64,000 nucleotides of DNA from contig JAKQIT010000165.1 of NCBI GenBank assembly GCA_029556915.1, forward strand, positions 58,715 to 122,714, written 5' to 3'. Below the pieces are notes generated by a model, which saw only the letters and a list, made by a program, of their open reading frames with translations, was not told where the DNA came from and made no database searches. The number at the start of each line of letters is the position of its first letter. The first letter of the stretch is position 1. The position numbers were made by a program, and so were the translations under genes. This document shows positions 1-64,000 of this stretch, in pieces. Source of the DNA: Pseudomonadota bacterium. GTDB lineage: Bacteria; Pseudomonadota; Gammaproteobacteria; Burkholderiales; Methylophilaceae.

Positions 1-137
1 CTGCTTTGCTCAGCAAGTTTAATTACTAGCACATCTTTACGGTTTGGTTTGCGCACGTGCGCTTGGGCAAAGCCTAATTGAACACCCCTTACAGGTAATA
101 ATGATGCGGCTAGCGGGGCGCTGAGTTTGACTGGCAT
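1..137 (-). CDS. argJ: Glutamate N-acetyltransferase / amino-acid acetyltransferase ArgJ, 5' end only
   Basis: The 45 N-terminal codons of a minus-strand gene run off the left edge. The start is the ATG at 137. The peptide begins [20 protein letters not shown] and continues through a conserved stretch ([15 protein letters not shown]), which matches the usual ArgJ N-terminus. ArgJ moves the acetyl group from N-acetylornithine to glutamate in the cyclic arginine pathway. The catalytic Thr at the self-cleavage site lies outside the window. The call rests only on N-terminal similarity recalled from the family, so it is good but not certain. Confidence 0.75.
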
Positions 138-244
138 AACAAACAACTTTCAAGAGTTAACATGGCCACATTTTAACGCATTATGCCGCGCATAGTTAAG
201 GTGAAAATGCTTGCCAAGTCACTTTGCCATGTCAATTTGTTAAG

Positions 245-3200
245 TCACTTTCGTTTTACATTGTCAATTTTGCCCGTTAGGTCATATTGCGTTTGAAAGT
301 TTCGGGTGGGGGTATATAAATTAGCGCTCAACTTACCTGAAATATTTTGCTTGTCATCAATATCTACTTGACCTTGCACCTGTAACTTGGCTGATTTTAA
401 AACTAAATTTCGATATTGATAACGCCCATTCGCCACTTTAAGATTTCCAGAAAGTTTATCAAAATAGGTAGCGTAACCTTCTAGCGATTGGTCTGTCGGC
501 GTAACAATATTGCGCGGTATATCAATACCGCTGATTTTGCTGTTTGGAACCTCAAAACTTGCATTTACTTCAGCCGCATCCATCAAAGTTGCCGCACTGG
601 TTGAATGCGCATTAAAATTACCCGATAAAGTCAGCTTACCATCTACCGAACCTGCACTAGAAAATGCTTTTAAAACCTGCTGCGTATTAACTTTGTTGAG
701 CTTAAAGTCACCCGTTATTTGCCATGCGTTTTGCCAATTGAGTAGTGCATTAGCATTAAAATCACCCCCGTAAATTTCACCGTCAATTTGGTCAAAGTTA
801 ACTTGGTTTTGCTGATAAAGTCCATGTGCAGTAATTTCATCAAACACCACCTTTTCTCCAAATGGTAATTTATATTGCTGCGCTTTCATCATCACTTGAT
901 ATGTGCCATTTACTGGTCTGATATGTAGCGTTAATGCCTGTTCAACACTTTTCATTTCTAACCCACTTAAGCCACGAGTTTTATCAAAATCAACCCAACC
1001 GTCAAAAGTGCCAAACACAAATTCGTTAATATTTAATTTCACATTTTTAAACTGGATTGCCCTAACATCTAGTTGGTCAGAAGCGATAAGCTTATTAACT
1101 GATTGCAGCGGTATGGCGTAGTCTTCTTGCGCTATATTTAAACCATCCACTGTGATCGAATGCATGACTTTAGTTTTATCAAATAATGTTGAAATTTCAG
1201 GTTCAATATGCGCAACTCCGACATTCAATGTCGATTTTTTTTCACCTAATGTAACTTGTTGTAATACAAAATGTGGCTGCGGCCAAAGTGATGCACGCAC
1301 CTCGCCCACCTTAACCGGAGTGCCAAGACTGTCTGATGCAATTTTTTCCACTGGCTCAACCAGCATAGTTAAGGGCGCAAAGTGCATGAAGCCTAACAAA
1401 ACAAGAGCCAAAATCGGCACATAAATGACTAAAAACCGAATAAACCGCTTAAACCATATTTTTAAATTGGAGGCTGAAAGCACTTTTGGCAAACGCAACT
1501 TCTTGCGTGAAGATTGGTGTTTAATTTGCGCCTGCATGACCTCCCAGCTCAAAATCTCTCGGTCACCATCATCAGCACCAAGCCTGCTGTCATGCGCCCC
1601 CATCGGCGCAATCGTTTGCATTTTGGCCAGCTTTTGAGCTGCTTTTTCAGCGGCGCGCGCTGCTTTTTGTTCTTGCTTGGCGCGTTTTTCTGCTTCTTTT
1701 TGTGCCTTTTCTTCGGCTTTGACTCGGGCTTTCTCTTCTGCTTTTTCTTGCGCAGCCCGCGCTTTTTCTTGTGCTACGCGTTCTTTTTCGGCGCGCGCCT
1801 CTTCTTGCGCAAGTGCGATTGTTTCTGCCTCTAAACGCGCTTGTTTCTCAGCCGCTAGGCGGGAGATTTCTTCCGCTTCTTCCTGTGCCTTTTGCAGTTC
1901 CGCTTCCTCCGCTTTGCGTCGAGTAGCTTCTTCCTCTTGCGCAATACGTTCGGCTTCCAAGCGTGCTGCTTCTTCAGCCTCACGTCGGGCATTTTCTTCT
2001 TCACGCAAAATGCGCTCTGCTTCTAGCCGCGCTTTTTGTTTTGCCTCTTCAATTGCGCGTGCTTCGGCAAGTGCCCTTTCTTGCGCTTCTGCTTCCTGTC
2101 TTGCTTGTTGCTCTTGTGCCAAGCGTGCGTCTTCAGCCGCTTTGGCTTCTTCATCGGCTTTTTGTTTAGCCGCTTCTTCTTCTCGGGTTTTTCGCACCTG
2201 CTCACGCCGCGCTTTTTCTTTCGCGCGAATTCGCTCAACCAGTGCTTGCGCCTCTAGCTCAGCTTTATGTAGCGTTTCTTCTGCATTTCTTTGCTTTTCT
2301 TCAGCTTCGCGTGCGGCGCGCTCTGCTTCAATACGAATTTTATCCTCAGCCTCTTGCTTCAGCCTCAACTCAACGGCAATCTGTTCTGCTTCAGCGTTAG
2401 CACGTTCTTCTGCTTCACGTATTGCTTGCAATTGTGCAATGCGTAAGGCTTCTTCCGCAGCTTTGGCCTCTTCTTCAGCTATTATTTTTGCGGCACGCAA
2501 ATCAGCTTGACGTTGCACCTCTGCGGCCTCACTGGCAATTCTCTCGGCCTCCAAGCGGGCTTTTTCATTTTCTTCAGCTTGTTTCTTCGCTTCCGCTTCT
2601 AATTTGGCTTGAGCTTCAGCAGCAGCGCTAGCCTCTGCAAGTGCTTGCGCCTCACGTTCTAAACGATCTTTTTCCTGCTGGATTTTCTCTGCTTCTTCTC
2701 GGGCTTTTTGTTCTGCAAGCTGGCGCGCCAGCTCCTCCGCCTCAGCCTTTAACTTCGCCTCTAAAGCAGCTTTTGCTCGGGCTTGATTTTCGGTTTTTTC
2801 TTTTTCAATCGCCTCTTGTGCAATACGTTGTGCCTCTATACGTGCATTCTCTTCAATCTCTGCTTTTGCTTTTTCTTTTAAACGAATTTGCGCTTTAATT
2901 TCTCGCGCTTTGCGTTCATCTTCTAGGCGGTTAGCTTCTACAATTTCCGCTAATTGCGATGGTGCCAAATCCGCTGGGAAGTCCAATTGATCTTCTACTT
3001 CAATTTCTTCTACCACCATGGGTGAAAAAACGGTTCCAAACTCCCAATCATCTTCAGTAGTTGCCTCTGATAAGTATTTAATATAGCCGTCTTTTTCAAG
3101 CTGCGTGACTGCCGCAATCACTTTTGACTCTGGCATATCACTTAACTGCTTAGCAATCGCTTGAACGCTCTCATGCCCATCAACTAGGTCTATGACCCGT

Positions 3201-3289
3201 TTAAGCGGCGCAGACAACCCGCCAAAGAGGGCTTTACGTACTCGTAATCCTTCAGCAGTTTTGGTGTAAATGGCCGTTAAATTCATCAT
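245..3289 (-). CDS. Large coiled-coil membrane protein with winged-helix-like N-terminus and AsmA-like C-terminal domain
   Basis: This 1014-residue protein has three visible parts. Residues about 1-80 look like a small winged-helix/MarR-like fold (YTKTAEGLRVRKALFGGLSA through QLEKDGYIKYLSE). Residues about 110-560 are an almost pure Ala/Glu/Lys/Arg/Gln coiled coil of TolA type, made of irregular heptads such as EEAARLEAERIAQEEE. A basic linker leads to one membrane helix at about 614-638 (FIRFLVIYVPILALVLLGFM). A roughly 375-residue region then resembles the AsmA/YhjG family (GTPVKVGEVRASLWPQPHF, and a C-terminal NISGKLSANLYTPTRN). The topology would put the coiled coil in the cytoplasm and the AsmA-like part in the periplasm. 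The function is unknown. AsmA relatives act in envelope lipid transport, but the fusion partner is unusual. The low-complexity repeats generate long false reading frames on the other strand. Confidence 0.8.
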   Translation of the reverse strand: MMNLTAIYTKTAEGLRVRKALFGGLSAPLKRVIDLVDGHESVQAIAKQLSDMPESKVIAAVTQLEKDGYIKYLSEATTEDDWEFGTVFSPMVVEEIEVEDQLDFPADLAPSQLAEIVEANRLEDERKAREIKAQIRLKEKAKAEIEENARIEAQRIAQEAIEKEKTENQARAKAALEAKLKAEAEELARQLAEQKAREEAEKIQQEKDRLEREAQALAEASAAAEAQAKLEAEAKKQAEENEKARLEAERIASEAAEVQRQADLRAAKIIAEEEAKAAEEALRIAQLQAIREAEERANAEAEQIAVELRLKQEAEDKIRIEAERAAREAEEKQRNAEETLHKAELEAQALVERIRAKEKARREQVRKTREEEAAKQKADEEAKAAEDARLAQEQQARQEAEAQERALAEARAIEEAKQKARLEAERILREEENARREAEEAARLEAERIAQEEEATRRKAEEAELQKAQEEAEEISRLAAEKQARLEAETIALAQEEARAEKERVAQEKARAAQEKAEEKARVKAEEKAQKEAEKRAKQEQKAARAAEKAAQKLAKMQTIAPMGAHDSRLGADDGDREILSWEVMQAQIKHQSSRKKLRLPKVLSASNLKIWFKRFIRFLVIYVPILALVLLGFMHFAPLTMLVEPVEKIASDSLGTPVKVGEVRASLWPQPHFVLQQVTLGEKKSTLNVGVAHIEPEISTLFDKTKVMHSITVDGLNIAQEDYAIPLQSVNKLIASDQLDVRAIQFKNVKLNINEFVFGTFDGWVDFDKTRGLSGLEMKSVEQALTLHIRPVNGTYQVMMKAQQYKLPFGEKVVFDEITAHGLYQQNQVNFDQIDGEIYGGDFNANALLNWQNAWQITGDFKLNKVNTQQVLKAFSSAGSVDGKLTLSGNFNAHSTSAATLMDAAEVNASFEVPNSKISGIDIPRNIVTPTDQSLEGYATYFDKLSGNLKVANGRYQYRNLVLKSAKLQVQGQVDIDDKQNISGKLSANLYTPTRNFQTQYDLTGKIDNVKRK

Positions 3290-3502
3290 TGCTAACTTAA
3301 TTTGATGGGTTCAGATATAGAATTATTCATAGATAACAATAAGATAATTGATATTGATGATTACAATTCTAACTTAACTTCATGAATAAAAAGGCTTTAG
3401 ATTTAAATTAGAATAATTCATGTAGTTTTTACGCAACACAAGACGCTACCTCATCGCTTGCAGGACTTAGCGCTGGCAAAGACTTTTACTCATGAGTTTA
3501 GA

Positions 3503-3533
3503 ATAAAAAACAGGGTCATTTATGACCCTGTTT
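3503..3533 (-). terminator. Intrinsic terminator of the PhyH gene
   Basis: A perfect hairpin with arms ACAGGGTCAT and ATGACCCTGT is followed, on the minus strand, by a T-run. It lies about 25 bases after the stop of the dioxygenase gene. The rest of 3290-3558 is AT-rich and holds the upstream region of the coiled-coil gene. I see no gene there. Confidence 0.8.
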
Positions 3534-3558
3534 AGATGTTGCGCGGCAAATAATCGTA

Positions 3559-4332
3559 CTAACTCAGTACACCATGCTTAAATTTACGCCACCGCTCTCT
3601 TGGGCGTAAATATTTAAATGTATTATACAAACTATCCTCCCCTTCAAGTTTGTCCACATATTCAAGCTGAGGCTTACCATCTTTAGCAATGATTAAATGG
3701 GGTTTTGAAATATATGGATCAATATGTTTAATATTCATGTACTCAAGCACATAAGCCCAACGACTTTCTTGGGTAACATTAGGCGTAGTTGAGTGTAGAG
3801 TAAAAGAATTAAAAACCACAATATCGCCGATTTCAGCTGAAATAAATTCGGCATTTTGCTCATCACAGGTAGCTGACATGTGACAACCGTCATGTTTATG
3901 CTCATATTTCTTTTTGTGGCTGCCTGGTATCATCCAAATACCACCGTTTTCTTTTGTCATTTTGGTTAATGAAATCCAAAATTGGCAATGCGGATCTTTT
4001 AAGCGGCTATAAGAGTTATCCGTATGCCAAGGAAACGTGCCAGCGCCAGGCCCTTTTTCTACTGCTTGATCCCACCGCACCCAAAAATTAGGGCCAATAA
4101 ACTGACTAATTAAATTCACCACTTTTTCTTGTGATATGAATTCACGCAATTTTTGGCTTTTATGCATAATTAAGCTGTTAAATTTAAGATTTCCTAGATT
4201 TAACTGATCTGTTGAAACATTTTCACTGGAGGTTTTTTTAATTTCTTGAATTAACTCTTGAATTTCTTCTGGACTAAAAAAGTTACGAATTAAGACATAT
4301 CCTTTTGAATCATATTCTTGCTTTAACTGCAT
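3559..4332 (-). CDS. Phytanoyl-CoA dioxygenase (PhyH) family protein
   Basis: A 257-residue Fe(II)/2-oxoglutarate oxygenase of the PhyH superfamily. The metal triad is visible as H103-x-D105 in PWHTDNSYSRL and H180 in VVFNSFTLHSTTPN. Arg191 in QESRWAYVLEY is placed to bind 2-oxoglutarate. The N-terminal YDSKGYVLIRNFFSPEEI is typical of the family. Substrates range from phytanoyl-CoA to ectoine and antibiotics, and nothing here fixes one. The gene is monocistronic, with its own terminator downstream and a 170-base gap to the next gene upstream. Its start ATG at 4332 is the only sensible one. Confidence 0.85.
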   Translation of the reverse strand: MQLKQEYDSKGYVLIRNFFSPEEIQELIQEIKKTSSENVSTDQLNLGNLKFNSLIMHKSQKLREFISQEKVVNLISQFIGPNFWVRWDQAVEKGPGAGTFPWHTDNSYSRLKDPHCQFWISLTKMTKENGGIWMIPGSHKKKYEHKHDGCHMSATCDEQNAEFISAEIGDIVVFNSFTLHSTTPNVTQESRWAYVLEYMNIKHIDPYISKPHLIIAKDGKPQLEYVDKLEGEDSLYNTFKYLRPRERWRKFKHGVLS

Positions 4333-4450
4333 GTCCTGTCCCTGAATTGATAATTATTGTTTTGTTAAGAATTGTAATTTTATATTATCGTATCGTTTAA
4401 TTATAGGCTGCTCTATCACCCTTTAGGGGGATAGGTATATAAAATGCAGT

Positions 4451-4479
4451 AAAAAAAGCACGCTTATATGCGTGCTTTT
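4451..4479 (-). terminator. Intrinsic terminator of the small lipoprotein gene
   Basis: The arms AAAGCACGC and GCGTGCTTT enclose a short loop, with a T-run on the minus strand, 26 bases after the lipoprotein stop codon. Confidence 0.8.
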
Positions 4480-4505
4480 AAGAACATCTCGAACAGTGCG
4501 AATTA

Positions 4506-4838
4506 TTATTGTGCGGCTGGAGCTGTTTCAGAAGCAGCTGGTGCAGCCTCTGTTGCTGGCGCTGCAGCTTCTGCTGGCATTGATTCTGTCACTGGTTGTG
4601 CTGACATATCTACCGTAATACCAGGCACGCGCTCTTCTGGGGTAGGAACATAACCACCTGGCTCTGTAGCTGGTGCAGCTTCTACTGCTGCTGTTGGTGA
4701 CGCTGCCACTGGTGCAGTTTCTGCTGGGGCTACCGTAACTTCAGGTGTCGCTTCAGGTGCGGCCTCTTTATCGCCACAACCGACTAATACTAAACTGGTA
4801 ACACTTAATGCTAAAAGTGTGCGTAATAATGCTGACAT
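4506..4838 (-). CDS. Ala/Pro-rich lipoprotein, function unknown
   Basis: A 110-residue protein starting MSALLRTLLALSVTSLVLVGCGDK. Residues 1-20 form a lipoprotein signal with lipobox LVGC, and the mature part is a low-complexity Ala/Pro/Glu/Thr chain without recognisable fold. I chose the ATG at 4838 because an AAAGGG ribosome site lies six bases upstream; a TTG two codons further out would overlap that site. It has its own terminator and is probably monocistronic. An unstructured tethered lipoprotein of this kind could be a periplasmic spacer, but that is a guess. Confidence 0.75.
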   Translation of the reverse strand: MSALLRTLLALSVTSLVLVGCGDKEAAPEATPEVTVAPAETAPVAASPTAAVEAAPATEPGGYVPTPEERVPGITVDMSAQPVTESMPAEAAAPATEAAPAASETAPAAQ

Positions 4839-4873
4839 TTCCAACCCTTTCGACTTAAATTAAAAACAAAAAA

Positions 4874-4914
4874 TAAAAAAAATCCTCGAAGCAAATTATG
4901 TTTCAAGGATTTTT
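4874..4914 (-). terminator. Intrinsic terminator downstream of kbp-like gene
   Basis: The minus strand reads AAAATCCTTGAA, an 11-base loop, then TTCGAGGATTTT followed by more T. It lies about 130 bases past the stop of the LysM/BON gene. The intervening sequence is very AT-rich and empty. Confidence 0.65.
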
Positions 4915-5041
4915 GAAGCTAATTTTCATGAGAAGAATTTTAGCTTAAATTTAAGTCTTAATAATTAAATACTTAGTTAATAAATTGTAAAATATACCAT
5001 TAAAAATTGTTAATGAATTGTAATAAAAATTGCCATGTAAT

Positions 5042-5548
5042 TTAGGCAGGAATACGTAAAGATTGACCCGGATAAATTTTATCTGGGTGACTTAACATGG
5101 GTTTATTCGCTTCAAAAATCTTCATATAAGCATTGGCATTACCATATTGCTCTTTAGCTATTTTTGATAAGGTATCGCCACTTACTACGGTATAAAATAC
5201 TGGATCAGGCTCAGTTTCTGGGGCAGCAATCACGCCTAGCTGGTCTTGCACCGTTTCAACCCCTTTAACATTGCCGCAACACAGCAAAATTTTCTCTTTA
5301 ATTTCCTTACTTTCTGCCATGCCTTGTACAATCACCGTGCTTGATGCTGCATCAAAACCAATAGTTAAGCCTTCTGCAGTCAATCCCATTTTAGCCACGT
5401 AGTCTGCAATGGCCTTTGCCGCAGCCTTGTTAGCCGCATCTAAGTTCACTGGTGTTGGGTCTTTTTTTGCCACCTCTTCAGCTGCTTTTGCCTCGCCAGT
5501 ACCAAAAAGTTTTTCGCCTGCTTCTCTAAAAAATGAAAACAAACCCAT
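5042..5548 (-). CDS. kbp: BON and LysM domain protein, Kbp (YgaU) family
   Basis: A 168-residue protein starting MGLFSFFREAGEKLFG, preceded by a perfect GAGGAG ribosome site; this rules out a longer start 17 codons upstream. Residues about 45-110 are a BON domain (YVAKMGLTAEGLTIGFDAAS). Residues about 118-168 are a LysM domain (FYTVVSGDTLSKIAKEQYGN to YPGQSLRIPA). The arrangement and the end motif IFEANKPMLSHPDKIYPGQ match E. coli Kbp, a potassium-binding protein of the cytoplasm (149 residues). This one is about 20 residues longer between start and BON domain. It has no signal peptide. It follows the DUF4157 gene by only 10 bases and probably shares its transcript. Confidence 0.85.
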   Translation of the reverse strand: MGLFSFFREAGEKLFGTGEAKAAEEVAKKDPTPVNLDAANKAAAKAIADYVAKMGLTAEGLTIGFDAASSTVIVQGMAESKEIKEKILLCCGNVKGVETVQDQLGVIAAPETEPDPVFYTVVSGDTLSKIAKEQYGNANAYMKIFEANKPMLSHPDKIYPGQSLRIPA

Positions 5549-5558
5549 TTTTATCTCC

Positions 5559-5948
5559 TCAAATTTGAAAATTTTTGTTGAATGATGGTTGCCCAGCAAC
5601 CGCGTTTCTAATCATAGCACCTTTTGCGTAGGCAGCCACCTCGTAACGATTTTTTACATAACCGCGACGGCTCTCCCACACATAATGCCAAATGGTCATG
5701 CCTTGCAAATATTGCTCTACATGCGTGAGCTCATGCCCAAGCAACTCCACACCACGCAAAGTGTTTGGCTGATAATAACCCGTACGAAAGTATATCGTGT
5801 GATTCAGCACCACCGCGTACATGCTAGGGCGCAACCAAAAAGGCGTTTGCCCATCTACAATGCGGGCTTTTTGCAACACTTCATGCGTAAAAAATGGCGC
5901 ATAAATCGCCATTTCACTACTGCTCAGCTTTCTGGTTTTTGCTGGCAA
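5559..5948 (-). CDS. DUF4157-like putative zinc metallopeptidase
   Basis: A 129-residue protein with a zincin motif HELTH at residues 72-76 inside ELLGHELTHVEQYLQG, as in DUF4157 (eCIS core) proteins. Flanking motifs are PSMYAVVLNHTIYFRTGYY and YEVAAYAKGA; the Glu of the latter may be the third zinc ligand. No signal peptide is seen. The start is TTG at 5948, three bases after the stop of yjbQ, which implies translational coupling. An internal ATG at residue 13 is possible but would cut into conserved sequence. It is probably co-transcribed as yjbQ - this gene - kbp. Peptidase activity is inferred from the motif only. Confidence 0.7.
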   Translation of the reverse strand: MPAKTRKLSSSEMAIYAPFFTHEVLQKARIVDGQTPFWLRPSMYAVVLNHTIYFRTGYYQPNTLRGVELLGHELTHVEQYLQGMTIWHYVWESRRGYVKNRYEVAAYAKGAMIRNAVAGQPSFNKNFQI

Positions 5949-5951
5949 GTT

Positions 5952-6371
5952 TTATTCGCCTATGACATGCAAAATTACACGGCGGTTAGCGGCAATATGC
6001 CGATGCTCGTACAAAAAAATACCTTGCCATTGACCAAGCGTTGGTTTGCCCTGCAATACAGGCATCGACAAACTCGTTTGCGTCAAGGCGCTACGCACAT
6101 GCGCAGGCATATCGTCGGGGCCTTCAACAGTGTGAATAAACAATTTGTCGCCATCTGGCACAAGACGATTAAAAAACGCTTCCATATCCACCAACACGTC
6201 AGAATCATAATTTTCGTTAATCAACAAACTGGCTGAAGTGTGCTGAATGTACAGCGTGAGCAAGCCTGTTGTGATGCCGCAATTTTTTACCCAATGCAGC
6301 ACTTCTGGGGTGATGTCATAGAGTTTTCTGCCTTTTGTTGATAGGCTAATTTGGTGGTTGATTTGGCGCAT
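5952..6371 (-). CDS. yjbQ: YjbQ/UPF0047 family protein (secondary thiamine-phosphate synthase type)
   Basis: A 139-residue protein starting MRQINHQISLSTKGRKLYDI. Family signatures are LLTLYIQHTSASLLINENYD, the metal-binding region (DVLVDMEAFFNRLVPDG), and HVRSALTQTSLSMPV with GQWQGIFLYEHR. The family forms trimers with a bound metal. E. coli YjbQ shows weak thiamine-phosphate synthase activity, but the physiological role is open. Longer starts upstream add a poorly conserved 27-residue tail that runs into repeat element A, so I chose the ATG at 6371. It is the first gene of the yjbQ - DUF4157 - kbp group. Confidence 0.85.
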   Translation of the reverse strand: MRQINHQISLSTKGRKLYDITPEVLHWVKNCGITTGLLTLYIQHTSASLLINENYDSDVLVDMEAFFNRLVPDGDKLFIHTVEGPDDMPAHVRSALTQTSLSMPVLQGKPTLGQWQGIFLYEHRHIAANRRVILHVIGE

Positions 6372-6434
6372 TTTTTGGTGAATGAATGAACATAAAGCAA
6401 CATTATAACGCGACTTAAAATCACCCAACAAAAA

Positions 6435-6502
6435 CCCTCGAGAAATTTTCATGCCTCTGGAAGCCGCATACAGAGTGGCTTACAGAGGGGGTGAAATGAT
6501 GT
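6435..6502 (-). repeat. 3'-UTR hairpin element, copy A
   Basis: One of seven related elements in this window. On the minus strand, the sense of the gene ending at 6566, it reads CATCATTTCACC, then a stem made by CCTCTGTAAGCC and GGCTTCCAGAGG, then CATGAAAATTTCTCGAGGGT with a T-run. The second part can fold as AAAATTT / GGGTTTT around CTCGA and looks like a terminator. It starts 63 bases after the lipoprotein stop and lies before yjbQ. Confidence 0.8.
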
Positions 6503-6565
6503 TAGTTTAAAAAACGCTTAAAATATGCCTTTTTAAGCAATGTATTTTCATTGCAAAAGGCAAGC

Positions 6566-7090
6566 TCATCTTCTGCGCCTGTGAATATTATTGAAGTAAA
6601 AATGGTTACCCCAATATGGGCTAAAACCGTAGCCATAAAACGGGTGGTAAAAAGGGTCATAAAATGGGTCGTAACGGTAACGTAACGATTGATTTTTTAG
6701 TTTCTCTTGCGCTTCTCTATTGGCTTTCTCACGCTTGTTAATTTCTTCCGCCATACTGTTCAAGCGCATTTTTTCGCGTTCAGCTTGCATAAAATCCAGC
6801 ACTTTGGCATCCACACCTTGCTTGCTTAAATCCACCATTTGGCTGGCGGTGAGGTCATATTGCGAGTTACTACTTTTAATTTTTGCGATGATGTCATCTG
6901 CCGATGTGCCCTGCTTGGAAAGCACGATAATCTCATCCAAGCTCAAAGTGGGCACAGCAGCGGGGGTGAGTTTTGCCACTTCTTCAGGGGTGAGGCGCTG
7001 TACTTGATTTTCGCGCGGGGAATTGCTTGCGCACCCTGCCAGCAATGTTGCAAGCAACACCGCACCAAAAACTAAACCTTGCTTTTTCAT
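6566..7090 (-). CDS. Lipoprotein with aromatic C-terminal repeats, function unknown
   Basis: A 174-residue protein with a lipoprotein signal (MKKQGLVFGAVLLATLLAGC, lipobox LAGC). Residues about 50-100 (LSLDEIIVLSKQGTSADDII and DLTASQMVDLSKQGVDAKVL) form two helical repeats that recur in many small outer-membrane lipoproteins. A charged helix follows. The C-terminus is a Tyr/Phe/Pro-rich tail with YDPFYDPFYHPFYGYG and a final RRRR. A strong AGGAG site precedes the ATG. The gene lies only 17 bases after clpB on the same strand, so it may be co-expressed with that chaperone under heat stress. No function is known. Confidence 0.75.
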   Translation of the reverse strand: MKKQGLVFGAVLLATLLAGCASNSPRENQVQRLTPEEVAKLTPAAVPTLSLDEIIVLSKQGTSADDIIAKIKSSNSQYDLTASQMVDLSKQGVDAKVLDFMQAEREKMRLNSMAEEINKREKANREAQEKLKNQSLRYRYDPFYDPFYHPFYGYGFSPYWGNHFYFNNIHRRRR

Positions 7091-7107
7091 CGCCTCACTC
7101 CTAAAAG

Positions 7108-9693
7108 TTACAACTTACTAAACTGCATTTTTCCTGCCTTGTAATCCACTTGGACAGTGTCTTTTGCCACAAAGTTGCCTGCCAAAATTTCTCGCGCCAG
7201 TGGGTTTTCAATCTCAGATTGAATAGCCCGTTTTAATGGACGCGCACCGTACACTGGATCAAACCCTGCACTGGCGATTTCTGCCAAGGCGGCATCCGTC
7301 ACATTCAACGTCATATCCATCGCCGCCAAGCGTTTAGCCAAATATTGCAATTGAATATTTGCGATAGACTTAATATTATCTTCACCCAAACTATGAAAAA
7401 CGACCACTTCATCAATGCGGTTGACAAACTCTGGCCTAAAATGCGTTTTTACCTCGCCCATCACCGCTAATTTCACCACTTGGTAATCTTGGTCGGCCAT
7501 GCTTTGTATCATTTGCGAGCCCAAGTTTGATGTCATGATAATCACCGTGTTTTTAAAATCCACCGTGCGGCCTTGGCCATCGGTTAAGCGTCCATCATCC
7601 AACACTTGCAACAACACGTTAAACACATCGGGGTGCGCTTTTTCCACTTCATCCAGCAACACCACGCTATAAGGCTTACGGCGCACCGCTTCTGTTAGCG
7701 TGCCGCCCTCTTCATAGCCCACATAGCCCGGTGGCGCACCAATCATACGTGCGACACTATGTTTTTCCATAAACTCACTCATGTCGATACGGATTAAATG
7801 CTCTTCCGAATCAAACAAAAAGTTGGCGAGTGACTTACAAAGTTCGGTTTTACCCACACCTGTTGGTCCTAAAAACAAGAAGCTGCCATAAGGGCGATTC
7901 GGATCGCTCAACCCAGAACGTGAACGGCGAATGGCATCAGACACCAAACGCACCGCTTCATCTTGCCCCACGACTCGCTCGTGCAACTTGGCTTCCATCG
8001 TGAGCAGTTTTTCACGCTCACCCGTCATCATTTTGCTGACAGGTATGCCTGTTGCACGGCTCACCACCTCGGCAATTTCATCTGCGCCCACTTCGGTGCG
8101 TAGCATTTTATTTTTAGTTGTATCACCCGCAGCTTCAGAACTCGCCGCTTGTTTTAGCTGTGCTTCCAGTTGAGGCAATTTGCCGTATTGCAACTCAGAG
8201 ACTTTTTGCCATTCGCCTTTACGCGTTGCTTCTTCCATCTCAAATTTTACTTTTTCGATAGCTTCTTTAATATGCGCAGAGCCCTGTACTTGGGCTTTTT
8301 CAGCCTTCCAAATCTCTTCTAAATCGGCGTATTCTTTTTCTAGCTTGGCAATTTCTTCTTCAATCAAGTCAAAGCGTTTTTTACTGCCTTCGTCTTTCTC
8401 ACGGCGCACCGCCTCACGCTCAATTTTCAATTGAATCAAGCGCCTATCGAGCTTGTCCATCACTTCTGGTTTAGAGTCAATTTCCATTTTGATGCGGCTT
8501 GCAGCTTCATCAATTAAATCAATCGCTTTATCGGGTAAAAAGCGGTCGGTAATGTAACGATGTGAAAGCTCGGCTGCAGCCACAATCGCAGGGTCAGTAA
8601 TTTCAACACCATGATGTAACTCGTATTTTTCTTGCAGCCCTCGCAAAATCGCAATCGTGGCCTCTACGCTAGGTTCATCCACCAACACTTTTTGAAAGCG
8701 GCGCTCTAAGGCGGCATCTTTTTCAATGTATTTGCGGTATTCATCTAAAGTGGTCGCGCCCACACAATGTAGTTCGCCGCGTGCCAAGGCAGGCTTCAAC
8801 ATATTGCCTGCGTCCATCGCCCCTTCAGATTTACCCGCACCCACCATGGTATGAATTTCATCAATAAACACGATGGTTTGGCCTTCGTCTTGCGCTAATT
8901 CTTTTAGCACCGATTTTAAGCGCTCTTCAAACTCACCGCGGTACTTAGCGCCCGCCAGTAAAGCCGCCATATCGAGCGACAACACCTTTTTGTTTTTGAG
9001 TGAGTCTGGCACTTCGCCATTCACAATGCGTTGTGCCAAGCCTTCCACAATCGCGGTTTTACCGACGCCTGGTTCACCAATCAATACTGGGTTGTTTTTG
9101 GTGCGGCGTTGCAACACCTGAATGGCACGGCGAATCTCGTCATCACGCCCAATCACGGGGTCAAGCTTGCCAGCACGGGCGCGCTCGGTTAAATCAAGCG
9201 TATATTTTTTAAGCGCTTCACGTTGGCCTTCAGCCTCTTGGCTATTCACACCATCGCTACCACGCACGGCAGTAATCGCAGATTCTAAAGCTGATTTTGT
9301 TAAGCCATTGCTTTTGAGTAGTTTGCTTGTATCACCTTTATCGTCAGCCAATGCCAGTAAAAACATTTCGCTGGCAATGTAAGCATCGTTACGCTTTTGC
9401 GCCAATTTATCGGTCACGTTTAGCAAGTTATTTAAATCGCGCGAAATCGCCACATCTCCACTCGCATCGGTGGATTTTGGTAAATTGTTAATCGCTGCGG
9501 TTAAACTGTTTTTTAGCTGGTTAAGCTGCACACCTGCACGCGCCAGCAATGAAGCCGTTCCACCATCTTCTTGGTTGAGCAACGCTTGTAGTAAGTGTTG
9601 AGCCTCAATGGCGGTGTTATCTGCGCCCAACGCAATACTTTGTGCATCGGCAATGGCTTGTTGAAATTTAGTGGTGAGTTTGTCGAAACGCAT
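7108..9693 (-). CDS. clpB: ATP-dependent disaggregase ClpB
   Basis: An 861-residue Hsp100 chaperone that extracts polypeptides from aggregates together with DnaK. It has the N domain ([20 protein letters not shown]), a first AAA+ module with Walker A GEPGVGKT and Walker B VFIDEIH, the long middle coiled coil at about 410-530 that distinguishes ClpB from ClpA/ClpC, and a second AAA+ module with GPTGVGKT and [11 protein letters not shown]. Pore loops KYRGEFEER and GYVGYEEGG are intact. The length equals the family norm (857-861). AGGAG precedes the ATG. A sigma-32-like promoter lies 30-60 bases upstream. Transcription may run on into the adjacent lipoprotein gene. Confidence 0.98.
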
Positions 9694-9723
9694 TATTCGC
9701 TCCTGAATGTTTAGTTACCGCTT

Positions 9724-9751
9724 ACATGGGGGAGCAAAATCACTTTTCAAT
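9724..9751 (-). promoter_or_regulatory. Sigma-32 (heat-shock) promoter of clpB
   Basis: The minus strand reads ATTGAAA, a 14-base spacer, then CCCATGT. The sigma-32 consensus is CTTGAAA-N13-15-CCCATNT, so the match is 6/7 plus 7/7 with ideal spacing. It ends about 30 bases before the clpB start. Confidence 0.8.
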
Positions 9752-9775
9752 AGGTGAATACCCTTATGAGGAACG

Positions 9776-10342
9776 CTAATTTTTGGCTGGGGCTACTTGC
9801 CAATGTCGCCCTTCATCTTCGCTAATGAGCAATACTGTTTTACCATCCGCAGTTTGTAATCGCATAGACGGTTGAGGTGCGCTCATTAAAAACTCAATGT
9901 TTGTCACCTTTGATACTGGCAATAGTTTGGGGGGAGGAAAAACCAAAGCTTCACCATCCATACGCGCATAATAGGCCTTATCTGCGTGTGTCCAAGCCAA
10001 AAACCAACCCCAATCGCCAGCGCGAGCAATCGCTATTGATAAGAAATGACATTCATCTGATTGTTTTTGATGGTAGGTAATTCGTTTAATTACAGGCGTC
10101 TTTTGCTCATCCAAGGCAATAATGGCTAACTCTTGCACATTGTCTTCAAAAGTTTGTTGCGTGAAATAAACTGGCTGTTGACGGCTGTCTATCGTTGTTG
10201 CAATGCTACAGAGTGATTTTGGCATTGTTGGCAGCATATTGGGTTGTGCATGTCCTGCATAACTGAAAAATAAGCCACTAAAAACCATTCCCAAAATGAT
10301 TATGTTTTTGCTAGTCACTCGCGTTGCACCTATAAATTGCAT
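9776..10342 (-). CDS. Secreted hypothetical protein
   Basis: A 188-residue protein with a signal peptide (SKNIIILGMVFSGLFFSYAG, cleavage likely after GHA). The mature part has two Cys (LCSIATT and DECHFLS) that could form a disulfide, and a C-terminal LISEDEGRHWQVA that resembles one blade of a BNR/Asp-box sialidase-type repeat. I chose the ATG at 10342 since AGGTGAG lies just upstream; a GTG four codons earlier overlaps that site. No family is recognised. It is followed by the clpB promoter, so it is likely a single-gene unit. Confidence 0.7.
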   Translation of the reverse strand: MQFIGATRVTSKNIIILGMVFSGLFFSYAGHAQPNMLPTMPKSLCSIATTIDSRQQPVYFTQQTFEDNVQELAIIALDEQKTPVIKRITYHQKQSDECHFLSIAIARAGDWGWFLAWTHADKAYYARMDGEALVFPPPKLLPVSKVTNIEFLMSAPQPSMRLQTADGKTVLLISEDEGRHWQVAPAKN

Positions 10343-10526
10343 CGTAAATCTCACCTAATTTTAACAAACAGATTCTCTCAAATAGACCATTGTGTAAGGG
10401 ATTATATCCCGCACAAAAAATTCATTTAATTTTATTTAAGTTTCAATTATTTAGTCCGATAAATAGTTATGAATAGTTTAATTTATATGGATTAAACCGC
10501 CCTTTGGGGGTGATATTAAATTTGAA

Positions 10527-12407
10527 TTGAAAAGAAAATTGAAGAACACCAACCAACCAACACCTAATCATTTGGCTGAGCAAGATGAGCAAATGGCTGA
10601 ATTGAGTCTAACTATCAAAAGTAGATTCAAGGCTGCTTGGCATTTATCTGCGGCCATACAAAGTGCCTTAGATAAAAACTGGCATTGGGTGGACTCTTCT
10701 GAAGCCATTCAAAACCACACAGAGGCCGTTACTGATTTACCACATCTAGCTGATATTGCTTTTATGAGTGCCGGCGAAGGTATGATGGTGATGGATGAAA
10801 AAGGCTGCATTTTAAGCATCAATAAAGCTTATACAACAATCACTGGCTTCCGAGAAATTGATGCCTTAGGTTTAACGCACAAAGCCATGCGTGATAAAGA
10901 TTGTGATGTCTGGCGCACTTTGCAACTCAACGATAAATGGTCAGGCGAAAAACTTAATTACCGCAAAAGTGGTGAGGCCTATCAAGAGCGCATTACGCTG
11001 AGTGCTGTGCGAAACCATCTGCATCAAGTTACCCATTATGTGGGTGTTTTTTCAGATATTACTGAAGCAAAACATTCACAAAACAGATTACAAGAGCTGG
11101 TAAATCACGATCCTCTCACTGGATTGCCAAATCGCAGATTATTTACCGAGTTACTCGAGCATGCCATTAAACGTGCTGAGCGAGAGCATCACGAAATTGC
11201 ATTATTGTTTGTTGATTTAGATAGATTTAAATCCATTAACGACAGCCTTGGTCACCAAGTGGGTGATAAATTATTGTATGAGGTATCTAAAAGAATTCAT
11301 CATACCGTTAGAGATAGCGATGTCGTTGCCCGTTTAGGCGGCGATGAATTCTTGGTGATGATGGATAATATTAAATCGATAGAAGATGCGGCGTCAGTAG
11401 CGCAAAAAATTATCTATGCTTTGCAAATTGAATTTCATATTGATAGTAAGGAAATTTTTATTGGTGCAAGTGTCGGTATTTCGATTTTCCCAAAAGATGG
11501 CAATGATGTAGAAGGGCTAATTAAAGCTGCTGATATTGCCATGTACCAAATTAAAAATCGCGGTAAAAACAACTTTTGTTTTTATTCGGAAGAGCTTAGT
11601 AAAAATGCTGTTGAGCGCTTTACTTTAGAAAGTGAACTCCGCCACGCTTTAGCACGCAAACAGTTTGAAGTGCATTATCAGCCTCAAATATCATTACTTA
11701 CAGGTGACATTATAGGTGCGGAAGCTCTGATTCGTTGGCGTCACCCTACGCTAGGCTTGGTATCACCCGCTAGATTTATCCCTATTGCAGAAGAAACAGG
11801 CTTAATTGTGCAAATTGGCGAATGGGTGCTCAGACAAGCTGCCAAGCAAGCGATGGCGTGGATTAGCGATGGCTACACTATGCAATGGATTTCAGTCAAC
11901 GTTTCTGGCGTGCAAATCATGCGGAGCAATTTTTACGACACAGTATATGGCATATTGGTAGAAACAGATTGTAAGCCACAAATTCTTGAGTTAGAAATCA
12001 CCGAAAGCACGGTGATGCAAAACACCGAATTTGTAATTGATACGTTTAACAACATTAAACAACTCGGCGTACGCGTAGCGATTGATGACTTTGGTACAGG
12101 TTATTCATCTCTTTCCAACCTCAAACGTTTGCCTCTTAGTAAAATTAAAATTGACCAATCCTTTGTGCGTGGCCTGCCTGATGATTTAAACGATGCGGCG
12201 ATTACCAACACGATAAATGCCATGGCACGAAATTTAGGATTCTCCGTTATTGCCGAAGGTGTAGAAACAAATGCGCAGGCTGAGTTTCTGAAAAATATGG
12301 GCTGCGAAGAAGCCCAAGGTTACTTATATGGTAAGCCGATTGATGCTGCTGAGTTTACCAAAATGCTTGAAACAAGAACGCAAAAGTATCAAATTGCAGG
12401 TAACTAA
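10527..12407 (+). CDS. PAS-GGDEF-EAL cyclic-di-GMP signalling protein
   Basis: A 626-residue protein with a PAS domain at about 75-190 (GEGMMVMDEKGCILSINKAY, ending in a PAC-like YVGVFSDITEAK), a GGDEF domain at about 195-355 with intact active site RLGGDEF near 271-275, and an EAL domain at about 370-615 with GAEALIRW near 398 and catalytic DDFGTGYSSL. Both enzymatic signatures are complete, so it may make and break c-di-GMP, though in such hybrids one domain is often regulatory. There is no membrane segment. The likely start is TTG at 10527; an internal ATG at codon 23 is possible. It is followed after one base by an HD-GYP gene, making a c-di-GMP operon. Confidence 0.9.
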   Translation: MKRKLKNTNQPTPNHLAEQDEQMAELSLTIKSRFKAAWHLSAAIQSALDKNWHWVDSSEAIQNHTEAVTDLPHLADIAFMSAGEGMMVMDEKGCILSINKAYTTITGFREIDALGLTHKAMRDKDCDVWRTLQLNDKWSGEKLNYRKSGEAYQERITLSAVRNHLHQVTHYVGVFSDITEAKHSQNRLQELVNHDPLTGLPNRRLFTELLEHAIKRAEREHHEIALLFVDLDRFKSINDSLGHQVGDKLLYEVSKRIHHTVRDSDVVARLGGDEFLVMMDNIKSIEDAASVAQKIIYALQIEFHIDSKEIFIGASVGISIFPKDGNDVEGLIKAADIAMYQIKNRGKNNFCFYSEELSKNAVERFTLESELRHALARKQFEVHYQPQISLLTGDIIGAEALIRWRHPTLGLVSPARFIPIAEETGLIVQIGEWVLRQAAKQAMAWISDGYTMQWISVNVSGVQIMRSNFYDTVYGILVETDCKPQILELEITESTVMQNTEFVIDTFNNIKQLGVRVAIDDFGTGYSSLSNLKRLPLSKIKIDQSFVRGLPDDLNDAAITNTINAMARNLGFSVIAEGVETNAQAEFLKNMGCEEAQGYLYGKPIDAAEFTKMLETRTQKYQIAGN

Positions 12408-12408
12408 A

Positions 12409-13686
12409 ATGCACAATCACCATTTTATTGATGTTTCCCAACTCCGAGTAGGACTTTATGTCCATTTAGATTTGGGTTGGATGAATCACCCTTTTACTTT
12501 AAGTAACTTTAAAATCAAAGATGAAACGCAAATTAGTGGCATCCAAAAAACTGGTCTCAAAAAATTGCGCTACGACCCCAACCGCAGTGACTGCGAACCT
12601 TTACCTGAGGCACAAGTTGCTGAACCGAATAATACTCAAACGGCAGCTAACAACGTGAAGGAAGCCGCAAACAATGAAGTATCAAAAGAAGAGCGATTAG
12701 GTCAATTAAATGCTGCTATCAATGAAGCAGAATTGAAGTTTATTGCTGCTGGCAACACTGTGCGTGAAGCGACAAAGAACATTTTGATAGACCCTAAAGT
12801 TTGCATTGAAAAAACTGCTAATTTGATAGATGTATTAGTTGAAACCACCTTAACCGAGGGTGATATTGCTATTCATGCGTTGAATGGCAATAACTCAGGG
12901 GATGATAATTACGTTCACCCGTTAAATGTGACCGTGCTTGCGATGATGCTTGCTAAATCCCTTGAGCTTTCAGCAGAAGATACGCGTCTTTTAGGAATGG
13001 CGGCAGTGTTTCACGATATTGGTAAAATTGAAATTTCTAGCAAAATTTTACTTAAAAAAGAACCCCTGACCAAGCAAGAGCAATTACATTTTGAGCAACA
13101 CTCTGAAATTGGGGCTCGCATGGCCAGAGAGGTGGGCTTGCCAGCACGTATTGGCAAAGTTATTTTGCAGCATCATGTGCATGAAGACGGCACTGGCTAC
13201 CCTAAACGCATTACTGCTGACAAAATTGACCCAATTGCACGCATTATCGCACTGGTCAATTGGTATGATAATTTATGCAATCCCTCAGATGTTACGCTGG
13301 CAAAAACGCCATACGAAGCATTAGCGCAAATGTACGCGCATCATCGTGCTAAATTTGATGAAATGTTAGTGAAAAGGTTAATTAAATCACTCGGCATTTA
13401 CCCGCCAGGTAGCATCGTACAATTATCATCAGGGGTGTATGGTATTGTGGTTTCAGTCAACCCCAATCAGCCACTTCGCCCCTATGTGTTATTGCATGAC
13501 CCACTCATGCAGCGAGATACCCCACACATTTTAAATTTAAGTGAAGAGCAAGGCATCAGCATTAGCGCCTGCCTGCGCCCAAACAAGTTACCTTTAGATG
13601 CACTTAAATATTTAAATCCTCACAAAAGAGTTAACTATTTCTTAGATACCGATTTATCAAAAATACAAGACGATAAGTCTGAATAG
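12409..13686 (+). CDS. HD-GYP domain phosphodiesterase with DUF3391-type N-terminus
   Basis: A 425-residue protein. The N-terminal ISVSQLRVG-like segment (FIDVSQLRVGLYVHLDLGWM, then SGIQKTGLKKLRYDP) is the domain that often precedes HD-GYP. The catalytic domain has HD at about 202-203 (AVFHDIGKIEI), QHHVHEDGTGYP with GYP near 264-266, and the metal ligands H and HH in the usual order. HD-GYP enzymes hydrolyse c-di-GMP to GMP. The start ATG lies one base after the stop of the GGDEF-EAL gene and has AGGT upstream, so the two are translationally linked. A C-terminal beta region of about 80 residues follows. The gene converges on exbD with an 11-base gap. Confidence 0.9.
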   Translation: MHNHHFIDVSQLRVGLYVHLDLGWMNHPFTLSNFKIKDETQISGIQKTGLKKLRYDPNRSDCEPLPEAQVAEPNNTQTAANNVKEAANNEVSKEERLGQLNAAINEAELKFIAAGNTVREATKNILIDPKVCIEKTANLIDVLVETTLTEGDIAIHALNGNNSGDDNYVHPLNVTVLAMMLAKSLELSAEDTRLLGMAAVFHDIGKIEISSKILLKKEPLTKQEQLHFEQHSEIGARMAREVGLPARIGKVILQHHVHEDGTGYPKRITADKIDPIARIIALVNWYDNLCNPSDVTLAKTPYEALAQMYAHHRAKFDEMLVKRLIKSLGIYPPGSIVQLSSGVYGIVVSVNPNQPLRPYVLLHDPLMQRDTPHILNLSEEQGISISACLRPNKLPLDALKYLNPHKRVNYFLDTDLSKIQDDKSE

Positions 13687-13697
13687 CTAAAACTCTG

Positions 13698-14117
13698 TTA
13701 TTGGGTTGCGGTAGGGTCTGTCACAAAGCCAATCTTAGTCAACTTAGCATTTTGCGCAACGGACATCACATGCGCCACGTTTTTATATTGCGATGTCCCA
13801 TCTGCTTTAATATGTAGTTCCGGTTGTGGGTCTTTTTTTGCTTCTAATTCAAAGCGCGCAGCCAGTGACTCTTTTGGCACCAGTTCACCATTCCAAAACA
13901 GTGTTCCGTCTTCCCGTATCGCCAGTTCAACGTGGTCAGGTTTGGTAATATTGGGCGTGTTAGATTCTTTAGGTAAATCAATTTTAACCGAGTGTGTAAG
14001 CAACGGTGCTGTGATAATAAAAATCACCAATAGCACCAGCATCACGTCCACTAAGGGAACGACATTGATTTCTGCCTTGGCTTGCGGTTGGTTTGCATTA
14101 AAGCTGCCGAAACTCAT
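13698..14117 (-). CDS. exbD: Biopolymer transport protein ExbD
   Basis: A 139-residue inner-membrane protein with a single N-terminal helix carrying the essential proton-pathway Asp24 (VVPLVDVMLVLLVIFIITAP) and a periplasmic ExbD domain (IREDGTLFWNGELVPKESLA, then ELHIKADGTSQYKNVAHVMS). With ExbB it forms the motor that drives TonB using the proton gradient. It overlaps exbB by four bases and is the last gene of tonB-exbB-exbD. Confidence 0.95.
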   Translation of the reverse strand: MSFGSFNANQPQAKAEINVVPLVDVMLVLLVIFIITAPLLTHSVKIDLPKESNTPNITKPDHVELAIREDGTLFWNGELVPKESLAARFELEAKKDPQPELHIKADGTSQYKNVAHVMSVAQNAKLTKIGFVTDPTATQ

Positions 14118-14845
14118 GATGCGTTTCCTGTTGGTTTTGTTGGGTTGTTTTCGCTATTGCTCACCGTGAGCATCACAAATAAATCATGCGCAAAAGCATC
14201 TAACTTGGCTAACCACATACGGTTGCGGCGGTTAAATGCGTTATAAGCAAACACTGCTGGAATCGCCACTGCTAGGCCAATGGCGGTCATAATGAGGGCT
14301 TCGCCCACTGGGCCGGCCACTTTATCTAGCGTGCCTTGACCACTTAAACCAATATTCACCAGTGCGTGATAAATAGCCCATACGGTACCAAATAAACCAA
14401 TATAAGGCGAAGCTGAACCCGCAGAGGCTAATACTGTTAGGCCGTTTTCACTGCGGGCAGATTCTTGGTCGATGCCGTTGCGAATCGCACGCGTCATAAA
14501 TTCTGATATGCCGCCAGCGACCGCAATTTTTTGTGCGCCAAAACTGCCAGCATTTCTGAGTGCATCTAGACCTTCAGCGGCTAAATTTGAAAAGGCGTTA
14601 TTGGGTTTACTTTGATTTAATAGGCTGTTGAGCTGAGCGAGTGAGTCGAAGTTTCTAAACTGAGCCAAAAAAGCTTTAGCCCTTTTGGCTTCTAGCCAAT
14701 TGGCAAACGCTTTGGTAAAAATTAAATACCAACTCGCAATTGAAAGCACTAGCAAGAAAAATAAAACCACTTTGCCTACGGTGTCCACATTTGCAATAAA
14801 ATTTGCAAAGCCTAATTGTTGTGATGCGACTGCTGCTGTTGCCAT
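14114..14845 (-). CDS. exbB: Biopolymer transport protein ExbB (MotA/TolQ/ExbB family)
   Basis: A 243-residue inner-membrane protein with three helices: about 23-43 (VVLFFLLVLSIASWYLIFTK), the conserved second helix in ASAGSASPYIGLFGTVWAIY, and the third in GEALIMTAIGLAVAIPAVFA. The family signature GLFGTVWAIYHALVNIG and the conserved Thr of helix 3 are present. It forms the pentameric stator of the TonB motor. It is preceded by tonB with a 20-base gap and overlaps exbD by ATGA. Confidence 0.95.
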   Translation of the reverse strand: MATAAVASQQLGFANFIANVDTVGKVVLFFLLVLSIASWYLIFTKAFANWLEAKRAKAFLAQFRNFDSLAQLNSLLNQSKPNNAFSNLAAEGLDALRNAGSFGAQKIAVAGGISEFMTRAIRNGIDQESARSENGLTVLASAGSASPYIGLFGTVWAIYHALVNIGLSGQGTLDKVAGPVGEALIMTAIGLAVAIPAVFAYNAFNRRNRMWLAKLDAFAHDLFVMLTVSNSENNPTKPTGNAS

Positions 14846-14865
14846 ATCAATTTTTCCTCTATAAA

Positions 14866-15561
14866 TTATTCTAATTTAAAATCAAACACTTGCGTTGCTA
14901 TTGCACGCGCGGGTTGACCATCGCGTGTTGCTGCTTCACAGCGCCAGTTTTTAACGGTTGCTACACCAGCATTATCCAAGCGTGAAAACCCAGAACTTTC
15001 AACCACTTTAACAGACGTAATTTTACCTGACTCATCCAATTCCACGCGTAACTTTACTTGTCCTTGCTCGCCCATACGGCGCGAAGCAGGAGGGTAATTG
15101 GGTTCTGGCCGGCTTGAACAAGCAACTGACAACTCAGACATTTGCACAGGTGCGGCAGGTTTAACTGGCTCTGGTGCAGCTGGCGGCTCAGGCTCGGGCG
15201 CAGGTGGCTCTTCTTTAATAGGCTCAGGTTCAGGCTGCTTTTCCACCACAAACTCTGTCGGCGTTTCAGCTGGCGCTTCTACCGCCAAAATAGGTTTTGG
15301 CTCTGGTTTTGGCTTAATCGGTTTTTCTTTTACCAATTTCACTTCTTTAGGTGGCTCAGGCTTGGGTGGCTCTGGCGGTGGTGGTGGCTCTTCTTTTTTA
15401 GGCGGGTTAATCAAATCCACCATCATCACCAACGCTTCTTGTGGTGGCGGAATGAGTTTATAGCTCATCGCCAAGTAAAGCAAACCAAGATGAATGGCTA
15501 AAACGAATAGCAAGCCTACGACTTTACCAGCACGATTTTCTATTACGTTCTCGTTCATCAC
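14866..15561 (-). CDS. tonB: Energy transducer TonB
   Basis: A 231-residue protein with an N-terminal helix at about 14-32 (VVGLLFVLAIHLGLLYLAMS), a long Pro/Glu/Lys-rich periplasmic spacer at about 48-140 (PPPPPEPPKPEPPKEVKL), and a C-terminal TonB domain (YPPASRRMGEQGQVKLRVEL to VKNWRCEAATRDGQPARA). It passes energy from ExbB/ExbD to outer-membrane receptors. It is the first gene of its operon, with a Fur box about 160 bases upstream. Three TonB-dependent receptor genes in this window are plausible clients. Confidence 0.95.
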   Translation of the reverse strand: MMNENVIENRAGKVVGLLFVLAIHLGLLYLAMSYKLIPPPQEALVMMVDLINPPKKEEPPPPPEPPKPEPPKEVKLVKEKPIKPKPEPKPILAVEAPAETPTEFVVEKQPEPEPIKEEPPAPEPEPPAAPEPVKPAAPVQMSELSVACSSRPEPNYPPASRRMGEQGQVKLRVELDESGKITSVKVVESSGFSRLDNAGVATVKNWRCEAATRDGQPARAIATQVFDFKLE

Positions 15562-15721
15562 CTAAAACTTTCAACTAAAATATTGCGTTGGCACATTTAA
15601 GCTAATCGCCACCATTCAAAACTGGCAAATATACCATATAACCTTTTGTTACCTGTGATTGTAAGCAATCTGACGCTTTAAATTTGCATTATTTTGGCTG
15701 TCAGCTTCACCAGCCAATAAT

Positions 15722-15740
15722 GATAATGGTTCTCATTATC
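15722..15740 (-). promoter_or_regulatory. Fur box upstream of tonB-exbB-exbD
   Basis: GATAATGGTTCTCATTATC matches 16 of 19 bases of the Fur consensus GATAATGATAATCATTATC, with perfect outer half-sites GATAAT and ATTATC. It lies in the 364-base gap before tonB. The gap otherwise holds repeat copy B and nothing else I can recognise. Confidence 0.85.
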
Positions 15741-15812
15741 TCACAAATCCAGCCAATTGTCAGTCTAATTTTTCGTTACCGTATTTGTTAAAATAAATCA
15801 CTTAATTTACTG

Positions 15813-15876
15813 CGAGGATTTTTCGATGCTCTGGAAGCCGCAAGGATACTGGCTTGCAGAGCATCGATAATGATGT
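15813..15876 (-). repeat. 3'-UTR hairpin element, copy B
   Basis: On the minus strand a GATGCTCTGCAAGCC arm, a loop with CAGTATCCTTGC, and a GGCTTCCAGAGCATC arm form a long hairpin, followed by GAAAAATCCTCG. It begins 49 bases after the stop of the receptor gene ending at 15926, in the same transcript sense as the other copies. The trailing CTCGGGG tract is degenerate in this copy. Confidence 0.75.
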
Positions 15877-15925
15877 TCAACTAGAATCAGGCTAAAAACA
15901 CTCAATTTCAGCGCCTCAAATTCTG

Positions 15926-18043
15926 CTACCAACGTCCTTCTAAGGTCACCATCAAACTACGTTTTCCGTCATCGTCGGAAACTAATTGCCAGTCATTTAA
16001 ACCTTGGGTAAACGTGTTTTGTTTGTGTATGTCTGCCGCCAATAAATTACGCCCAGACAAACGCAGATTATAAGTAGGCGATAATTTATACAGCCAATAA
16101 GCATCTAGCGTGGTGATGGATTCACTAAAGCTACTTTGCTCGTTTGGAATATCCGTTTCACTGCGCCCCGAAATTTGTGCCGAAATACCGTAACTGGCAT
16201 TTAACTTAGGTAAACTTTGGTCTAGCCCCATGCTCAGTACATAGCGCGGCGTATCGCGTGCCATGCGCTTTATACCTAAACGCTCATCATCCACACGCCC
16301 ATATGGCAAAGTGAGGTGTGACTTTAACGTCGCCCCCTGCCAACCAAAATTGTCCATGCGCACTTTAGCATCGAGCTCCAAGCCATAATGCAATGCATCG
16401 CCTTCGTTATAAGGCCTGTCGACCCAGCGCACACCTTCTTGTTGCACACGTCGCTCAATAAAATCACTGGTAGCACGCGCATAAACATTGACCCCCAGCA
16501 CACCTGCTTTTTGCGGCAGATAATGCTCTAGCGCCGCTTCAAAATTCACATTGCGTTCAGGACGCAAATTAGCATTACCGCGCTTATCGGCCTCGGCGGG
16601 GTTGTTTTCAGCCACGCTACGCGTGGTGGCGTTACTAATTTCATCCAATTTTGGCATTTTCATGCCCGCCCCTAATGAGCTTCGTAGCACCCACTGATCA
16701 TTTGGTTGCCAGCGCGCGGCAATTGAGGGCAATAAACCAACCCGTTGTTGCGAAACATCCTCAGCCGCTATCGTCATATTTTCTAAACGTAAGCCAGTGG
16801 TAAGGGTAAAGGTGTCTATCGGCGTCCAGTCATCTTGCACCCATAAAATTCCATCGCGCGATGACGCACGGTGACTGCCTGTGGCAGCAAAACCACCGCC
16901 AAATAATTGGCTATCTTCACGCCGATTTTTTACAAATTCCGCACCCGTAGAAAGTAAATGATTGCCAAATGTTTTATCAACTCGCGCTGCGGTGTTGAAC
17001 TCTTTATTGGTCGTGCGCGTACTTTCTTTAAAAGAGGTCAGCACGTTGGCCGCATCGTAAACATCACGCGTGACATCAGACTGATTACGACCATCATTAA
17101 ACGCTAGGCGCCCAGATAACTTGGCATTATTGACATGCTTTTCACCTTCTATCCGCAAACGCCACATGCGATGCGTGCTAGATTCACGCGAATCTCGTTC
17201 ACCAATATCAGTTAACCCTAAACCAGCTGCTGGGTTAGTGTATTCTGTAATGTTAGTTCGGCTTTTATTATTGCTGGGGCCATAAAAATACATTGGCGAA
17301 ACTGTTAAGCTGTCACGCTCACTTCTCCAAGTAAAGCGCGGTGAGAAAGCGTAATGACCCATTTTAGAAGTACCGCTGGTTTGCTCGTTTTGCCAAAAAG
17401 TATTCACCCCACTTGTACTGTAACGCCGCTCCATATTTGAATCTACAGGTGAATGATGCAAATTGAACGAAATTGGTAAACTCCATGAAAAATTGTTTGA
17501 GCCACCATTTTCTGTCCAAGAAAACTGTGCATTCGGCTCGTCATCACGCACGCCTAAGCCTAATTTAAAGTCTGTAGATCGCTTAGATAGTGCTTTTTTA
17601 AGCACTAAATTAACTGTTAACACAGATGCACCACCATATTCAGCAGATGCACCTCGCAAAATCTCCACGCGCTCTAACTGCTCAGCGGGCAAACGAAACA
17701 ATGCACCCCCTGCACCACCTACTTGTCGTTCACCATCAATTAAAATTTGTACTGAATCGCGCGACATCCCACGCGCACGATGCCCACCGCCTTTTACTTC
17801 CACGCCGGGCAATTTACCTAACACTTCACCAACAGTTTGCACGCCTAAACTTTCAATCTCTTTTCTGTCAACAATGACCTTCTGCGTGGCAGCATCACTA
17901 CGCGCTGAAACATCATCTTGTTGACCTGTGATTTTGATTGTTTCCAACTCAATGGCTTCTTCAGCTTGAGCGGCATTGGCGGAAAACATAATGAGCCAAA
18001 TGGGTAACAGTTCCAAATATTGTTTCAACCACATTTTTTTCAA
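15926..18043 (-). CDS. TonB-dependent outer-membrane receptor (siderophore type)
   Basis: A 705-residue receptor. The signal peptide is about residues 1-27 (PIWLIMFSANAAQA). A plug domain follows at about 55-165 (VGEVLGKLPGVEVKGGGHRA, LIDGERQV, LERVEILRGASAEYGGASV), then a beta-barrel ending in the terminal aromatic MVTLEGRW. A TonB-box-like ELETIKITGQ follows the signal. It is the third gene of the operon receptor - PepSY protein - receptor, 10 bases after the PepSY gene. The ligand cannot be told from sequence; a ferric siderophore is likely given the adjacent Fur-controlled tonB operon. Confidence 0.9.
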   Translation of the reverse strand: MKKMWLKQYLELLPIWLIMFSANAAQAEEAIELETIKITGQQDDVSARSDAATQKVIVDRKEIESLGVQTVGEVLGKLPGVEVKGGGHRARGMSRDSVQILIDGERQVGGAGGALFRLPAEQLERVEILRGASAEYGGASVLTVNLVLKKALSKRSTDFKLGLGVRDDEPNAQFSWTENGGSNNFSWSLPISFNLHHSPVDSNMERRYSTSGVNTFWQNEQTSGTSKMGHYAFSPRFTWRSERDSLTVSPMYFYGPSNNKSRTNITEYTNPAAGLGLTDIGERDSRESSTHRMWRLRIEGEKHVNNAKLSGRLAFNDGRNQSDVTRDVYDAANVLTSFKESTRTTNKEFNTAARVDKTFGNHLLSTGAEFVKNRREDSQLFGGGFAATGSHRASSRDGILWVQDDWTPIDTFTLTTGLRLENMTIAAEDVSQQRVGLLPSIAARWQPNDQWVLRSSLGAGMKMPKLDEISNATTRSVAENNPAEADKRGNANLRPERNVNFEAALEHYLPQKAGVLGVNVYARATSDFIERRVQQEGVRWVDRPYNEGDALHYGLELDAKVRMDNFGWQGATLKSHLTLPYGRVDDERLGIKRMARDTPRYVLSMGLDQSLPKLNASYGISAQISGRSETDIPNEQSSFSESITTLDAYWLYKLSPTYNLRLSGRNLLAADIHKQNTFTQGLNDWQLVSDDDGKRSLMVTLEGRW

Positions 18044-18053
18044 ACACTGCCAC

Positions 18054-19415
18054 CTAACTTAACCCTAGAAAACTTCTAGCAGAACGAATATGGCGCAACA
18101 CATAGCGCTCCATAAGCAACACCGCTATCAGTGAAATACCCAAAAACGGCAACAAAATTCCAAGCAATAAAATGAGTGAAATTAAGACTTGCGAATATCG
18201 GGTTGGTTCACCCAATTGTTTTCGGCTAGCAGGTGCACCTAGCGTGCTAGGGGTTCGTCTACGCCACCATAAAATCACACCACTCACAGAGATTAGTACC
18301 AAGCCTAACGCGGTGAGTAGTCCTAATAATTGGTTAAACCAGCCGAATAATTGCCCTTCATGTATGGCTATGCCATAGCCAATAATACGGTCTAATAGCG
18401 GTCTATCCGCAAAGTTTTTTCTTGATTTTATATTACCTGTGCTGGCATCAAGTACCATATCAACCCGCAAGGGGCGATTTTGCGCTTTAGATTTGGCTGT
18501 CCAATCAGGCATTTTTTTTGAAGGTGGGTAAATAAGGACAGGATAAGCTAAATTTAAAGGCTGAACAGTACCTACTAAACGGTCAATAGCACTATAATCA
18601 AACATCATAATATCCTCGTGATGATGGTGATTGTGATGTGCATGTTCGTCATCTGCGGCTGTTTTTCTTTGCGGGCGTCCAACCGCCCAGTCTTGCTGTA
18701 CTTCTTTACCTGCACTTAAACTACGCACTTCTTTAAGCAAACCACCCCAAGATTTTGCCCACGGCAAGCCAGATAAAAGTAAAAATAAAGTGAAAAATGC
18801 AATCCAAAAACCAGTTACCGCATGACAATCACGCCAAAATACCCGCTGGCTTCCACTTCTTAAGCGAGGATAAACAATGCCTGCCATACTTTTGCCATTA
18901 TTTGGCCACCATAAATACACGCCTGTAAGTAACATTACTATTGCCCATGAGGCCGCCAACTCAACAAGGTAAGAACCCCAATTGCCGATTAGTAAATTGC
19001 CATGAAACTCGTGCATGACTTGCATTAGCCTGTCATCCTCACGCGCAATATTTAAAATTTGCAAAGTTTGCGGATGTACATATACACGTGTTAAATTTTC
19101 TTTTTTACCGACCAATATTTGCACTGCTGAATGCGGCGTCTCAGGCAATTGATACGCACTAAACTCAGCAGTTGGCATGGCTGCCAAAGCCGCATTCACT
19201 TGAGCAAGGGCAGTTTGCGGCGCACCTGTAAAAGTTAATTGTGTGTAAGGCGCATCTAATGCTGCTGTGACTTGCGGTTTAAATAGATATACGCCGCCCG
19301 TAATGGCAAGCACCAATACAAACGGGATGCAAAATAAACCTGCATAAAAATGCCAACGCCAAATGGTGTTGTAAGCAGGCCATTGGCGATGGGGCGTTTG
19401 TTTTTCTAATGCCAT
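18054..19415 (-). CDS. PepSY-associated membrane protein (iron-regulated reductase-like)
   Basis: A 453-residue inner-membrane protein with four or five helices: the first in IWRWHFYAGLFCIPFVLVLA, later ones in WAIVMLLTGVYLWWPN, IAFFTLFLLLSGLPWA, LLGLLTALGLVLISVSGVIL and a final pair near 410-440. PepSY repeats are visible around 60-110 and 320-350. Conserved His in HEFHGNLL, HAVTGFWIAF and IAIHEGQLFGWF suggest haem or metal binding. An unusual His-rich loop lies near 255-268 (HAHHNHHHHEDIMM). Relatives (PiuB/FpvG type) reduce or handle iron from siderophores after uptake. It sits between two TonB receptor genes in one operon. Confidence 0.85.
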   Translation of the reverse strand: MALEKQTPHRQWPAYNTIWRWHFYAGLFCIPFVLVLAITGGVYLFKPQVTAALDAPYTQLTFTGAPQTALAQVNAALAAMPTAEFSAYQLPETPHSAVQILVGKKENLTRVYVHPQTLQILNIAREDDRLMQVMHEFHGNLLIGNWGSYLVELAASWAIVMLLTGVYLWWPNNGKSMAGIVYPRLRSGSQRVFWRDCHAVTGFWIAFFTLFLLLSGLPWAKSWGGLLKEVRSLSAGKEVQQDWAVGRPQRKTAADDEHAHHNHHHHEDIMMFDYSAIDRLVGTVQPLNLAYPVLIYPPSKKMPDWTAKSKAQNRPLRVDMVLDASTGNIKSRKNFADRPLLDRIIGYGIAIHEGQLFGWFNQLLGLLTALGLVLISVSGVILWWRRRTPSTLGAPASRKQLGEPTRYSQVLISLILLLGILLPFLGISLIAVLLMERYVLRHIRSARSFLGLS

Positions 19416-19454
19416 TAAGTAAAATTTCTAAAAAATGTGCTACTGATAATCAAT

Positions 19455-21902
19455 CTAGTAATCGAAGCTAGCACCTGCAAAGAATGTGCGTTGTGAGTAG
19501 GGGTACAAAGTATAATATTTTTCATTGGTAATATTATCAATACCCAAAGAAGCTGACCAGCGGTCGGCAAATTGATACCGCATTTTTGCATCAAATACGC
19601 TGAAACTACTGCGTCCACCGTAAGTATTCGGGTGCGAGTCAGGGTATTGTTGTGTTGCTGGGTTAATCAAACCACTATGTTGCCTACCACTATAACGCCA
19701 ACCTAAGCTATAAGAAAGCTTGTCTGTCGCATGGTAAGTGCCCAACAACGTTGCGCGCCAGATAGGAATAAGCGGCAACTGCGAACCTTCTAGCCTTGGG
19801 TCTGCATCATCCTTGACTATACGCGTATGAATATAAGCCACGCTACCAGAAATATCTAAACCGTTAATGAACATATCATTTGACTGCAATGCTGTTTCTA
19901 ATCCATAGGTACGGACTTTATCGATATTCTGAACACTACTGATGCTGTAGCCTGGTAATGTTGTAATATCGCTTTGCGAAACAAGCGCATCTCTTTTTTC
20001 TTCACCAAACAATGAAGTGCGCCACGTGCCATTTTGCAACAAACGCTCTACCACGAACTCCCAAGCATCGCCAATTTCAGGTTTAAGGTTTGGGTTATTG
20101 GTCAGTGCCACATTGTACGGCGCAGGAAATGCTGCAATTTCAGCCGCTGTTGGCGTGCCACCACCAACTTTAGTAATACCTACATTTTTAAATAACTCCC
20201 CTACTGTTGGAAAGCGTACACCGCGACCGTAAGAGCCTTTTAGCATCCATTCATCTGTAGCTTGAAATGAAATGGAAGCTTTAGGCGAAAATTTATATAG
20301 CGTTTTGTCTTGATAGCTTACATTTTTACCATTTGCGTAGTTACTGCCGTTGGTCGCTTCCCAACGCTCTTCACGACCACCCAGCACCAATTTCAACTCA
20401 GGGGTTAGTTGCCAAGCATCTTGAACATAAATAGCATCTGTTGATGTCTCACCTCTTGAACGGGTATTTAACACGCCAGCATCACTATCTTTCCAGTTTC
20501 CAGCACCTAATTTGTATTGATCAGATTTTAGCTTATATGTATCTGAGTGAAACCCAAAACTCAATTGATGCGCACTTTTTAAATCTCCGCCTAGGCGAAA
20601 CTCACCCCTCAAATCAAGATTATGCCAGCCAGTATCATCGCCATAGGTAATCGTGCCTGCTGTAGCAGCGCCACCAGCAGTTGTACCAAAATTACCAGAT
20701 GACTGCCTCACAACATCTTTATTTTGGTTAAAGTAGCTAGCATTCAACGACCAATCCCAAGTTTTACCTGTATCCGTTTTTAAAGATAAGCCGTGCATGT
20801 GATACAGGCTTTCACCATGACTAACATAGGGAGCAGTGACCGAGTAATCTTTACCATCAATACGTACATATCTATATGGGCCTGCGGTTGTACTAGTGCC
20901 GTAAATTTTGTTGCCAGCGGCATCTTTTAAGTAAGTGTCACTTTTTTTGTCAGAGTCGTTTTGCCAAATATTAAAAGTATAGGTGCCATGTAATGTGGGA
21001 GTAAAATCATATCCTAGCTTAAGGGTTACGTCATCTTTTACCGTGTGGTCGGCACTAATTTCTGCGGTAGTCACTCTTTGTTTTCCGTCTATGCCTCTAT
21101 CATAGTGCGCACCCGTCACTATCGTAAACTGCCCAGCCGCCGCAGCCGCACCGGTTTTAGCACTTGCTGGGGTGTAATCTGTTGGGTGGGCATGGTTATC
21201 TAGGTGATCTGCACTTAACCAAAATGAAAAATCACCTACTTTGTTGCCAATCTCTCCAGCACCGTGCACACCCGTATAATTTTTATCCGTGCCATATAGC
21301 TCGTAATTTTGCGTAAAAGCATTTAATTTTGCCCGCGCCATAAATTGATCAGGCATGTGCGTTGTCATCAACACCACGCCGCCAATTGAGTTGCCTGGAT
21401 AGAGTGCAGAAAAAGGGCCATACAACACATCAACACGGTCAATAGCACTTTGCGAAACCATGCCCCAACGCGGACCTGGGCAACAACTGTTATTGAGTAA
21501 ACTTGAGAGTAAAAGGCCATCGGCATAAACAATGGTGTCTGCACTAGAATTAACACCGTAGCTACGAATCGCTAAACCACCATTCACGTCACCAATAAAG
21601 CGCTCACGTACATGCACGCTCGGCAAATACAACAATGCACTTGCAGATGAAACCGAATTAACACTTTCAGCGATTTTTTTTGCAGTGATGCCCTCGGTCG
21701 TGGTTGGCGTGTGGGCTGGCACTGCAGGCAACTCAACCGATTTTGCGCGGATTTGCACAGGTTTTAACTCGGTTTCAGTGGGTTCTTCTACACGAGCTTC
21801 CACTTGTTCAGGCGCATATTCTTGTACAGTCTCCTCCGCCATTAACATGCCACTATGACAAACTAAATAGACTGCGAATGCTATTTTTTTCATATTCTTC
21901 AT
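19455..21902 (-). CDS. TonB-dependent outer-membrane receptor
   Basis: An 815-residue receptor with signal peptide (KIAFAVYLVCHSGMLMAEE), a Glu/Val/Pro linker, a plug domain at about 65-190 (SALLYLPSVHVRERFIGDVN, IRSYGVNSSADTIVYADGLL, IDRVDVLYGPFSALYPGNS) and a beta-barrel ending in AGASFDY. A paired Cys (NNSCCPGPRWGM) in the plug is unusual. It is the first gene of the three-gene operon and is divergent from regB; the RegA-type boxes between them could control it too. Cargo is unknown: the plug Cys pair and the His-rich PepSY partner would fit a metal complex, but that is speculation. Confidence 0.9.
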   Translation of the reverse strand: MKNMKKIAFAVYLVCHSGMLMAEETVQEYAPEQVEARVEEPTETELKPVQIRAKSVELPAVPAHTPTTTEGITAKKIAESVNSVSSASALLYLPSVHVRERFIGDVNGGLAIRSYGVNSSADTIVYADGLLLSSLLNNSCCPGPRWGMVSQSAIDRVDVLYGPFSALYPGNSIGGVVLMTTHMPDQFMARAKLNAFTQNYELYGTDKNYTGVHGAGEIGNKVGDFSFWLSADHLDNHAHPTDYTPASAKTGAAAAAGQFTIVTGAHYDRGIDGKQRVTTAEISADHTVKDDVTLKLGYDFTPTLHGTYTFNIWQNDSDKKSDTYLKDAAGNKIYGTSTTAGPYRYVRIDGKDYSVTAPYVSHGESLYHMHGLSLKTDTGKTWDWSLNASYFNQNKDVVRQSSGNFGTTAGGAATAGTITYGDDTGWHNLDLRGEFRLGGDLKSAHQLSFGFHSDTYKLKSDQYKLGAGNWKDSDAGVLNTRSRGETSTDAIYVQDAWQLTPELKLVLGGREERWEATNGSNYANGKNVSYQDKTLYKFSPKASISFQATDEWMLKGSYGRGVRFPTVGELFKNVGITKVGGGTPTAAEIAAFPAPYNVALTNNPNLKPEIGDAWEFVVERLLQNGTWRTSLFGEEKRDALVSQSDITTLPGYSISSVQNIDKVRTYGLETALQSNDMFINGLDISGSVAYIHTRIVKDDADPRLEGSQLPLIPIWRATLLGTYHATDKLSYSLGWRYSGRQHSGLINPATQQYPDSHPNTYGGRSSFSVFDAKMRYQFADRWSASLGIDNITNEKYYTLYPYSQRTFFAGASFDY

Positions 21903-21968
21903 CCCTATTATTTGAGTGCTTATTTTTTTAATGGCATGATTGTAGTGATAAAAAGATTTGAACGGAAT

Positions 21969-21998
21969 GTGACACGTTGTCGCGCGACAATTTGTCGC
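21969..21998 (+). promoter_or_regulatory. Two abutting RegA/PrrA-type binding boxes
   Basis: GTGACACGTTGTCGC (21969-21983) is followed without a gap by GCGACAATTTGTCGC (21984-21998). Both fit G(C/T)GAC-N5-GTCGC, the RegA/PrrA/RegR pattern, and together they make two 15-bp direct repeats; the overlap TTGTCGCGCGACAA is a perfect palindrome. They lie 73 bases before regB and 67 bases before the divergent receptor operon. Confidence 0.7.
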
Positions 21999-22070
21999 AG
22001 GGCAATATTTTTAGTAAAGCCTTATAATGATGCTTGGGTTGTTTTTCGTTAAAAAATTATTTTGCTAACC

Positions 22071-23348
22071 ATGTCAAATCAACTATCAAGTGCAAATCGC
22101 CAAAACATGCAGCGTTTAATCATGCTGCGTGGCGTGGTGATGCTTTGTCTGATATTAGTCATGTTCGGCCTGAGCGTTGCAAATATTCCGCTGAATTTAT
22201 TTCCACTGTCGCTGAGCATTGTGTTATTAGGCTTATTTAGCATGGTGGCATGGTGGCGTTTGTACGGCACTAATCAGCCATCACAGCTTGAAATACTTTT
22301 GCAGTTAGTCGCAGACATTGGCGTTTTTGCCTTGATTTTTTATTTTAGTGGCGGTTACAGCAACCCTTTTATTTGGATGTTTCTGTTGCCCATTACCGTG
22401 GCTGCTGTAGCGTTGCGTGCGACTTATACGTGGTTGGTGGCAGCCCTTAGCATCGCCAGTTATACCTTGCTTATATTTTTTCATAAGCCTCTTTCACACC
22501 TACACATGCACATGAACAACGAAACAAGGCTTGATATTCACCTCGTGGGCATGTGGTTGGGCTTTGTGATTAGTGCCATCATTGTGGCAGTCATTATTGC
22601 GCGCATTGGTCAAAATTTGCGTGATTACGACCAAAAAATGGCGCAAGTCCGTGAAAAAGCGCTTGAAAGTGAACGCATGTTAGCACTTGGCACCCTAGCT
22701 GCCAGCGCTGCTCATGAGTTAGGCACACCGCTTGCCACCATGGCGGTCATTAACAAAGAACTCTCGCAAGAGTTGGCGCAGCAACCTGAAGCACTCGCGC
22801 AGCTCAACATTATGCGTACACAAATTACGCGCTGCAAAGAAATACTATCTTCTATCACTGAAAATGCTGGCAAAACCCGCGCTGATGCTGGACAAGGTCA
22901 ACTGTTGCGTGCATTTTTAAATAGCGCCATACAGCGCTGGCGCGATACTCGTCCTGCCACAGAGTTAGTGGTAAACATGGCAGAAAATGCATATAACCCA
23001 GCCATCTTTTCTGACGTGACGCTCACCCAAGCCTTACTCAATTTGCTGGATAATGCCGCTGATGAATCTCCTGAACGCATCATTTTTGACGCGCATTGGG
23101 ATGAAAAAAAACTCTCACTTCAAATTCGCGATTTTGGCAAAGGCCTCAGCCAAGAAGTTAAACAGCAGCTTGGTAAGCCGTTTTTTAGCTCAAAACTGGC
23201 GGATGAAAAACAAGGGCTGGGCTTGGGCGTTTTTTTAACACAAAGTATTCTCGCACGTTATGATGGCACGCTTAACTTGACAAACCATGCCGATGGTGGC
23301 GTTATCACAACCGTGCTCTTGCCGCTTCATCAACTGAAAGTCACCTAA
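22071..23348 (+). CDS. regB: Redox sensor histidine kinase RegB/PrrB
   Basis: A 425-residue membrane kinase. About six N-terminal helices include the ubiquinone-sensing motif GGYSNPF at residues 94-100. The H-box AAHELGTPLATM has phospho-accepting His215. The redox Cys characteristic of RegB is kept as Cys255 in ITRCKEILSSI. Then come N-box NLLDNAADESP, IRDFGKGLS and GLGLGVFLTQS of the ATPase. RegB senses quinone redox state and controls energy metabolism genes through RegA. I took the ATG at 22071 rather than a TTG three codons earlier. Its stop abuts the regA ATG. Confidence 0.92.
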   Translation: MSNQLSSANRQNMQRLIMLRGVVMLCLILVMFGLSVANIPLNLFPLSLSIVLLGLFSMVAWWRLYGTNQPSQLEILLQLVADIGVFALIFYFSGGYSNPFIWMFLLPITVAAVALRATYTWLVAALSIASYTLLIFFHKPLSHLHMHMNNETRLDIHLVGMWLGFVISAIIVAVIIARIGQNLRDYDQKMAQVREKALESERMLALGTLAASAAHELGTPLATMAVINKELSQELAQQPEALAQLNIMRTQITRCKEILSSITENAGKTRADAGQGQLLRAFLNSAIQRWRDTRPATELVVNMAENAYNPAIFSDVTLTQALLNLLDNAADESPERIIFDAHWDEKKLSLQIRDFGKGLSQEVKQQLGKPFFSSKLADEKQGLGLGVFLTQSILARYDGTLNLTNHADGGVITTVLLPLHQLKVT

Positions 23349-23897
23349 ATGTGCGCAACTACGATTGAAAAACCCAGTCTTTTATTAGTCGATGACGATG
23401 AAGCTTTTTTAAGCGTGCTCGCCCCCGCCATGAAAAAGCGCGGCTTTAGCGTCACCACTGCGCTAAGCGCCGAAAGCGGCTTTGAACTTGCAAAAAATGA
23501 CCCGCCAGAATTTGCTGTGGTCGATTTAAAAATGGGCGGCAATTCTGGCTTGGTATTAGTTCGCCAACTAGCCAGCCTTGGAGCGGGTACGCGCATTGTG
23601 GTGCTCACAGGCTTTGCCAGCATTGCCACGGCGGTTGAGGCCATTAAACTTGGCGCAACTCACTATTTAGCAAAACCGGTAGATGCAGACGAAATTGTGG
23701 CCGCTTTCGGCAAACAAACGGGTGACGCGCATGTTGAATTAGCCAACAATCCCTTAACGATTGACCGCTTAGAGTGGGAACATTTACAGCGTGTGCTAGC
23801 AGAAAACGATGGCAATATTTCAGCTACCGCGCGTAGCCTCAATATGCACCGGCGCACTTTGCAGCGCAAATTAGGCAAAAACCCGATCAATCCTTAA
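23349..23897 (+). CDS. regA: Response regulator RegA/PrrA
   Basis: A 182-residue regulator with receiver domain (LLLVDDDEAFL, phospho-acceptor Asp59 in FAVVDLKMGGNSG, HYLAKPVDADE with the conserved Lys) and a short Fis-type helix-turn-helix (NISATARSLNMHRRTLQRKL) that is nearly invariant in the RegA/PrrA/ActR family. Its start directly abuts the regB stop codon. The helix-turn-helix would recognise the boxes in front of regB, implying autoregulation. Confidence 0.95.
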   Translation: MCATTIEKPSLLLVDDDEAFLSVLAPAMKKRGFSVTTALSAESGFELAKNDPPEFAVVDLKMGGNSGLVLVRQLASLGAGTRIVVLTGFASIATAVEAIKLGATHYLAKPVDADEIVAAFGKQTGDAHVELANNPLTIDRLEWEHLQRVLAENDGNISATARSLNMHRRTLQRKLGKNPINP

Positions 23898-24010
23898 ATT
23901 TTATCCCCTTAAGTTTTATACAATGCTGTGATTGATTTCGCCCTGCCAACTACGCGCATTTAAGTTAAAATACGCGCTTTACACACATAGCAAATTTTAA
24001 GGATTACCAC

Positions 24011-24928
24011 ATGGCTGCAGGCAGTTTACTTGCTCTTTTAGACGACATCGCCACTATTTTAGATGACGTATCGGTGATGACCAAAGTTGCCGCCAAAAAA
24101 ACTGCCGGCGTGCTGGGCGATGATTTAGCGCTCAATGCGCAGCAAGTTTCAGGCGTGAATGCCGAGCGCGAATTGCCCGTGGTGTGGGCAGTGGCTAAAG
24201 GCTCATTTATCAACAAACTCATTTTGGTGCCTGCCGCGCTGGCGATTAGTTACTTTATCCCTTGGCTCATCACCCCGTTGTTAATGGTGGGCGGAGCGTA
24301 TTTATGTTTTGAAGGGGCAGAAAAGCTAGCTCATAAATTTTTACATAGCAAACATGAAGATGCCGCACACGAAAAAGAACTAGCACAAGCCGTGGCCGAC
24401 CCTAATGTTGATTTAGTGGCGCTAGAAAAAGACAAAATCAAAGGTGCGATTCGCACCGACTTTATTTTATCAGCCGAAATTATTGTGATTGCGCTCGGCA
24501 CAGTAGCAACTGCAAGTTTTAGCAAACAAGTGACCGTGGTTTCGCTCATCGCTTTAGTGATGACCATTGGCGTTTACGGCCTAGTGGCTGGCATTGTTAA
24601 GCTCGACGATTTAGGGCTTTACATGATGTTGCGCAAAGGGAAAAGCACATTCAAACAAATCATTCGCAAAGTGGGTAGCTGGTTACTTAACGCCACTCCT
24701 TATTTAATGCGTTTTTTGAGCATTGCTGGCACGGCGGCGATGTTTTTAGTGGGAGGCAGCATTATTGGGCATGGCATTCCTGCGCTGCACCATCTGGCCG
24801 AACCATTGAAAGAAATTTCTTTTGCATTGCCCATGTTATTAGATGCCATAGTTGGGCTTTTGGTAGGTGCAATTTGTGTGGTAATTTTTACTATTATCAG
24901 CAAATTTCTACCTAAAAAACAGCACTAA
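24011..24928 (+). CDS. DUF808 family inner-membrane protein (YedI-like)
   Basis: A 305-residue protein starting [20 protein letters not shown] with the family hallmarks [20 protein letters not shown] and [20 protein letters not shown]. About six membrane helices follow ([55 protein letters not shown]). Length and order match E. coli YedI. The function is unknown. It stands alone and is followed by repeat copy C, which probably ends its transcript. Confidence 0.88.
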
Positions 24929-24971
24929 AATAACAAAAAAAATTGCTTAATTTTAGGCTGATTTAGCACAA

Positions 24972-25037
24972 CATCATTTCACCTCCTCTGCAAGCCAGTC
25001 TGCATGCGGCTTGCAGAGCATCAAAAATCTCTCGGGG
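24972..25037 (+). repeat. 3'-UTR hairpin element, copy C
   Basis: Reads CATCATTTCACC, then arms CCTCTGCAAGCC and GGCTTGCAGAG around a loop with AGTCTGCATGC, then AAAAATCTCTCGGGGGATTT with further T. The last part can fold as AAAATC/GATTTT and end transcription. It starts 43 bases after the DUF808 gene and separates it from the convergent DUF1905 gene. It is one of the best-preserved copies. Confidence 0.85.
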
Positions 25038-25064
25038 GATTTTTTAGCTGAAAAAATAATTTCA

Positions 25065-25382
25065 TTACACGTTAATTTTAAGTGAAATGTGCAATGAATC
25101 GCCGGCGGAAATTTTTTCTTTTTTTCGCACCTCTGCTTTAATCGGCAAAATATAGGCATTGGTTTTTGCATAAGGAAAAATTGAAGTTTCCCAACTGGTT
25201 TTACCAATGGTGACAGTGACCCGCACCATATCCCAACCGCGGCGTTGTCCACGCAAGTTTTTACTAAAAAATTTGATTTCGTCTGATTTATCTTGCGGCA
25301 AAGTAACAAAATGCCAGCACACTTGATTTTCTGCTGTCCAAAGCCAGCATTCACCTGTAAATGCAAAACTTAAGTCAACCAT
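25065..25382 (-). CDS. DUF1905 domain protein
   Basis: A 105-residue protein matching DUF1905 from end to end: LWTAENQVCWHFVTLPQDKS, then DEIKFFSKNLRGQRRGWDMV, RVTVTIGKTSWETSIFPYAK and AYILPIKAEVRKKEKISAGD. Cytoplasmic; molecular function unknown. A longer reading frame in another phase on the same strand overlaps it but has no family resemblance. It converges with the DUF808 gene across repeat C. Confidence 0.85.
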   Translation of the reverse strand: MVDLSFAFTGECWLWTAENQVCWHFVTLPQDKSDEIKFFSKNLRGQRRGWDMVRVTVTIGKTSWETSIFPYAKTNAYILPIKAEVRKKEKISAGDSLHISLKINV

Positions 25383-25414
25383 TTAGCGTAAATTCTCCTA
25401 GATTGAATTTAAAC

Positions 25415-25500
25415 GTGTCAGGCTAGGCGCAAATGCGAAGATCAGTGCGTTTTGTACGGCGAGCCAGAAACAACGATGGTTTGCGAAAGTGAAAATGCAT
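25415..25500. repeat. Long palindromic element family 2, copy 1 (degenerate)
   Basis: The stretch GCGAAGATCAGTGCG, a short spacer, then TACGGCGAGC resembles the core of the copy inside the B12 riboswitch (GCGAAGACAGTACGC, then TACGGCAAGC). GGCGC precedes the core in both. It fills the gap between the DUF1905 gene and the molybdopterin oxidoreductase gene. Terminal inverted repeats are not clear here. Confidence 0.45.
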
Positions 25501-25502
25501 GC

Positions 25503-26144
25503 TTACTCGTCATCAGAAAAACGTTGTTCGAGCCACGGGTCAGCATCGTTATGATACCCGCGCACTTCCCAAAACCCACGTTTATCATGCTCGTGCAATT
25601 CAATCGCTTTTATCCATTTTGCGCCTTTCCACGCGTAGCGTTTAGGCACAATCATACGCACTGGGCCGCCGTGCTCGCGCGGTAAAGCTTGGCCAAAAAC
25701 GGAATGCGCAAGCAATACATCGTCATCTAGCAAAGCTTCAATCGGCAAATTAGTGCTGTAACCATCATAACTGTGCATGGTGGCAAAATGCGCATGGGCT
25801 TGCGGTTGCGCAAGCGCCAACACATCGCGCACCCGCACGCCTTGCCAATCCATATCGAGCTGGCTCCAACGGGTGACGCAATGAAAATCAGAAATATCGG
25901 TGAGTTGCGGCATGGCTTGAAACTGGGCCCAATCAAGCTTGACTGGATTTTCTACCAAGCCATACACACGCAAGCTCCAACTGCTGAGTGCAATTTCCGG
26001 CTTGATGCCCAAATCTAAAATAGGAAAATTATTGACTTGCTTTTGCCCAGCAGGAATACGCGCATTATCACTGGCTTTGCTTGGCTTTGCGCCACGTTTG
26101 GCCAGTGAAATTTTACCTTCTATCAGTTTTTTCCAATCTGGCAT
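25503..26144 (-). CDS. Sulfite-oxidase-like molybdopterin-dependent oxidoreductase
   Basis: A 213-residue protein of the sulfite-oxidase molybdopterin fold. The molybdenum-ligating Cys is in DISDFHCVTRWSQLDMDW, and the cofactor-binding pattern continues with WQGVRVRDVL, SYDGYSTNLPIEALLDDDVL, LPREHGGPVRMIVPKRYAWK and GFWEVRGYHND. There is no signal peptide and no Tat motif, so it should be cytoplasmic, unlike MsrP; it is closer to the YuiH-type short proteins. The substrate is unknown. No membrane haem partner is adjacent. Confidence 0.88.
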   Translation of the reverse strand: MPDWKKLIEGKISLAKRGAKPSKASDNARIPAGQKQVNNFPILDLGIKPEIALSSWSLRVYGLVENPVKLDWAQFQAMPQLTDISDFHCVTRWSQLDMDWQGVRVRDVLALAQPQAHAHFATMHSYDGYSTNLPIEALLDDDVLLAHSVFGQALPREHGGPVRMIVPKRYAWKGAKWIKAIELHEHDKRGFWEVRGYHNDADPWLEQRFSDDE

Positions 26145-26169
26145 CGCGGTTTACCTCATGTTACTGATT

Positions 26170-26313
26170 GGGAAATACGGAATAAGTGAGCGAGCGGGAT
26201 GAAGTGCAAGGCGCACGGCACGCAGAAACCGAGATAGTACGAAGTGTACAGCGAGGTTGCGAGTACCGCGCAACGATGCAATTCACCCGCGTAGCCACTT
26301 ATTCCGTTTTTCC
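26170..26313. repeat. Long palindromic element family 2, copy 2 (MITE-like, with terminal inverted repeats)
   Basis: Terminal inverted repeats of about 28 bases flank it: the left end is GGAAATACGGAATAAGTG..., and the right end read on the other strand is GGAAAAACGGAATAAGTG.... The inside is rich in GCAAGGCGC, GATAGTACGAAGTGTACAGC and other partly palindromic pieces, so the whole can fold as one long imperfect hairpin. It has no coding capacity. The right repeat encodes the last four codons and stop of the gene at 26299. Confidence 0.75.
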
Positions 26314-26571
26314 ATAGTTTAAATAATCATTGATGAGATGGTTTTTCTCTAATCCATAATGCATTTCTACTGCTTGGTCAGTTTCTACCTGATTAAACAT
26401 CGCAAGCGGATTAGCGCTATCCAAAAGTTCAAGTGTAAAAATATTAACGCAACAACCGCAACCGCTATTTTCGCTGATGCCAACAATCTCATTTTGATAC
26501 TTTTTAAGCCAATCTTCAAAGGCTTCGCACTCTGCGTTATTATCCACCTCGATAATGACCTGATAACGCAT
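26299..26571 (-). CDS. Small hypothetical protein with CGCC motif
   Basis: A 90-residue protein, MRYQVIIEVDNNAECEAFED..., with a CGCC cluster (SENSGCGCCVNIFTLEL) and an alpha/beta pattern like a small ferredoxin-fold domain. It has no recognised family. The start is the ATG at 26571, with a GTG just before as alternative, about 10 bases after the lspA stop, so it probably belongs to the murJ-ribF-ileS-LRR-lspA transcript. Its C-terminal GKTE and stop codon come from the terminal inverted repeat of the palindromic element, so the original C-terminus may have been different. Confidence 0.6.
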   Translation of the reverse strand: MRYQVIIEVDNNAECEAFEDWLKKYQNEIVGISENSGCGCCVNIFTLELLDSANPLAMFNQVETDQAVEMHYGLEKNHLINDYLNYGKTE

Positions 26572-26581
26572 CACATTTTGC

Positions 26582-27055
26582 TTATGATTTACTTTTAAAA
26601 CTGTCTAGCAGCAACAAACCAACCCCACCCACAATCGCACTATCCGCCACGTTAAACGCCGGCCAATAATAATCACCTAGATGAAAATTTAAAAAATCCA
26701 CCACATAGCCTAGCGTGATGCGGTCATACAAATTGCCCAGCGCACCGCCCAACACTAAGGCAAGCCCCCAGCAAAAAAGTTTTTCGTTTTTGTGTTTGAC
26801 AATTAAATAACTCATTACCACAACGGCTACAATCGAAATCGCGGCAAAAAACCATTTTTGCCAGCCGCCAGCATCATTTAAAAAACCAAAAGCCGAGCCT
26901 AAATTATGATAGTGCACCAAGTCAAAAAAGCTGGTGAAGGTGAGTTTTTCACCAAACTGAAAAGCCTGCTGAATGAGATGTTTGGTATATAAATCCAGCG
27001 CAACAACGATTGAACTAATACCAAACCATTTAATTAAAAAAAATTCTTTTTGCAT
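26582..27055 (-). CDS. lspA: Prolipoprotein signal peptidase (signal peptidase II) LspA
   Basis: A 157-residue inner-membrane aspartic protease that removes the signal peptide of lipidated prolipoproteins. Four helices are visible. The catalytic pair is Asp111 in GNLYDRITLGYVVDF and Asp138 in PAFNVADSAIV. The conserved HYHNLGSAFGFL is present. It starts inside the stop codon of the upstream LRR gene (TAATG) with AAGG just before, so translation is coupled. It is the last classic member of the murJ-ribF-ileS-lspA cluster. Confidence 0.97.
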   Translation of the reverse strand: MQKEFFLIKWFGISSIVVALDLYTKHLIQQAFQFGEKLTFTSFFDLVHYHNLGSAFGFLNDAGGWQKWFFAAISIVAVVVMSYLIVKHKNEKLFCWGLALVLGGALGNLYDRITLGYVVDFLNFHLGDYYWPAFNVADSAIVGGVGLLLLDSFKSKS

Positions 27056-27939
27056 TACCTTGTCAATTCTTCGTTCTTAATTGCATTAAAAATCGCTTCG
27101 TGTTTTTTCAACTTTTCAGCATCACATACACGGCAGACTGTTTTTGCACCTTTTCCACCGGTAAGCATCACCATGGTTTGCTTTTTACACTTTTTGCATA
27201 AGCCTATGCCACTATCTGCAAGGTCTAAATAAGGCTCAAACCATTGACAATAGGTATTTGGCAATCGTGCAGATAGACGCGCGTATTCCTCTACCGGCAA
27301 CCTGCCGCCAATGTGCAAATCTTTTAAACTTTTAAGATTCGCAAGTGGGGCTAGCGATTGAATATTATGAGTATCTATTGACAGCGATTTTAGCCAAGAC
27401 ATTTTTGATAAAAACTCAAGCGAATCTATTTTCTGAAAACTCCACATACTTCCGGTGATGCTAAGGGATTCTAAACTGTGCATTTTAGAAAAAGGTGTAA
27501 AGTCATTGATAAGCTTAAAATTTTCAATATGTAAATATTTCAGTTGTGTCAGCGAGATTAGTGGCTCAATCGACTCAATCTTGGTTGAACTGCCAATATA
27601 GAGATATTTCAAATTTTTAAGATTTTTAATCGCATCCAACTGCTTGATATTTCCCCACTTGATCATCAAACATTCCAAATGTTCATTTTGACAAGCGGCA
27701 TCAAATAAAGGCTGTGTCGTGTGTGACCAGATTTTTAGCCATCGCAATGTTTGCGGTGCAGATGAGAGCATCGCGCACCATTGCTTTAACACCAACTTTT
27801 TCTCACTTTCGAGCACTGCACCTAAATCAAAACTAAAAGATAAGCGCTCGCCACCTCCATACTCAGACGAGCGCCTGACAATACGCGGCCAATGTATGGT
27901 GTGAAATGGATTCCACTCTAATTGAGCTTGATTTTCCAT
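27055..27939 (-). CDS. Leucine-rich-repeat protein with C-terminal zinc ribbon, inserted between ileS and lspA
   Basis: A 294-residue protein. Residues about 85-225 hold six or so short leucine-rich repeats of about 22 residues (LDAIKNLKNLKYLYIGSSTK, EPLISLTQLKYLHIENFKLI, LAPLANLKSLKDLHIGGRLP). The C-terminus has CKKC and, 20 residues on, CRVC, which can bind zinc. There is no signal peptide. It starts 19 bases after ileS, and its stop overlaps the lspA start as TAATG, so it is fully built into the operon. Function unknown; a protein-binding role is suggested only by the repeats. Confidence 0.75.
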   Translation of the reverse strand: MENQAQLEWNPFHTIHWPRIVRRSSEYGGGERLSFSFDLGAVLESEKKLVLKQWCAMLSSAPQTLRWLKIWSHTTQPLFDAACQNEHLECLMIKWGNIKQLDAIKNLKNLKYLYIGSSTKIESIEPLISLTQLKYLHIENFKLINDFTPFSKMHSLESLSITGSMWSFQKIDSLEFLSKMSWLKSLSIDTHNIQSLAPLANLKSLKDLHIGGRLPVEEYARLSARLPNTYCQWFEPYLDLADSGIGLCKKCKKQTMVMLTGGKGAKTVCRVCDAEKLKKHEAIFNAIKNEELTR

Positions 27940-27958
27940 ATCTCACTATATTTGAATG

Positions 27959-30868
27959 TTAAGCATACTTGCGCGCCTCGCCTATGCCAAACAAGTTACT
28001 CACACAACGTCCGCAAATGTGTGGATGCGCTTTATCTGCACCAACGTCTGCGCGGTAGTGCCAGCAACGGTCACATTTTTGGTGAGCGCTCGGTGAAACT
28101 TCAACATGTAAACCTCCACCTTCGCGATAATATAAATTTACTTTAGAAACGATAAACACGAATCGTAAATCATCTTTAAGATTAGCTAATGATTCGTACA
28201 TCCGTTCAAATGCAAAGATATCAATTTCAGCTTGGAGGGAAGAGCCAACAAGCCCTACCGCCCGCTTCTCTTCTATTTTTTTATTTACTAACTCACGAAC
28301 TTGTATTACATTTCCCCAGCTATTTATTTCGTCATTACTCATCCCATGCTCAGGCAAACTGTACCAAATTTCTTCGAAAACCGATTTGTTTTCGCCCAAG
28401 TTTAAGGTGTGCCAAATTTCATCTGCAGTAAAGCTTAAAATCGGTGCGATTAAGCGCATAAAGGTTTGCGTTATATGGTGCAAAGCGCTTTGTGCGGCGC
28501 GACGCGCAGGCGAAGTTGCGCCTGAGGTATATAGCCTGTCTTTTAAAATATCCAAATAAAAGCTGCCTAAATCTTCAGAGCAAAAAGCCACCAGTTTTTG
28601 CACCGCCAAATGGAACTCATAACGTGAATAATCAGCCAACACTTCTGTTTGTAGCTTTTGCGTTAAATACAGTGCGTAGCGGTCAATCTCTAGCCATTCA
28701 GCCACTGGCAATAAGTCTTTGTTGGCATCAAAATCAGCCAAGTTGGCTAATAAAAACTTCATGGTGTTGCGCAATTTTCGGTAGCTATCGGCCACACGTT
28801 TTAAAATTTCGTCTGAAATGGTCAACTCACCTGAATAATCGGTGCTTGCCACCCAAAGGCGTAAAATATCCGCGCCATAAGTGTCCATCACTTTTTGGGG
28901 CGCCACCACGTTGCCTTTTGATTTACTCATTTTATGGCCAGCACCATCCACCACAAAACCATGCGTTAACAAGGCTTCATAAGGCGCGCGGCCATCAATG
29001 GCGCAACCCGTTAATAAGCTTGATTGAAACCAGCCACGGTGTTGGTCAGAACCTTCTAAGTATAAATCTGCTGGAAAATTCAACTCCGCACGGCGTTTTA
29101 ACACCGCCGCATGCGTGGTGCCAGAATCAAACCATACGTCTAAAGTGTCCGTGACTTTTTTGTATAACTTACTATCAATTGTTGAATGTTCTTTGAGAAA
29201 CTTATCTCCATCTAAGCTAAACCACGCTTCGACACCTTGTTTTTCAACTAGCTCACAAACCTTCTCAAGCAAAACGTGACTTTCTGGATGAACTGAACCA
29301 AGCTCTTTATGCACAAACAACGGCATAGGCACGCCCCAATTGCGCTGGCGAGAAACGCACCAATCTGGGCGATTTTTAATCATCGCCTCTAGGCGCGCAC
29401 GCCCCCATGATGGGAAAAACTCAGTCGCATCCACCGCTTTGTTTGCGTATTCACGCAAGCTAATCCCCACAGCATCTTCTTGCTGCATACCAATAAACCA
29501 TTGGTGCGTAGCCAATTGCATCAATGGTGTTTTATGGCGCCAGCAATGTGGAAAGCTATGGTTTAAACGCGCAGAAGCAAGCAAAGCGCCATTTTCTTGG
29601 ATAACATTGAATATAATTTTGTTTGCTTCATGGCGTGAAAGTCCACGTATTTCCTTAAGTTCTACAATATCACTATTGAAAAACTTGCCATCGCCACCCA
29701 TTAAAATGCGTGGTTTTTCATTCGGAAAGTTTGCACGCATTACTAACCAGTCATCGTTACCATGGGCAGCAGCAGTATGCACTAAGCCAGTACCAGCATC
29801 GGTGGTGACGTGGTCGCCAAAAATAATTGGCACTAGGCGATTATCAAACGGATGTTCAAGCAATAACCCAGAAAATGTTACACCTTCAAGCTTTCCATGT
29901 GATTCGTCACCCGATTTCCCAACATGCCAATTACCTTCTACTAAGAATGCGCCTGCTAATTTACCTCCCAAGCAAGAGCCTAATAAACCTAGACTTTTAA
30001 TACCGTATCTAGAAAGAACACTATCAGCCAACTCATGAGCAATAATGAGGTTACCTTTTTCTGTCTTGATTAAATCGTATTGCAAATTAGGATTAACTGA
30101 AACCGCCTGATTAGCAGGCAATGTCCAAGGCGTGGTTGTCCAAATGACAGCGTAAGTGTCTGAGTAATATTGAATTGGTAGTTGGAACAAAGTTTCAAGC
30201 AATGCCATATTTGAAACTTTAAAGCCCACATCAATCGCAGGTGAGTTGACGTCTTCATATTCCACCTCGGCCTCAGCCAATGCACTACCGCAATCCACGC
30301 ACCAATGCACGGGTTTACTGCCTTGGTAAAGGTATCCATTTTTATAGATGTCGCCCAAAGCCCGCATAATGTCAGCTTCGGTATTAAAGTCCATCGTTAA
30401 ATACGGGTTATCCCAATCGCCCAGCACGCCTAAGCGAATAAAATCTTTCTTTTGCTTTTCCACTTGTTCAGCCGCATAAGCACGGCAAAGTTCACGAAAC
30501 TTGGCAGGGTCTATATTTTTGCCATGATTTTTTTCCACCACCAATTCAATGGGCAAGCCGTGGCAATCCCAGCCCGGCACATAGGGCGCATCAAAACCAT
30601 CCATGGTTTTGGCTTTAATGATGATGTCTTTTAAAATTTTATTCACTGCATGGCCAATGTGAATATCACCATTGGCATACGGTGGGCCATCATGCAGAAT
30701 GAATTTTTTAGCGCCAGCTCTCGCTTTACGAATTCGCTGATAGAGCTTTTTATCATTCCATGCTTTTAACCAAGCAGGCTCACGCTTGGCTAAATCGCCC
30801 CGCATTGGAAACGTGGTTTCTGGGAGGTTTAATTTGTAAGTTGAATCTTTATTTTCTTCAGTCATCAT
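27959..30868 (-). CDS. ileS: Isoleucyl-tRNA synthetase
   Basis: A 969-residue class I synthetase. The HIGH motif is in [20 protein letters not shown], the isoleucine-specific WDCHGLPIE is present, and [10 protein letters not shown] is intact. The editing domain ([13 protein letters not shown]) and the C-terminal zinc finger ([12 protein letters not shown] and [10 protein letters not shown]) are present. The length fits bacterial IleS (about 940-960). GGA seven bases ahead of ATG 30868 supports that start. It follows ribF by 33 bases in the murJ-ribF-ileS transcript. Confidence 0.99.
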
Positions 30869-30901
30869 TTATTCCAAAAAGCTATTTATCCGCATGTTTT
30901 G

Positions 30902-31801
30902 TTAAGTGCGGCTAAAAAATTCTCTTGCTACGCTTACATCAGCCGTAATTTGCGCTGTTAACGCATCTAATCCGTTAAATTTCATTTCATCACGGATTTT
31001 ATGTAAAAACTCTACATGTACATGTTTGTTATACAAATCCCCTTGGTAATCAAGCACATGTACTTCTAGTGACATTTTTGGCACACCCGCGATAGTTGGG
31101 CGCACCCCTAAATTAGCCACAGCATTCAAACCGTCCAATTTTACCGCATAAACACCCGTCATTGGTGGCCGCTCATGGCGCATATGCACGTTTGCGGTAG
31201 GAAAGCCCAACTGTCGACCCCGCTTTGCACCATGCACCACTTTACCGCTAATACTATATGGTCGGTCAAGCAATGTAGCTGCCTGAGTTAAATCACCCGC
31301 CGCCAGAGCGTTACGCACCCGTGTGCTTGAAACACGTTCGTTATTTTGTTGCACTTGTGGCGGAGAAATTAAATCAAAACCATTTTCGCGCAATTCCGTT
31401 ACAGAGCCAGCTCTTTTTGCTCCAAACCTAAAATCTTCTCCCACCAAAACAGTGCTGGCATTGAGTTTTTTTCGCAAAATATCGCTCATAAATGCTTGTG
31501 CTGATATTTGCGCAAACGCTTGGTTAAACCTGCAAACAAACACTTGCGCAACCCCAGCTTGCTTAAAATGCTCTAACTTCTCACGCAAAGTTGAGAGCCG
31601 TGCTGGTGCATTTTGTGGCGTAAAAAATTCTCGTGGATGCGGTTCAAATGTCATGACAGTGGGTGTTAAATTTTGGGTTTTCGCCACTTCAATCAATCGC
31701 GCCAGCAAAACTTGATGGCCTAAATGCAAGCCGTCAAAGTTGCCAATCGCTATGGCAAGCTTAAGCTTAGTTTGTTCAGGTAAATGCCTAAAAATCTGCA
31801 T
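30902..31801 (-). CDS. ribF: Bifunctional riboflavin kinase / FAD synthetase RibF
   Basis: A 299-residue enzyme that makes FMN then FAD. The N-terminal nucleotidyltransferase has AIGNFDGLHLGHQVLLARL and VLVGEDFRFGAKRAG with ISSTRVR-like VSSTRVRNALAAGDL. The C-terminal riboflavin kinase has VVHGAKRGRQLGFPTANVHM and GVYAVKLDG with the catalytic Glu in KMSLEVHVLDYQGDLY. Its ATG overlaps the murJ stop as TAATG. Confidence 0.98.
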   Translation of the reverse strand: MQIFRHLPEQTKLKLAIAIGNFDGLHLGHQVLLARLIEVAKTQNLTPTVMTFEPHPREFFTPQNAPARLSTLREKLEHFKQAGVAQVFVCRFNQAFAQISAQAFMSDILRKKLNASTVLVGEDFRFGAKRAGSVTELRENGFDLISPPQVQQNNERVSSTRVRNALAAGDLTQAATLLDRPYSISGKVVHGAKRGRQLGFPTANVHMRHERPPMTGVYAVKLDGLNAVANLGVRPTIAGVPKMSLEVHVLDYQGDLYNKHVHVEFLHKIRDEMKFNGLDALTAQITADVSVAREFFSRT

Positions 31802-33342
31802 TAGCGCACCACTCTGCGCACAAAGTCTTTTGGTCGAAACCCGAGCAAAAATAATGTGGCAAAATAAGTGATTGCGCCCAAAGCTACTAAACCACCTAAA
31901 TAAGCAATGCGCTCAACGACGTGATATTTTAGCCATGCTTGGGTATCTCCCATGGCAAAATATAACACGCCACCCATTACCGTTAGCGCAACTGCTAACT
32001 TCAGCAAAAACAGTAACCACCCTGCTTGCGGCTGATAGACATTTGATTTACGCAAAAAATAATATAAAAGTGAAGCATTGGCGCAGGCACCTAAGCCTAT
32101 AGCTAAAGCTAAGCCTGCGTGACGTAAATCAAGCACAAATACAAACAGTAAATTCATCAACTGCGTGAGCACCAATATAAACACACCAATTTTAACGGGT
32201 GTTTTAATGTCCTGTCGCGCGTAAAATCCTGGGGCCAATATTTTCACCAAAATTAAACCTAGCAAACCTACGCTATAAGCGATGACTGCCTGCTCTGTCA
32301 TGGCGACATCGTGCGCAGTAAACTTGCCATAATAAAACAAGGCACTCACCAACGGCGTTGCAAGCACAGCTAATGCCACTGCGGCTGGCGTAGCTAACAT
32401 AAAACTCAAGCGCAAGCCCCAATCCATCAATAACTTGTATTCTGCCTCATCTTTACTGGCAAACGCTTTTGATAAACTTGGCAGTAAAATAGTACCCAGC
32501 GCCACACCAAGCACACCTGATGGAAACTCCATTAACCTGTCTGCATAATATAGCCAACTCACACTACCTGAAGTTAAAAATGAAGCAAAAACAGTATTTA
32601 AAATAAGGGATATTTGTGCAATTGAAACCCCCAATACAGCAGGGCCCATCAGTTTTAAAATCCGCCAAACGCCTTCATCTTGAGTAAAATCCAGCTTAGG
32701 TAATAAACCAATTTGTTTTAAAAAGGGGATTTGAAACGCCAGTTGCAAAGCACCACCCGCAAACACCGCCCATGCCAGCACTTTAATCGGCTCATCAAAA
32801 TAATCCGCAAAAAATAGCACCGCGCTTATCATCGCCACATTGAGCCACACTGGGGTAAACGCTGGAATGCTGAATTTATTGTAGGTGTTTAGCACGCCTC
32901 CGGCCATTGACACTAGTGAAATAAAGAAAATATAAGGAAAAGTAATGCGTAACAGTTCCACCGTGAGTTGCATTTTCCCAGCATCCGCTTTAAAGCCTGG
33001 GGCAATAAGCATGACAATAAAAGGCGCAGCCAACATGCCGAGGATGGTGACAATAACTAAAATTAAGCCCATCCAACTACCCACGCGGCTGACCAATTGA
33101 TGTGTTTCATCAAAACTACGCTGGCTTTTATACTCCCCTAAAATAGGTACAAACGCTTGGCTAAAAGCACCTTCTGCAGAAATGCGACGTAATAAATTAG
33201 GGATTTTAAACGCGACAATAAACGCATCGCTCACCATACTGGCACCAAAAGCGCGAGCAATAAGCGTATCTCGCACAAAGCCTAAAATGCGCGAGATAAA
33301 GGTCATACTGCCAACTTTGGCAAGGACTTTAAGTAGATTCAT
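31801..33342 (-). CDS. murJ: Lipid II flippase MurJ
   Basis: A 513-residue polytopic protein with about 14 helices. It starts [20 protein letters not shown] and has the conserved [15 protein letters not shown] and [19 protein letters not shown] of the MVF family. MurJ flips the peptidoglycan precursor lipid II across the inner membrane. It is the first gene of the cluster leading to lspA, divergent from rpsT as in many betaproteobacteria. Confidence 0.98.
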
Positions 33343-33549
33343 GCGGGGCTTATGTAGATTTAATCGACACGTAAAAATGGGTGCATTATTTTAACACGCT
33401 CGCCACGCTAATTTTGCGTCAATATTCAACCCACATGCCAGTATGAGAAAATAGCAAATAATGTCATTTAACAGTTGCCAAAAGACCTAAAAAACACTAA
33501 TATGCACGGTTTCGTATTTATACAAGTTTCGCATTAGGATAAACAACAC

Positions 33550-33960
33550 ATGGCAAATACCGCACAAGCACGCAAACGCGCGCGTCAGTCTGTTAAAGTA
33601 AACGCACACAACGCAGCATTGCGCTCAACTTTGCGAACTGCAATTAAAAAAGTAATCAAAGCTGTTGAAACTGGTGACAAAGCCGTTGCAATGGCCGCTT
33701 ATCAAGAAAATGTGAGCGTGATTGACCGCATTGCGGACAAAAAAATCATTCACAAAAATAAAGCAGCGCGCCATAAAAGCCGCTTAACTGCTGCAATTAA
33801 AGCGCTTACATCTGCTGGCCCAGTAAAATTAGAGAAAAAAGCTGCGCCTAAAGCTAAAGCGGCACCAAAAGAAAAAGCTGAAACTGCCAAAAAAGCAGCT
33901 CCAGCCAAGGCTGCCGCACCTAAAAAGGCAGCTGCGCCAAAAAAAGCAAAAGCTGAGTAA
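33550..33960 (+). CDS. rpsT: 30S ribosomal protein S20 with a long Ala/Lys-rich C-terminal tail
   Basis: A 136-residue protein. Residues 1-88 are a normal S20 ([49 protein letters not shown]). Residues about 90-136 are an added low-complexity tail of Ala, Lys and Pro ([20 protein letters not shown]). Typical S20 is about 87 residues. S20 binds 16S rRNA early in 30S assembly. The tail resembles those of histone-H1-like proteins. A strong terminator follows. Confidence 0.97.
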
Positions 33961-33976
33961 TTAAGCATTGAATTAA

Positions 33977-34015
33977 AAAGCCCCGCCTAAATGACTTAGG
34001 CGGGGCTTTTTGTTT
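33977..34015. terminator. Bidirectional intrinsic terminator between rpsT and purK
   Basis: A perfect stem AAAAGCCCCGCCTAA / TTAGGCGGGGCTTTT with a 5-base loop is flanked by A-run and T-run, so it works for both convergent genes. It lies 16 bases after rpsT. Confidence 0.92.
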
Positions 34016-34055
34016 TGGTAAACAGTTAAATCTTACACTTCAACTATCTAGTTAA

Positions 34056-35231
34056 CTATTCACCAATATGCAATTCGCCTCGGGCAATTAACGCTGCATT
34101 CAATACTTTTTTAGTATCTTGACCTATCACTGTAAAGTGACCCATTTTGCGTGCGACTCTAGGTTCCGCCTTACCATAAAGATGTAACTTCAAGTTAGCA
34201 TGGCTGCAAGCCTTATTCCATGCGGGTTCCAGAGGGGTATTTTTTTCTCGGGCGCTTTCCGTATTAGAAAACCAACTGTCACCTAAGATGTTCACCATCA
34301 CCGCATTGCTGTGCATACTGGCATCACCTAGAGGCAAACCTGCGAGCACGCGCACTTGCTGCTCAAACTGATTCGTTATACAAGCATCTATTGTATAGTG
34401 GCCGGAGTTATGCGGACGTGGTGCAATCTCATTGACAAGCAACTGATTGCCAACTACAAAAAACTCAACACCCAACACACCTACATAATTGAGCTTTTCA
34501 GCTAGTTTTTTTGCTAACTCACGAGCGTTAGCCTTGAGCACTTCTGAACAACGTGCTGGTGCAATACTAATATCCAAAATACCGTTTAAGTGACTATTTT
34601 CAGCCGTAGTGAATGCCTCAATATTTCCCTTGCTGTCACGCGCAAGCACCACCGAAACCTCTAAATCAAGCGGCAACATTTGCTCTAAGACACAGATTTC
34701 TTGCTTGAACGTGTTAAACGCAGCTTGCGCTTCAGCTTGATTTTTCACACGCGCTTGACCTTTGCCATCGTAGCCAAAACGCGCCACTTTAAGAATGGCA
34801 GGGTAGAGTGGACTAGCGTCACTAGGTAAGTCTGCATTGGTATTTATCACTGCAAACGGTGCTACTGGCAAACCAGCCTCTTTAATAAATCTTTTTTCTA
34901 ATACCCGATTCTGAGCAATCGCCACGCTTGCACCACTGGGGCGAACGGTTGTAGTAAGCGCTAACTTTTCAAGCGTGCTTGCAGGTACATTTTCAAACTC
35001 TGTTGTCACCGCTTGGCAAGTTTTTTCCATTTCTGCCAATGCGGTTTCATCATCATAATTGGCACACAAATGGACATCAGCAATTTTACCTGCTGGGCTA
35101 TTTTTATCAGGGTCCAGCACGGTCACTTTATAGCCCATTTCATGGGCTGCAATGACAAAAAAACGGCCAAGCTGACCGCCACCCAACATACCCAACATAG
35201 CAGGTGGTGTAATTACTTTGCTATCACTCAT
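34056..35231 (-). CDS. purK: N5-carboxyaminoimidazole ribonucleotide synthase PurK
   Basis: A 391-residue ATP-grasp enzyme that carboxylates aminoimidazole ribonucleotide in purine synthesis. Motifs: MLGGGQLGRFFVIAAHEMGY at the N-terminus, PAILKVARFGYDGKGQARVK of the ATP-grasp domain, VLEQMLPLDLEVSVVLARDS, and VNEIAPRPHNSGHYTIDA of the metal site. It follows purE by 13 bases; it is the last gene of obgE-proB-purE-purK. Confidence 0.98.
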   Translation of the reverse strand: MSDSKVITPPAMLGMLGGGQLGRFFVIAAHEMGYKVTVLDPDKNSPAGKIADVHLCANYDDETALAEMEKTCQAVTTEFENVPASTLEKLALTTTVRPSGASVAIAQNRVLEKRFIKEAGLPVAPFAVINTNADLPSDASPLYPAILKVARFGYDGKGQARVKNQAEAQAAFNTFKQEICVLEQMLPLDLEVSVVLARDSKGNIEAFTTAENSHLNGILDISIAPARCSEVLKANARELAKKLAEKLNYVGVLGVEFFVVGNQLLVNEIAPRPHNSGHYTIDACITNQFEQQVRVLAGLPLGDASMHSNAVMVNILGDSWFSNTESAREKNTPLEPAWNKACSHANLKLHLYGKAEPRVARKMGHFTVIGQDTKKVLNAALIARGELHIGE

Positions 35232-35244
35232 GGTTTTATGCTCT

Positions 35245-35751
35245 TCAATTTACTGACGGCTGGTCAGTCAAGGTCATTACATTAACTTTTTCTGTTTGTT
35301 TTTGACGAAAATCTGCTAATTTTTTAGCTAAATCGGCATCATGGTTAGCCAACATCGCCACTGCAAACAAACCTGCATTCGTTGCACCAGCATCACCAAT
35401 CGCAAAAGTGGCTACGGGGATTCCCTTTGGCATTTGCACGATTGAAAGTAAGGAATCTTGCCCCTGTAGATGCTTGCTTGGCACTGGCACGCCCAACACT
35501 GGCAATGTGGTTTTAGCCGCCACCATGCCGGGTAAGTGCGCAGCACCGCCTGCGCCAGCGATAATCACTTGGTAACCATTTTTGGCCGCTTGCTCGGCAA
35601 ACTGAAACATCAAGTCTGGTGTCCTGTGGGCTGAAACCACTTTTGCATCATAAGGCACACCAAAATCAGCCAGCATTTGAGCGGCGTTTTTCATAGTTGG
35701 CCAATCGCTATCGGAGCCCATAATTATGGCGACTAATGGTTTTTGACTCAT
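35245..35751 (-). CDS. purE: N5-carboxyaminoimidazole ribonucleotide mutase PurE
   Basis: A 168-residue class I PurE with [34 protein letters not shown] (the catalytic His), [19 protein letters not shown] and [20 protein letters not shown]. It moves the carboxyl group of N5-CAIR to C4. It works directly after PurK, its downstream neighbour. Confidence 0.98.
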
Positions 35752-35762
35752 TTTTTAATCCC

Positions 35763-37905
<2,143 letters not shown>

Positions 37906-37921
37906 TTAAAGTGTACCAAAT

Positions 37922-37951
37922 AAAAAAGCCCCATCAAGCGATGAGGCTTTA
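37922..37951 (-). terminator. Intrinsic terminator after rplU-rpmA
   Basis: The minus strand reads AAAGCCTCATCG, a short loop, GATGGGGCTTTTTT. It lies 17 bases after rpmA and only 20 bases before the obgE start, so obgE depends on read-through or a promoter overlapping the hairpin. Confidence 0.8.
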
Positions 37952-37967
37952 ATATTTTATAATTATC

Positions 37968-38228
37968 TTAAGCAGTAGCAATAATGCTAACAGTATGGCG
38001 CTTTAGCGCACCTTTCACCGCAAAAGCCACTTTACCATCTACTTTTGCATATAAAGTGTGGTCTTTACCCATGCCGACATTTTCACCAGCGTGCATTTTA
38101 GTGCCGCGTTGACGAACGATGATGCTACCAGCTGAAACTACCGTTTCGCCAAATGCTTTTACGCCTAAACGTTGTGAGTGTGAATCGCGACCGTTACGTG
38201 AACTACCGCCTGCTTTCTTGTGTGCCAT
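37968..38228 (-). CDS. rpmA: 50S ribosomal protein L27
   Basis: 86 residues, [20 protein letters not shown] and [20 protein letters not shown]; full length, and the N-terminus lies near the peptidyl-transferase centre. The start follows directly without the cleavable leader found in Firmicutes. It follows rplU by 33 bases. Confidence 0.99.
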
Positions 38229-38261
38229 GTTGCTTTTCCTTTACTTAACTTTTATAAGTAC

Positions 38262-38879
38262 TTATTTAACTTTGCCGCCATCAAGCGCATCTTGCAAAGC
38301 TTTTAATTCATCCATTTTGCCATCACGCGCTAAAGCCGCTTGTTGTGGCCATGTGTCTGGTTTGTGCGTGCTGTAGCGTGAACCCGCTTTTGCCAAAATA
38401 GCCGCAATCGCTTCTACTTTAGCATTTGCCAAGTCAGCAAATGTCACGATACCGTCAGCAATCAACAGCTCAGCGATTTTTGGGCCAATGCCTTCAACAA
38501 TCGTTAAATCATCTTTTTTTGCTTTTGCAGCAGGCTTAGCAGTTGCTGGGTTTGCCGCTGCAACTGATTTACCACCAATATCATTAATCAAAATCTCTGT
38601 ATAACTTTGACGATGACCTTGTGTTTTACGGTAATGTTTACGACGGCGGAATTTGAAAATCATCACTTTGTCGCCACGACCGTGTGAAACAACAGTTGCA
38701 TTCACTGTTGCACCTTTAATAATAGGAGCACCAATCGTTGTGGTTTCGCCATCTGACAACACTAAAACTTGGTCTAGGGCAACTTTGCCACCGACTTCAA
38801 CTTCTAGCTTTTCAACTTTTAATCTTTCGCCTGCTACTACGCGGTATTGTTTGCCGCCTGTTTTAATTACTGCATACAT
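38262..38879 (-). CDS. rplU: 50S ribosomal protein L21 fused to a helix-hairpin-helix domain
   Basis: A 205-residue protein. Residues 1-103 are a complete L21 ([40 protein letters not shown]). An Ala/Lys linker at about 104-122 leads to a helix-hairpin-helix-like domain ([60 protein letters not shown]). The stop is in frame with no frameshift, so this is a real double-length protein; normal L21 is about 103 residues. Such a domain could bind nucleic acid at the ribosome surface, but its role is unknown. Confidence 0.96.
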
Positions 38880-39066
38880 GATTGAGCCTTAAAGTATCGC
38901 TTTTCTAAAGAACTCGGCATTATACGCAAATTCATGCACAAAGCAAATCATAAATCAATGCATTACACAAAATTTATCTACCCAGCGCATAAGGCTAAAT
39001 ACTCGGTATAAGCCTGTGTTAAAATGCCTGCAATTTTTATCGGTCAAATCGTACAGGTATAGCCCC

Positions 39067-40050
39067 GTGACTTCGAGTAGCAATCAGCTTCATCTTATCC
39101 AAACCCCCGTTGCTGGTGACATGCTAGCGGTAAACGCCGTGATTGCAAAATCACTTCACTCTGAAGTAACCCTAGTGAACCAAGTTGCCAACTATATTAT
39201 TAACAGTGGTGGCAAACGCTTGCGCCCCATGCTGGTATTACTTTCCGCTGGCTTGTTTGGCCCCATCAAACCTGAGCACCACCAACTGGCAGCCGTGGTT
39301 GAGTTTATCCACACAGCCACCTTGTTGCATGATGATGTAGTGGACGAATCTGCAAAACGCCGTGGCAAAAATACCGCCAATGCACTATTTGGCAATGCCG
39401 CCAGCGTGCTGGTAGGTGATTTTGTATATTCTCGTGCTTTTCAGATGATGGTCAGCGTGCAAAACATGCGTGTCATGGAAGTGCTCAGCAACGCTACCAA
39501 CGTGATTGCCGAAGGTGAAGTTCTGCAACTATTAAATGTACACAATGTGGACATGACAGACGAAAATTATTTACAAGTTATTCAATATAAAACCGCTAAG
39601 CTATTTGAAGCTGCCGCAAAGCTTGGCGCAATTATTGGTAACGCTTCCGCTGAAGATGAAAAAGCATTGAGTTTATATGGCATGCATATTGGCACGGCCT
39701 TTCAGTTGATTGATGACGTGCTAGATTTAAGTGGCAACGTATTGGATATTGGTAAAAACTTGGGTGATGACCTTAACGAAGGCAAGCCGACGCTACCTTT
39801 GCTTTATGCAATGCAGCACGGCAATGTCGTAGAATCGGCAGCTATTAAGCACGCCATTAAACATGGCGGCTTAGATGACTTCTCCACGATTCTGAACGCA
39901 GTGCAACGCACCGGCGCATTGCAGCATGTGCGCACGATTGCCGAGCAAGAAGCCGCATCAGCCCGCACTGTGATTGCGCACTTACCCGAATCCACCTTTA
40001 AAACAGCTTTAATCACCTTAACTGATTTTTCTGTGAGTCGTAGCTTTTAA
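39067..40050 (+). CDS. ispB: Polyprenyl diphosphate synthase (octaprenyl type) IspB
   Basis: A 327-residue trans-isoprenyl diphosphate synthase. The first Asp-rich motif is in TATLLHDDVVDESAKRRGKN, and the second in AFQLIDDVLDLSGN followed by GKNLGDDLNEGKPTLPLLYA. GGKRLRPMLVLL is the substrate-binding region. It makes the side chain of ubiquinone. The start is GTG at 39067 with AGGT nine bases ahead; a longer frame lacks conservation. It is divergent from rplU-rpmA, the usual arrangement. Confidence 0.96.
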   Translation: MTSSSNQLHLIQTPVAGDMLAVNAVIAKSLHSEVTLVNQVANYIINSGGKRLRPMLVLLSAGLFGPIKPEHHQLAAVVEFIHTATLLHDDVVDESAKRRGKNTANALFGNAASVLVGDFVYSRAFQMMVSVQNMRVMEVLSNATNVIAEGEVLQLLNVHNVDMTDENYLQVIQYKTAKLFEAAAKLGAIIGNASAEDEKALSLYGMHIGTAFQLIDDVLDLSGNVLDIGKNLGDDLNEGKPTLPLLYAMQHGNVVESAAIKHAIKHGGLDDFSTILNAVQRTGALQHVRTIAEQEAASARTVIAHLPESTFKTALITLTDFSVSRSF

Positions 40051-40087
40051 TCTCACAATAAGCAATAGAGAGGGAGCGTAAAAAATT

Positions 40088-41047
40088 TTGAATAAAATAT
40101 GTGCGCTTTTGATGTTAATTGCTAGCTTTCAGGCTACGGCAGCCCAAGCGGATGCAGCCCAAAAGGAAGAGGTCAAAGTAGGCATTTACATCACCAACCT
40201 TTACGACTTTAATCTGGCCGATGGTAGCTATGTGGCTGAATTTTGGACCTGGAGCTTACATAGCAACGACAACCTCAATTTTAAAGATTCCCAAGAAGTC
40301 ATTAAGTCTAAAAAAACCATTTGCTCAAACTTTGCTACACAAAAAAAATTGACCGTAAATTGGGAGCAAAAAAAGTGCACCGCAACTATTTTGCAAGATT
40401 GGGACGTGCGTAACTTTCCATTTGATAAGCAGCAACTCACCATCAACCTTGAAGAAACGATGCTGGACTCAAATGCGCTAAACTATATCGCGGACATCCA
40501 AAACTCCAAAGTGAGCAATCAATTAAAGATGGAAAATTGGATAGTGGATGCATTTACCATCAGTGCTAAAAATGCGAATTACGACACCACGTATGGCGAC
40601 CCCGAGTTACAAGGCTCAAGTAGCTACCCAAGCATACAAGCTGACATCAGCCTAACCAGAACTTATTCGTGGACGACATTTATTAAGTTGGTCACAGGGC
40701 TATATGTCGCTTTTATGATTGCTTTAATGGTATTTAGAATTAAACCAGCCGATTCTGACAGCCGCGTAGAGTTGGCAGTGGGTGGTTTATTTGCGGCAGT
40801 GGGCAACAAATATATTGTTGAAAACATTGTCCCCACCACAACCCAAAACACCATGATTGATAGCATCCATAATGTCACTTTTGGTGCTATTTTGCTTATC
40901 GTGGTAATGGTAATTTATATTTCTGGGCAATATTTTGAAAATCGCAAAGTCAAAGCGCTACGCTTAGATAAGCTCGCTTTTTGGGGAATTTTAGTAGGCT
41001 ACATCACCATCAATTTCGCGCTCGTTTTAAAAGCACTTTCAAGCTAA
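40088..41047 (+). CDS. Prokaryotic pentameric ligand-gated ion channel (Cys-loop receptor homologue)
   Basis: A 319-residue protein. A signal peptide (ICALLMLIASFQATAAQA) is followed by a beta-rich extracellular domain with the Cys-loop family hallmark DVRNFPFDKQQLTINLEE near residues 107-124. The two loop cysteines are absent, as in GLIC and ELIC. Four membrane helices follow: about 197-215 (TFIKLVTGLYVAFMIALMVF), 220-240, 258-280 (TFGAILLIVVMVIYISGQYF) and 290-315. The start is TTG with GGGAG 11 bases upstream. Known prokaryotic members are gated by protons or small amines. It follows ispB by 37 bases but has no obvious functional link. Confidence 0.85.
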   Translation: MNKICALLMLIASFQATAAQADAAQKEEVKVGIYITNLYDFNLADGSYVAEFWTWSLHSNDNLNFKDSQEVIKSKKTICSNFATQKKLTVNWEQKKCTATILQDWDVRNFPFDKQQLTINLEETMLDSNALNYIADIQNSKVSNQLKMENWIVDAFTISAKNANYDTTYGDPELQGSSSYPSIQADISLTRTYSWTTFIKLVTGLYVAFMIALMVFRIKPADSDSRVELAVGGLFAAVGNKYIVENIVPTTTQNTMIDSIHNVTFGAILLIVVMVIYISGQYFENRKVKALRLDKLAFWGILVGYITINFALVLKALSS

Positions 41048-41052
41048 ATTTC

Positions 41053-41122
41053 ACGCATCTTCCTAACACCTGCTCTGGAAGCCTTATTCTATGCGGCTTT
41101 CAGAGGCATAAAAATCTCTCGG
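41053..41122 (+). repeat. 3'-UTR hairpin element, copy D
   Basis: The pieces CTCTGGAAGCC and GGCTTTCAGAG, then GCATAAAAATCTCTCGG. It starts five bases after the channel gene stop. The terminal T-run is lost (CAAAAATAAAG follows), so the terminator half is probably inactive. It lies just upstream of the B12 riboswitch promoter. Confidence 0.75.
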
Positions 41123-41178
41123 CAAAAATAAAGCCACTATTTTTGCAAAAATCACACGCATTCTTTAAGATTAAAAGC

Positions 41179-41184
41179 TATAAT
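41179..41184 (+). promoter_or_regulatory. Probable -10 element of the riboswitch transcript
   Basis: A perfect TATAAT ends 12 bases before the first conserved bases of the cobalamin riboswitch. No good -35 is seen 16-18 bases upstream. Confidence 0.6.
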
Positions 41185-41196
41185 GCGCACATGTTG

Positions 41197-41560
41197 TTAG
41201 GTGCCTTGTTTGTGTTCTTACAAACGAGGTGAAACTGGGAAATAGGTGCATTTTGTCTCTGATAAAAAATAATGCCTATGCTGCCCCCGCAACGGTAAGT
41301 GAGCTTACTTGCAATACAGCCACTGAGATAAGATTTTTTTAAATCTTCTTGGGAAGGCGCAAGTTAAGATGAAGTGGCGAGCAAACAAAACGCAAGGCGC
41401 GTAGCGCACAGCATGCGAAGACAGTACGCATAGTACGGCAAGCATGCGAGCACTACAGCAACACCGCGATTTGATTGTGCAGACCTTCATCACTCACAAG
41501 CCCGGAGACCGGCCTCGCAACTAAATAGTTGAAAATACCGCGGGGTGACGGTGTATAAAA
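41197..41560 (+). ncRNA. Cobalamin (B12) riboswitch
   Basis: The conserved core elements appear in order: GGTGCC and GGTGAAACTGGGAA, then GCTGCCCCCGCAACGGTAA, GCCACTG, TGGGAAGGCGC, and the B12 box CAAGCCCGGAGACCGGCC, followed by CGCGGGGTGACGG in the expression platform. It lies about 100 bases ahead of the btuB start, as usual for B12 uptake genes. Between GGGAAGGCGC and the B12 box there is about 110 extra bases held by the complementary pair GATGAAG/CTTCATC (see the next entry). Binding of adenosylcobalamin should repress translation of btuB. Confidence 0.93.
41375..41484. repeat. Long palindromic element family 2, copy 3, inside the B12 riboswitch
   Basis: Flanked by GATGAAG and CTTCATC, which pair with each other. 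The inside (GCAAGGCGCGTAGCGC, GACAGTACGCATAGTACGG, GCATGCGAG) resembles the palindromic element at 26170-26313 (GCAAGGCGC, GATAGTACGAAGTGTAC) and that at 25415-25500. Positioned in a peripheral stem, so the conserved riboswitch core is kept intact. Confidence 0.65.
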
Positions 41561-41658
41561 CGTTCGGTATTTTTACTGCGTTTTTTTCATTTTTCCTCCC
41601 TAGTATTTTTGTTGATAAATTCACATGCGGGGTCGCGTGTGCCATCAAGGAAAATTTT

Positions 41659-43485
41659 GTGAAAAAAACCACCCTTTCCAGCCTCATTGCGCTGGTACTT
41701 TGCTCTCCCGTTTACGCTGCTGACACGATAGATTTGAAAGACATGGTCGTCACCGCCTCTCGCACACCACAAGCCCGCGAAAGTACGATTGCTGATGTGA
41801 CCGTGATTGATAACGAAGAAATTCAGCGTGCCGGGCAATCTACTTTAGTTGAAGTGTTATCTCGCCAAGCGGGTATCGAAATGAGCAGTAGCGGTGGCGC
41901 AGGCACGGTTTCTGGTATTTTCATACGCGGCACCAATGCCAGCCATGTGGTGGTGTTGATTGATGGTATGCGCGTGGATTCTGCCACGCTAGGTTCTACC
42001 GCTTTTGAAAACTTGCCAATTGGTCAAATTGATAGAATTGAAATTTTACGCGGACCTGCCTCTACGCTTTACGGGCAAGATGCGATTGGCGGCGTGATTC
42101 AAATTTTCACCAAAAAAGGCGACGGCGCACCAAAATTAAATGCCAGTTTAGGGTACGGCACTTACAACACCAAACGTGCCAATGCAGGCGTGCGCGGCAG
42201 TGCCGTCGATACACGTTTCGCACTGAATGTATCCAGTCTTGATACGAACAGTTTTTCCGCCATTGATACCAAAAATAAAGACTACAACGATAAAGATGCT
42301 TATCGTAATTTGGCTTTTTCTGGAAATTTGTCTCACCAAATTGAAGCCGGACATGAAGTCGGCTTACAGTTTTTACACAGTGACGGACGCGTACATTTTG
42401 ATAACCCCTTTAATGGCTCTAACTTTGATAGCAAAGCTGACTCAAAACAATACAGTTTTGCAGTGTTTAGCCACAATCAATTTACCGACTTATGGCTTTC
42501 AAAAGTGCGTATTGGCGAAGGTGCGGATGAAAGCCGCACGTATGATGAATTTAGCGTAAAAGGTGGCGATTTATTCAAAACCAGACAATTTCAACTTAGT
42601 TGGCAAAACGACTTTAAGCTACCCGTAGGCACACTCACCTTGCTTTATGACAACTTAAACCAAAAGGTAAAATCAACTGTTAACTTTACCGAGAATGAAC
42701 GCGAAAACGATGGTTTTGTGGCCAGTTATTTGCTTAATGGCGATGCGCATTCCTTGCAACTAAGCGCACGCCACGATAACAACTCGCAATTTGGCAGCCA
42801 CAACACTGGCAGCATAGGCTACGGGTTTAAATTTAACCCAAGCTGGCGCGCCACCGCCAGCATAGGCACAGCTTTTAAAGCGCCAACTTTTAACGATTTA
42901 TACTATCCATTTTTTGGCAACCCGAATTTATCACCTGAAAAATCGCGCAATGTAGAGGCCAGCTTGCGTTATCAGGCAGACAACACATCGGCATCAGCGA
43001 CAATTTTTCACCATAAAATCCGCGACCTAATTGGCTATGACGATGCCTTTAACGTCATGAATGTAAACAAAGCGCGCATCAACGGCCTGAGCTTAAGCGC
43101 AAGTCAGCAATTGGGTGATTTACATCTGGGCGGCAGCGTAGATATTCAATCGCCTGAAGATGAGAAATCTGGCAATCTATTGGTGCGCCGTGCAAATCGG
43201 CATGCCAATTTAAACGCTAACTACCAAATGGCAGATTGGCGGTTTGGGGCTGAAGCTACCGCCTCGTCTGTACGTTATAACAACGCGAGCAATACTGCAA
43301 AATTAAGTGGCTACGCGCTAATCAATGCCACGGTAAATTACCAGTTTGCAAAAGATTGGTCAGTACAGGCGCGCGCCAACAACATACTCGATAAAGAATA
43401 TGCTTTGGGACTGGATTTTGGTGGTGAGCCTTACAACACTTCAGGCGCTAATTTATTTATCAACATTCGCTATCAACCTGAGTAA
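41659..43485 (+). CDS. btuB: TonB-dependent cobalamin receptor BtuB
   Basis: A 608-residue outer-membrane receptor. The signal peptide is in KKTTLSSLIALVLCSPVYAA, a TonB box is in DMVVTASRTPQARE, the plug domain has STLVEVLSRQAGIEMSSSGG and GPASTLYGQDAIGGVIQIF, and the barrel ends INIRYQPE. This size (about 600) and plug agree with BtuB. I chose GTG 41659, which has AAGGA 5-10 bases before; the longer frame begins inside the riboswitch. The riboswitch in front fixes the ligand as a corrinoid with good confidence. It is the first gene of btuB-btuM-btuR-cobU. Confidence 0.93.
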   Translation: MKKTTLSSLIALVLCSPVYAADTIDLKDMVVTASRTPQARESTIADVTVIDNEEIQRAGQSTLVEVLSRQAGIEMSSSGGAGTVSGIFIRGTNASHVVVLIDGMRVDSATLGSTAFENLPIGQIDRIEILRGPASTLYGQDAIGGVIQIFTKKGDGAPKLNASLGYGTYNTKRANAGVRGSAVDTRFALNVSSLDTNSFSAIDTKNKDYNDKDAYRNLAFSGNLSHQIEAGHEVGLQFLHSDGRVHFDNPFNGSNFDSKADSKQYSFAVFSHNQFTDLWLSKVRIGEGADESRTYDEFSVKGGDLFKTRQFQLSWQNDFKLPVGTLTLLYDNLNQKVKSTVNFTENERENDGFVASYLLNGDAHSLQLSARHDNNSQFGSHNTGSIGYGFKFNPSWRATASIGTAFKAPTFNDLYYPFFGNPNLSPEKSRNVEASLRYQADNTSASATIFHHKIRDLIGYDDAFNVMNVNKARINGLSLSASQQLGDLHLGGSVDIQSPEDEKSGNLLVRRANRHANLNANYQMADWRFGAEATASSVRYNNASNTAKLSGYALINATVNYQFAKDWSVQARANNILDKEYALGLDFGGEPYNTSGANLFINIRYQPE

Positions 43486-43573
43486 TTTGGCTTTTGACAT
43501 TAAATGATGACTAAAAATGGTATTATTTCATTTTAAATAAAAGCGCTAGAATAAGTCTTTTACGGAGAACAAC

Positions 43574-44152
43574 ATGCAACAATCAGCACAACAACCTTAT
43601 GCAAAACCACTCATGATTGCCGCTGTCGTGGCGTTTATCATGCTCCTCACGCGTGGTAGCCACGTGCTCACGCATGTATCTTTGCCGGATGCGAGTTTGG
43701 CGCTTTTTTTAGTGGGTGGCATGTTGCTACGCAAAATTAACTGGTTTGTGTTCTTTACCGTGTTAGCTACACTCATTGATTTCGGGGCCGCCAGCGCAGA
43801 TAGCTATTTTGCTTTTTGCTTAACCGCTGGTTATTGGGGCATGCTGCCAACCTACGCCGTGATGTGGTTGGCGGGCATGTGGCTTGGCCGCCAAAGTAAC
43901 CGTTTGGATGCGCTAAAGTTCACCTTGGCGAGTGTTATTTCCACCTTTTTGGCGTTTGTCATTTCCACCCAAACGTATTATTTGTTTTCTGGCCGCTTCC
44001 CTAATACTGGCATTTTAGAAACCATACAATACGGTTGGAACTACCTACCAAGCCACATGGGTTACACCGCGATGTATTTAGTCGCGTTTTGGGCAGCCGC
44101 TAAAGCATTGCCAAAACTTGGCATAATTGTGAACACTGCTGCCGCAGCTTAA
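43574..44152 (+). CDS. btuM: Solitary vitamin B12 transporter BtuM
   Basis: A 192-residue inner-membrane protein with about six helices (PLMIAAVVAFIMLLTRG, SLALFLVGGMLL, WFVFFTVLATLIDFGAA, TAGYWGMLPTYAVMWLAG, TLASVISTFLAFVISTQTYY, TAMYLVAFWAAAKA). It has a single Cys, Cys82, in AFCLTAGYWGMLP, matching the corrinoid-decyanating Cys of betaproteobacterial BtuM (ECF S-component type working without its own ATPase module). The position right after btuB fits: BtuB brings B12 into the periplasm and BtuM carries it inward. No BtuCDF genes are seen. A terminator follows. Confidence 0.78.
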   Translation: MQQSAQQPYAKPLMIAAVVAFIMLLTRGSHVLTHVSLPDASLALFLVGGMLLRKINWFVFFTVLATLIDFGAASADSYFAFCLTAGYWGMLPTYAVMWLAGMWLGRQSNRLDALKFTLASVISTFLAFVISTQTYYLFSGRFPNTGILETIQYGWNYLPSHMGYTAMYLVAFWAAAKALPKLGIIVNTAAAA

Positions 44153-44170
44153 TTTTTATTAACTAATATC

Positions 44171-44207
44171 AAGCCGCGTTGGTGAGTCACTAGCGCGGTT
44201 TTTTTAT
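44171..44207 (+). terminator. Intrinsic terminator or attenuator after btuM
   Basis: CCGCGTTGG / CTAGCGCGG (two G-T pairs) followed by TTTTTTT, 30 bases after btuM and 14 before btuR. It would separate btuB-btuM from the salvage genes, or lower their expression. Confidence 0.75.
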
Positions 44208-44221
44208 TTAGAATATCCAAG

Positions 44222-44824
44222 ATGACAGACGACAAAAACACCAAACATACCGCACGTATGCAGCGCAAAAAAGCGCATATTGACCAAACGATAGCCCAAG
44301 CCGACCAGGAAAAAGGTTTGCTATTAGTGCTCACCGGCAATGGTAAAGGCAAAAGCTCTTCTGCTTTTGGCATGGTGGCGCGCGCGCTGGGTTACGGCAT
44401 GAAGGCAGGCGTGGCGCAATTTATCAAAGGCCGCAGCGATACGGGAGAAGAGGCTTTTTTCTCCAAACAAGCCAATGTGCAATGGCACGTGCTGGGCGAA
44501 GGCTTTACATGGGATACGCAAGATCGTGAACGCGACACCAAAACCGCGCAAGCAGGTTGGAAAATTGCCAAACAAATGTTGCAAAACCCAGAAATTGGCC
44601 TTGTAGTGCTAGACGAGCTCACCTACACATTGAGTTACGGTTATTTGGACACTGCTCAAGTGTTGGCCGACATCGCTGCCCGACCATCCATGCAGCATGT
44701 GGTGGTCACCGGCCGCGCCGCGCCGCAAACGTTGATTGATTTGGCTGATACCGTGAGCGAAGTCATGGACATCAAACATGCCTACCGTGCAGGCGTTAAA
44801 GCACAGCCTGGCGTTGATTATTAA
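44222..44824 (+). CDS. btuR: Corrinoid adenosyltransferase (BtuR/CobO)
   Basis: A 200-residue enzyme that transfers the 5'-deoxyadenosyl group from ATP to cob(I)alamin or cobinamide. The P-loop is in LTGNGKGKSSSAFG, with GVAQFIKGRSDTGEE, WHVLGEGFTWDTQDRERD and VVLDELTYTLSYGYLD. The C-terminal DIKHAYRAGVKAQPGVDY is the family end. The starting ATG at 44222 is supported by the family length. It lies four bases before cobU. Confidence 0.97.
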   Translation: MTDDKNTKHTARMQRKKAHIDQTIAQADQEKGLLLVLTGNGKGKSSSAFGMVARALGYGMKAGVAQFIKGRSDTGEEAFFSKQANVQWHVLGEGFTWDTQDRERDTKTAQAGWKIAKQMLQNPEIGLVVLDELTYTLSYGYLDTAQVLADIAARPSMQHVVVTGRAAPQTLIDLADTVSEVMDIKHAYRAGVKAQPGVDY

Positions 44825-44827
44825 GTC

Positions 44828-45355
44828 ATGCCGATTCATCTGATTCTTGGCGGCGCACGCTCAGGCAAAAGCGCTTATGCTGAAAAACTCGCCATCGCAA
44901 CTGCGCAACCCGTCACTTATATTGCCACCGCGCAAATTTACGATGCCGAATTTGGCAACCGCGTGGCGCACCACAAAGCGCGTCGCCCCAGCGATTGGCG
45001 CACAATTGAGCAACCGTTTAACTTGGGTGCCACTTTACTCAACACTGCCAAACCAGACCCATGCATTATTATAGACTGCCTGACACTTTGGCTTGCACAA
45101 TGCATTTGCCCTGATTGTGAGCGCCCACCAACATTCGATTGGCCAACCGAACGCCAAGCCCTGCTCGACGCGCTAGCAAAGCTTGCAGGCACGGTCATTA
45201 TTGTGAGTAACGAAGTGGGCATGGGCATTGTGCCGCTAGGTGAAATCAACCGCCAATTTCAAGATGAACAAGGCCGCCTCAACCAAGCAGTGGCGCAATT
45301 GGCAGACCAAGTAACTTTTATTGCCGCTGGGCTGCCGCTTAAACTGAAAGGATAA
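44828..45355 (+). CDS. cobU: Adenosylcobinamide kinase / guanylyltransferase CobU
   Basis: A 175-residue bifunctional enzyme that phosphorylates adenosylcobinamide and adds GMP, the step before ring-base attachment. The P-loop GGARSGKS is at residues 8-15, with ATAQIYDAEFGNRVAHHKAR, IIDCLTLWLAQC, IVSNEVGMGIVPLGEINRQF and VTFIAAGLPLKL. CobT/CobS are not in the window. With BtuR it completes salvage of incoming corrinoids. Confidence 0.96.
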   Translation: MPIHLILGGARSGKSAYAEKLAIATAQPVTYIATAQIYDAEFGNRVAHHKARRPSDWRTIEQPFNLGATLLNTAKPDPCIIIDCLTLWLAQCICPDCERPPTFDWPTERQALLDALAKLAGTVIIVSNEVGMGIVPLGEINRQFQDEQGRLNQAVAQLADQVTFIAAGLPLKLKG

Positions 45356-45357
45356 TC

Positions 45358-45579
45358 ATGCAAATCAACACGTTTGAACTCAAAAACGAATTTATCGCCC
45401 TATGCGATTTACTCAAAATTGAAGGTATTGCTGACAGCGGCGGCCAAGGCAAAGCGTTTGTTGCCGAAGGTTTGGTGACGGTAGATGGCGAAATTGAACT
45501 ACGCAAAACTGCCAAAATTCGCGCTGGGCAAGTGGTGGAATGTATGGGAAGTACCATTAAAATCATTGCCCAAAAATAA
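45358..45579 (+). CDS. ybcJ: S4-domain RNA-binding protein, YbcJ family
   Basis: A 73-residue protein with a full S4-like fold: FIALCDLLKIEGIADSGGQG, KAFVAEGLVTVDGEIELRKT, AKIRAGQVVECMGSTIKIIA. Members bind RNA; the target is unknown. It starts two bases after cobU, so it shares that transcript though it has no known link to B12. Repeat copy E follows and may end the transcript. Confidence 0.85.
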   Translation: MQINTFELKNEFIALCDLLKIEGIADSGGQGKAFVAEGLVTVDGEIELRKTAKIRAGQVVECMGSTIKIIAQK

Positions 45580-45616
45580 CTATAATTCATTATAAATTCA
45601 GCCAATTTTCACACAA

Positions 45617-45679
45617 ATCATTTCACCTGCCCGCTAATCCAGTCTGCATGCGGGTTGCAGACGTATAATTTTCTCTCGG
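45617..45679 (+). repeat. 3'-UTR hairpin element, copy E
   Basis: Reads ATCATTTCACC, then CGCTAATCCAGTCTGCATGC and GGGTTGCAGACG, then AATTTTCTCTCGG. The stem arms have drifted compared with copies C and G, so this is the weakest copy. It is 37 bases after the YbcJ gene and has the same transcript sense. Confidence 0.65.
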
Positions 45680-45814
45680 ACAAGTTTTACTCAATATCAC
45701 TTTTAATTATATTCAATATTGTGCCGGTGAAGTGTAGGCAAAAATACGCGTTACCTTGGCAAGTTGCACCAAAACATAGCCGTTGCAAATTGATTTTAGA
45801 TTAGAATATTTAGC

Positions 45815-46246
45815 ATGAAAAACATCGCGCGCATTTTATTGAGTGGCCGCCAAGAGTTGCTCGGCGCAGGTGATTTGCCACAACTGTGCCGATTAGCCAG
45901 CAAACTGCGGGGCGCTAGTGCTTTGATTTGCGTGGCTTCTTTTTTAGTCGCGCTTGCTGTAATCATCGGCTATCGCGCAATGCCGTTTACGCTGGTTCCG
46001 CCAACAATGGGGATTTTATTCGGTATATTTGTTTTATCGGCGATGTCGGCCTCGCGTTTTGGCAGGCTGACCGACGCTAAAAAGAATATTGAATACGCTA
46101 ATCGCATTGGTCACATGGTCAGCATCAACCCGTTTTGCGCTGAATACGAGCAGACCGTCTTGCAGCAACATCGGCCTTTTACCAGATTAGACTTAGACGA
46201 ACTTGGGGCGATTCATATCAACACTTGGCCGCAAGTTAAAAAGTAA
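45815..46246 (+). CDS. Hypothetical membrane protein with two helices
   Basis: A 143-residue protein with helices at about 34-53 (GASALICVASFLVALAVIIG) and 59-80 (FTLVPPTMGILFGIFVLSAM) and a cytoplasmic-looking C-terminal half (ASRFGRLTDAKKNIEYANRI, ending HINTWPQVKK). No family is recognised. No strong ribosome site is visible ahead of the ATG. It could be a real small gene. Confidence 0.55.
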   Translation: MKNIARILLSGRQELLGAGDLPQLCRLASKLRGASALICVASFLVALAVIIGYRAMPFTLVPPTMGILFGIFVLSAMSASRFGRLTDAKKNIEYANRIGHMVSINPFCAEYEQTVLQQHRPFTRLDLDELGAIHINTWPQVKK

Positions 46247-46387
46247 ATTACTGGCCTCCAAAATTGATTTTTTGTACTTGCAAAACTGCATATTCCAGCG
46301 TTTAATTCAGCTTGGCAATGTCGAATCGGCAGACCCTTTTTTTCGCACTAAACCCTAAGAACACAATCTTTTTTCACTTTGCACAAT

Positions 46388-47173
46388 ATGATTTATAACT
46401 TAAGCAGTTTAACCATTGCGCTAGAGCTTTTTGCTTGCATGATAGTGGCTTGTGAAATCGGCCACTGGCTGGGTAAGCGACTTAAAAAAGAGGTCGGTTT
46501 GGCGTATCAAGGGCAAATTGATTCTGTACAAAGTTCACTGTTGGGTATTTTGGCACTACTCATTGCGTTTACATTTTCTATAGCACTGCAACGTTTTGAG
46601 AGCCGCAACGATGCGGTTGTCGATGAAGCCAATGCGATTGGTACGGCTTTTTTGCGCACCCAATTATTACCCAAACAAGCGCAACCAGAAATACAACAAA
46701 CCATGCGCCAGTATGTGGATTTACGTGCGCGTGCAAGCCAACTTGCACTCAACAACGCTACAGAACGCGACCCATTGTTGCAACAAGCCACCATGACGCA
46801 AGATAAACTTTGGCAGCAAACCATGCAGCTTGTGCCTGCAAACGCCACACCCGTCACCTATGGCTTATTTATTCAGTCTCTCAACGAAATGATTGATTCT
46901 TTTGGCAGGCGCACGGCAGTGATTAGCCGCCACGTGCCAGAAGCGGTGCTTGGCTTACTGGCGATTGTATTTACCATGACCAGTTGGGTAATAGGTTTTA
47001 ACGCAGGCATTGCGCAACCTAGAGTTTCAAAAATCACTTATTTAAAGATTTTTTTGGTAGCGTTATTGGTATATGCAATTCTTGACCTTGACCACCCGCG
47101 ACAAGGCATGATTCAAGTTGACCAAACACCGCTGCTAGATTTACAGCGCAGTATTCATAATAAAACTGACTAG
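46388..47173 (+). CDS. DUF4239-like (bestrophin-like) membrane protein
   Basis: A 261-residue protein with two N-terminal helices (LTIALELFACMIVACEIGHW and SSLLGILALLIAFTFSIALQ) and two C-terminal ones (VLGLLAIVFTMTSWVIGF and YLKIFLVALLVYAILDLDHP). The motif LLALLIAFTFSIALQRFESR, then DAVVDEANAIGTAFLRTQLL, and the terminal DLDHPRQGMIQV are typical of the DUF4239 family. The function is unknown. The ATG at 46388 is preferred to a TTG three codons earlier. No good ribosome site is seen. Confidence 0.75.
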   Translation: MIYNLSSLTIALELFACMIVACEIGHWLGKRLKKEVGLAYQGQIDSVQSSLLGILALLIAFTFSIALQRFESRNDAVVDEANAIGTAFLRTQLLPKQAQPEIQQTMRQYVDLRARASQLALNNATERDPLLQQATMTQDKLWQQTMQLVPANATPVTYGLFIQSLNEMIDSFGRRTAVISRHVPEAVLGLLAIVFTMTSWVIGFNAGIAQPRVSKITYLKIFLVALLVYAILDLDHPRQGMIQVDQTPLLDLQRSIHNKTD

Positions 47174-47184
47174 CGTTTGTGTGG

Positions 47185-47844
47185 TTAATATTTCTTAGTA
47201 AGCGTCAGCGCAATATCTTGGCGTTTCATATCCAATCTATTCAATGCACTCATGCCAAGCAAAATAATCGGTGGTGAGCCGCCTTCCAGCACAGTCGCTT
47301 CAACTTGGTTTAAGGTCACCGCCCCAATTTTAAGGCTGGCAAGCGTTACTTTATAACCTGTCACCACGCCGTTTGCGGTGCTGGCTTGCATGGGTGTTCC
47401 GCTTTTGTAGTCAATTTTGGCAAACTTAGCGTCGCCACTATTCATTGCTACCATCGTTGCACCCGTATCTAATAAAAATTTAAAACTCGCACCGTTAATC
47501 GTGCAATCAGAAATATAGTGGCCTTGATGATCAGCATAAAGTGTGACGCTAGCAACACCATTAGATGCATTTGCACCTCCCATCGATGCCGCTTGCCCCA
47601 TACCAAGCTGCTGCGTTTTGCCTTCAACCTGCAATGTAGCTATTTGGCTGTTGGCGGCCAGCAATTTTACGCCATCCATCGTTTGTCCAACACTCAATGT
47701 TTTCGGCTTGCCACCGTTAATCGAAACCACCGCTTTATTACTAAACAATCCCACCACGTTCACTTGTGTTTCGGCATGCACCTGCATTGCCAAAAATGGG
47801 CAGATTAGTGCCAAAATATTTCTTATTATTTTGTAATTACTCAT
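47185..47844 (-). CDS. Retropepsin-like aspartic protease (clan AA)
   Basis: A 219-residue protein with a signal peptide (ILALICPFLAMQVHAETQ), a beta-rich segment at about 28-75 (VVSINGGKPKTLSVGQTMDG), and a single retropepsin domain from about 100, with the catalytic motif DTG at 126-128 in FKFLLDTGATMVAM. A second flap-like element ILLGMSALNRLDM lies at the C-terminus. It would act as a dimer in the periplasm. The ATG overlaps the end of the MFS gene by four bases, so the two are coupled. Confidence 0.85.
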   Translation of the reverse strand: MSNYKIIRNILALICPFLAMQVHAETQVNVVGLFSNKAVVSINGGKPKTLSVGQTMDGVKLLAANSQIATLQVEGKTQQLGMGQAASMGGANASNGVASVTLYADHQGHYISDCTINGASFKFLLDTGATMVAMNSGDAKFAKIDYKSGTPMQASTANGVVTGYKVTLASLKIGAVTLNQVEATVLEGGSPPIILLGMSALNRLDMKRQDIALTLTKKY

Positions 47845-49010
47845 CTAAACATTCCCTTAGTTTGGCTATCTGACGTGAGTTTTAACCCCAGATAAATGAC
47901 CAAAAACCCTATAAACGGAAAAACAGCAGCGAGGGCAAAAGTAGCTTGCCCACCTAGATATTGCAAGCCATAGCCGCCAGCTAAGCCGCCCACCGTGCCG
48001 CCCACGCCATAGGCTACGCTGTTGTAAATCGCTTGGCCTTTGGCTTGGTGTCGCCCGTTAAAATACTGCGTAATCACTTCCACCGAAGCGGCATGAAAGC
48101 TGCCAAAGGTAGCAGCATGCAATGTCTGTGCCAAAATAATCAGGAATAAACTATCTACCGCAGCACCAATTAAGCTAAAGCGAATAACCGCTAAAACCAA
48201 ACTCACTAGCAAAATTGTTTTTAAGCTAAACCGTGCCATGATTTTTGGCATGAGCATAAAAATGCCAATTTCACAGATAACCCCTACTGACCACAATAAA
48301 CCGATAGCGGTTTTGCTATAGCCGTGTTTTTCTAAATAAATGGAATAAAAGTTATATAGCACACCATGCGCGGTGACCATCAGCGCGCAGCCAATTAGCA
48401 AAGCAATCACATTAGGCTGCTTGACCACTTGCCAAATATTAAAGTGGTCATGCGCATGCGGGGCTATATTAGCCTCAGGTAATTTAAAAGTGAGCGCGAA
48501 TAACGTGATTTGCACGCCCAGCAAAAACCACAATAAGCTTTTGATGCCAAAAATATCGGTCATAAAGCCCAAAATAACGGCCGCCACAATAAAACCCAGC
48601 GAACCCCACATGCGAATGCGGCTGTAATGGCCGTTGGTGGTGGCTAAATGCGCCAAAGTGAGCGATTCGGATAACGGCAGTGTAGAACTGGTAAATAGAC
48701 TCAAGGCTGCCATCACCAAAAACAATACCCAAAAACCGTGCGCCCAAAACACCAAAACAAAACCGAGCAAGCCAAGTAAAGCAGTCAATTTAATCCACAC
48801 CACGCGTTTAGCAGTATGGTCTGCCAACCAGCCCCAAAAATTGGGCGCAAAAATGCGGCTGATTTGAAACAAAGACATTAAAATGCCAATGTCGGCTTCG
48901 GTCAGTTGCTCTGACTTTAAATACAGCCCCCAATAAGGCACAAAAGCGCCGACAAAAAAGTAGTATATAAAGTAAAAACGGGATAGATTAAAGTGCAGTT
49001 TATGGCTCAA
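47841..49010 (-). CDS. MFS transporter, HcaT/nucleoside-symporter type
   Basis: A 389-residue protein with 12 predicted helices. The start MSHKLHFNLSRFYFIYYFFV followed by GAFVPYWGLYLKSEQLTEAD, FQISRIFAPNFWGWLADHTA and SLTLAHLATTNGHYSRIRMW is the pattern of the HcaT (3-phenylpropionate) family. The substrate is not predictable. The retropepsin gene follows with a four-base overlap. Confidence 0.85.
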   Translation of the reverse strand: MSHKLHFNLSRFYFIYYFFVGAFVPYWGLYLKSEQLTEADIGILMSLFQISRIFAPNFWGWLADHTAKRVVWIKLTALLGLLGFVLVFWAHGFWVLFLVMAALSLFTSSTLPLSESLTLAHLATTNGHYSRIRMWGSLGFIVAAVILGFMTDIFGIKSLLWFLLGVQITLFALTFKLPEANIAPHAHDHFNIWQVVKQPNVIALLIGCALMVTAHGVLYNFYSIYLEKHGYSKTAIGLLWSVGVICEIGIFMLMPKIMARFSLKTILLVSLVLAVIRFSLIGAAVDSLFLIILAQTLHAATFGSFHAASVEVITQYFNGRHQAKGQAIYNSVAYGVGGTVGGLAGGYGLQYLGGQATFALAAVFPFIGFLVIYLGLKLTSDSQTKGMFR

Positions 49011-49062
49011 AATGGGTTTCTACTAGGTGAAAAGCTAAAATATTGATTGCTAGCACAATAAC

Positions 49063-49093
49063 AAAAAAAGTCGGCTTACGCCGACTTTTTTTA
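49063..49093. terminator. Intrinsic terminator between DUF465 gene and MFS gene
   Basis: The perfect arms AAAAAGTCGGC and GCCGACTTTTT with a TTAC loop, flanked by A and T runs. It ends the DUF465 transcript and could work in both directions. Confidence 0.9.
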
Positions 49094-49116
49094 ACGCGAT
49101 TTACGCTGACGAACGA

Positions 49117-49353
49117 TTACGAAACCAACATAGAATACAGTTGGTCTTTTAACTGCGCACGTTTTTTCTTTTGCTGTTCAAAATCCACGTCAGATACCGG
49201 CACGCCTGTATTTTCTAGGTGTTCAACTGCTTTAGTTGTTACATTATATTCATCAAACAACTTGGCAAAATGCGCACTGCTGGTTTTTAAACTGTGAATT
49301 TTCTCGCGATGTTCTGGAAATTCGTGGACTAAATCATGATGCTCAATACTCAT
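49117..49353 (-). CDS. DUF465 (YdcH-family) small protein
   Basis: A 78-residue protein, MSIEHHDLVHEFPEHREKIH, with a helical coiled-coil pattern (LDEYNVTTKAVEHLE-like segment FDEYNVTTKAVEHLENTGVP, VSDVDFEQQKKKRAQLKDQL) that covers the whole DUF465 family. The function is unknown. It is followed by a strong terminator. Confidence 0.88.
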   Translation of the reverse strand: MSIEHHDLVHEFPEHREKIHSLKTSSAHFAKLFDEYNVTTKAVEHLENTGVPVSDVDFEQQKKKRAQLKDQLYSMLVS

Positions 49354-49465
49354 AGGTTCTCCTAATTAAAAATTTGTTTTATGTGTGCTACGAATACGAC
49401 GAATCACACCACCATTATCAAACTTTTAAACAACAGAAACCATGACCTAAATCAACTTCCTACGT

Positions 49466-50560
49466 TTAAGCCAACTTTGGGGTTTTACATGCCACATCCG
49501 CATTTTGCGCGCGATGGCGCAAAGCGTGATCCATCAGCACCAAAGCTAGCATTGCCTCGACAATTGGCGTAGCGCGTATGCCCACGCACGGGTCGTGGCG
49601 GCCAGTAGTTTGCATCATCACCGCATTGCCATCTTTATCAATCGAGCGACGCTCTTGCGGAATGCTGGAAGTAGGCTTAAACGCCACATTGACGCTAATG
49701 GTTTGACCTGTTGAAATTCCACCTAAAATGCCGCCTGCGTGATTGCTCACAAAGCCTTCTGGCGTCATTTCATCGGAATGCACACTGCCGCGTTGCGCCA
49801 CACTGGCAAAACCATCGCCTATTTCTACGCCCTTCACCGCGTTAATGCTCATCATGGCATAGGCAATTTCCGCATCTAGCCTATCAAAAATCGGCTCACC
49901 TAAGCCTACAGGCACGCCTTCAGCCACTACGGTGAGTTTTGCGCCAACAGAATCGCGTTCAGTGCGGATATTATCTAAATACGCTTCAAGCTTTGGCATG
50001 ATTTCTAAATTAGGGGAAAACAATTTGTTTTCAAGGTCGTTTAGCGCATCCCAACTCACAAACGGAATTTCAATCTCGCCCAATTGGCTTAAAAACCCGC
50101 GAATTTGCACACCAAATTTTTCTTTTAGCCATTTTTTTGCAATTGCGCCCGCCGCTACGCGCACTGCTGTTTCTCGTGCGCTAGAACGTCCACCACCGCG
50201 ATAGTCGCGCACGCCGTATTTTTGTGTATAAGTGTAATCCGCATGGCCGGGGCGGAAGGTATTCATGATTTTGCTGTAATCTTGGCTGCGTTGGTCGGTA
50301 TTGCGAATGAGCAAACCAATGGGCGCACCTGTAGTTTTGCCTTCAAACACACCAGATAAAATTTCCACCGCGTCGGCCTCGCTGCGCTGCGTGACGTGGC
50401 GTGAAGTACCCGGTTTGCGGCGGTCTAAATCAATTTGCAAATCTTCAGCACTTAACGCTAAACCCGGTGGGCAACCATCCACCACGCCGCCAATAGCCGC
50501 GCCGTGCGACTCGCCAAACGAAGTGAAGGTAAAAAGTGTGCCTATGGTATTGCCCGACAT
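49466..50560 (-). CDS. aroC: Chorismate synthase AroC
   Basis: A 364-residue FMN-dependent enzyme that makes chorismate from EPSP. The family signatures are [59 protein letters not shown] with [20 protein letters not shown], and [15 protein letters not shown]. The start is the ATG of [20 protein letters not shown]; a TTG two codons earlier is less likely. It stands alone. Confidence 0.98.
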
Positions 50561-50629
50561 AATCAATGCTCGCTCAGTAAAATTTCAATGAAATTAGCGC
50601 TATTTTAACTTAAACCAGCCCCAAACCAC

Positions 50630-51025
50630 CTAAAAATCTGGCAACGCTTTTTTCACCCAAACTTCTTTTACGTGTTCGTATTCATCATTTAGCGATTGCT
50701 CCCAAGGCAAACTTTTACTATTCTCTTCTAACTTTTTAACATTTAAACTTAAAAACAACGAAGGCAAACTAAATAGTATCGCCACCAGCATCCCGATAAT
50801 GCCCATTTTAATCACCAACATTACCCCCATAGCCAGCACCGCCAAACCACCCACCAAATACACCAACGCACCATACATATTCATGCGCGCCACTAGCTTA
50901 AAATCTGCCATCGCCTCGGCTGAGTTCATCGCTTGATGCTTTGACAAAAAAGACTGTAGCGCAGAGCGTGCTAAAAACATCATCACCAGCAAAATAATGT
51001 TAATAACAATGAAAATAATCAGCAT
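50630..51025 (-). CDS. Hypothetical three-helix membrane protein
   Basis: A 131-residue protein with helices at about 1-20 (MLIIFIVINIILLVMMFLAR), 50-70 (MYGALVYLVGGLAVLAMGVM) and 74-92, and a charged C-terminal tail of about 38 residues (NDEYEHVKEVWVKKAL). No family is recognised. Repeat copy F lies upstream of its start. Confidence 0.6.
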   Translation of the reverse strand: MLIIFIVINIILLVMMFLARSALQSFLSKHQAMNSAEAMADFKLVARMNMYGALVYLVGGLAVLAMGVMLVIKMGIIGMLVAILFSLPSLFLSLNVKKLEENSKSLPWEQSLNDEYEHVKEVWVKKALPDF

Positions 51026-51122
51026 GACTTACCCCTTTAATTTGTGGTGATTTTGCTCAGAATACTAACCAACGCAACCCTCTGCGTCAAACAAAAAAAA
51101 TGATTAAAAATAATAAAAAAAT

Positions 51123-51188
51123 CCCCGAGAGATTTTTGATGCCCTGCAAGCCGCATGGAATAAGGCTTACAGAGGAGTTTAAATGATG
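51123..51188 (-). repeat. 3'-UTR hairpin element, copy F
   Basis: On the minus strand it reads CATCATTTAAAC, arms CCTCTGTAAGCC and GGCTTGCAGGG, then ATCAAAAATCTCTCGGGGAT followed by a long T-run. AAAAATC/GATTTTT makes a perfect 7-bp stem around TCTCGGG, so the terminator half is intact. It is 299 bases after the gene ending at 51488, with a hairpin-rich stretch between. Confidence 0.8.
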
Positions 51189-51487
51189 TTTGCTAAAAAA
51201 TGAGTCAAAAATTGAAAATTTTTGACTCAACATTATGGGCTTAATAATCCCCCTTCTGACGCGCCGTGGGTTTTTAATTTGGCTTGGGAGATTTCGGCAG
51301 ACGCATGTTTGAACTCCGCAACAAGCCACGGTTTGTGTGGCTTGTTAGGGTGAGTTCGGCTGCCGCCTAAGCTAAATTAAAAATCGAGGATACAAGCGGT
51401 AGCGGGGTCGCCTTCTTTTTGGATACTTTTACTTGGCGAGGCAAGAAAAAGTATCTCGCTAAGGGGCGAAATTAGACGTTTCTTAAT
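51189..51487. other. Non-coding stretch with three strong hairpins, probably a decayed mobile or repeat element
   Basis: No credible gene. It contains TGAGTCAAAAATT and its exact complement with a 3-base loop (51201-51229); AACAAGCCAC and GTGGCTTGTT (51320-51346); and GATACTTTT...AAAAGTATC with an inner CTTG/CAAG stem (51422-51455). The last of these, with the surrounding GGGTCGCCTTCTTTTTGG, looks like a dispersed sequence I have seen near other accessory genes, but I cannot name it. Confidence 0.5.
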
Positions 51488-52000
51488 TTAACGACGTACA
51501 AAGGTATATCTAAGAGCGAAAAAAGCGATAGCCCAAAATATCAATAGTGGTAAAAATATAATCAGGTAATGCATATAAGCTGAGCCTCCAAAATAATACT
51601 CTCTATCTGGAACTAGCCCTACACTACCATCTTTATACCAAGAAGCATAATAAGCAAAAATCTCTCCATTCCAAGCGTCAAAGTAAAATGCTCCTGATGG
51701 TGGTTCACCTGCTAATCGAATCAAATCACTTGGAAAATTGGATTTATGATATTCGTATGGTACAGGGTCGCCGAATTTGTTATTTGCCCAATTATTAAAC
51801 TCTTCAGTTTTTGGTAAGCGCCCATGATTTTTATTAAAATCTATAACATACTGTTTGGCTTCTTTTAAATTTCCAACTACAGCACGCCTACTATGATGTT
51901 CAAAATTGAAGAAGAAGTGAATTACTCCTATAGTTAAAATTGCTAGAAATATAAACAGTGAAACCGTACCTAGTAAAAAAGTGCCGAAACGGCTTAACAT
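51488..52000 (-). CDS. Hypothetical membrane protein coupled to the large dehydrogenase gene
   Basis: A 170-residue protein with one N-terminal helix (FGTFLLGTVSLFIFLAILTI) and one C-terminal helix (YLIIFLPLLIFWAIAFFALR). A soluble part in between has AKQYVIDFNKNHGRLPKTEE and DPVPYEYHKSNFPSD, reminiscent of a type II secretion pseudopilin-like end. No family is recognised. Its ATG overlaps the dehydrogenase stop as TAATG, so it is translationally coupled. Confidence 0.65.
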   Translation of the reverse strand: MLSRFGTFLLGTVSLFIFLAILTIGVIHFFFNFEHHSRRAVVGNLKEAKQYVIDFNKNHGRLPKTEEFNNWANNKFGDPVPYEYHKSNFPSDLIRLAGEPPSGAFYFDAWNGEIFAYYASWYKDGSVGLVPDREYYFGGSAYMHYLIIFLPLLIFWAIAFFALRYTFVRR

Positions 52001-55000
52001 TACAACAACACCTTCTCAATCCCACCATTATTGGCCTTCGCCACATAATCCTGCATCCAATTCTCACCAAGAATATGCTTCGCCATCTCCACCACAATGT
52101 AATCGGCCTCAATGCCGGTATCATCTTTATAACGTGATAAACCTTGCAAACAACTTGGGCATGAAGTGAGAATTTTCACATTCTGCTCTGGTGCGCCTAC
52201 GGTTAAGCCCATTTTTGCCATACCGCTTTCAAGCTCTTCTTGCTTGCGGAACTTCACTTGTGTGGCAATATCTGGGCGGGCGGCTGCAAACGTGCCGCTT
52301 TCACCACAGCAACGGTCATTCAGCGCCACATCGGTGCCCATTAACTTATTAGTGACTTCTAACGGTTTATAGGTTTTCATCGGCGTGTGGCATGGGTCAT
52401 GGTACATATAACGCGTGCCGGTGACGCCTTGCAAGCGCATGTCTTTTTCCATTAAATATTCGTGAATATCCAATAATCTGCAACCGGGGAAAATCTTCTC
52501 AAATTCGTATTTTTGTAGTTGATCCATACACGTGCCGCAAGAGACGATGACGGTTTTAATATCTAAGTAGTTTAGCGTATTTGCCACGCGGTGGAACAGC
52601 ACGCGGTTATCAGCGGTAATCTCTTGACCTTTATCGTGATTGCCACTGGCAGTTTGTGGGTAGCCGCAACACAAATAACCCGGGGGCAACACCGTAATGG
52701 CGCCCACTTCATACAGCATGGCTTGGGTGGCTAAGCCCACGTTTGAGAATAAACGCTCTGAGCCACAACCAGGGAAGTAAAACACCGCTTCGGAATCATC
52801 GTTCACTTTTTGTGGGTTGCGAATCACTGGCACCATGTGGTCATCCTCTAAGCCCAGCAATGCGCGTGAGGTTTTAGATTGCATTTTTCTAGGCAAAGGC
52901 CGATTGATAAAATGAATCACCTGCGTCTTGATTTCCGGCTTGCCTACTGTTGCTGGCGGGGCTTTTTTATCTGCCAACAAACCAAACCGCTTGGCAAAGG
53001 TATATGCAAGGTTTTGTGCTTTATAACCCCAAGCAATCATGGTTGCACGCAGTAATTTAACGGTGGCTGGGTCTTTTGCGTTTAAAAACGCCATACCAGC
53101 CCAAGTGCCAGCGCTAAATTTCTTTTTACCTTGCTCACGCAAGAAATTGCGCATTTTGATAGAGACATCGCCGAAATCAATATCCACTGGGCAGGGTTTT
53201 TCACAGCGGTGGCACACAGTGCAGTGGTCAGCCACATCGTTAAAGTCATCAAAATGCTTGAGCGAAATACCGCGACGCGTTTGCTCTTCATACAAAAATG
53301 CTTCAATCAGTAATGAAGTGCCCAAAATTTTGTTACGCGGACTATAAAGCAAGTTAGCACGTGGCACGTGGGTGCTACACACGGGTTTACACTTACCACA
53401 ACGTAAGCAGTCAGAAATATCATCGGCAATCTCGCCAATGGCGGATTGCTCCATGATGATGGATTCTTGCTCTAGCAAGCCAAAGCTGGGCGTATAGGCA
53501 TTTTCTAAGCCAGAACCCATCATCAACTTACCTTTGTTAAAGTGTCCGTTAGGGTCCACTTTATTTTTGTATGTAGCGAAGGTATCAATCGTTGCTTGGT
53601 CTAAAAACTCCATTTTGGTAATGCCAATACCATGCTCACCAGAAATTACACCGTTTAAACTTCTGGCAAGCGCCATTACGCGCGCCACAGCGGCGTGCGC
53701 ATCTTGCATCATGCCATAATCATCAGAATTGACCGGAATATTGGTGTGCACGTTACCATCACCGGCGTGCATATGTAACGCGACAAACACTCGGCTTTTT
53801 AGCACTTGTTTGTGAATTTCATCACAGCGTTCGAGAATTTTCTGATACACACGTCCGGCAAAAATATCTTGAGTCGGCCGTTTTAATTCACGCTTCCAAG
53901 AAAGCCTTAAGTCATAAGACTGCACCGCACGAAAGATATTCTCGTATTGGCTATATGCTTTGCCAGCATCACCTAAAATATCTACCGGTGAATCCAAATG
54001 ATTCAGAATAAAACTCCAACGAGAGCGTAAATCGCTGATTAAATTAATAACCATCGCACGTTTGGTTTTAAGTAGTTGCACATCTTCGCTACCGTCTTCA
54101 TCTTTTTGCAGAGGCAAATCCCCCTGCAAGAAAGTTTGCAGCGCATCTAACAATTTAAGTTTATTGTTGATAGATAGCTCAATATTGATGCGCTCAATAC
54201 CGTCAGAATAATCACCTAAACGTGGCAGTGGAATCACCACGTCTTCGTTAATTTTAAAGGCATTGGTATGTTTGGCAATGGCCGCAGTGCGTGCACGATC
54301 TAGCCAAAATTTCTTACGTGCTTCACCTGAAACTGCAATAAAACCCTCACCGTTACGGGCGTTGCACATGCGCACCATTTCAGATGCCACTTTACCCACG
54401 GCATCTTCATCATCACTCGCAATATCAGCAATTAACACCATTTTGGGGCGTTGCTGGCGTGCAGCTTTGGTGGCATAACCCACTGCCTTGATATAACGCT
54501 CATCCATGTGTTCCAAGCCAGCCATAATCACGGCGGGCTCTTGCTTGGCCGTCGCATCTAAATAATCTTTGATTTCGACAATGGCGGGCACTGCGTGAGA
54601 AACATTGCCAAAAAATTCTAATGCCAACGTACGTACGTGTTTAGGCATACGGTGCAAAATAAACGTGGCGGAGGTAATTAAACCATCGCAACCTTCTTTT
54701 TGCACGCCAGGCAAGCCAGACAAGAATTTGTCTGTTACATCTTTACCTAAACCTACTTTTCTAAAGCTAGGGCCAGGAATTTCCAATATAGTTGGCTCGG
54801 CTAACAAAGTTTTCATGTCATCCGCAAGGCGGCTAACTTTGAAGCGCGCCATGGCGATGTCGTGAATTTTGCCTAAATTATGGTCAAGGCGTTCAACTTC
54901 CATCCACTCACCATCGGGCGTCACCATGCGCCATGCAGCTAAATTGTCTAAAGCAGTACCCCAAAGCACGGCTTTTTTACCACCAGCGTTCATGGCCACA

Positions 55001-55869
55001 TTACCGCCAATGCAGCAGGCATCCGCAGAGGTTGGGTCACAAGCGAACTCTAAGCCAGCATCACTTGCCGCCTCCATTGCACGGCGAGTCACCACGCCAG
55101 CACCACATTCTATGGTGGCAACTTGCCTTGCCACACCCGGCAAGGTACGCATTTGCACGCCAGAGTGCTGGTCTAGCTTTTCTGTATTAATGACTGCTGA
55201 AAGTGGCGTCAGCGGAATGGCTCCGCCGGTATAGCCAGTACCACCACCGCGGGGGATGATAGTAAGTCCTAACTCAATACAGGCTCTCACCAACGCGGCA
55301 ATTTCTTTTTCCGTATCCGGGTTAATTACCACGAACGGATACTCCACGCGCCAGTCTGTGGCATCTGTCACGTGTGAAACGCGCGCTAAGCCATCAAACT
55401 GAATATTATCTTTGCGTGTTAGCCTAGAGAGTTTGCTTAAAGACTTTTTGCGTAAGTCGTAAGTTTGGCGGAAATCTTCAGCAAATTTATCAACCGCAAC
55501 TCGCGCAGCGGCTACTAATTTTTGCACTTTATCATTACCGGCGCTGCGTTCATCAATGGCAGCGATGCGGTGATTAAGCGCATCAATTAAGGCTTGGCGA
55601 CGCTTAGGGTTATCCAACAAATCATCCTGCAAATACGGATTACGCGAAACCACCCAAATATCACCCAGCACTTCAAATAACATACGTGCAGAGCGGCCTG
55701 TTTTACGTTCAGCCCTAAGCGCATTTAATATTTGCCACATTTCCTCTCCAAGAAACCGAATCACGATTTCACGGTCTGAAAATGAGGTGTAGTTGTAAGG
55801 AATTTCACGCAGACGCGGTGCGGCGTGTGAATCGGCAAAAGGGGTGGTACTTGGAAGTGGTGCGTTCAT
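52000..55869 (-). CDS. ydiJ: Large FAD-binding and Fe-S oxidoreductase, YdiJ family
   Basis: A 1289-residue protein. The FAD-binding type 4 domain at about 190-370 has [20 protein letters not shown] and [20 protein letters not shown]; a FAD-oxidase C-terminal domain at about 450-790 has [15 protein letters not shown] and [17 protein letters not shown]. Two 4Fe-4S motifs follow ([11 protein letters not shown] near 820 and [14 protein letters not shown] near 890), then two CCG domains ([10 protein letters not shown] near 1066 and [16 protein letters not shown] near 1190). Relatives oxidise D-2-hydroxyacids (D-lactate, D-2-hydroxyglutarate) and pass electrons to quinone. The gene is divergent from hemJ and is translationally coupled to the small membrane protein downstream. 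Confidence 0.92.
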
Positions 55870-56045
55870 GTGCTCTTTTTTTGAAATTGCATCAATAATA
55901 AAGGCGCAATTATATCATGCCAATACTGAGTAAATAAGCGTATCCTTATTGTGGATATGTCGCCTACTAGCGTGTATTTTGGCAAGCAAAAAAAGTCATT
56001 GCATCGTACAATCAGCCCTGTTAATTGAAAATTAAGGTTAAAGTT

Positions 56046-56456
56046 ATGTTGTGGATTAAGGCATTGCACATTATTTTTGTTACCAGCTGGTTTGCTGGAC
56101 TATTTTATTTGCCGCGACTATTTGTTAACCATGCCATGGTAACCGATGCTGCCACAGCTGAACGGCTTGTTTTGATGGAGCAAAAGTTATTTCGTTTTAT
56201 GTTACCGCTGGCACTATTAGCACTGGCGTTTGGGCTCATACTTTGGCTACATTACGGCATTTCAGGCAATTGGATGCACCCTAAGTTGCTACTCGTGGCG
56301 GTACTGATTGGCTACCATTTTTATTGCGGCAAATTGCTCAATGACTTTAAACACAATAAAAACAAGCACAGCCATGTGTGGTATCGCTGGTTTAATGAAT
56401 TACCCGTGCTTGTATTGACTTTAGTCGTGATATTAGTCGTGGTTAAGCCTTTTTAA
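56046..56456 (+). CDS. hemJ: Protoporphyrinogen IX oxidase HemJ
   Basis: A 136-residue four-helix inner-membrane protein. MLWIKALHIIFVTSWFAGLF carries the conserved His, LPRLFVNHAM the second, and GNWMHPKLLLVAVLIGYHFY the essential Lys region; it ends NELPVLVLTLVVILVVVKPF. HemJ makes protoporphyrin IX in the last common step before haem. AAGG precedes ATG 56046. A longer frame adds only seven codons. Confidence 0.95.
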   Translation: MLWIKALHIIFVTSWFAGLFYLPRLFVNHAMVTDAATAERLVLMEQKLFRFMLPLALLALAFGLILWLHYGISGNWMHPKLLLVAVLIGYHFYCGKLLNDFKHNKNKHSHVWYRWFNELPVLVLTLVVILVVVKPF

Positions 56457-56478
56457 CACCTGTTTACAGTTCAGTTAA

Positions 56479-57228
56479 ATGGATATTTTCAACTCGCCGT
56501 GGCTCATTAAAATGCTAGAAAAATCTAGCAAATATCCACACGAGCGCATTCTCAACCTATTTAACATTTTAGATGACTGGCTTGAGTTACCTAACACCCA
56601 CATCCAGCTATCTGCAGCACCAGCAACCCACCATAACTTAACAAAATATTTAGCAGAACAAGCGCAGCAGCTCGGCGCATCGAACCCAAACATTTTGGCT
56701 GAGCATATTGCGCTAATTGCTTACAACGCGGCTATTCAGAAGACAAAAGAGCTCGACAGCAACCATTTAACCCACGCTAAAAAAGCGACGGAAGCCTTAA
56801 TATTGGCTCAAACACAAAAAGAGAAGCTGCAACTCAGCTTCACCAAGCCCGCCATTTATGGTTTAGCCGCGAGTTGCATTCTTGCACTTGGTATTGCTTT
56901 ATTTTGGCGGTCAATCCCCAATACATCACCCCCCATCTTGACAGAAAATAATATCGACACAGATGTTACCGCTACTTTCAATCAAGACAATAGCAAACTC
57001 ACAGCTAAAGATGCCGCCGACATGTATGCTAAATTTGAGCTAATGCGCAACGGCACTTGCCAGTTTCCAGAGGCGCTACAAATACCAGATAAACATAAAG
57101 CGGTTTATATTGAGAGTGTGGTGGGAGGAAAATTGCCCGCTGATTTAGCAGACTTAGCCATCGCCAACACTTATTTAGAAAAGGTACGCTGCAACTACAC
57201 CCCTATGCTAATGGCAAACTCAAAGTAA
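56479..57228 (+). CDS. Hypothetical protein with one membrane helix
   Basis: A 249-residue protein. An alpha-helical N-terminal part has LEKSSKYPHERILNLFNILD, a single helix is near 132-148 (YGLAASCILALGIALFW), and a C-terminal soluble part contains two Cys (GTCQFPEA and VRCNYTP) that could form a disulfide in the periplasm. No family is recognised. It follows hemJ by 22 bases and may be co-transcribed. Confidence 0.6.
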   Translation: MDIFNSPWLIKMLEKSSKYPHERILNLFNILDDWLELPNTHIQLSAAPATHHNLTKYLAEQAQQLGASNPNILAEHIALIAYNAAIQKTKELDSNHLTHAKKATEALILAQTQKEKLQLSFTKPAIYGLAASCILALGIALFWRSIPNTSPPILTENNIDTDVTATFNQDNSKLTAKDAADMYAKFELMRNGTCQFPEALQIPDKHKAVYIESVVGGKLPADLADLAIANTYLEKVRCNYTPMLMANSK

Positions 57229-57398
57229 ATGCCGCCCCGTTAAGTCAAAAATCGCACAAAAAATCTTCTTTAATTTGCAAAAATGTGTCAGTTATACAAT
57301 TCTGTATATTTTTGAATACACTCAACCGCCTATAATAATCAGCATCTTTATATTTAGCGCTCAATAAAGCACTGTTGCATTTTTGTTGACTTCATATA

Positions 57399-57412
57399 AT
57401 ACTAACAAGTAT
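57399..57412. promoter_or_regulatory. Candidate operator before the tetR-type gene
   Basis: ATACTAACAAGTAT is a short inverted repeat (ATACT-N4-AGTAT) in the 269-base gap before the TetR gene; TTGACT upstream could be a -35. Single-site evidence only. The rest of the gap is AT-rich and empty. Confidence 0.3.
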
Positions 57413-57497
57413 ATCTATCTAAACAATTAGCTAAATGACACATTTTGCGCGATAATGGGGCATGCAAAGTGCACTTGACTCCTAATATAGTTTACTT

Positions 57498-58073
57498 ATG
57501 GCTGAACAAAAAATCATCAAATTAAGAGAGCGCATTTTAGGCGTTGCCACCCATTTGTTTCAAAACAAAGGCATCAACTTGACTGGCGTGGATGCCATCG
57601 TCGCGGTAGCTGGCACCACTAAAATGACGCTGTATAAATACTTTTCCTCTAAAGAAGCCTTAATTTTAGAGGTACTTAATCAAAACCAAAAAGACTTTCT
57701 CACTTGGCTAACCGCTCAGTTAAGCCATAAAAAACCTGCTGACAAAATAACGCAATTATTTGATTACATTGAAGAATGGGTATCATCTCCAGACTTTACT
57801 GGCATGGCTTTTATTAAAGCTTCGGCTGAGTTTCCCAATGAAGAAAATCCGATTCACCAGTTATCTAGTCAACAATCCCGAGAGTTTCGTCAGTACATTA
57901 GCAAGCTTGCGCATGAGGCCAACATTAAAGATGCTGATGGCCTAGCTTTACAGCTATCTTTGTTATTTGAAGGCGCCATGCAAGCCGAACAAATGAAGCG
58001 TGGCTCAGGTGCGGTTAAATATGCTAAAAAAGCGGCTAAAATTTTAATTGATGGTGCGATTAAGTCGTCTTAG
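57498..58073 (+). CDS. TetR/AcrR-family transcriptional regulator
   Basis: A 191-residue regulator. The N-terminal helix-turn-helix (RILGVATHLFQNKGINLTGV, IVAVAGTTKMTLYKYFSSKE) is clear. The C-terminal ligand domain ends KKAAKILIDGAI, as in the AcrR/YxaF-like group. The ligand and targets are unknown. It is followed after 71 bases by a PfkB kinase gene on the same strand, which could be a target, but no shared operator is visible. Confidence 0.9.
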   Translation: MAEQKIIKLRERILGVATHLFQNKGINLTGVDAIVAVAGTTKMTLYKYFSSKEALILEVLNQNQKDFLTWLTAQLSHKKPADKITQLFDYIEEWVSSPDFTGMAFIKASAEFPNEENPIHQLSSQQSREFRQYISKLAHEANIKDADGLALQLSLLFEGAMQAEQMKRGSGAVKYAKKAAKILIDGAIKSS

Positions 58074-58144
58074 CAAATCCAAGCTAGCTTTAAACTGCCA
58101 GTTGCAAGATAATGACAGCTTCTTAATTATTCTTGTGCTTTTTT

Positions 58145-59086
58145 ATGTCTATTCTCATCTGCGGCTCACTGGCTTATGACACCATTATGGTGTTTCAAGA
58201 TCAATTTAAAAATCATATTTTGCCCGACAAAATTCATGCCCTAAGTGTGGCGTTTTATGTGCCTGAGATGCGTCGCGAGTTTGGTGGTACGGCTGGGAAT
58301 ATTGCCTACAACTTGCAGTTACTGGAGGGCAATCCGCTAATAATGGCAACAGTAGGCGAAGACTTTGGTCCTTATTCTACATGGCTCAACAAAAACAACC
58401 TGAACACCGCACACATCAAAACCATTGAAAATAACTTTACTGCGCAAGCTTTTATTACTACGGATACTGACGACAATCAAATTACTGCATTTCACCCAGG
58501 CGCCATGGTTGAATCACACCAAAATCACGTGAGTGACACAAAGGGTGTGTTGCTGGCAATCATCGCACCCGAAGGCCGCGATGGCATGTTTGCCCACGCT
58601 AAAGAGTGTTTTGATGCAAAAATCCCCTTTATGTTTGACCCTGGCCAAGGTTTGCCCATGTTTAATGGTGAAGAGTTGTTGCACTTTATTGAAATGGCCG
58701 ATTATTTAGCGGTAAACGATTATGAATCACAAATTATTCAAGATAAAACTGGCCTAACGCTTGAACACCTCGCCACAAAAGTAAAAGCTTTAATCGTCAC
58801 TCTGGGTGGCAATGGCTCACAAATTTATGCGGATGGTCAACGTTTTGACATTCCATGCGTTAAAGCGAGCAAGATTGTAGATCCGACCGGTTGCGGTGAT
58901 GCTTATCGCGCTGGCTTATTGTATGGCATTGCGCGCAGCTGGGATTGGCCAACCTGTGGGCGCTTAGCTGCGACCATGGGCGCAATCAAAATTGAAAGCC
59001 GTGGTGGCCAAAATCATAAACCGTCGCGTGGCGATATTGAGGCCATTTATACCCAAGCTTTAGTCAATGATACTAAAGTGGATTGA
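58145..59086 (+). CDS. PfkB-family carbohydrate/nucleoside kinase (adenosine-kinase-like)
   Basis: A 313-residue kinase starting MSILICGSLAYDTIMVFQDQ. The anion-hole and catalytic signature is KIVDPTGCGDAYRAGLLYGI near residues 240-260, and the first PfkB signature is FGGTAGNIAYNLQLLEGNPL. Overall it resembles bacterial adenosine/ribokinase-like proteins found next to betaproteobacterial genes. The ATG at 58145 is taken over a TTG four codons earlier. A SlyB-like gene follows after 59 bases. Confidence 0.88.
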   Translation: MSILICGSLAYDTIMVFQDQFKNHILPDKIHALSVAFYVPEMRREFGGTAGNIAYNLQLLEGNPLIMATVGEDFGPYSTWLNKNNLNTAHIKTIENNFTAQAFITTDTDDNQITAFHPGAMVESHQNHVSDTKGVLLAIIAPEGRDGMFAHAKECFDAKIPFMFDPGQGLPMFNGEELLHFIEMADYLAVNDYESQIIQDKTGLTLEHLATKVKALIVTLGGNGSQIYADGQRFDIPCVKASKIVDPTGCGDAYRAGLLYGIARSWDWPTCGRLAATMGAIKIESRGGQNHKPSRGDIEAIYTQALVNDTKVD

Positions 59087-59145
59087 AACTTAACAAGTTG
59101 GTTGCAACTCAAATCTCTATGTATAACGATTTTGGGGAGTTTAAA

Positions 59146-59601
59146 ATGAAATTAACACAATTAGCCATTGCAGGCTTAATAAGTATCGCCCTTATAGGCT
59201 GCGCCAGCTCTAACTCTGGCGGCGTATATACCCGTGAAGAAGCCCGTAAAGTACAAACCGTTAAAACAGGTGTTGTTGAAGGTGTACGCCAAGTTAAACT
59301 TGAAGGCACAAAAACACCTATCGGTACTGGCGCAGGCGCAGTAGTTGGCGGTGTGGCTGGCGGATCCATTGGTAGTGGTGGACGCACTAGCGCGGTTGGC
59401 GCGGTAATAGGCGCTGTGGCTGGTGGCATCGTAGGGGCAATGGCTGAAGAAGGCATTACCCGCAAAGATGCGCTTGAAATTACCGTTAAATTAGATGGCG
59501 GTGGCTTAATCGCAATTGTGCAAGAAGCTGATGAAGCATTTAACCTTGGCGAAAAAGTACGCATTATTGAAAATGGCGAAAATTCTCGCGTTTCACACTA
59601 A
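59146..59601 (+). CDS. Glycine-zipper lipoprotein, SlyB/Pcp family
   Basis: A 151-residue lipoprotein (MKLTQLAIAGLISIALIGCA, lipobox LIGC) with an internal glycine zipper at about 66-110 (GTGAGAVVGGVAGGSIGSGG, GAVIGAVAGGIVGAMAEEG) and a C-terminal domain (DALEITVKLDGGGLIAIVQE, EKVRIIENG) as in the SlyB family of outer-membrane lipoproteins. A GGGGAG site precedes ATG 59146. It has its own terminator. Confidence 0.92.
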   Translation: MKLTQLAIAGLISIALIGCASSNSGGVYTREEARKVQTVKTGVVEGVRQVKLEGTKTPIGTGAGAVVGGVAGGSIGSGGRTSAVGAVIGAVAGGIVGAMAEEGITRKDALEITVKLDGGGLIAIVQEADEAFNLGEKVRIIENGENSRVSH

Positions 59602-59617
59602 TCTAACTTAAACAAAC

Positions 59618-59645
59618 AAAGGCGACTTTCATGTCGCCTTTTTTA
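59618..59645 (+). terminator. Intrinsic terminator of the SlyB-like gene
   Basis: AAAGGCGAC / GTCGCCTTT around a loop of TTTCAT, followed by a T-run, 16 bases after the stop codon. Confidence 0.92.
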
Positions 59646-59727
59646 TTTTCCAGCACGTCAACTTAGTAGTGATTTTTTCAATCTCGCGCACCACAGCAAT
59701 TAGTCCCGTCAACAAAACATCATATTT

Positions 59728-59745
59728 CTGTCATCGTTTATTCAT
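59728..59745 (+). promoter_or_regulatory. Candidate Pho box upstream of olsB-olsA
   Basis: CTGTCATCGTTTATTCAT has the 7-4-7 form of PhoB half sites. The first half CTGTCAT is perfect; the second (TATTCAT) matches 4 of 7. It lies 46 bases ahead of olsB, the right distance for an activator site next to the promoter. Confidence 0.45.
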
Positions 59746-59790
59746 TTTTAGCTTTTAAAGTGCTCTTCATCAAATAACAGGAGCACTTGA

Positions 59791-60555
59791 ATGATTAAAA
59801 ATACATTACAGCCAATAAAAAACAACGGCTTGCGCCATCAAAAGGCTGGGAAACTTACCATTAGTCTTGCACGCACTCATACTGAGATTGAAGAAGCGCA
59901 ACGCTTACGCTACAAAGTATTTGCCGAAGAGATGGGCGCCCAACTTTTAGGCACAGGCGGTTTAGATGTAGATGGATTTGACCAATATTGCGAGCATTTA
60001 ATTGTGCGCGATAGCAGCACACAGCAAGTGATTGGCACTTACCGTATTTTGAGCCCAGAAAACGCTAACGAAGCGGGTGGTTATTACTCAGCAGGTGAAT
60101 TTGACATTTCAAGGCTGGCGCATCTATTTGACCGCACGGTTGAAGTTGGTCGCGCTTGCGTACATCAAAACTATCGCAACGGTGGCACCATCACGTTATT
60201 ATGGGCTGGTTTGGCAAAATACATGCAAATGCACAATTATGAATACATGATAGGCTGCGGTAGCATGAGTATGGCAGATGGCGGCCACGCGGCGGCAAGT
60301 TTGTATCAAAAATTGCAAGACGAATACTTATCACCACTTGAGTACCGCGTATTTCCACGCAATCCGCTATTAAGTCGCTCGCTCAACACCAACTTGCAAG
60401 TTGCCTGCCCGCCGTTAATTAAAGGATATTTGAGACTTGGCGCGTATATTTGCGGCGAACCAACGTGGGACCCCTATTTCAATACAGCCGATATGCTGGT
60501 AATGTTACCGCTTTCGAGAATTAACCCAAGATACGCTGCCCACTTTTTGAAATAA
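59791..60555 (+). CDS. olsB: Ornithine-acyl [acyl-carrier protein] N-acyltransferase OlsB
   Basis: A 254-residue GNAT-fold protein of the OlsB/hemolysin-like family (RYKVFAEEMGAQLLGTGGLD, DGFDQYCEHLIVRD, VIGTYRILSP, VEVGRACVHQNYRNGGTITL). It transfers a 3-hydroxy-fatty-acyl group to the alpha-amino group of ornithine, making lyso-ornithine lipid. CAGGAG precedes the ATG. The acyltransferase that completes the lipid follows 47 bases later. Confidence 0.88.
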   Translation: MIKNTLQPIKNNGLRHQKAGKLTISLARTHTEIEEAQRLRYKVFAEEMGAQLLGTGGLDVDGFDQYCEHLIVRDSSTQQVIGTYRILSPENANEAGGYYSAGEFDISRLAHLFDRTVEVGRACVHQNYRNGGTITLLWAGLAKYMQMHNYEYMIGCGSMSMADGGHAAASLYQKLQDEYLSPLEYRVFPRNPLLSRSLNTNLQVACPPLIKGYLRLGAYICGEPTWDPYFNTADMLVMLPLSRINPRYAAHFLK

Positions 60556-60602
60556 CTCACTTTAAAGCGTGATGATTAAAAGGTGGTACAGTAACAACAC
60601 CT

Positions 60603-61379
60603 TTGCAAACAACAATAATACAACAAACCAATCGCCTCACGCGCTACTTTAGAATCAGCCGCGTGGCTATGCACACGCTGGTGGGCGTGGCTACTGTGAG
60701 CTTGGTTTTTCCACTAGTGCGCTCAAGCCACAAAATCAACATCATGCAATGGTGGCACAGGCGTTTGCTTGCTGCGCTTAATATTCAAATCACCACGCAC
60801 GGAAATGTTCCGCAGCAAATGGCCGGCACATTGGTGGTGGCTAACCATATTTCTTGGTTAGATATTCACGCGCTTAACAGCGTGGTGCCGCTGCGTTTTA
60901 TCGCCAAGTCTGAAATCAAACACTGGCCTATTTTTGGTTACTTGGCTAAAAGTGCTGACGTGCTATTTATAGACCGTGAAAATCGCAAAGATGCGGTGCG
61001 GGTGGCACACACCACCGCGAGCAGTTTAGAAGCTGGCGATAATTTATGCTTGTTTCCTGAAGGTACCACCACCGATGGCAACAGTGTTTTACCCTTTAAA
61101 AGCAGCCTGATTCAAGCCGTTTTGCACGCCAATGCTACGCTACAACCCGTAGCCATTCGCTATCCGCTCGCGAATGGTGATGCGAATATTTTGATGGCCT
61201 ACGCAGGCGATACCAGCTTAAAGACATCGCTTAGCCAAATTTTGCAGCAGAAAACGCCAAAAGTAGAGTTGCATTTTTTAAGCCCAATTTTCACGGCTGA
61301 CCTATCTGATGAAGACAAAAATCGGCGCACTTTAACAGCCTTTATTGAGCAAAATATTAGACAAAAATTAGGCTTATAA
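60603..61379 (+). CDS. olsA: Lyso-ornithine-lipid acyltransferase OlsA (PlsC family)
   Basis: A 258-residue PlsC-type acyltransferase with the catalytic NHISWLD (HX4D near residue 83) and FPEGTTTDG. An N-terminal helix (HTLVGVATVSLVFPLVR) anchors it to the membrane. It adds the second fatty acid to lyso-ornithine lipid. The start is TTG 60603; an ATG at codon 22 would remove conserved residues. The pairing with OlsB makes ornithine lipid the likely product; general phospholipid synthesis is the alternative. Confidence 0.85.
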   Translation: MQTTIIQQTNRLTRYFRISRVAMHTLVGVATVSLVFPLVRSSHKINIMQWWHRRLLAALNIQITTHGNVPQQMAGTLVVANHISWLDIHALNSVVPLRFIAKSEIKHWPIFGYLAKSADVLFIDRENRKDAVRVAHTTASSLEAGDNLCLFPEGTTTDGNSVLPFKSSLIQAVLHANATLQPVAIRYPLANGDANILMAYAGDTSLKTSLSQILQQKTPKVELHFLSPIFTADLSDEDKNRRTLTAFIEQNIRQKLGL

Positions 61380-61390
61380 ACCCCACAAAA

Positions 61391-61460
61391 ACCCCCGAGA
61401 GATTTTTATGCCTCTGTAAGCCGCATGGATACTGGCTTGCAGAGGCAGTCAAATGAAGAT
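61391..61460 (-). repeat. 3'-UTR hairpin element, copy G
   Basis: On the minus strand, in the sense of apaH, it has arms CCTCTGCAAGCC and GGCTTACAGAGG around AGTATCCATGC, then CATAAAAATCTCTCGGGGGT with a T-run. It begins 13 bases after the apaH stop, between the convergent olsA and apaH genes. It is among the best-preserved copies. Confidence 0.85.
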
Positions 61461-61473
61461 GGAATAAATTTCG

Positions 61474-62310
61474 CTAAAAATGTGATTTAATTTTATGCGG
61501 TTTATCGAGCGGATTAGATGGTACTTGTGTGATTTCTTTGGTATCTAAATTCATTGCTGTGAGTTGCCCACCCCACAAGCAGCCTGTATCTAGCGCGTCG
61601 ACATTTTGACGCTGCTGCAAGCCAAGCGCTGACCAATGCCCAAAAATGACCTGCGTAGTTTGACTGGCGCGGTTTGGCACATCAAACCACGGCATATAAC
61701 CTTTAGGGATGTCTTGTAATTCGCCTTTAAAATCAAACTCCATTTCACCGCTTGAGGTGCAAATACGCAAGCGCGTCATCGCATTAGTAATGACACGCAA
61801 CCTGTCTAACCCAGTTAAATTGTCATGCCAGCGATTTGGTTGGTTGCCGTACATATGCGCTAAAAAGTTTAAATAATCATCTGCTTGCAGTGCTGTTTCC
61901 ACCTCTGCAGCGTAACTTAAAGCTTGCGCGGCAGTCCATTGCGGCAATAATCCTGCGTGTACCATGAGATATTCGCCATTACTATAAGCCATATGTTGAT
62001 ACCGTAGCCAATTTAGTAAATCTCGGCCATCTTCGGCCATGAGTAATGAAGTCAGCGTATCGCCTTTTTTGGCTTTAACAAACCCCGCCGCCACTACCAG
62101 CGCATGTAAGTCGTGGTTGCCCAGCACAACTTTAATACTATTTTGATGCTGATAGCACCATCGTAACACTTCAAGAGAGCCCGTGCCGCGGTTAATTAAA
62201 TCACCTACCAGCCAAAGCTCGTCTTGATTTTGGTTAAAATTCAGGCGTTCTAATAGCGCTTGAAAAGCATGGTAGCAGCCTTGAATGTCGCCAATTGCGT
62301 AAGTTGCCAT
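61474..62310 (-). CDS. apaH: Bis(5'-nucleosyl)-tetraphosphatase, symmetrical, ApaH
   Basis: A 278-residue metallophosphoesterase with GDIQGCYHAFQALLERL, LVGDLINRGTGSLEVLRWC, VLGNHDLHALVVA and YLMVHAGLLPQWTAAQALSY. It splits Ap4A to two ADP. I took ATG 62310; a longer frame would begin in the terminator of the preceding cytochrome gene. Confidence 0.97.
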   Translation of the reverse strand: MATYAIGDIQGCYHAFQALLERLNFNQNQDELWLVGDLINRGTGSLEVLRWCYQHQNSIKVVLGNHDLHALVVAAGFVKAKKGDTLTSLLMAEDGRDLLNWLRYQHMAYSNGEYLMVHAGLLPQWTAAQALSYAAEVETALQADDYLNFLAHMYGNQPNRWHDNLTGLDRLRVITNAMTRLRICTSSGEMEFDFKGELQDIPKGYMPWFDVPNRASQTTQVIFGHWSALGLQQRQNVDALDTGCLWGGQLTAMNLDTKEITQVPSNPLDKPHKIKSHF

Positions 62311-62337
62311 GAGAATATCTGTGGATGATTGTTTGAA

Positions 62338-62372
62338 TAAAAAAGCCACTTAACATTTTAAGTGGCTTTTAT
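62338..62372 (-). terminator. Intrinsic terminator after the cytochrome gene
   Basis: The minus strand reads AAAAGCCACTTAAA, a short loop, TTAAGTGGCTTTTTT. It starts about 43 bases after the cytochrome stop and just before apaH. Confidence 0.9.
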
Positions 62373-62414
62373 TGTTATTTAACTTAGGTTACTTAACTCG
62401 GCAAATGGCTCAAA

Positions 62415-63326
62415 TTAAAAACCAGCACCTGCTTCGTTTGCCATATATTTAACTGCGTCAGCCACTTCGGCATCGCTTAAGCTAGCATTGCCGCCTTTTG
62501 CTGGCATTGTACGAATACCATTCGTCGCATTTTTAACCAAAGTATCGTAGCCTTGCGCAATACGTGGCTCCCACTGGCCTTTGTCACCAAATTTAGGCGC
62601 ATTCATTAGCCCCGTACCGTGGCACATGCTACAGGTTGCCGTATAAACTTCTTTACCAGACTTACCTGCGGCAGCGGCAGGTGCCGCTTCAGCAGCTTTA
62701 ACTTCAGCCGCTTTTTCAACTTTCGCCTCTACTTTTTCTTTTGCAACTGTTTTTTCAGATGGCGCAGCTGCCACAGCCACGGCTACAGCCGCTGGCGCGG
62801 CCTCGGCAGGCGCAGCATCTGCTGCTTTAGCTTCAGATGCTGCTACCGCTTTAAAATTAGCACCACCTAAATTAGCCATATGTACCATAGCATTGGTCAC
62901 TTCATTATCGCTTAATGCGGCGTTACCACCTTTCGCTGGCATGCCACGAATACCGTTAATCGCATTTTTGACTAAAGTATCGTAACCTTGTGCAATGCGT
63001 GGTGCCCAAGCAGCTTTGTCCCCAATTTTGGGTGCATTCATCAACCCTGCGGTATGGCACATGCTACAAACAGCAGTCACAACCTCTTCACCACTCTTAT
63101 CCACATGCGGGCCCGCATCAGCCGCAGCCATCTCAACCTCCGCCACAGGTTTAATATTTTCTTCCACCTTAGCAACTTCAGCCGCTGGAGCGGTCTCAGG
63201 CGCTGCACCGCTAAATGATTTTGCTAGCAATGAAATCAACAAAGTCAGCACTAAAATTGTGCCAGGAATGACTAATAATAATTGCCATATAGTAGAGCTT
63301 TTGTAACCGTTATCTTGACTGCTCAT
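62415..63326 (-). CDS. Membrane-anchored diheme cytochrome c (two c5-type domains)
   Basis: A 303-residue protein with one N-terminal anchor (IWQLLLVIPGTILVLTLLIS) and two near-identical c5-type haem domains: CSMCH at residues 87-91 (GDKAAWAPRIAQGYDTLVKN) and 232-236 (GDKGQWEPRIAQGYDTLVKN), each with a later MPAKGGN Met ligand. They are separated by a Ala/Lys/Glu linker. It likely passes electrons in the periplasm between a quinol-cytochrome complex and an oxidase. The close likeness of the two domains suggests a fairly recent internal duplication. Confidence 0.93.
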   Translation of the reverse strand: MSSQDNGYKSSTIWQLLLVIPGTILVLTLLISLLAKSFSGAAPETAPAAEVAKVEENIKPVAEVEMAAADAGPHVDKSGEEVVTAVCSMCHTAGLMNAPKIGDKAAWAPRIAQGYDTLVKNAINGIRGMPAKGGNAALSDNEVTNAMVHMANLGGANFKAVAASEAKAADAAPAEAAPAAVAVAVAAAPSEKTVAKEKVEAKVEKAAEVKAAEAAPAAAAGKSGKEVYTATCSMCHGTGLMNAPKFGDKGQWEPRIAQGYDTLVKNATNGIRTMPAKGGNASLSDAEVADAVKYMANEAGAGF

Positions 63327-63407
63327 TGCTGTTTATCCCCATAAATAATGTGTGCTAGCGCCATTATACCTACTCTTTAAATTTAGGCAAAAGGCGTGTC
63401 TATGTAA

Positions 63408-63437
63408 TGCACAATAACGTGTGCCGTTTGATATAAT
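63408..63437 (+). promoter_or_regulatory. Promoter of the tRNA-Arg gene
   Basis: TGCACA (-35, 4/6), an 18-base spacer, and a perfect TATAAT -10, 10 bases before the tRNA. Confidence 0.7.
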
Positions 63438-63447
63438 GCAACACCCC

Positions 63448-63524
63448 GCGCCCATAGCTCAGTTGGATAGAGTGTTGGTTTCCGAAGCCAAAGGTCACAG
63501 GTTCGACTCCTGTTGGGCGCGCCA
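63448..63524 (+). tRNA. tRNA-Arg (anticodon CCG)
   Basis: A 77-base cloverleaf. The acceptor arms are GCGCCCA and TGGGCGC, followed by discriminator G and encoded CCA. The anticodon stem TTGGT/GCCAA encloses TTCCGAA, so the anticodon is CCG (63482-63484). The T arm carries GGTTCGACTCC. It reads the rare-type codon CGG. Confidence 0.97.
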
Positions 63525-64000
63525 GTAAATACTTTAGTCACCAAGCTAGTGCTCACTAACTGGTGTATCTCTCGTGCCCATCCTGTGCCCATTTCGTGCC
63601 CATCTTGTGCCCACGTTTTTTCAGAAATTGTTAATTCATTCATATCCGACCATTGGTGGAATGTGCCCAAAGTAGCAGTTATGGAATAATGAATGTAACT
63701 CTGAGATGAACTATAAATATTCAGTTGTCTGTATATGCCAGTGACATGAGCCGCTTGAATTATTTCTTAGTCGCCAGTGATTATTGTTTAATCTTTACCA
63801 ACTTAATGAGTACTATGAAGGACAAAAAAGTCACCTAAATTTCACAAGTGAACTTCTGCAATGGGGGACAGGCTGTGTAAAAACACAAAAATGATTATGT
63901 TGTATGAATGTTCAATCAATCAACCTCACTTAATTTAATGCATTAGCCTTTGCTAGATTGATGGATATTCAGGTTGGTTTTTATCTGTTTAGCACTACAT
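63525..64000. other. Gene-poor region after tRNA-Arg, possible remnant of an integrated element
   Basis: No convincing gene in 476 bases up to the right edge. The part next to the tRNA carries the tandem repeat described separately. Beyond 63680 the sequence is AT-rich with only short frames. The position just after a tRNA is a usual integration site, so this could be the edge of an island, but no attachment-site repeat of the tRNA end was seen. Confidence 0.4.
63572..63615. repeat. Short tandem repeat of TGTGCCCAT type after tRNA-Arg
   Basis: Four units of about 11 bases: CGTGCCCATC, CTGTGCCCATTT, CGTGCCCATCT, TGTGCCCACG. Read on the minus strand they code DGHEMGTGWAR-like repeats, reminiscent of the C-terminal tails of some integrases, but no integrase is left. 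Confidence 0.7.

Follow-up and report, generated by a model that had tools for sequence, protein, structure and literature searches.

DNA gyrase removes the twist that transcription creates between convergent genes. Among the strong gyrase sites already described, that of phage Mu (SGS) is a single phage site with one essential arm. In E. coli, gyrase binds BIME-2 (PMC6379681, PMC6463007, PMC3733652), and the REP/BIME-2 elements are dispersed extragenic palindromes that lie mainly between convergent or same-direction genes. Topo-Seq describes for E. coli gyrase a degenerate 130-bp motif (~66 bp on each side) with a symmetric, aperiodic centre and periodic flanks of 10.75-bp period, and the authors of that study write that the attraction of gyrase downstream of genes seems not to be hard-wired in sequence (PMC6379681). 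Up to 120 bp from the cut, gyrases also favour periodic GC (PMC12324340). Lastly, ~70 bp of intrinsically curved DNA can pin plectonemes, which is reported at promoters, and no repeat family appears in the part of the report that describes this pinning (PMC6301789).

The window analysed here, a whole stretch of 64 kb of DNA, contains copies of a repeat family that would best be read as a REP-like repeat serving as dispersed strong gyrase sites. Its core of ~70 bp comprises a CATCATTT-like box, a palindrome CTCTGnAAGCC / GGCTTnCAGAG with an 11-nt loop, and a TCTCGG box. The initial annotation counted seven copies, and their places, boxes and stem are all as it had described them, but it overlooked an eighth, located inside a gene named purK from its own sequence. 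The copies are as follows, with z scoring the A/T phasing discussed below:

Copy A, 6424-6509 (centre 6471), minus strand: between tandem genes; 84.0 bits, z 3.44; its phased A/T arms reach ~140 bp either side.
Copy B, 15798-15883 (centre 15845), minus strand: between tandem genes; 72.5 bits, z 3.12.
Copy C, 24964-25049 (centre 25002), plus strand: between convergent genes; 91.4 bits, z 5.48; GC steps at 24994-24995 and 25009-25010.
Eighth copy, 34180-34265 (centre 34218), plus strand: in the 3' part of purK (34056-35231, minus strand); 42.1 bits, E 7.9e-10, phasing weak (z 1.02).
Copy D, 41051-41136 (centre 41089), plus strand: between tandem genes, immediately upstream of a cobalamin riboswitch (41182-41531); 75.5 bits, z 4.38.
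Copy E, 45608-45693 (centre 45646), plus strand: between tandem genes; 57.7 bits, z 3.12; the most divergent of the seven.
Copy F, 51111-51196 (centre 51158), minus strand: between tandem genes; 81.4 bits, z 3.47.
Copy G, 61381-61466 (centre 61428), minus strand: between convergent genes; 93.5 bits, z 5.38.

Rfam, at its gathering thresholds, has no entry at the seven copies A to G. Across the 3.28-Mb Methylotenera genome (G000), the core GCGGCTTNCAGAG occurs 187 times versus 0 for the reversed pattern, far above chance, and extrapolation gives ~370-475 copies in total. Copies were located via GGCTT/AAGCC; two C14 places below 30 bits were left out before counting, and among the loci scored together with those of G024, three mis-centred ones (L318, L326, L331) and the minus-strand R1 loci, also mis-centred, were dropped. 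The middle pair of the stem is unpaired in 41/67 copies, and in 21/124 the outer boxes point the opposite way to the loop. Positions of conserved A+T content accept A and T interchangeably. Covarying stem pairs are found between species, with 45 double-change cells versus 21.5 in shuffles (0/500), indicating compensating changes. Within G000 the picture is mixed: the covariation score exceeds that of shuffles (0/500), but the double-change cells show no excess (36 versus 30.5, 86/500).

The copies are mostly extragenic and located at 3' ends, with 7/66 within called genes. In an unbiased sample of 464 kb (C14 1-400 kb plus the window), in which gaps of at least 90 bp were counted, a copy is present in 25/29 convergent, 26/109 tandem and 4/39 divergent gaps. 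G001 also has a copy at the convergent junctions corresponding to those of C and G, and a copy is present in both genomes at 2 of the 3 roomy conserved convergent junctions that synteny makes comparable. The copies were first thought to keep always the same transcript sense, which holds for 7/7 in the window; however, those at 24972 and 61391 lie between convergent genes, where a stop codon precedes either orientation, so that only five are informative. Genome-wide, strict transcript sense is ruled out, since tandem copies of the unbiased sample follow it in 18/26 cases and oppose it in 8/26 (p = 0.076), and in a set of 92 copies selected for an exact core it is found in 29/45 by the core and 28/45 by the outer boxes. 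Regular spacing was likewise considered and dropped: intervals seemed over-even in an initial list of 107 (CV 0.65 versus 0.98), but all C14 copies give a CV of 0.99 versus 0.85 for class-matched gaps. C14 intervals shorter than 2 kb number 3 versus 6.9 expected (p 0.048).

The strongest constraint on the copies is the geometry of the DNA, which is symmetric about the loop and blind to transcript sense. A/T content oscillates symmetrically around the loop centre (centre 0) with a period of 11.46 ± 0.02 bp and maxima at about 39.5, 51, 62.5, 74 and 85.5 bp, and this phasing extends ~140-180 bp on each side, into coding sequence, yielding an evenly bent stretch of ~300 bp. Phasing is positive in 124/124 G000 copies (mean z 4.09 versus -0.18, sd 1.38, at 153 copy-free gaps), period and phase having been fitted on the very 124 copies scored, and it persists in coding positions alone (1.96 ± 0.13, 111 copies). 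An independent test with the fixed G000 template is positive for all sampled copies of the sister species G058 (20/20) and G057 (20/20), three copies near contig ends (two in G057, one in G058) having been left out; their own periods are 11.4 and 11.5 bp, with phases at most 0.5 bp apart and a different loop sequence. The phasing is weaker in G001 (0.82 ± 0.38, 30 copies) and G070 (1.27 ± 0.36, 20 copies), and absent from the two copies tested in the copy-rich G024 (0.27 and -0.12). A-tracts are enriched (all-A/T 5-mers without TpA, 0.42 versus 0.26), and a wedge model predicts the copies to be more curved, with an end-to-end value of 0.833 versus 0.876 at 125 copy-free gaps (p 4e-6) and 0.900 with shuffled flanks. 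In G012, a sister genome almost free of copies, the 11.5-bp signal is absent at 21 convergent gaps (1.04, versus 3.42 at 36 convergent gaps of G000), which speaks against the copies having settled on pre-existing bent sites. E. coli REPs display neither phase lock nor phased arms (28 REPs; 17 and 15 isolated sides), so that phased arms are not a general REP property.

What the copies share with the Mu SGS is a gate segment that carries its GC bend steps at 7-8 bp from the dyad and is flanked by a phased arm, whose A/T plateaus lie in Mu at about 38.5, 50.5, 61.5 and 73 bp, nearly the same dyad distances as in the copies. Only one GC-N12-GC lies at most 25 bp from the annotated Mu cut, and it places the dyad 2 bp from this cut, which is what a 4-bp stagger requires. 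Scored against the G000 flank profile on both arms (33-105 bp), the two positions flanking the Mu dyad rank 10 and 11 of 15,791, the Mu centre having been re-placed only after an offset of -4.5 had been seen. Over 33-70 bp, the right arm ranks 3 and 43 of 15,861 and the left arm fits more poorly (2409 and 831 of 15,861), and the SGS comes first among the 118 GC-N12-GC sites in that 16 kb. Conversely, when the Mu right arm (33-70 bp) serves as template, 67% of 58 C14 copies score higher than the 95th percentile of the background. A twin-site idea, which came from reading the annotated Mu cut as the left one and placed the centre 4 bp too far right, is ruled out by the bend coordinates given in PMC6463007, which relocate the Mu centre. 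The same coordinates, those of the gate-segment bends of gyrase at the SGS, coincide with the GC steps of the copies (PMC6463007). GC is found at -8/-7 and +7/+8 in 114/124 G000, 20/20 G058, 20/20 G057, 17/20 G070 and 20/30 G001 copies, an invariance that the search through GGCTT/AAGCC partly builds in; the spacing between the steps is 13 bp in the copies and 12 in Mu. As to GNANGNNCNTNC, the type II cleavage consensus used for scoring (PMC12324340), its fit at the copy centre is poor, at 0.24 of 6 (+0.5) or 2.57 (-0.5) against a background of 1.33, and is best 6 bp off centre (3.6 of 6); this test is weak because even Mu, at the dyad adopted here, reaches no more than 3 of 6. Differences from the SGS are that the copies are dispersed and symmetric, with both arms phased, and that they carry an 11-nt-loop palindrome and extra sequence boxes. 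The TCTCGG and CATCATTT boxes have no gyrase counterpart that we know of. For gyrase, periods of 10-11 bp have been published, so that the 11.46 bp of the copies counts against a gyrase reading, as does their reach of 140-180 bp beside the ~66 bp of the E. coli motif. The E. coli Topo-Seq motif shares with the copies its symmetry, aperiodic centre and periodic flanks, but is degenerate, shorter in reach and of shorter period (PMC6379681), and unlike in E. coli the attraction of gyrase to gene ends would here be hard-wired in sequence.

Taken together, each copy is probably the centre of a strong DNA-gyrase site, the family forming a REP-like repeat dispersed at transcription ends; we infer that gyrase binds the copies and acts on supercoils there. 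The ~70-bp core would be the gate segment, whose two near-invariant GC steps, one on each side at 7-8 bp from the centre, would take the two sharp kinks made by gyrase, and the phased A/T tracts would let both arms wrap right-handed around the two GyrA C-terminal domains. The copies would sit where positive supercoils accumulate, chiefly between convergent genes and otherwise just behind stop codons, so that gyrase would be parked where it is needed. In all 7 copy-rich genomes, which are drafts, the search for Topo IV was negative, and none of the 22 genomes with Topo IV is copy-rich, in raw genome counts uncorrected for shared ancestry; the copy-rich lineages thus appear devoid of Topo IV, and gyrase would be their sole type II topoisomerase. 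Of the 30 genomes without a found Topo IV, some of which are incomplete drafts and six of which have no or nearly no GyrB/ParE match, 23 have at most 2 matches to the repeat. The GyrA acidic tail is shortened in the copy-bearing GyrAs compared. More tentatively, and with somewhat less than an even chance of being right, the gyrase-only Methylotenera may possess a network of ~400 strong gyrase sites, hard-wired at transcription ends throughout the genome and accompanied by the absence of Topo IV and the shortened GyrA tail, in which the sole type II enzyme would be placed by sequence and not by transcription alone. If true, gyrase sites would form a family recognisable from sequence, in which nature supplies hundreds of replicates and varies arm phase, boxes and loop. 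How gyrase selects DNA and wraps it could then be tested straight away, and chromosome topology may have been rewritten in this lineage lacking Topo IV.

The initial annotation had proposed a portable 3'-end module for termination, mRNA protection or sRNA release. A portable element at 3' ends is borne out, and one alternative to gyrase is that it acts as a transcription terminator, often bidirectional, or as a 3'-end RNA module. The copies follow stop codons and fill most convergent gaps, the palindrome is compensated, and the hairpins have a median of -18 kcal/mol. A second hairpin with a T-run, claimed for C, F, G and A, folds in C, F and G, and a permissive script, run with no control, finds it on the loop strand in about half of the copies (61/124), on the opposite strand in 36 and on both strands in 16. 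The 45 nt downstream of the stem contain a T-rich stretch on at least one strand in 93/124 copies versus 81/128 control gaps, and a T-tract follows the stem in 18/30 G001 and 16/20 G070 copies (10 and 5 on the other strand). However, in the 16 nt that immediately follow the stem a T-tract (6 or more T in 8) occurs on neither strand in 78/124 copies and on both in 0/124, the orientation bias among tandem copies is weak, A and T interchange freely, and the phasing is symmetric and extends into coding sequence. In several window copies the opposite strand folds equally well or better. A terminator role is possible for part of the copies, but a terminator or strand-specific RNA module as their main function is improbable, and gene-end hairpins may be DNA devices besides, or in place of, terminators.

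Curvature could also act with no enzyme, the copies pinning the tip of a supercoiled loop with the palindrome at its apex, perhaps as a cruciform, the phased arms forming the loop and neighbours being insulated. The pinning of plectonemes by intrinsic curvature (PMC6301789), the greater modelled curvature of the copies and the long reach of their phasing suit this reading, which we nevertheless hold unlikely: it leaves the conserved boxes, the GC steps and the fit to the Mu gyrase dyad unexplained, and pinning is reported at promoters, the opposite of where the copies lie. Recognition of the boxes by another DNA-wrapping (nucleoid) protein, around which ~300 bp would wrap, has a similarly small probability. 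It would account for sequence-specific boxes ~30 bp from the centre and for G001, where copies with the TCTCG box are phased (1.86 ± 0.48, n 16) and box-less ones are not (-0.21 ± 0.29, n 14; p 0.0075), but the box makes no difference to phasing in G070 (8 with, 12 without) or G000 (107 with, 17 without), there is no candidate protein, and the Mu match and the Topo IV pattern favour gyrase. That the family is simply a selfish REP/RAYT repeat surviving where harm is small is very improbable. Its many copies and extragenic palindrome fit, as do a RAYT-like gene that ends in a copy, with a copy at that flank alone, and another such gene near a copy in G057, but G001 and G058, which carry copies, yield no PF01797 match. 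Moreover, most roomy convergent gaps are occupied, the chance of a copy at a given gene end is about one in five (estimated from the unbiased sample), the flanks of every site are phased, and the convergent gaps of the almost copy-free G012 do not carry the 11.5-bp signal. Relative to the putative dispersed gyrase sites, REPs also differ in sequence and arrangement: GTAG and CGTC lie beside the stem in 2/124 and 4/124 copies (GGAG in 22/124), and dimers or clusters were not found, the smallest of 57 spacings being 1434 bp (C14 1-400 kb). A Clostridia repeat with a similar core was rejected as a relative, as its flanks differ. The open reading frames around 12 loci of that repeat were listed, and a resolvase-like frame lies near one of them (L132).

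The seven copies of the hairpin element (a palindrome with an 11-nt loop and outer boxes including TCTCGG) listed in the initial annotation were all found at their places in the window, and a search with R1, a covariance model built from 67 copies, adds an eighth at 34180-34265, within purK. A pattern search of the whole genome (G000, 3.28 Mb in 165 contigs) returned 187 exact cores and none of the reversed pattern. On contig C14, R1 reports 58 copies between 1 and 400 kb, excluding two places below 30 bits, and the exact core recovers 29 of these 58, as counted from the list; scaled by sites or by length, the whole-genome copy number extrapolates to roughly 370 to 475. An inversion of the outer boxes with respect to the loop is seen in 21 of 124 G000 copies (e.g., loci L014, L019, and L038); these copies resemble the outcome of a flip of the palindrome between its arms, by cruciform or template-switch inversion. 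Within window 41051-41531, copy D is followed at most 60 bp on by a cobalamin riboswitch, ahead of a TonB receptor gene.

When the copies are piled up on their core, base identity is lost outside the ~70-bp conserved segment, while A+T content still oscillates. Fitted on 124 G000 copies, this oscillation has a period of 11.46 ± 0.02 bp and is symmetric about the middle loop base. The phasing score, which measures the fit of each copy to this oscillation, is positive in 124/124 G000 copies, with a mean of 4.09 as compared with -0.18 (sd 1.38) for 153 control gaps without a copy (period and phase of the template were fitted on these same copies); 123/124 are positive with a slightly narrower distance range. 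The signal peaks 33-70 bp from the loop centre (3.79), amounts to 0.78 ± 0.09 at 140-180 bp and 0.20 ± 0.10 farther out, and persists in G000 with coding positions counted alone; coding sequence and other gaps exhibit a weak background periodicity. A and T are interchangeable (47 T and 43 A among 92 copies at one peak), and the flanks are enriched in A-tracts devoid of TpA. Therefore, the constraint acts on the shape of double-stranded DNA. The purK copy is in frame with the gene and weakly phased.

Placement relative to genes was analyzed in an unbiased sample (C14 1-400 kb plus the window; 423 genes called by our own hexamer script). Of the 66 copies scored in it, 7 fall within called genes and the other 59 in gaps. 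Among gaps of at least 90 bp, a copy occupies 25/29 convergent, 26/109 tandem, and 4/39 divergent ones (convergent versus divergent, p 2e-10), and 29/47 convergent gaps of any size contain one. Tandem copies sit on the 3' side, a median of 65 bp from the upstream stop codon to the copy centre. The relative G001, with copies assigned by R1, displays the same bias (convergent 15/25, tandem 12/109, divergent 2/46). The initial annotation described a terminator module of constant transcript sense with a paired stem. Constant sense fails, since the core orientation of the tandem copies of the sample is the same in 18 and opposite in 8. Regarding termination, a permissive script detects a second hairpin with a T-run on the loop strand of 61/124 copies, on the other strand of 36/124, and on both in 16/124, but a T-tract (6 of 8) in the 16 nt directly after the stem, a test that omits T-runs belonging to the second hairpin, is present on neither strand in 78/124 and on both in 0/124. 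Within 45 nt, 31/124 copies have a T-rich stretch on neither strand, versus 47/128 control gaps. From the second-hairpin and T-rich results, a terminator role is therefore possible for part of the copies. Stem covariation exceeds shuffles on both measures across five genomes (45 double-change cells versus 21.5 shuffled, 0 of 500, and a covariation score also in excess), for 60 copies hand-chosen from 115 aligned ones, although kinship can beat such shuffles; within G000 (67 copies), it does so for the covariation score (0 of 500) but not for double-change cells (36 versus 30.5, 86 of 500). Based on these shuffle tests, the inverted repeat is probably maintained, as would suit a cruciform or an RNA hairpin as well as a symmetric DNA site.

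The element also resembles repetitive extragenic palindromes (REPs) in form, but the GTAG and CGTC tags occur in just 2 and 4 of 124 copies and no dimers were found among the C14 copies. In E. coli, 28 REPs from a 350-kb stretch (isolated sides: 17 and 15) are unphased, which counts against the gyrase reading given below. The sole G000 match with PF01797, a RAYT-like gene (L081:1408-1947, on C14), ends within an element copy, so that its final residues are encoded by the element. Because tags and dimers are lacking and this RAYT tie is inconclusive, the element is not filed as a REP family member. A Clostridia repeat with the similar core AAAAAGCCTTGATTTATGCGGCTTGCAGAGGG (L112, L114, L117, L119, L127, L133, L135, and L143) is apparently unrelated. 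The titles and abstracts searched hold no description of such an element family.

Placement, flank geometry, and enzyme set lead us to read the element as a putative gyrase site. Positive supercoils collect ahead of transcription and in convergent gaps, the favoured location of the copies. With a period above 10.5 bp, the DNA path is right-handed, as is the wrap around gyrase. Gyrase is reported to occupy DNA downstream of active genes (PMC6379681), and all gyrases tested in PMC12324340 to favour periodic GC up to 120 bp from the cut; period and reach of published sites are both smaller than in the element, which counts against this reading. In the strong gyrase site of phage Mu, the bends of the gate segment are reported to fall on GC steps at a distance of 7-8 from the centre (PMC6463007). 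The Mu dyad is set by the sole GC-N12-GC within 25 bp of the cut marked in the sequence record, 2 bp from this cut. At the two positions flanking this dyad, the flank profile of G000 comes 10th and 11th of 15,791 (33-105 bp), 13th and 26th of 15,861 (33-70 bp), and 30th and 20th of 15,731 (33-135 bp); the template optimum at this offset preceded the bend coordinates, the dyad being then fixed from PMC6463007. Taken singly (33-70 bp, 15,861 positions), the right arm ranks 3 and 43 and the left 2409 and 831, in agreement with the essential role of the right arm in Mu. The GC steps are present in 114/124 G000, 20/20 G058, 20/20 G057, 17/20 G070, and 20/30 G001 copies, counts that are partly built in as copies were found partly via those letters. 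Also against this reading, the element centre does not show the type II cleavage consensus, although Mu's own site scores just 3 of 6. Judged from its sequence, the element would act like a strong gyrase site by mechanism and is a candidate member of this class.

The phasing extends to relatives. The G000 template is positive in 20/20 G058 and 20/20 G057 copies, sampled as the best-scoring ones among the matches listed, with three close to contig ends left out; their own periods are 11.4 and 11.5 with phases at most 0.5 bp apart from the template, and their commonest loop is TTTATTTATAA, versus AGTATCCATGC in G000. Phasing is weaker in G070 (1.27 ± 0.36, 20 copies) and G001 (0.82 ± 0.38, 30 copies). 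In G001, it reaches 1.86 ± 0.48 with the TCTCG box (n=16) versus -0.21 ± 0.29 without (n=14; p 0.0075); G070 and G000 show no such difference. Pooling G001 and G070, T-tracts accompany 20/26 boxless versus 14/24 boxed copies in the forward direction, and 10 versus 5 in reverse; the boxless copies may be true terminators. At convergent gaps, the 11.5-bp signal is 3.42 in G000 (36 gaps) and 1.67 in G001 (33 gaps), and it is not seen at 21 such gaps of G012 (1.04), where 2-3 copies are detected. Two copies of the copy-rich G024 score 0.27 and -0.12.

As for the enzyme set, the Topo IV subunits ParC and ParE were assigned together, by score gaps, in 22/52 genomes of the genus, taken to be Methylotenera: ParE at 676-696 bits, under the family cut-off, with other matches at 534 or less, and ParC above cut-off in 21 and partial in G066. 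Topo IV was not found in the other 30, some of them incomplete. All seven copy-rich genomes (at least 11 matches with the profile R2 among the matches listed, the count of 89 being a lower bound) belong to these 30, and no Topo IV genome has more than 7 (Fisher p 0.016 for all 52, 0.002 for the 37 genomes of at least 2 Mb, kinship ignored). Completeness of the seven ranges from 82% to 99.99%, which makes any single absence in the poorest drafts uncertain. Phasing averages 0.27 ± 0.43 over ten copies taken from Topo IV genomes. However, 23 of the 30 genomes without detected Topo IV carry few copies (at most 2 matches), which counts against the gyrase reading. GyrA ends in a long acidic tail in G012, G018, and G042, which possess Topo IV, and in a short one in G000, G058, G001, and G070, the G057 sequence being a fragment; a small, weakly supported GyrA tree does not group genomes by tail length. 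Lastly, a 217-aa open frame of G000 (C12:217434-218057) matches ParE positions 389-593 (115 bits) and may be a relic of Topo IV or else a fragment standing alone; an element copy (C12:218100-218185) lies directly downstream.
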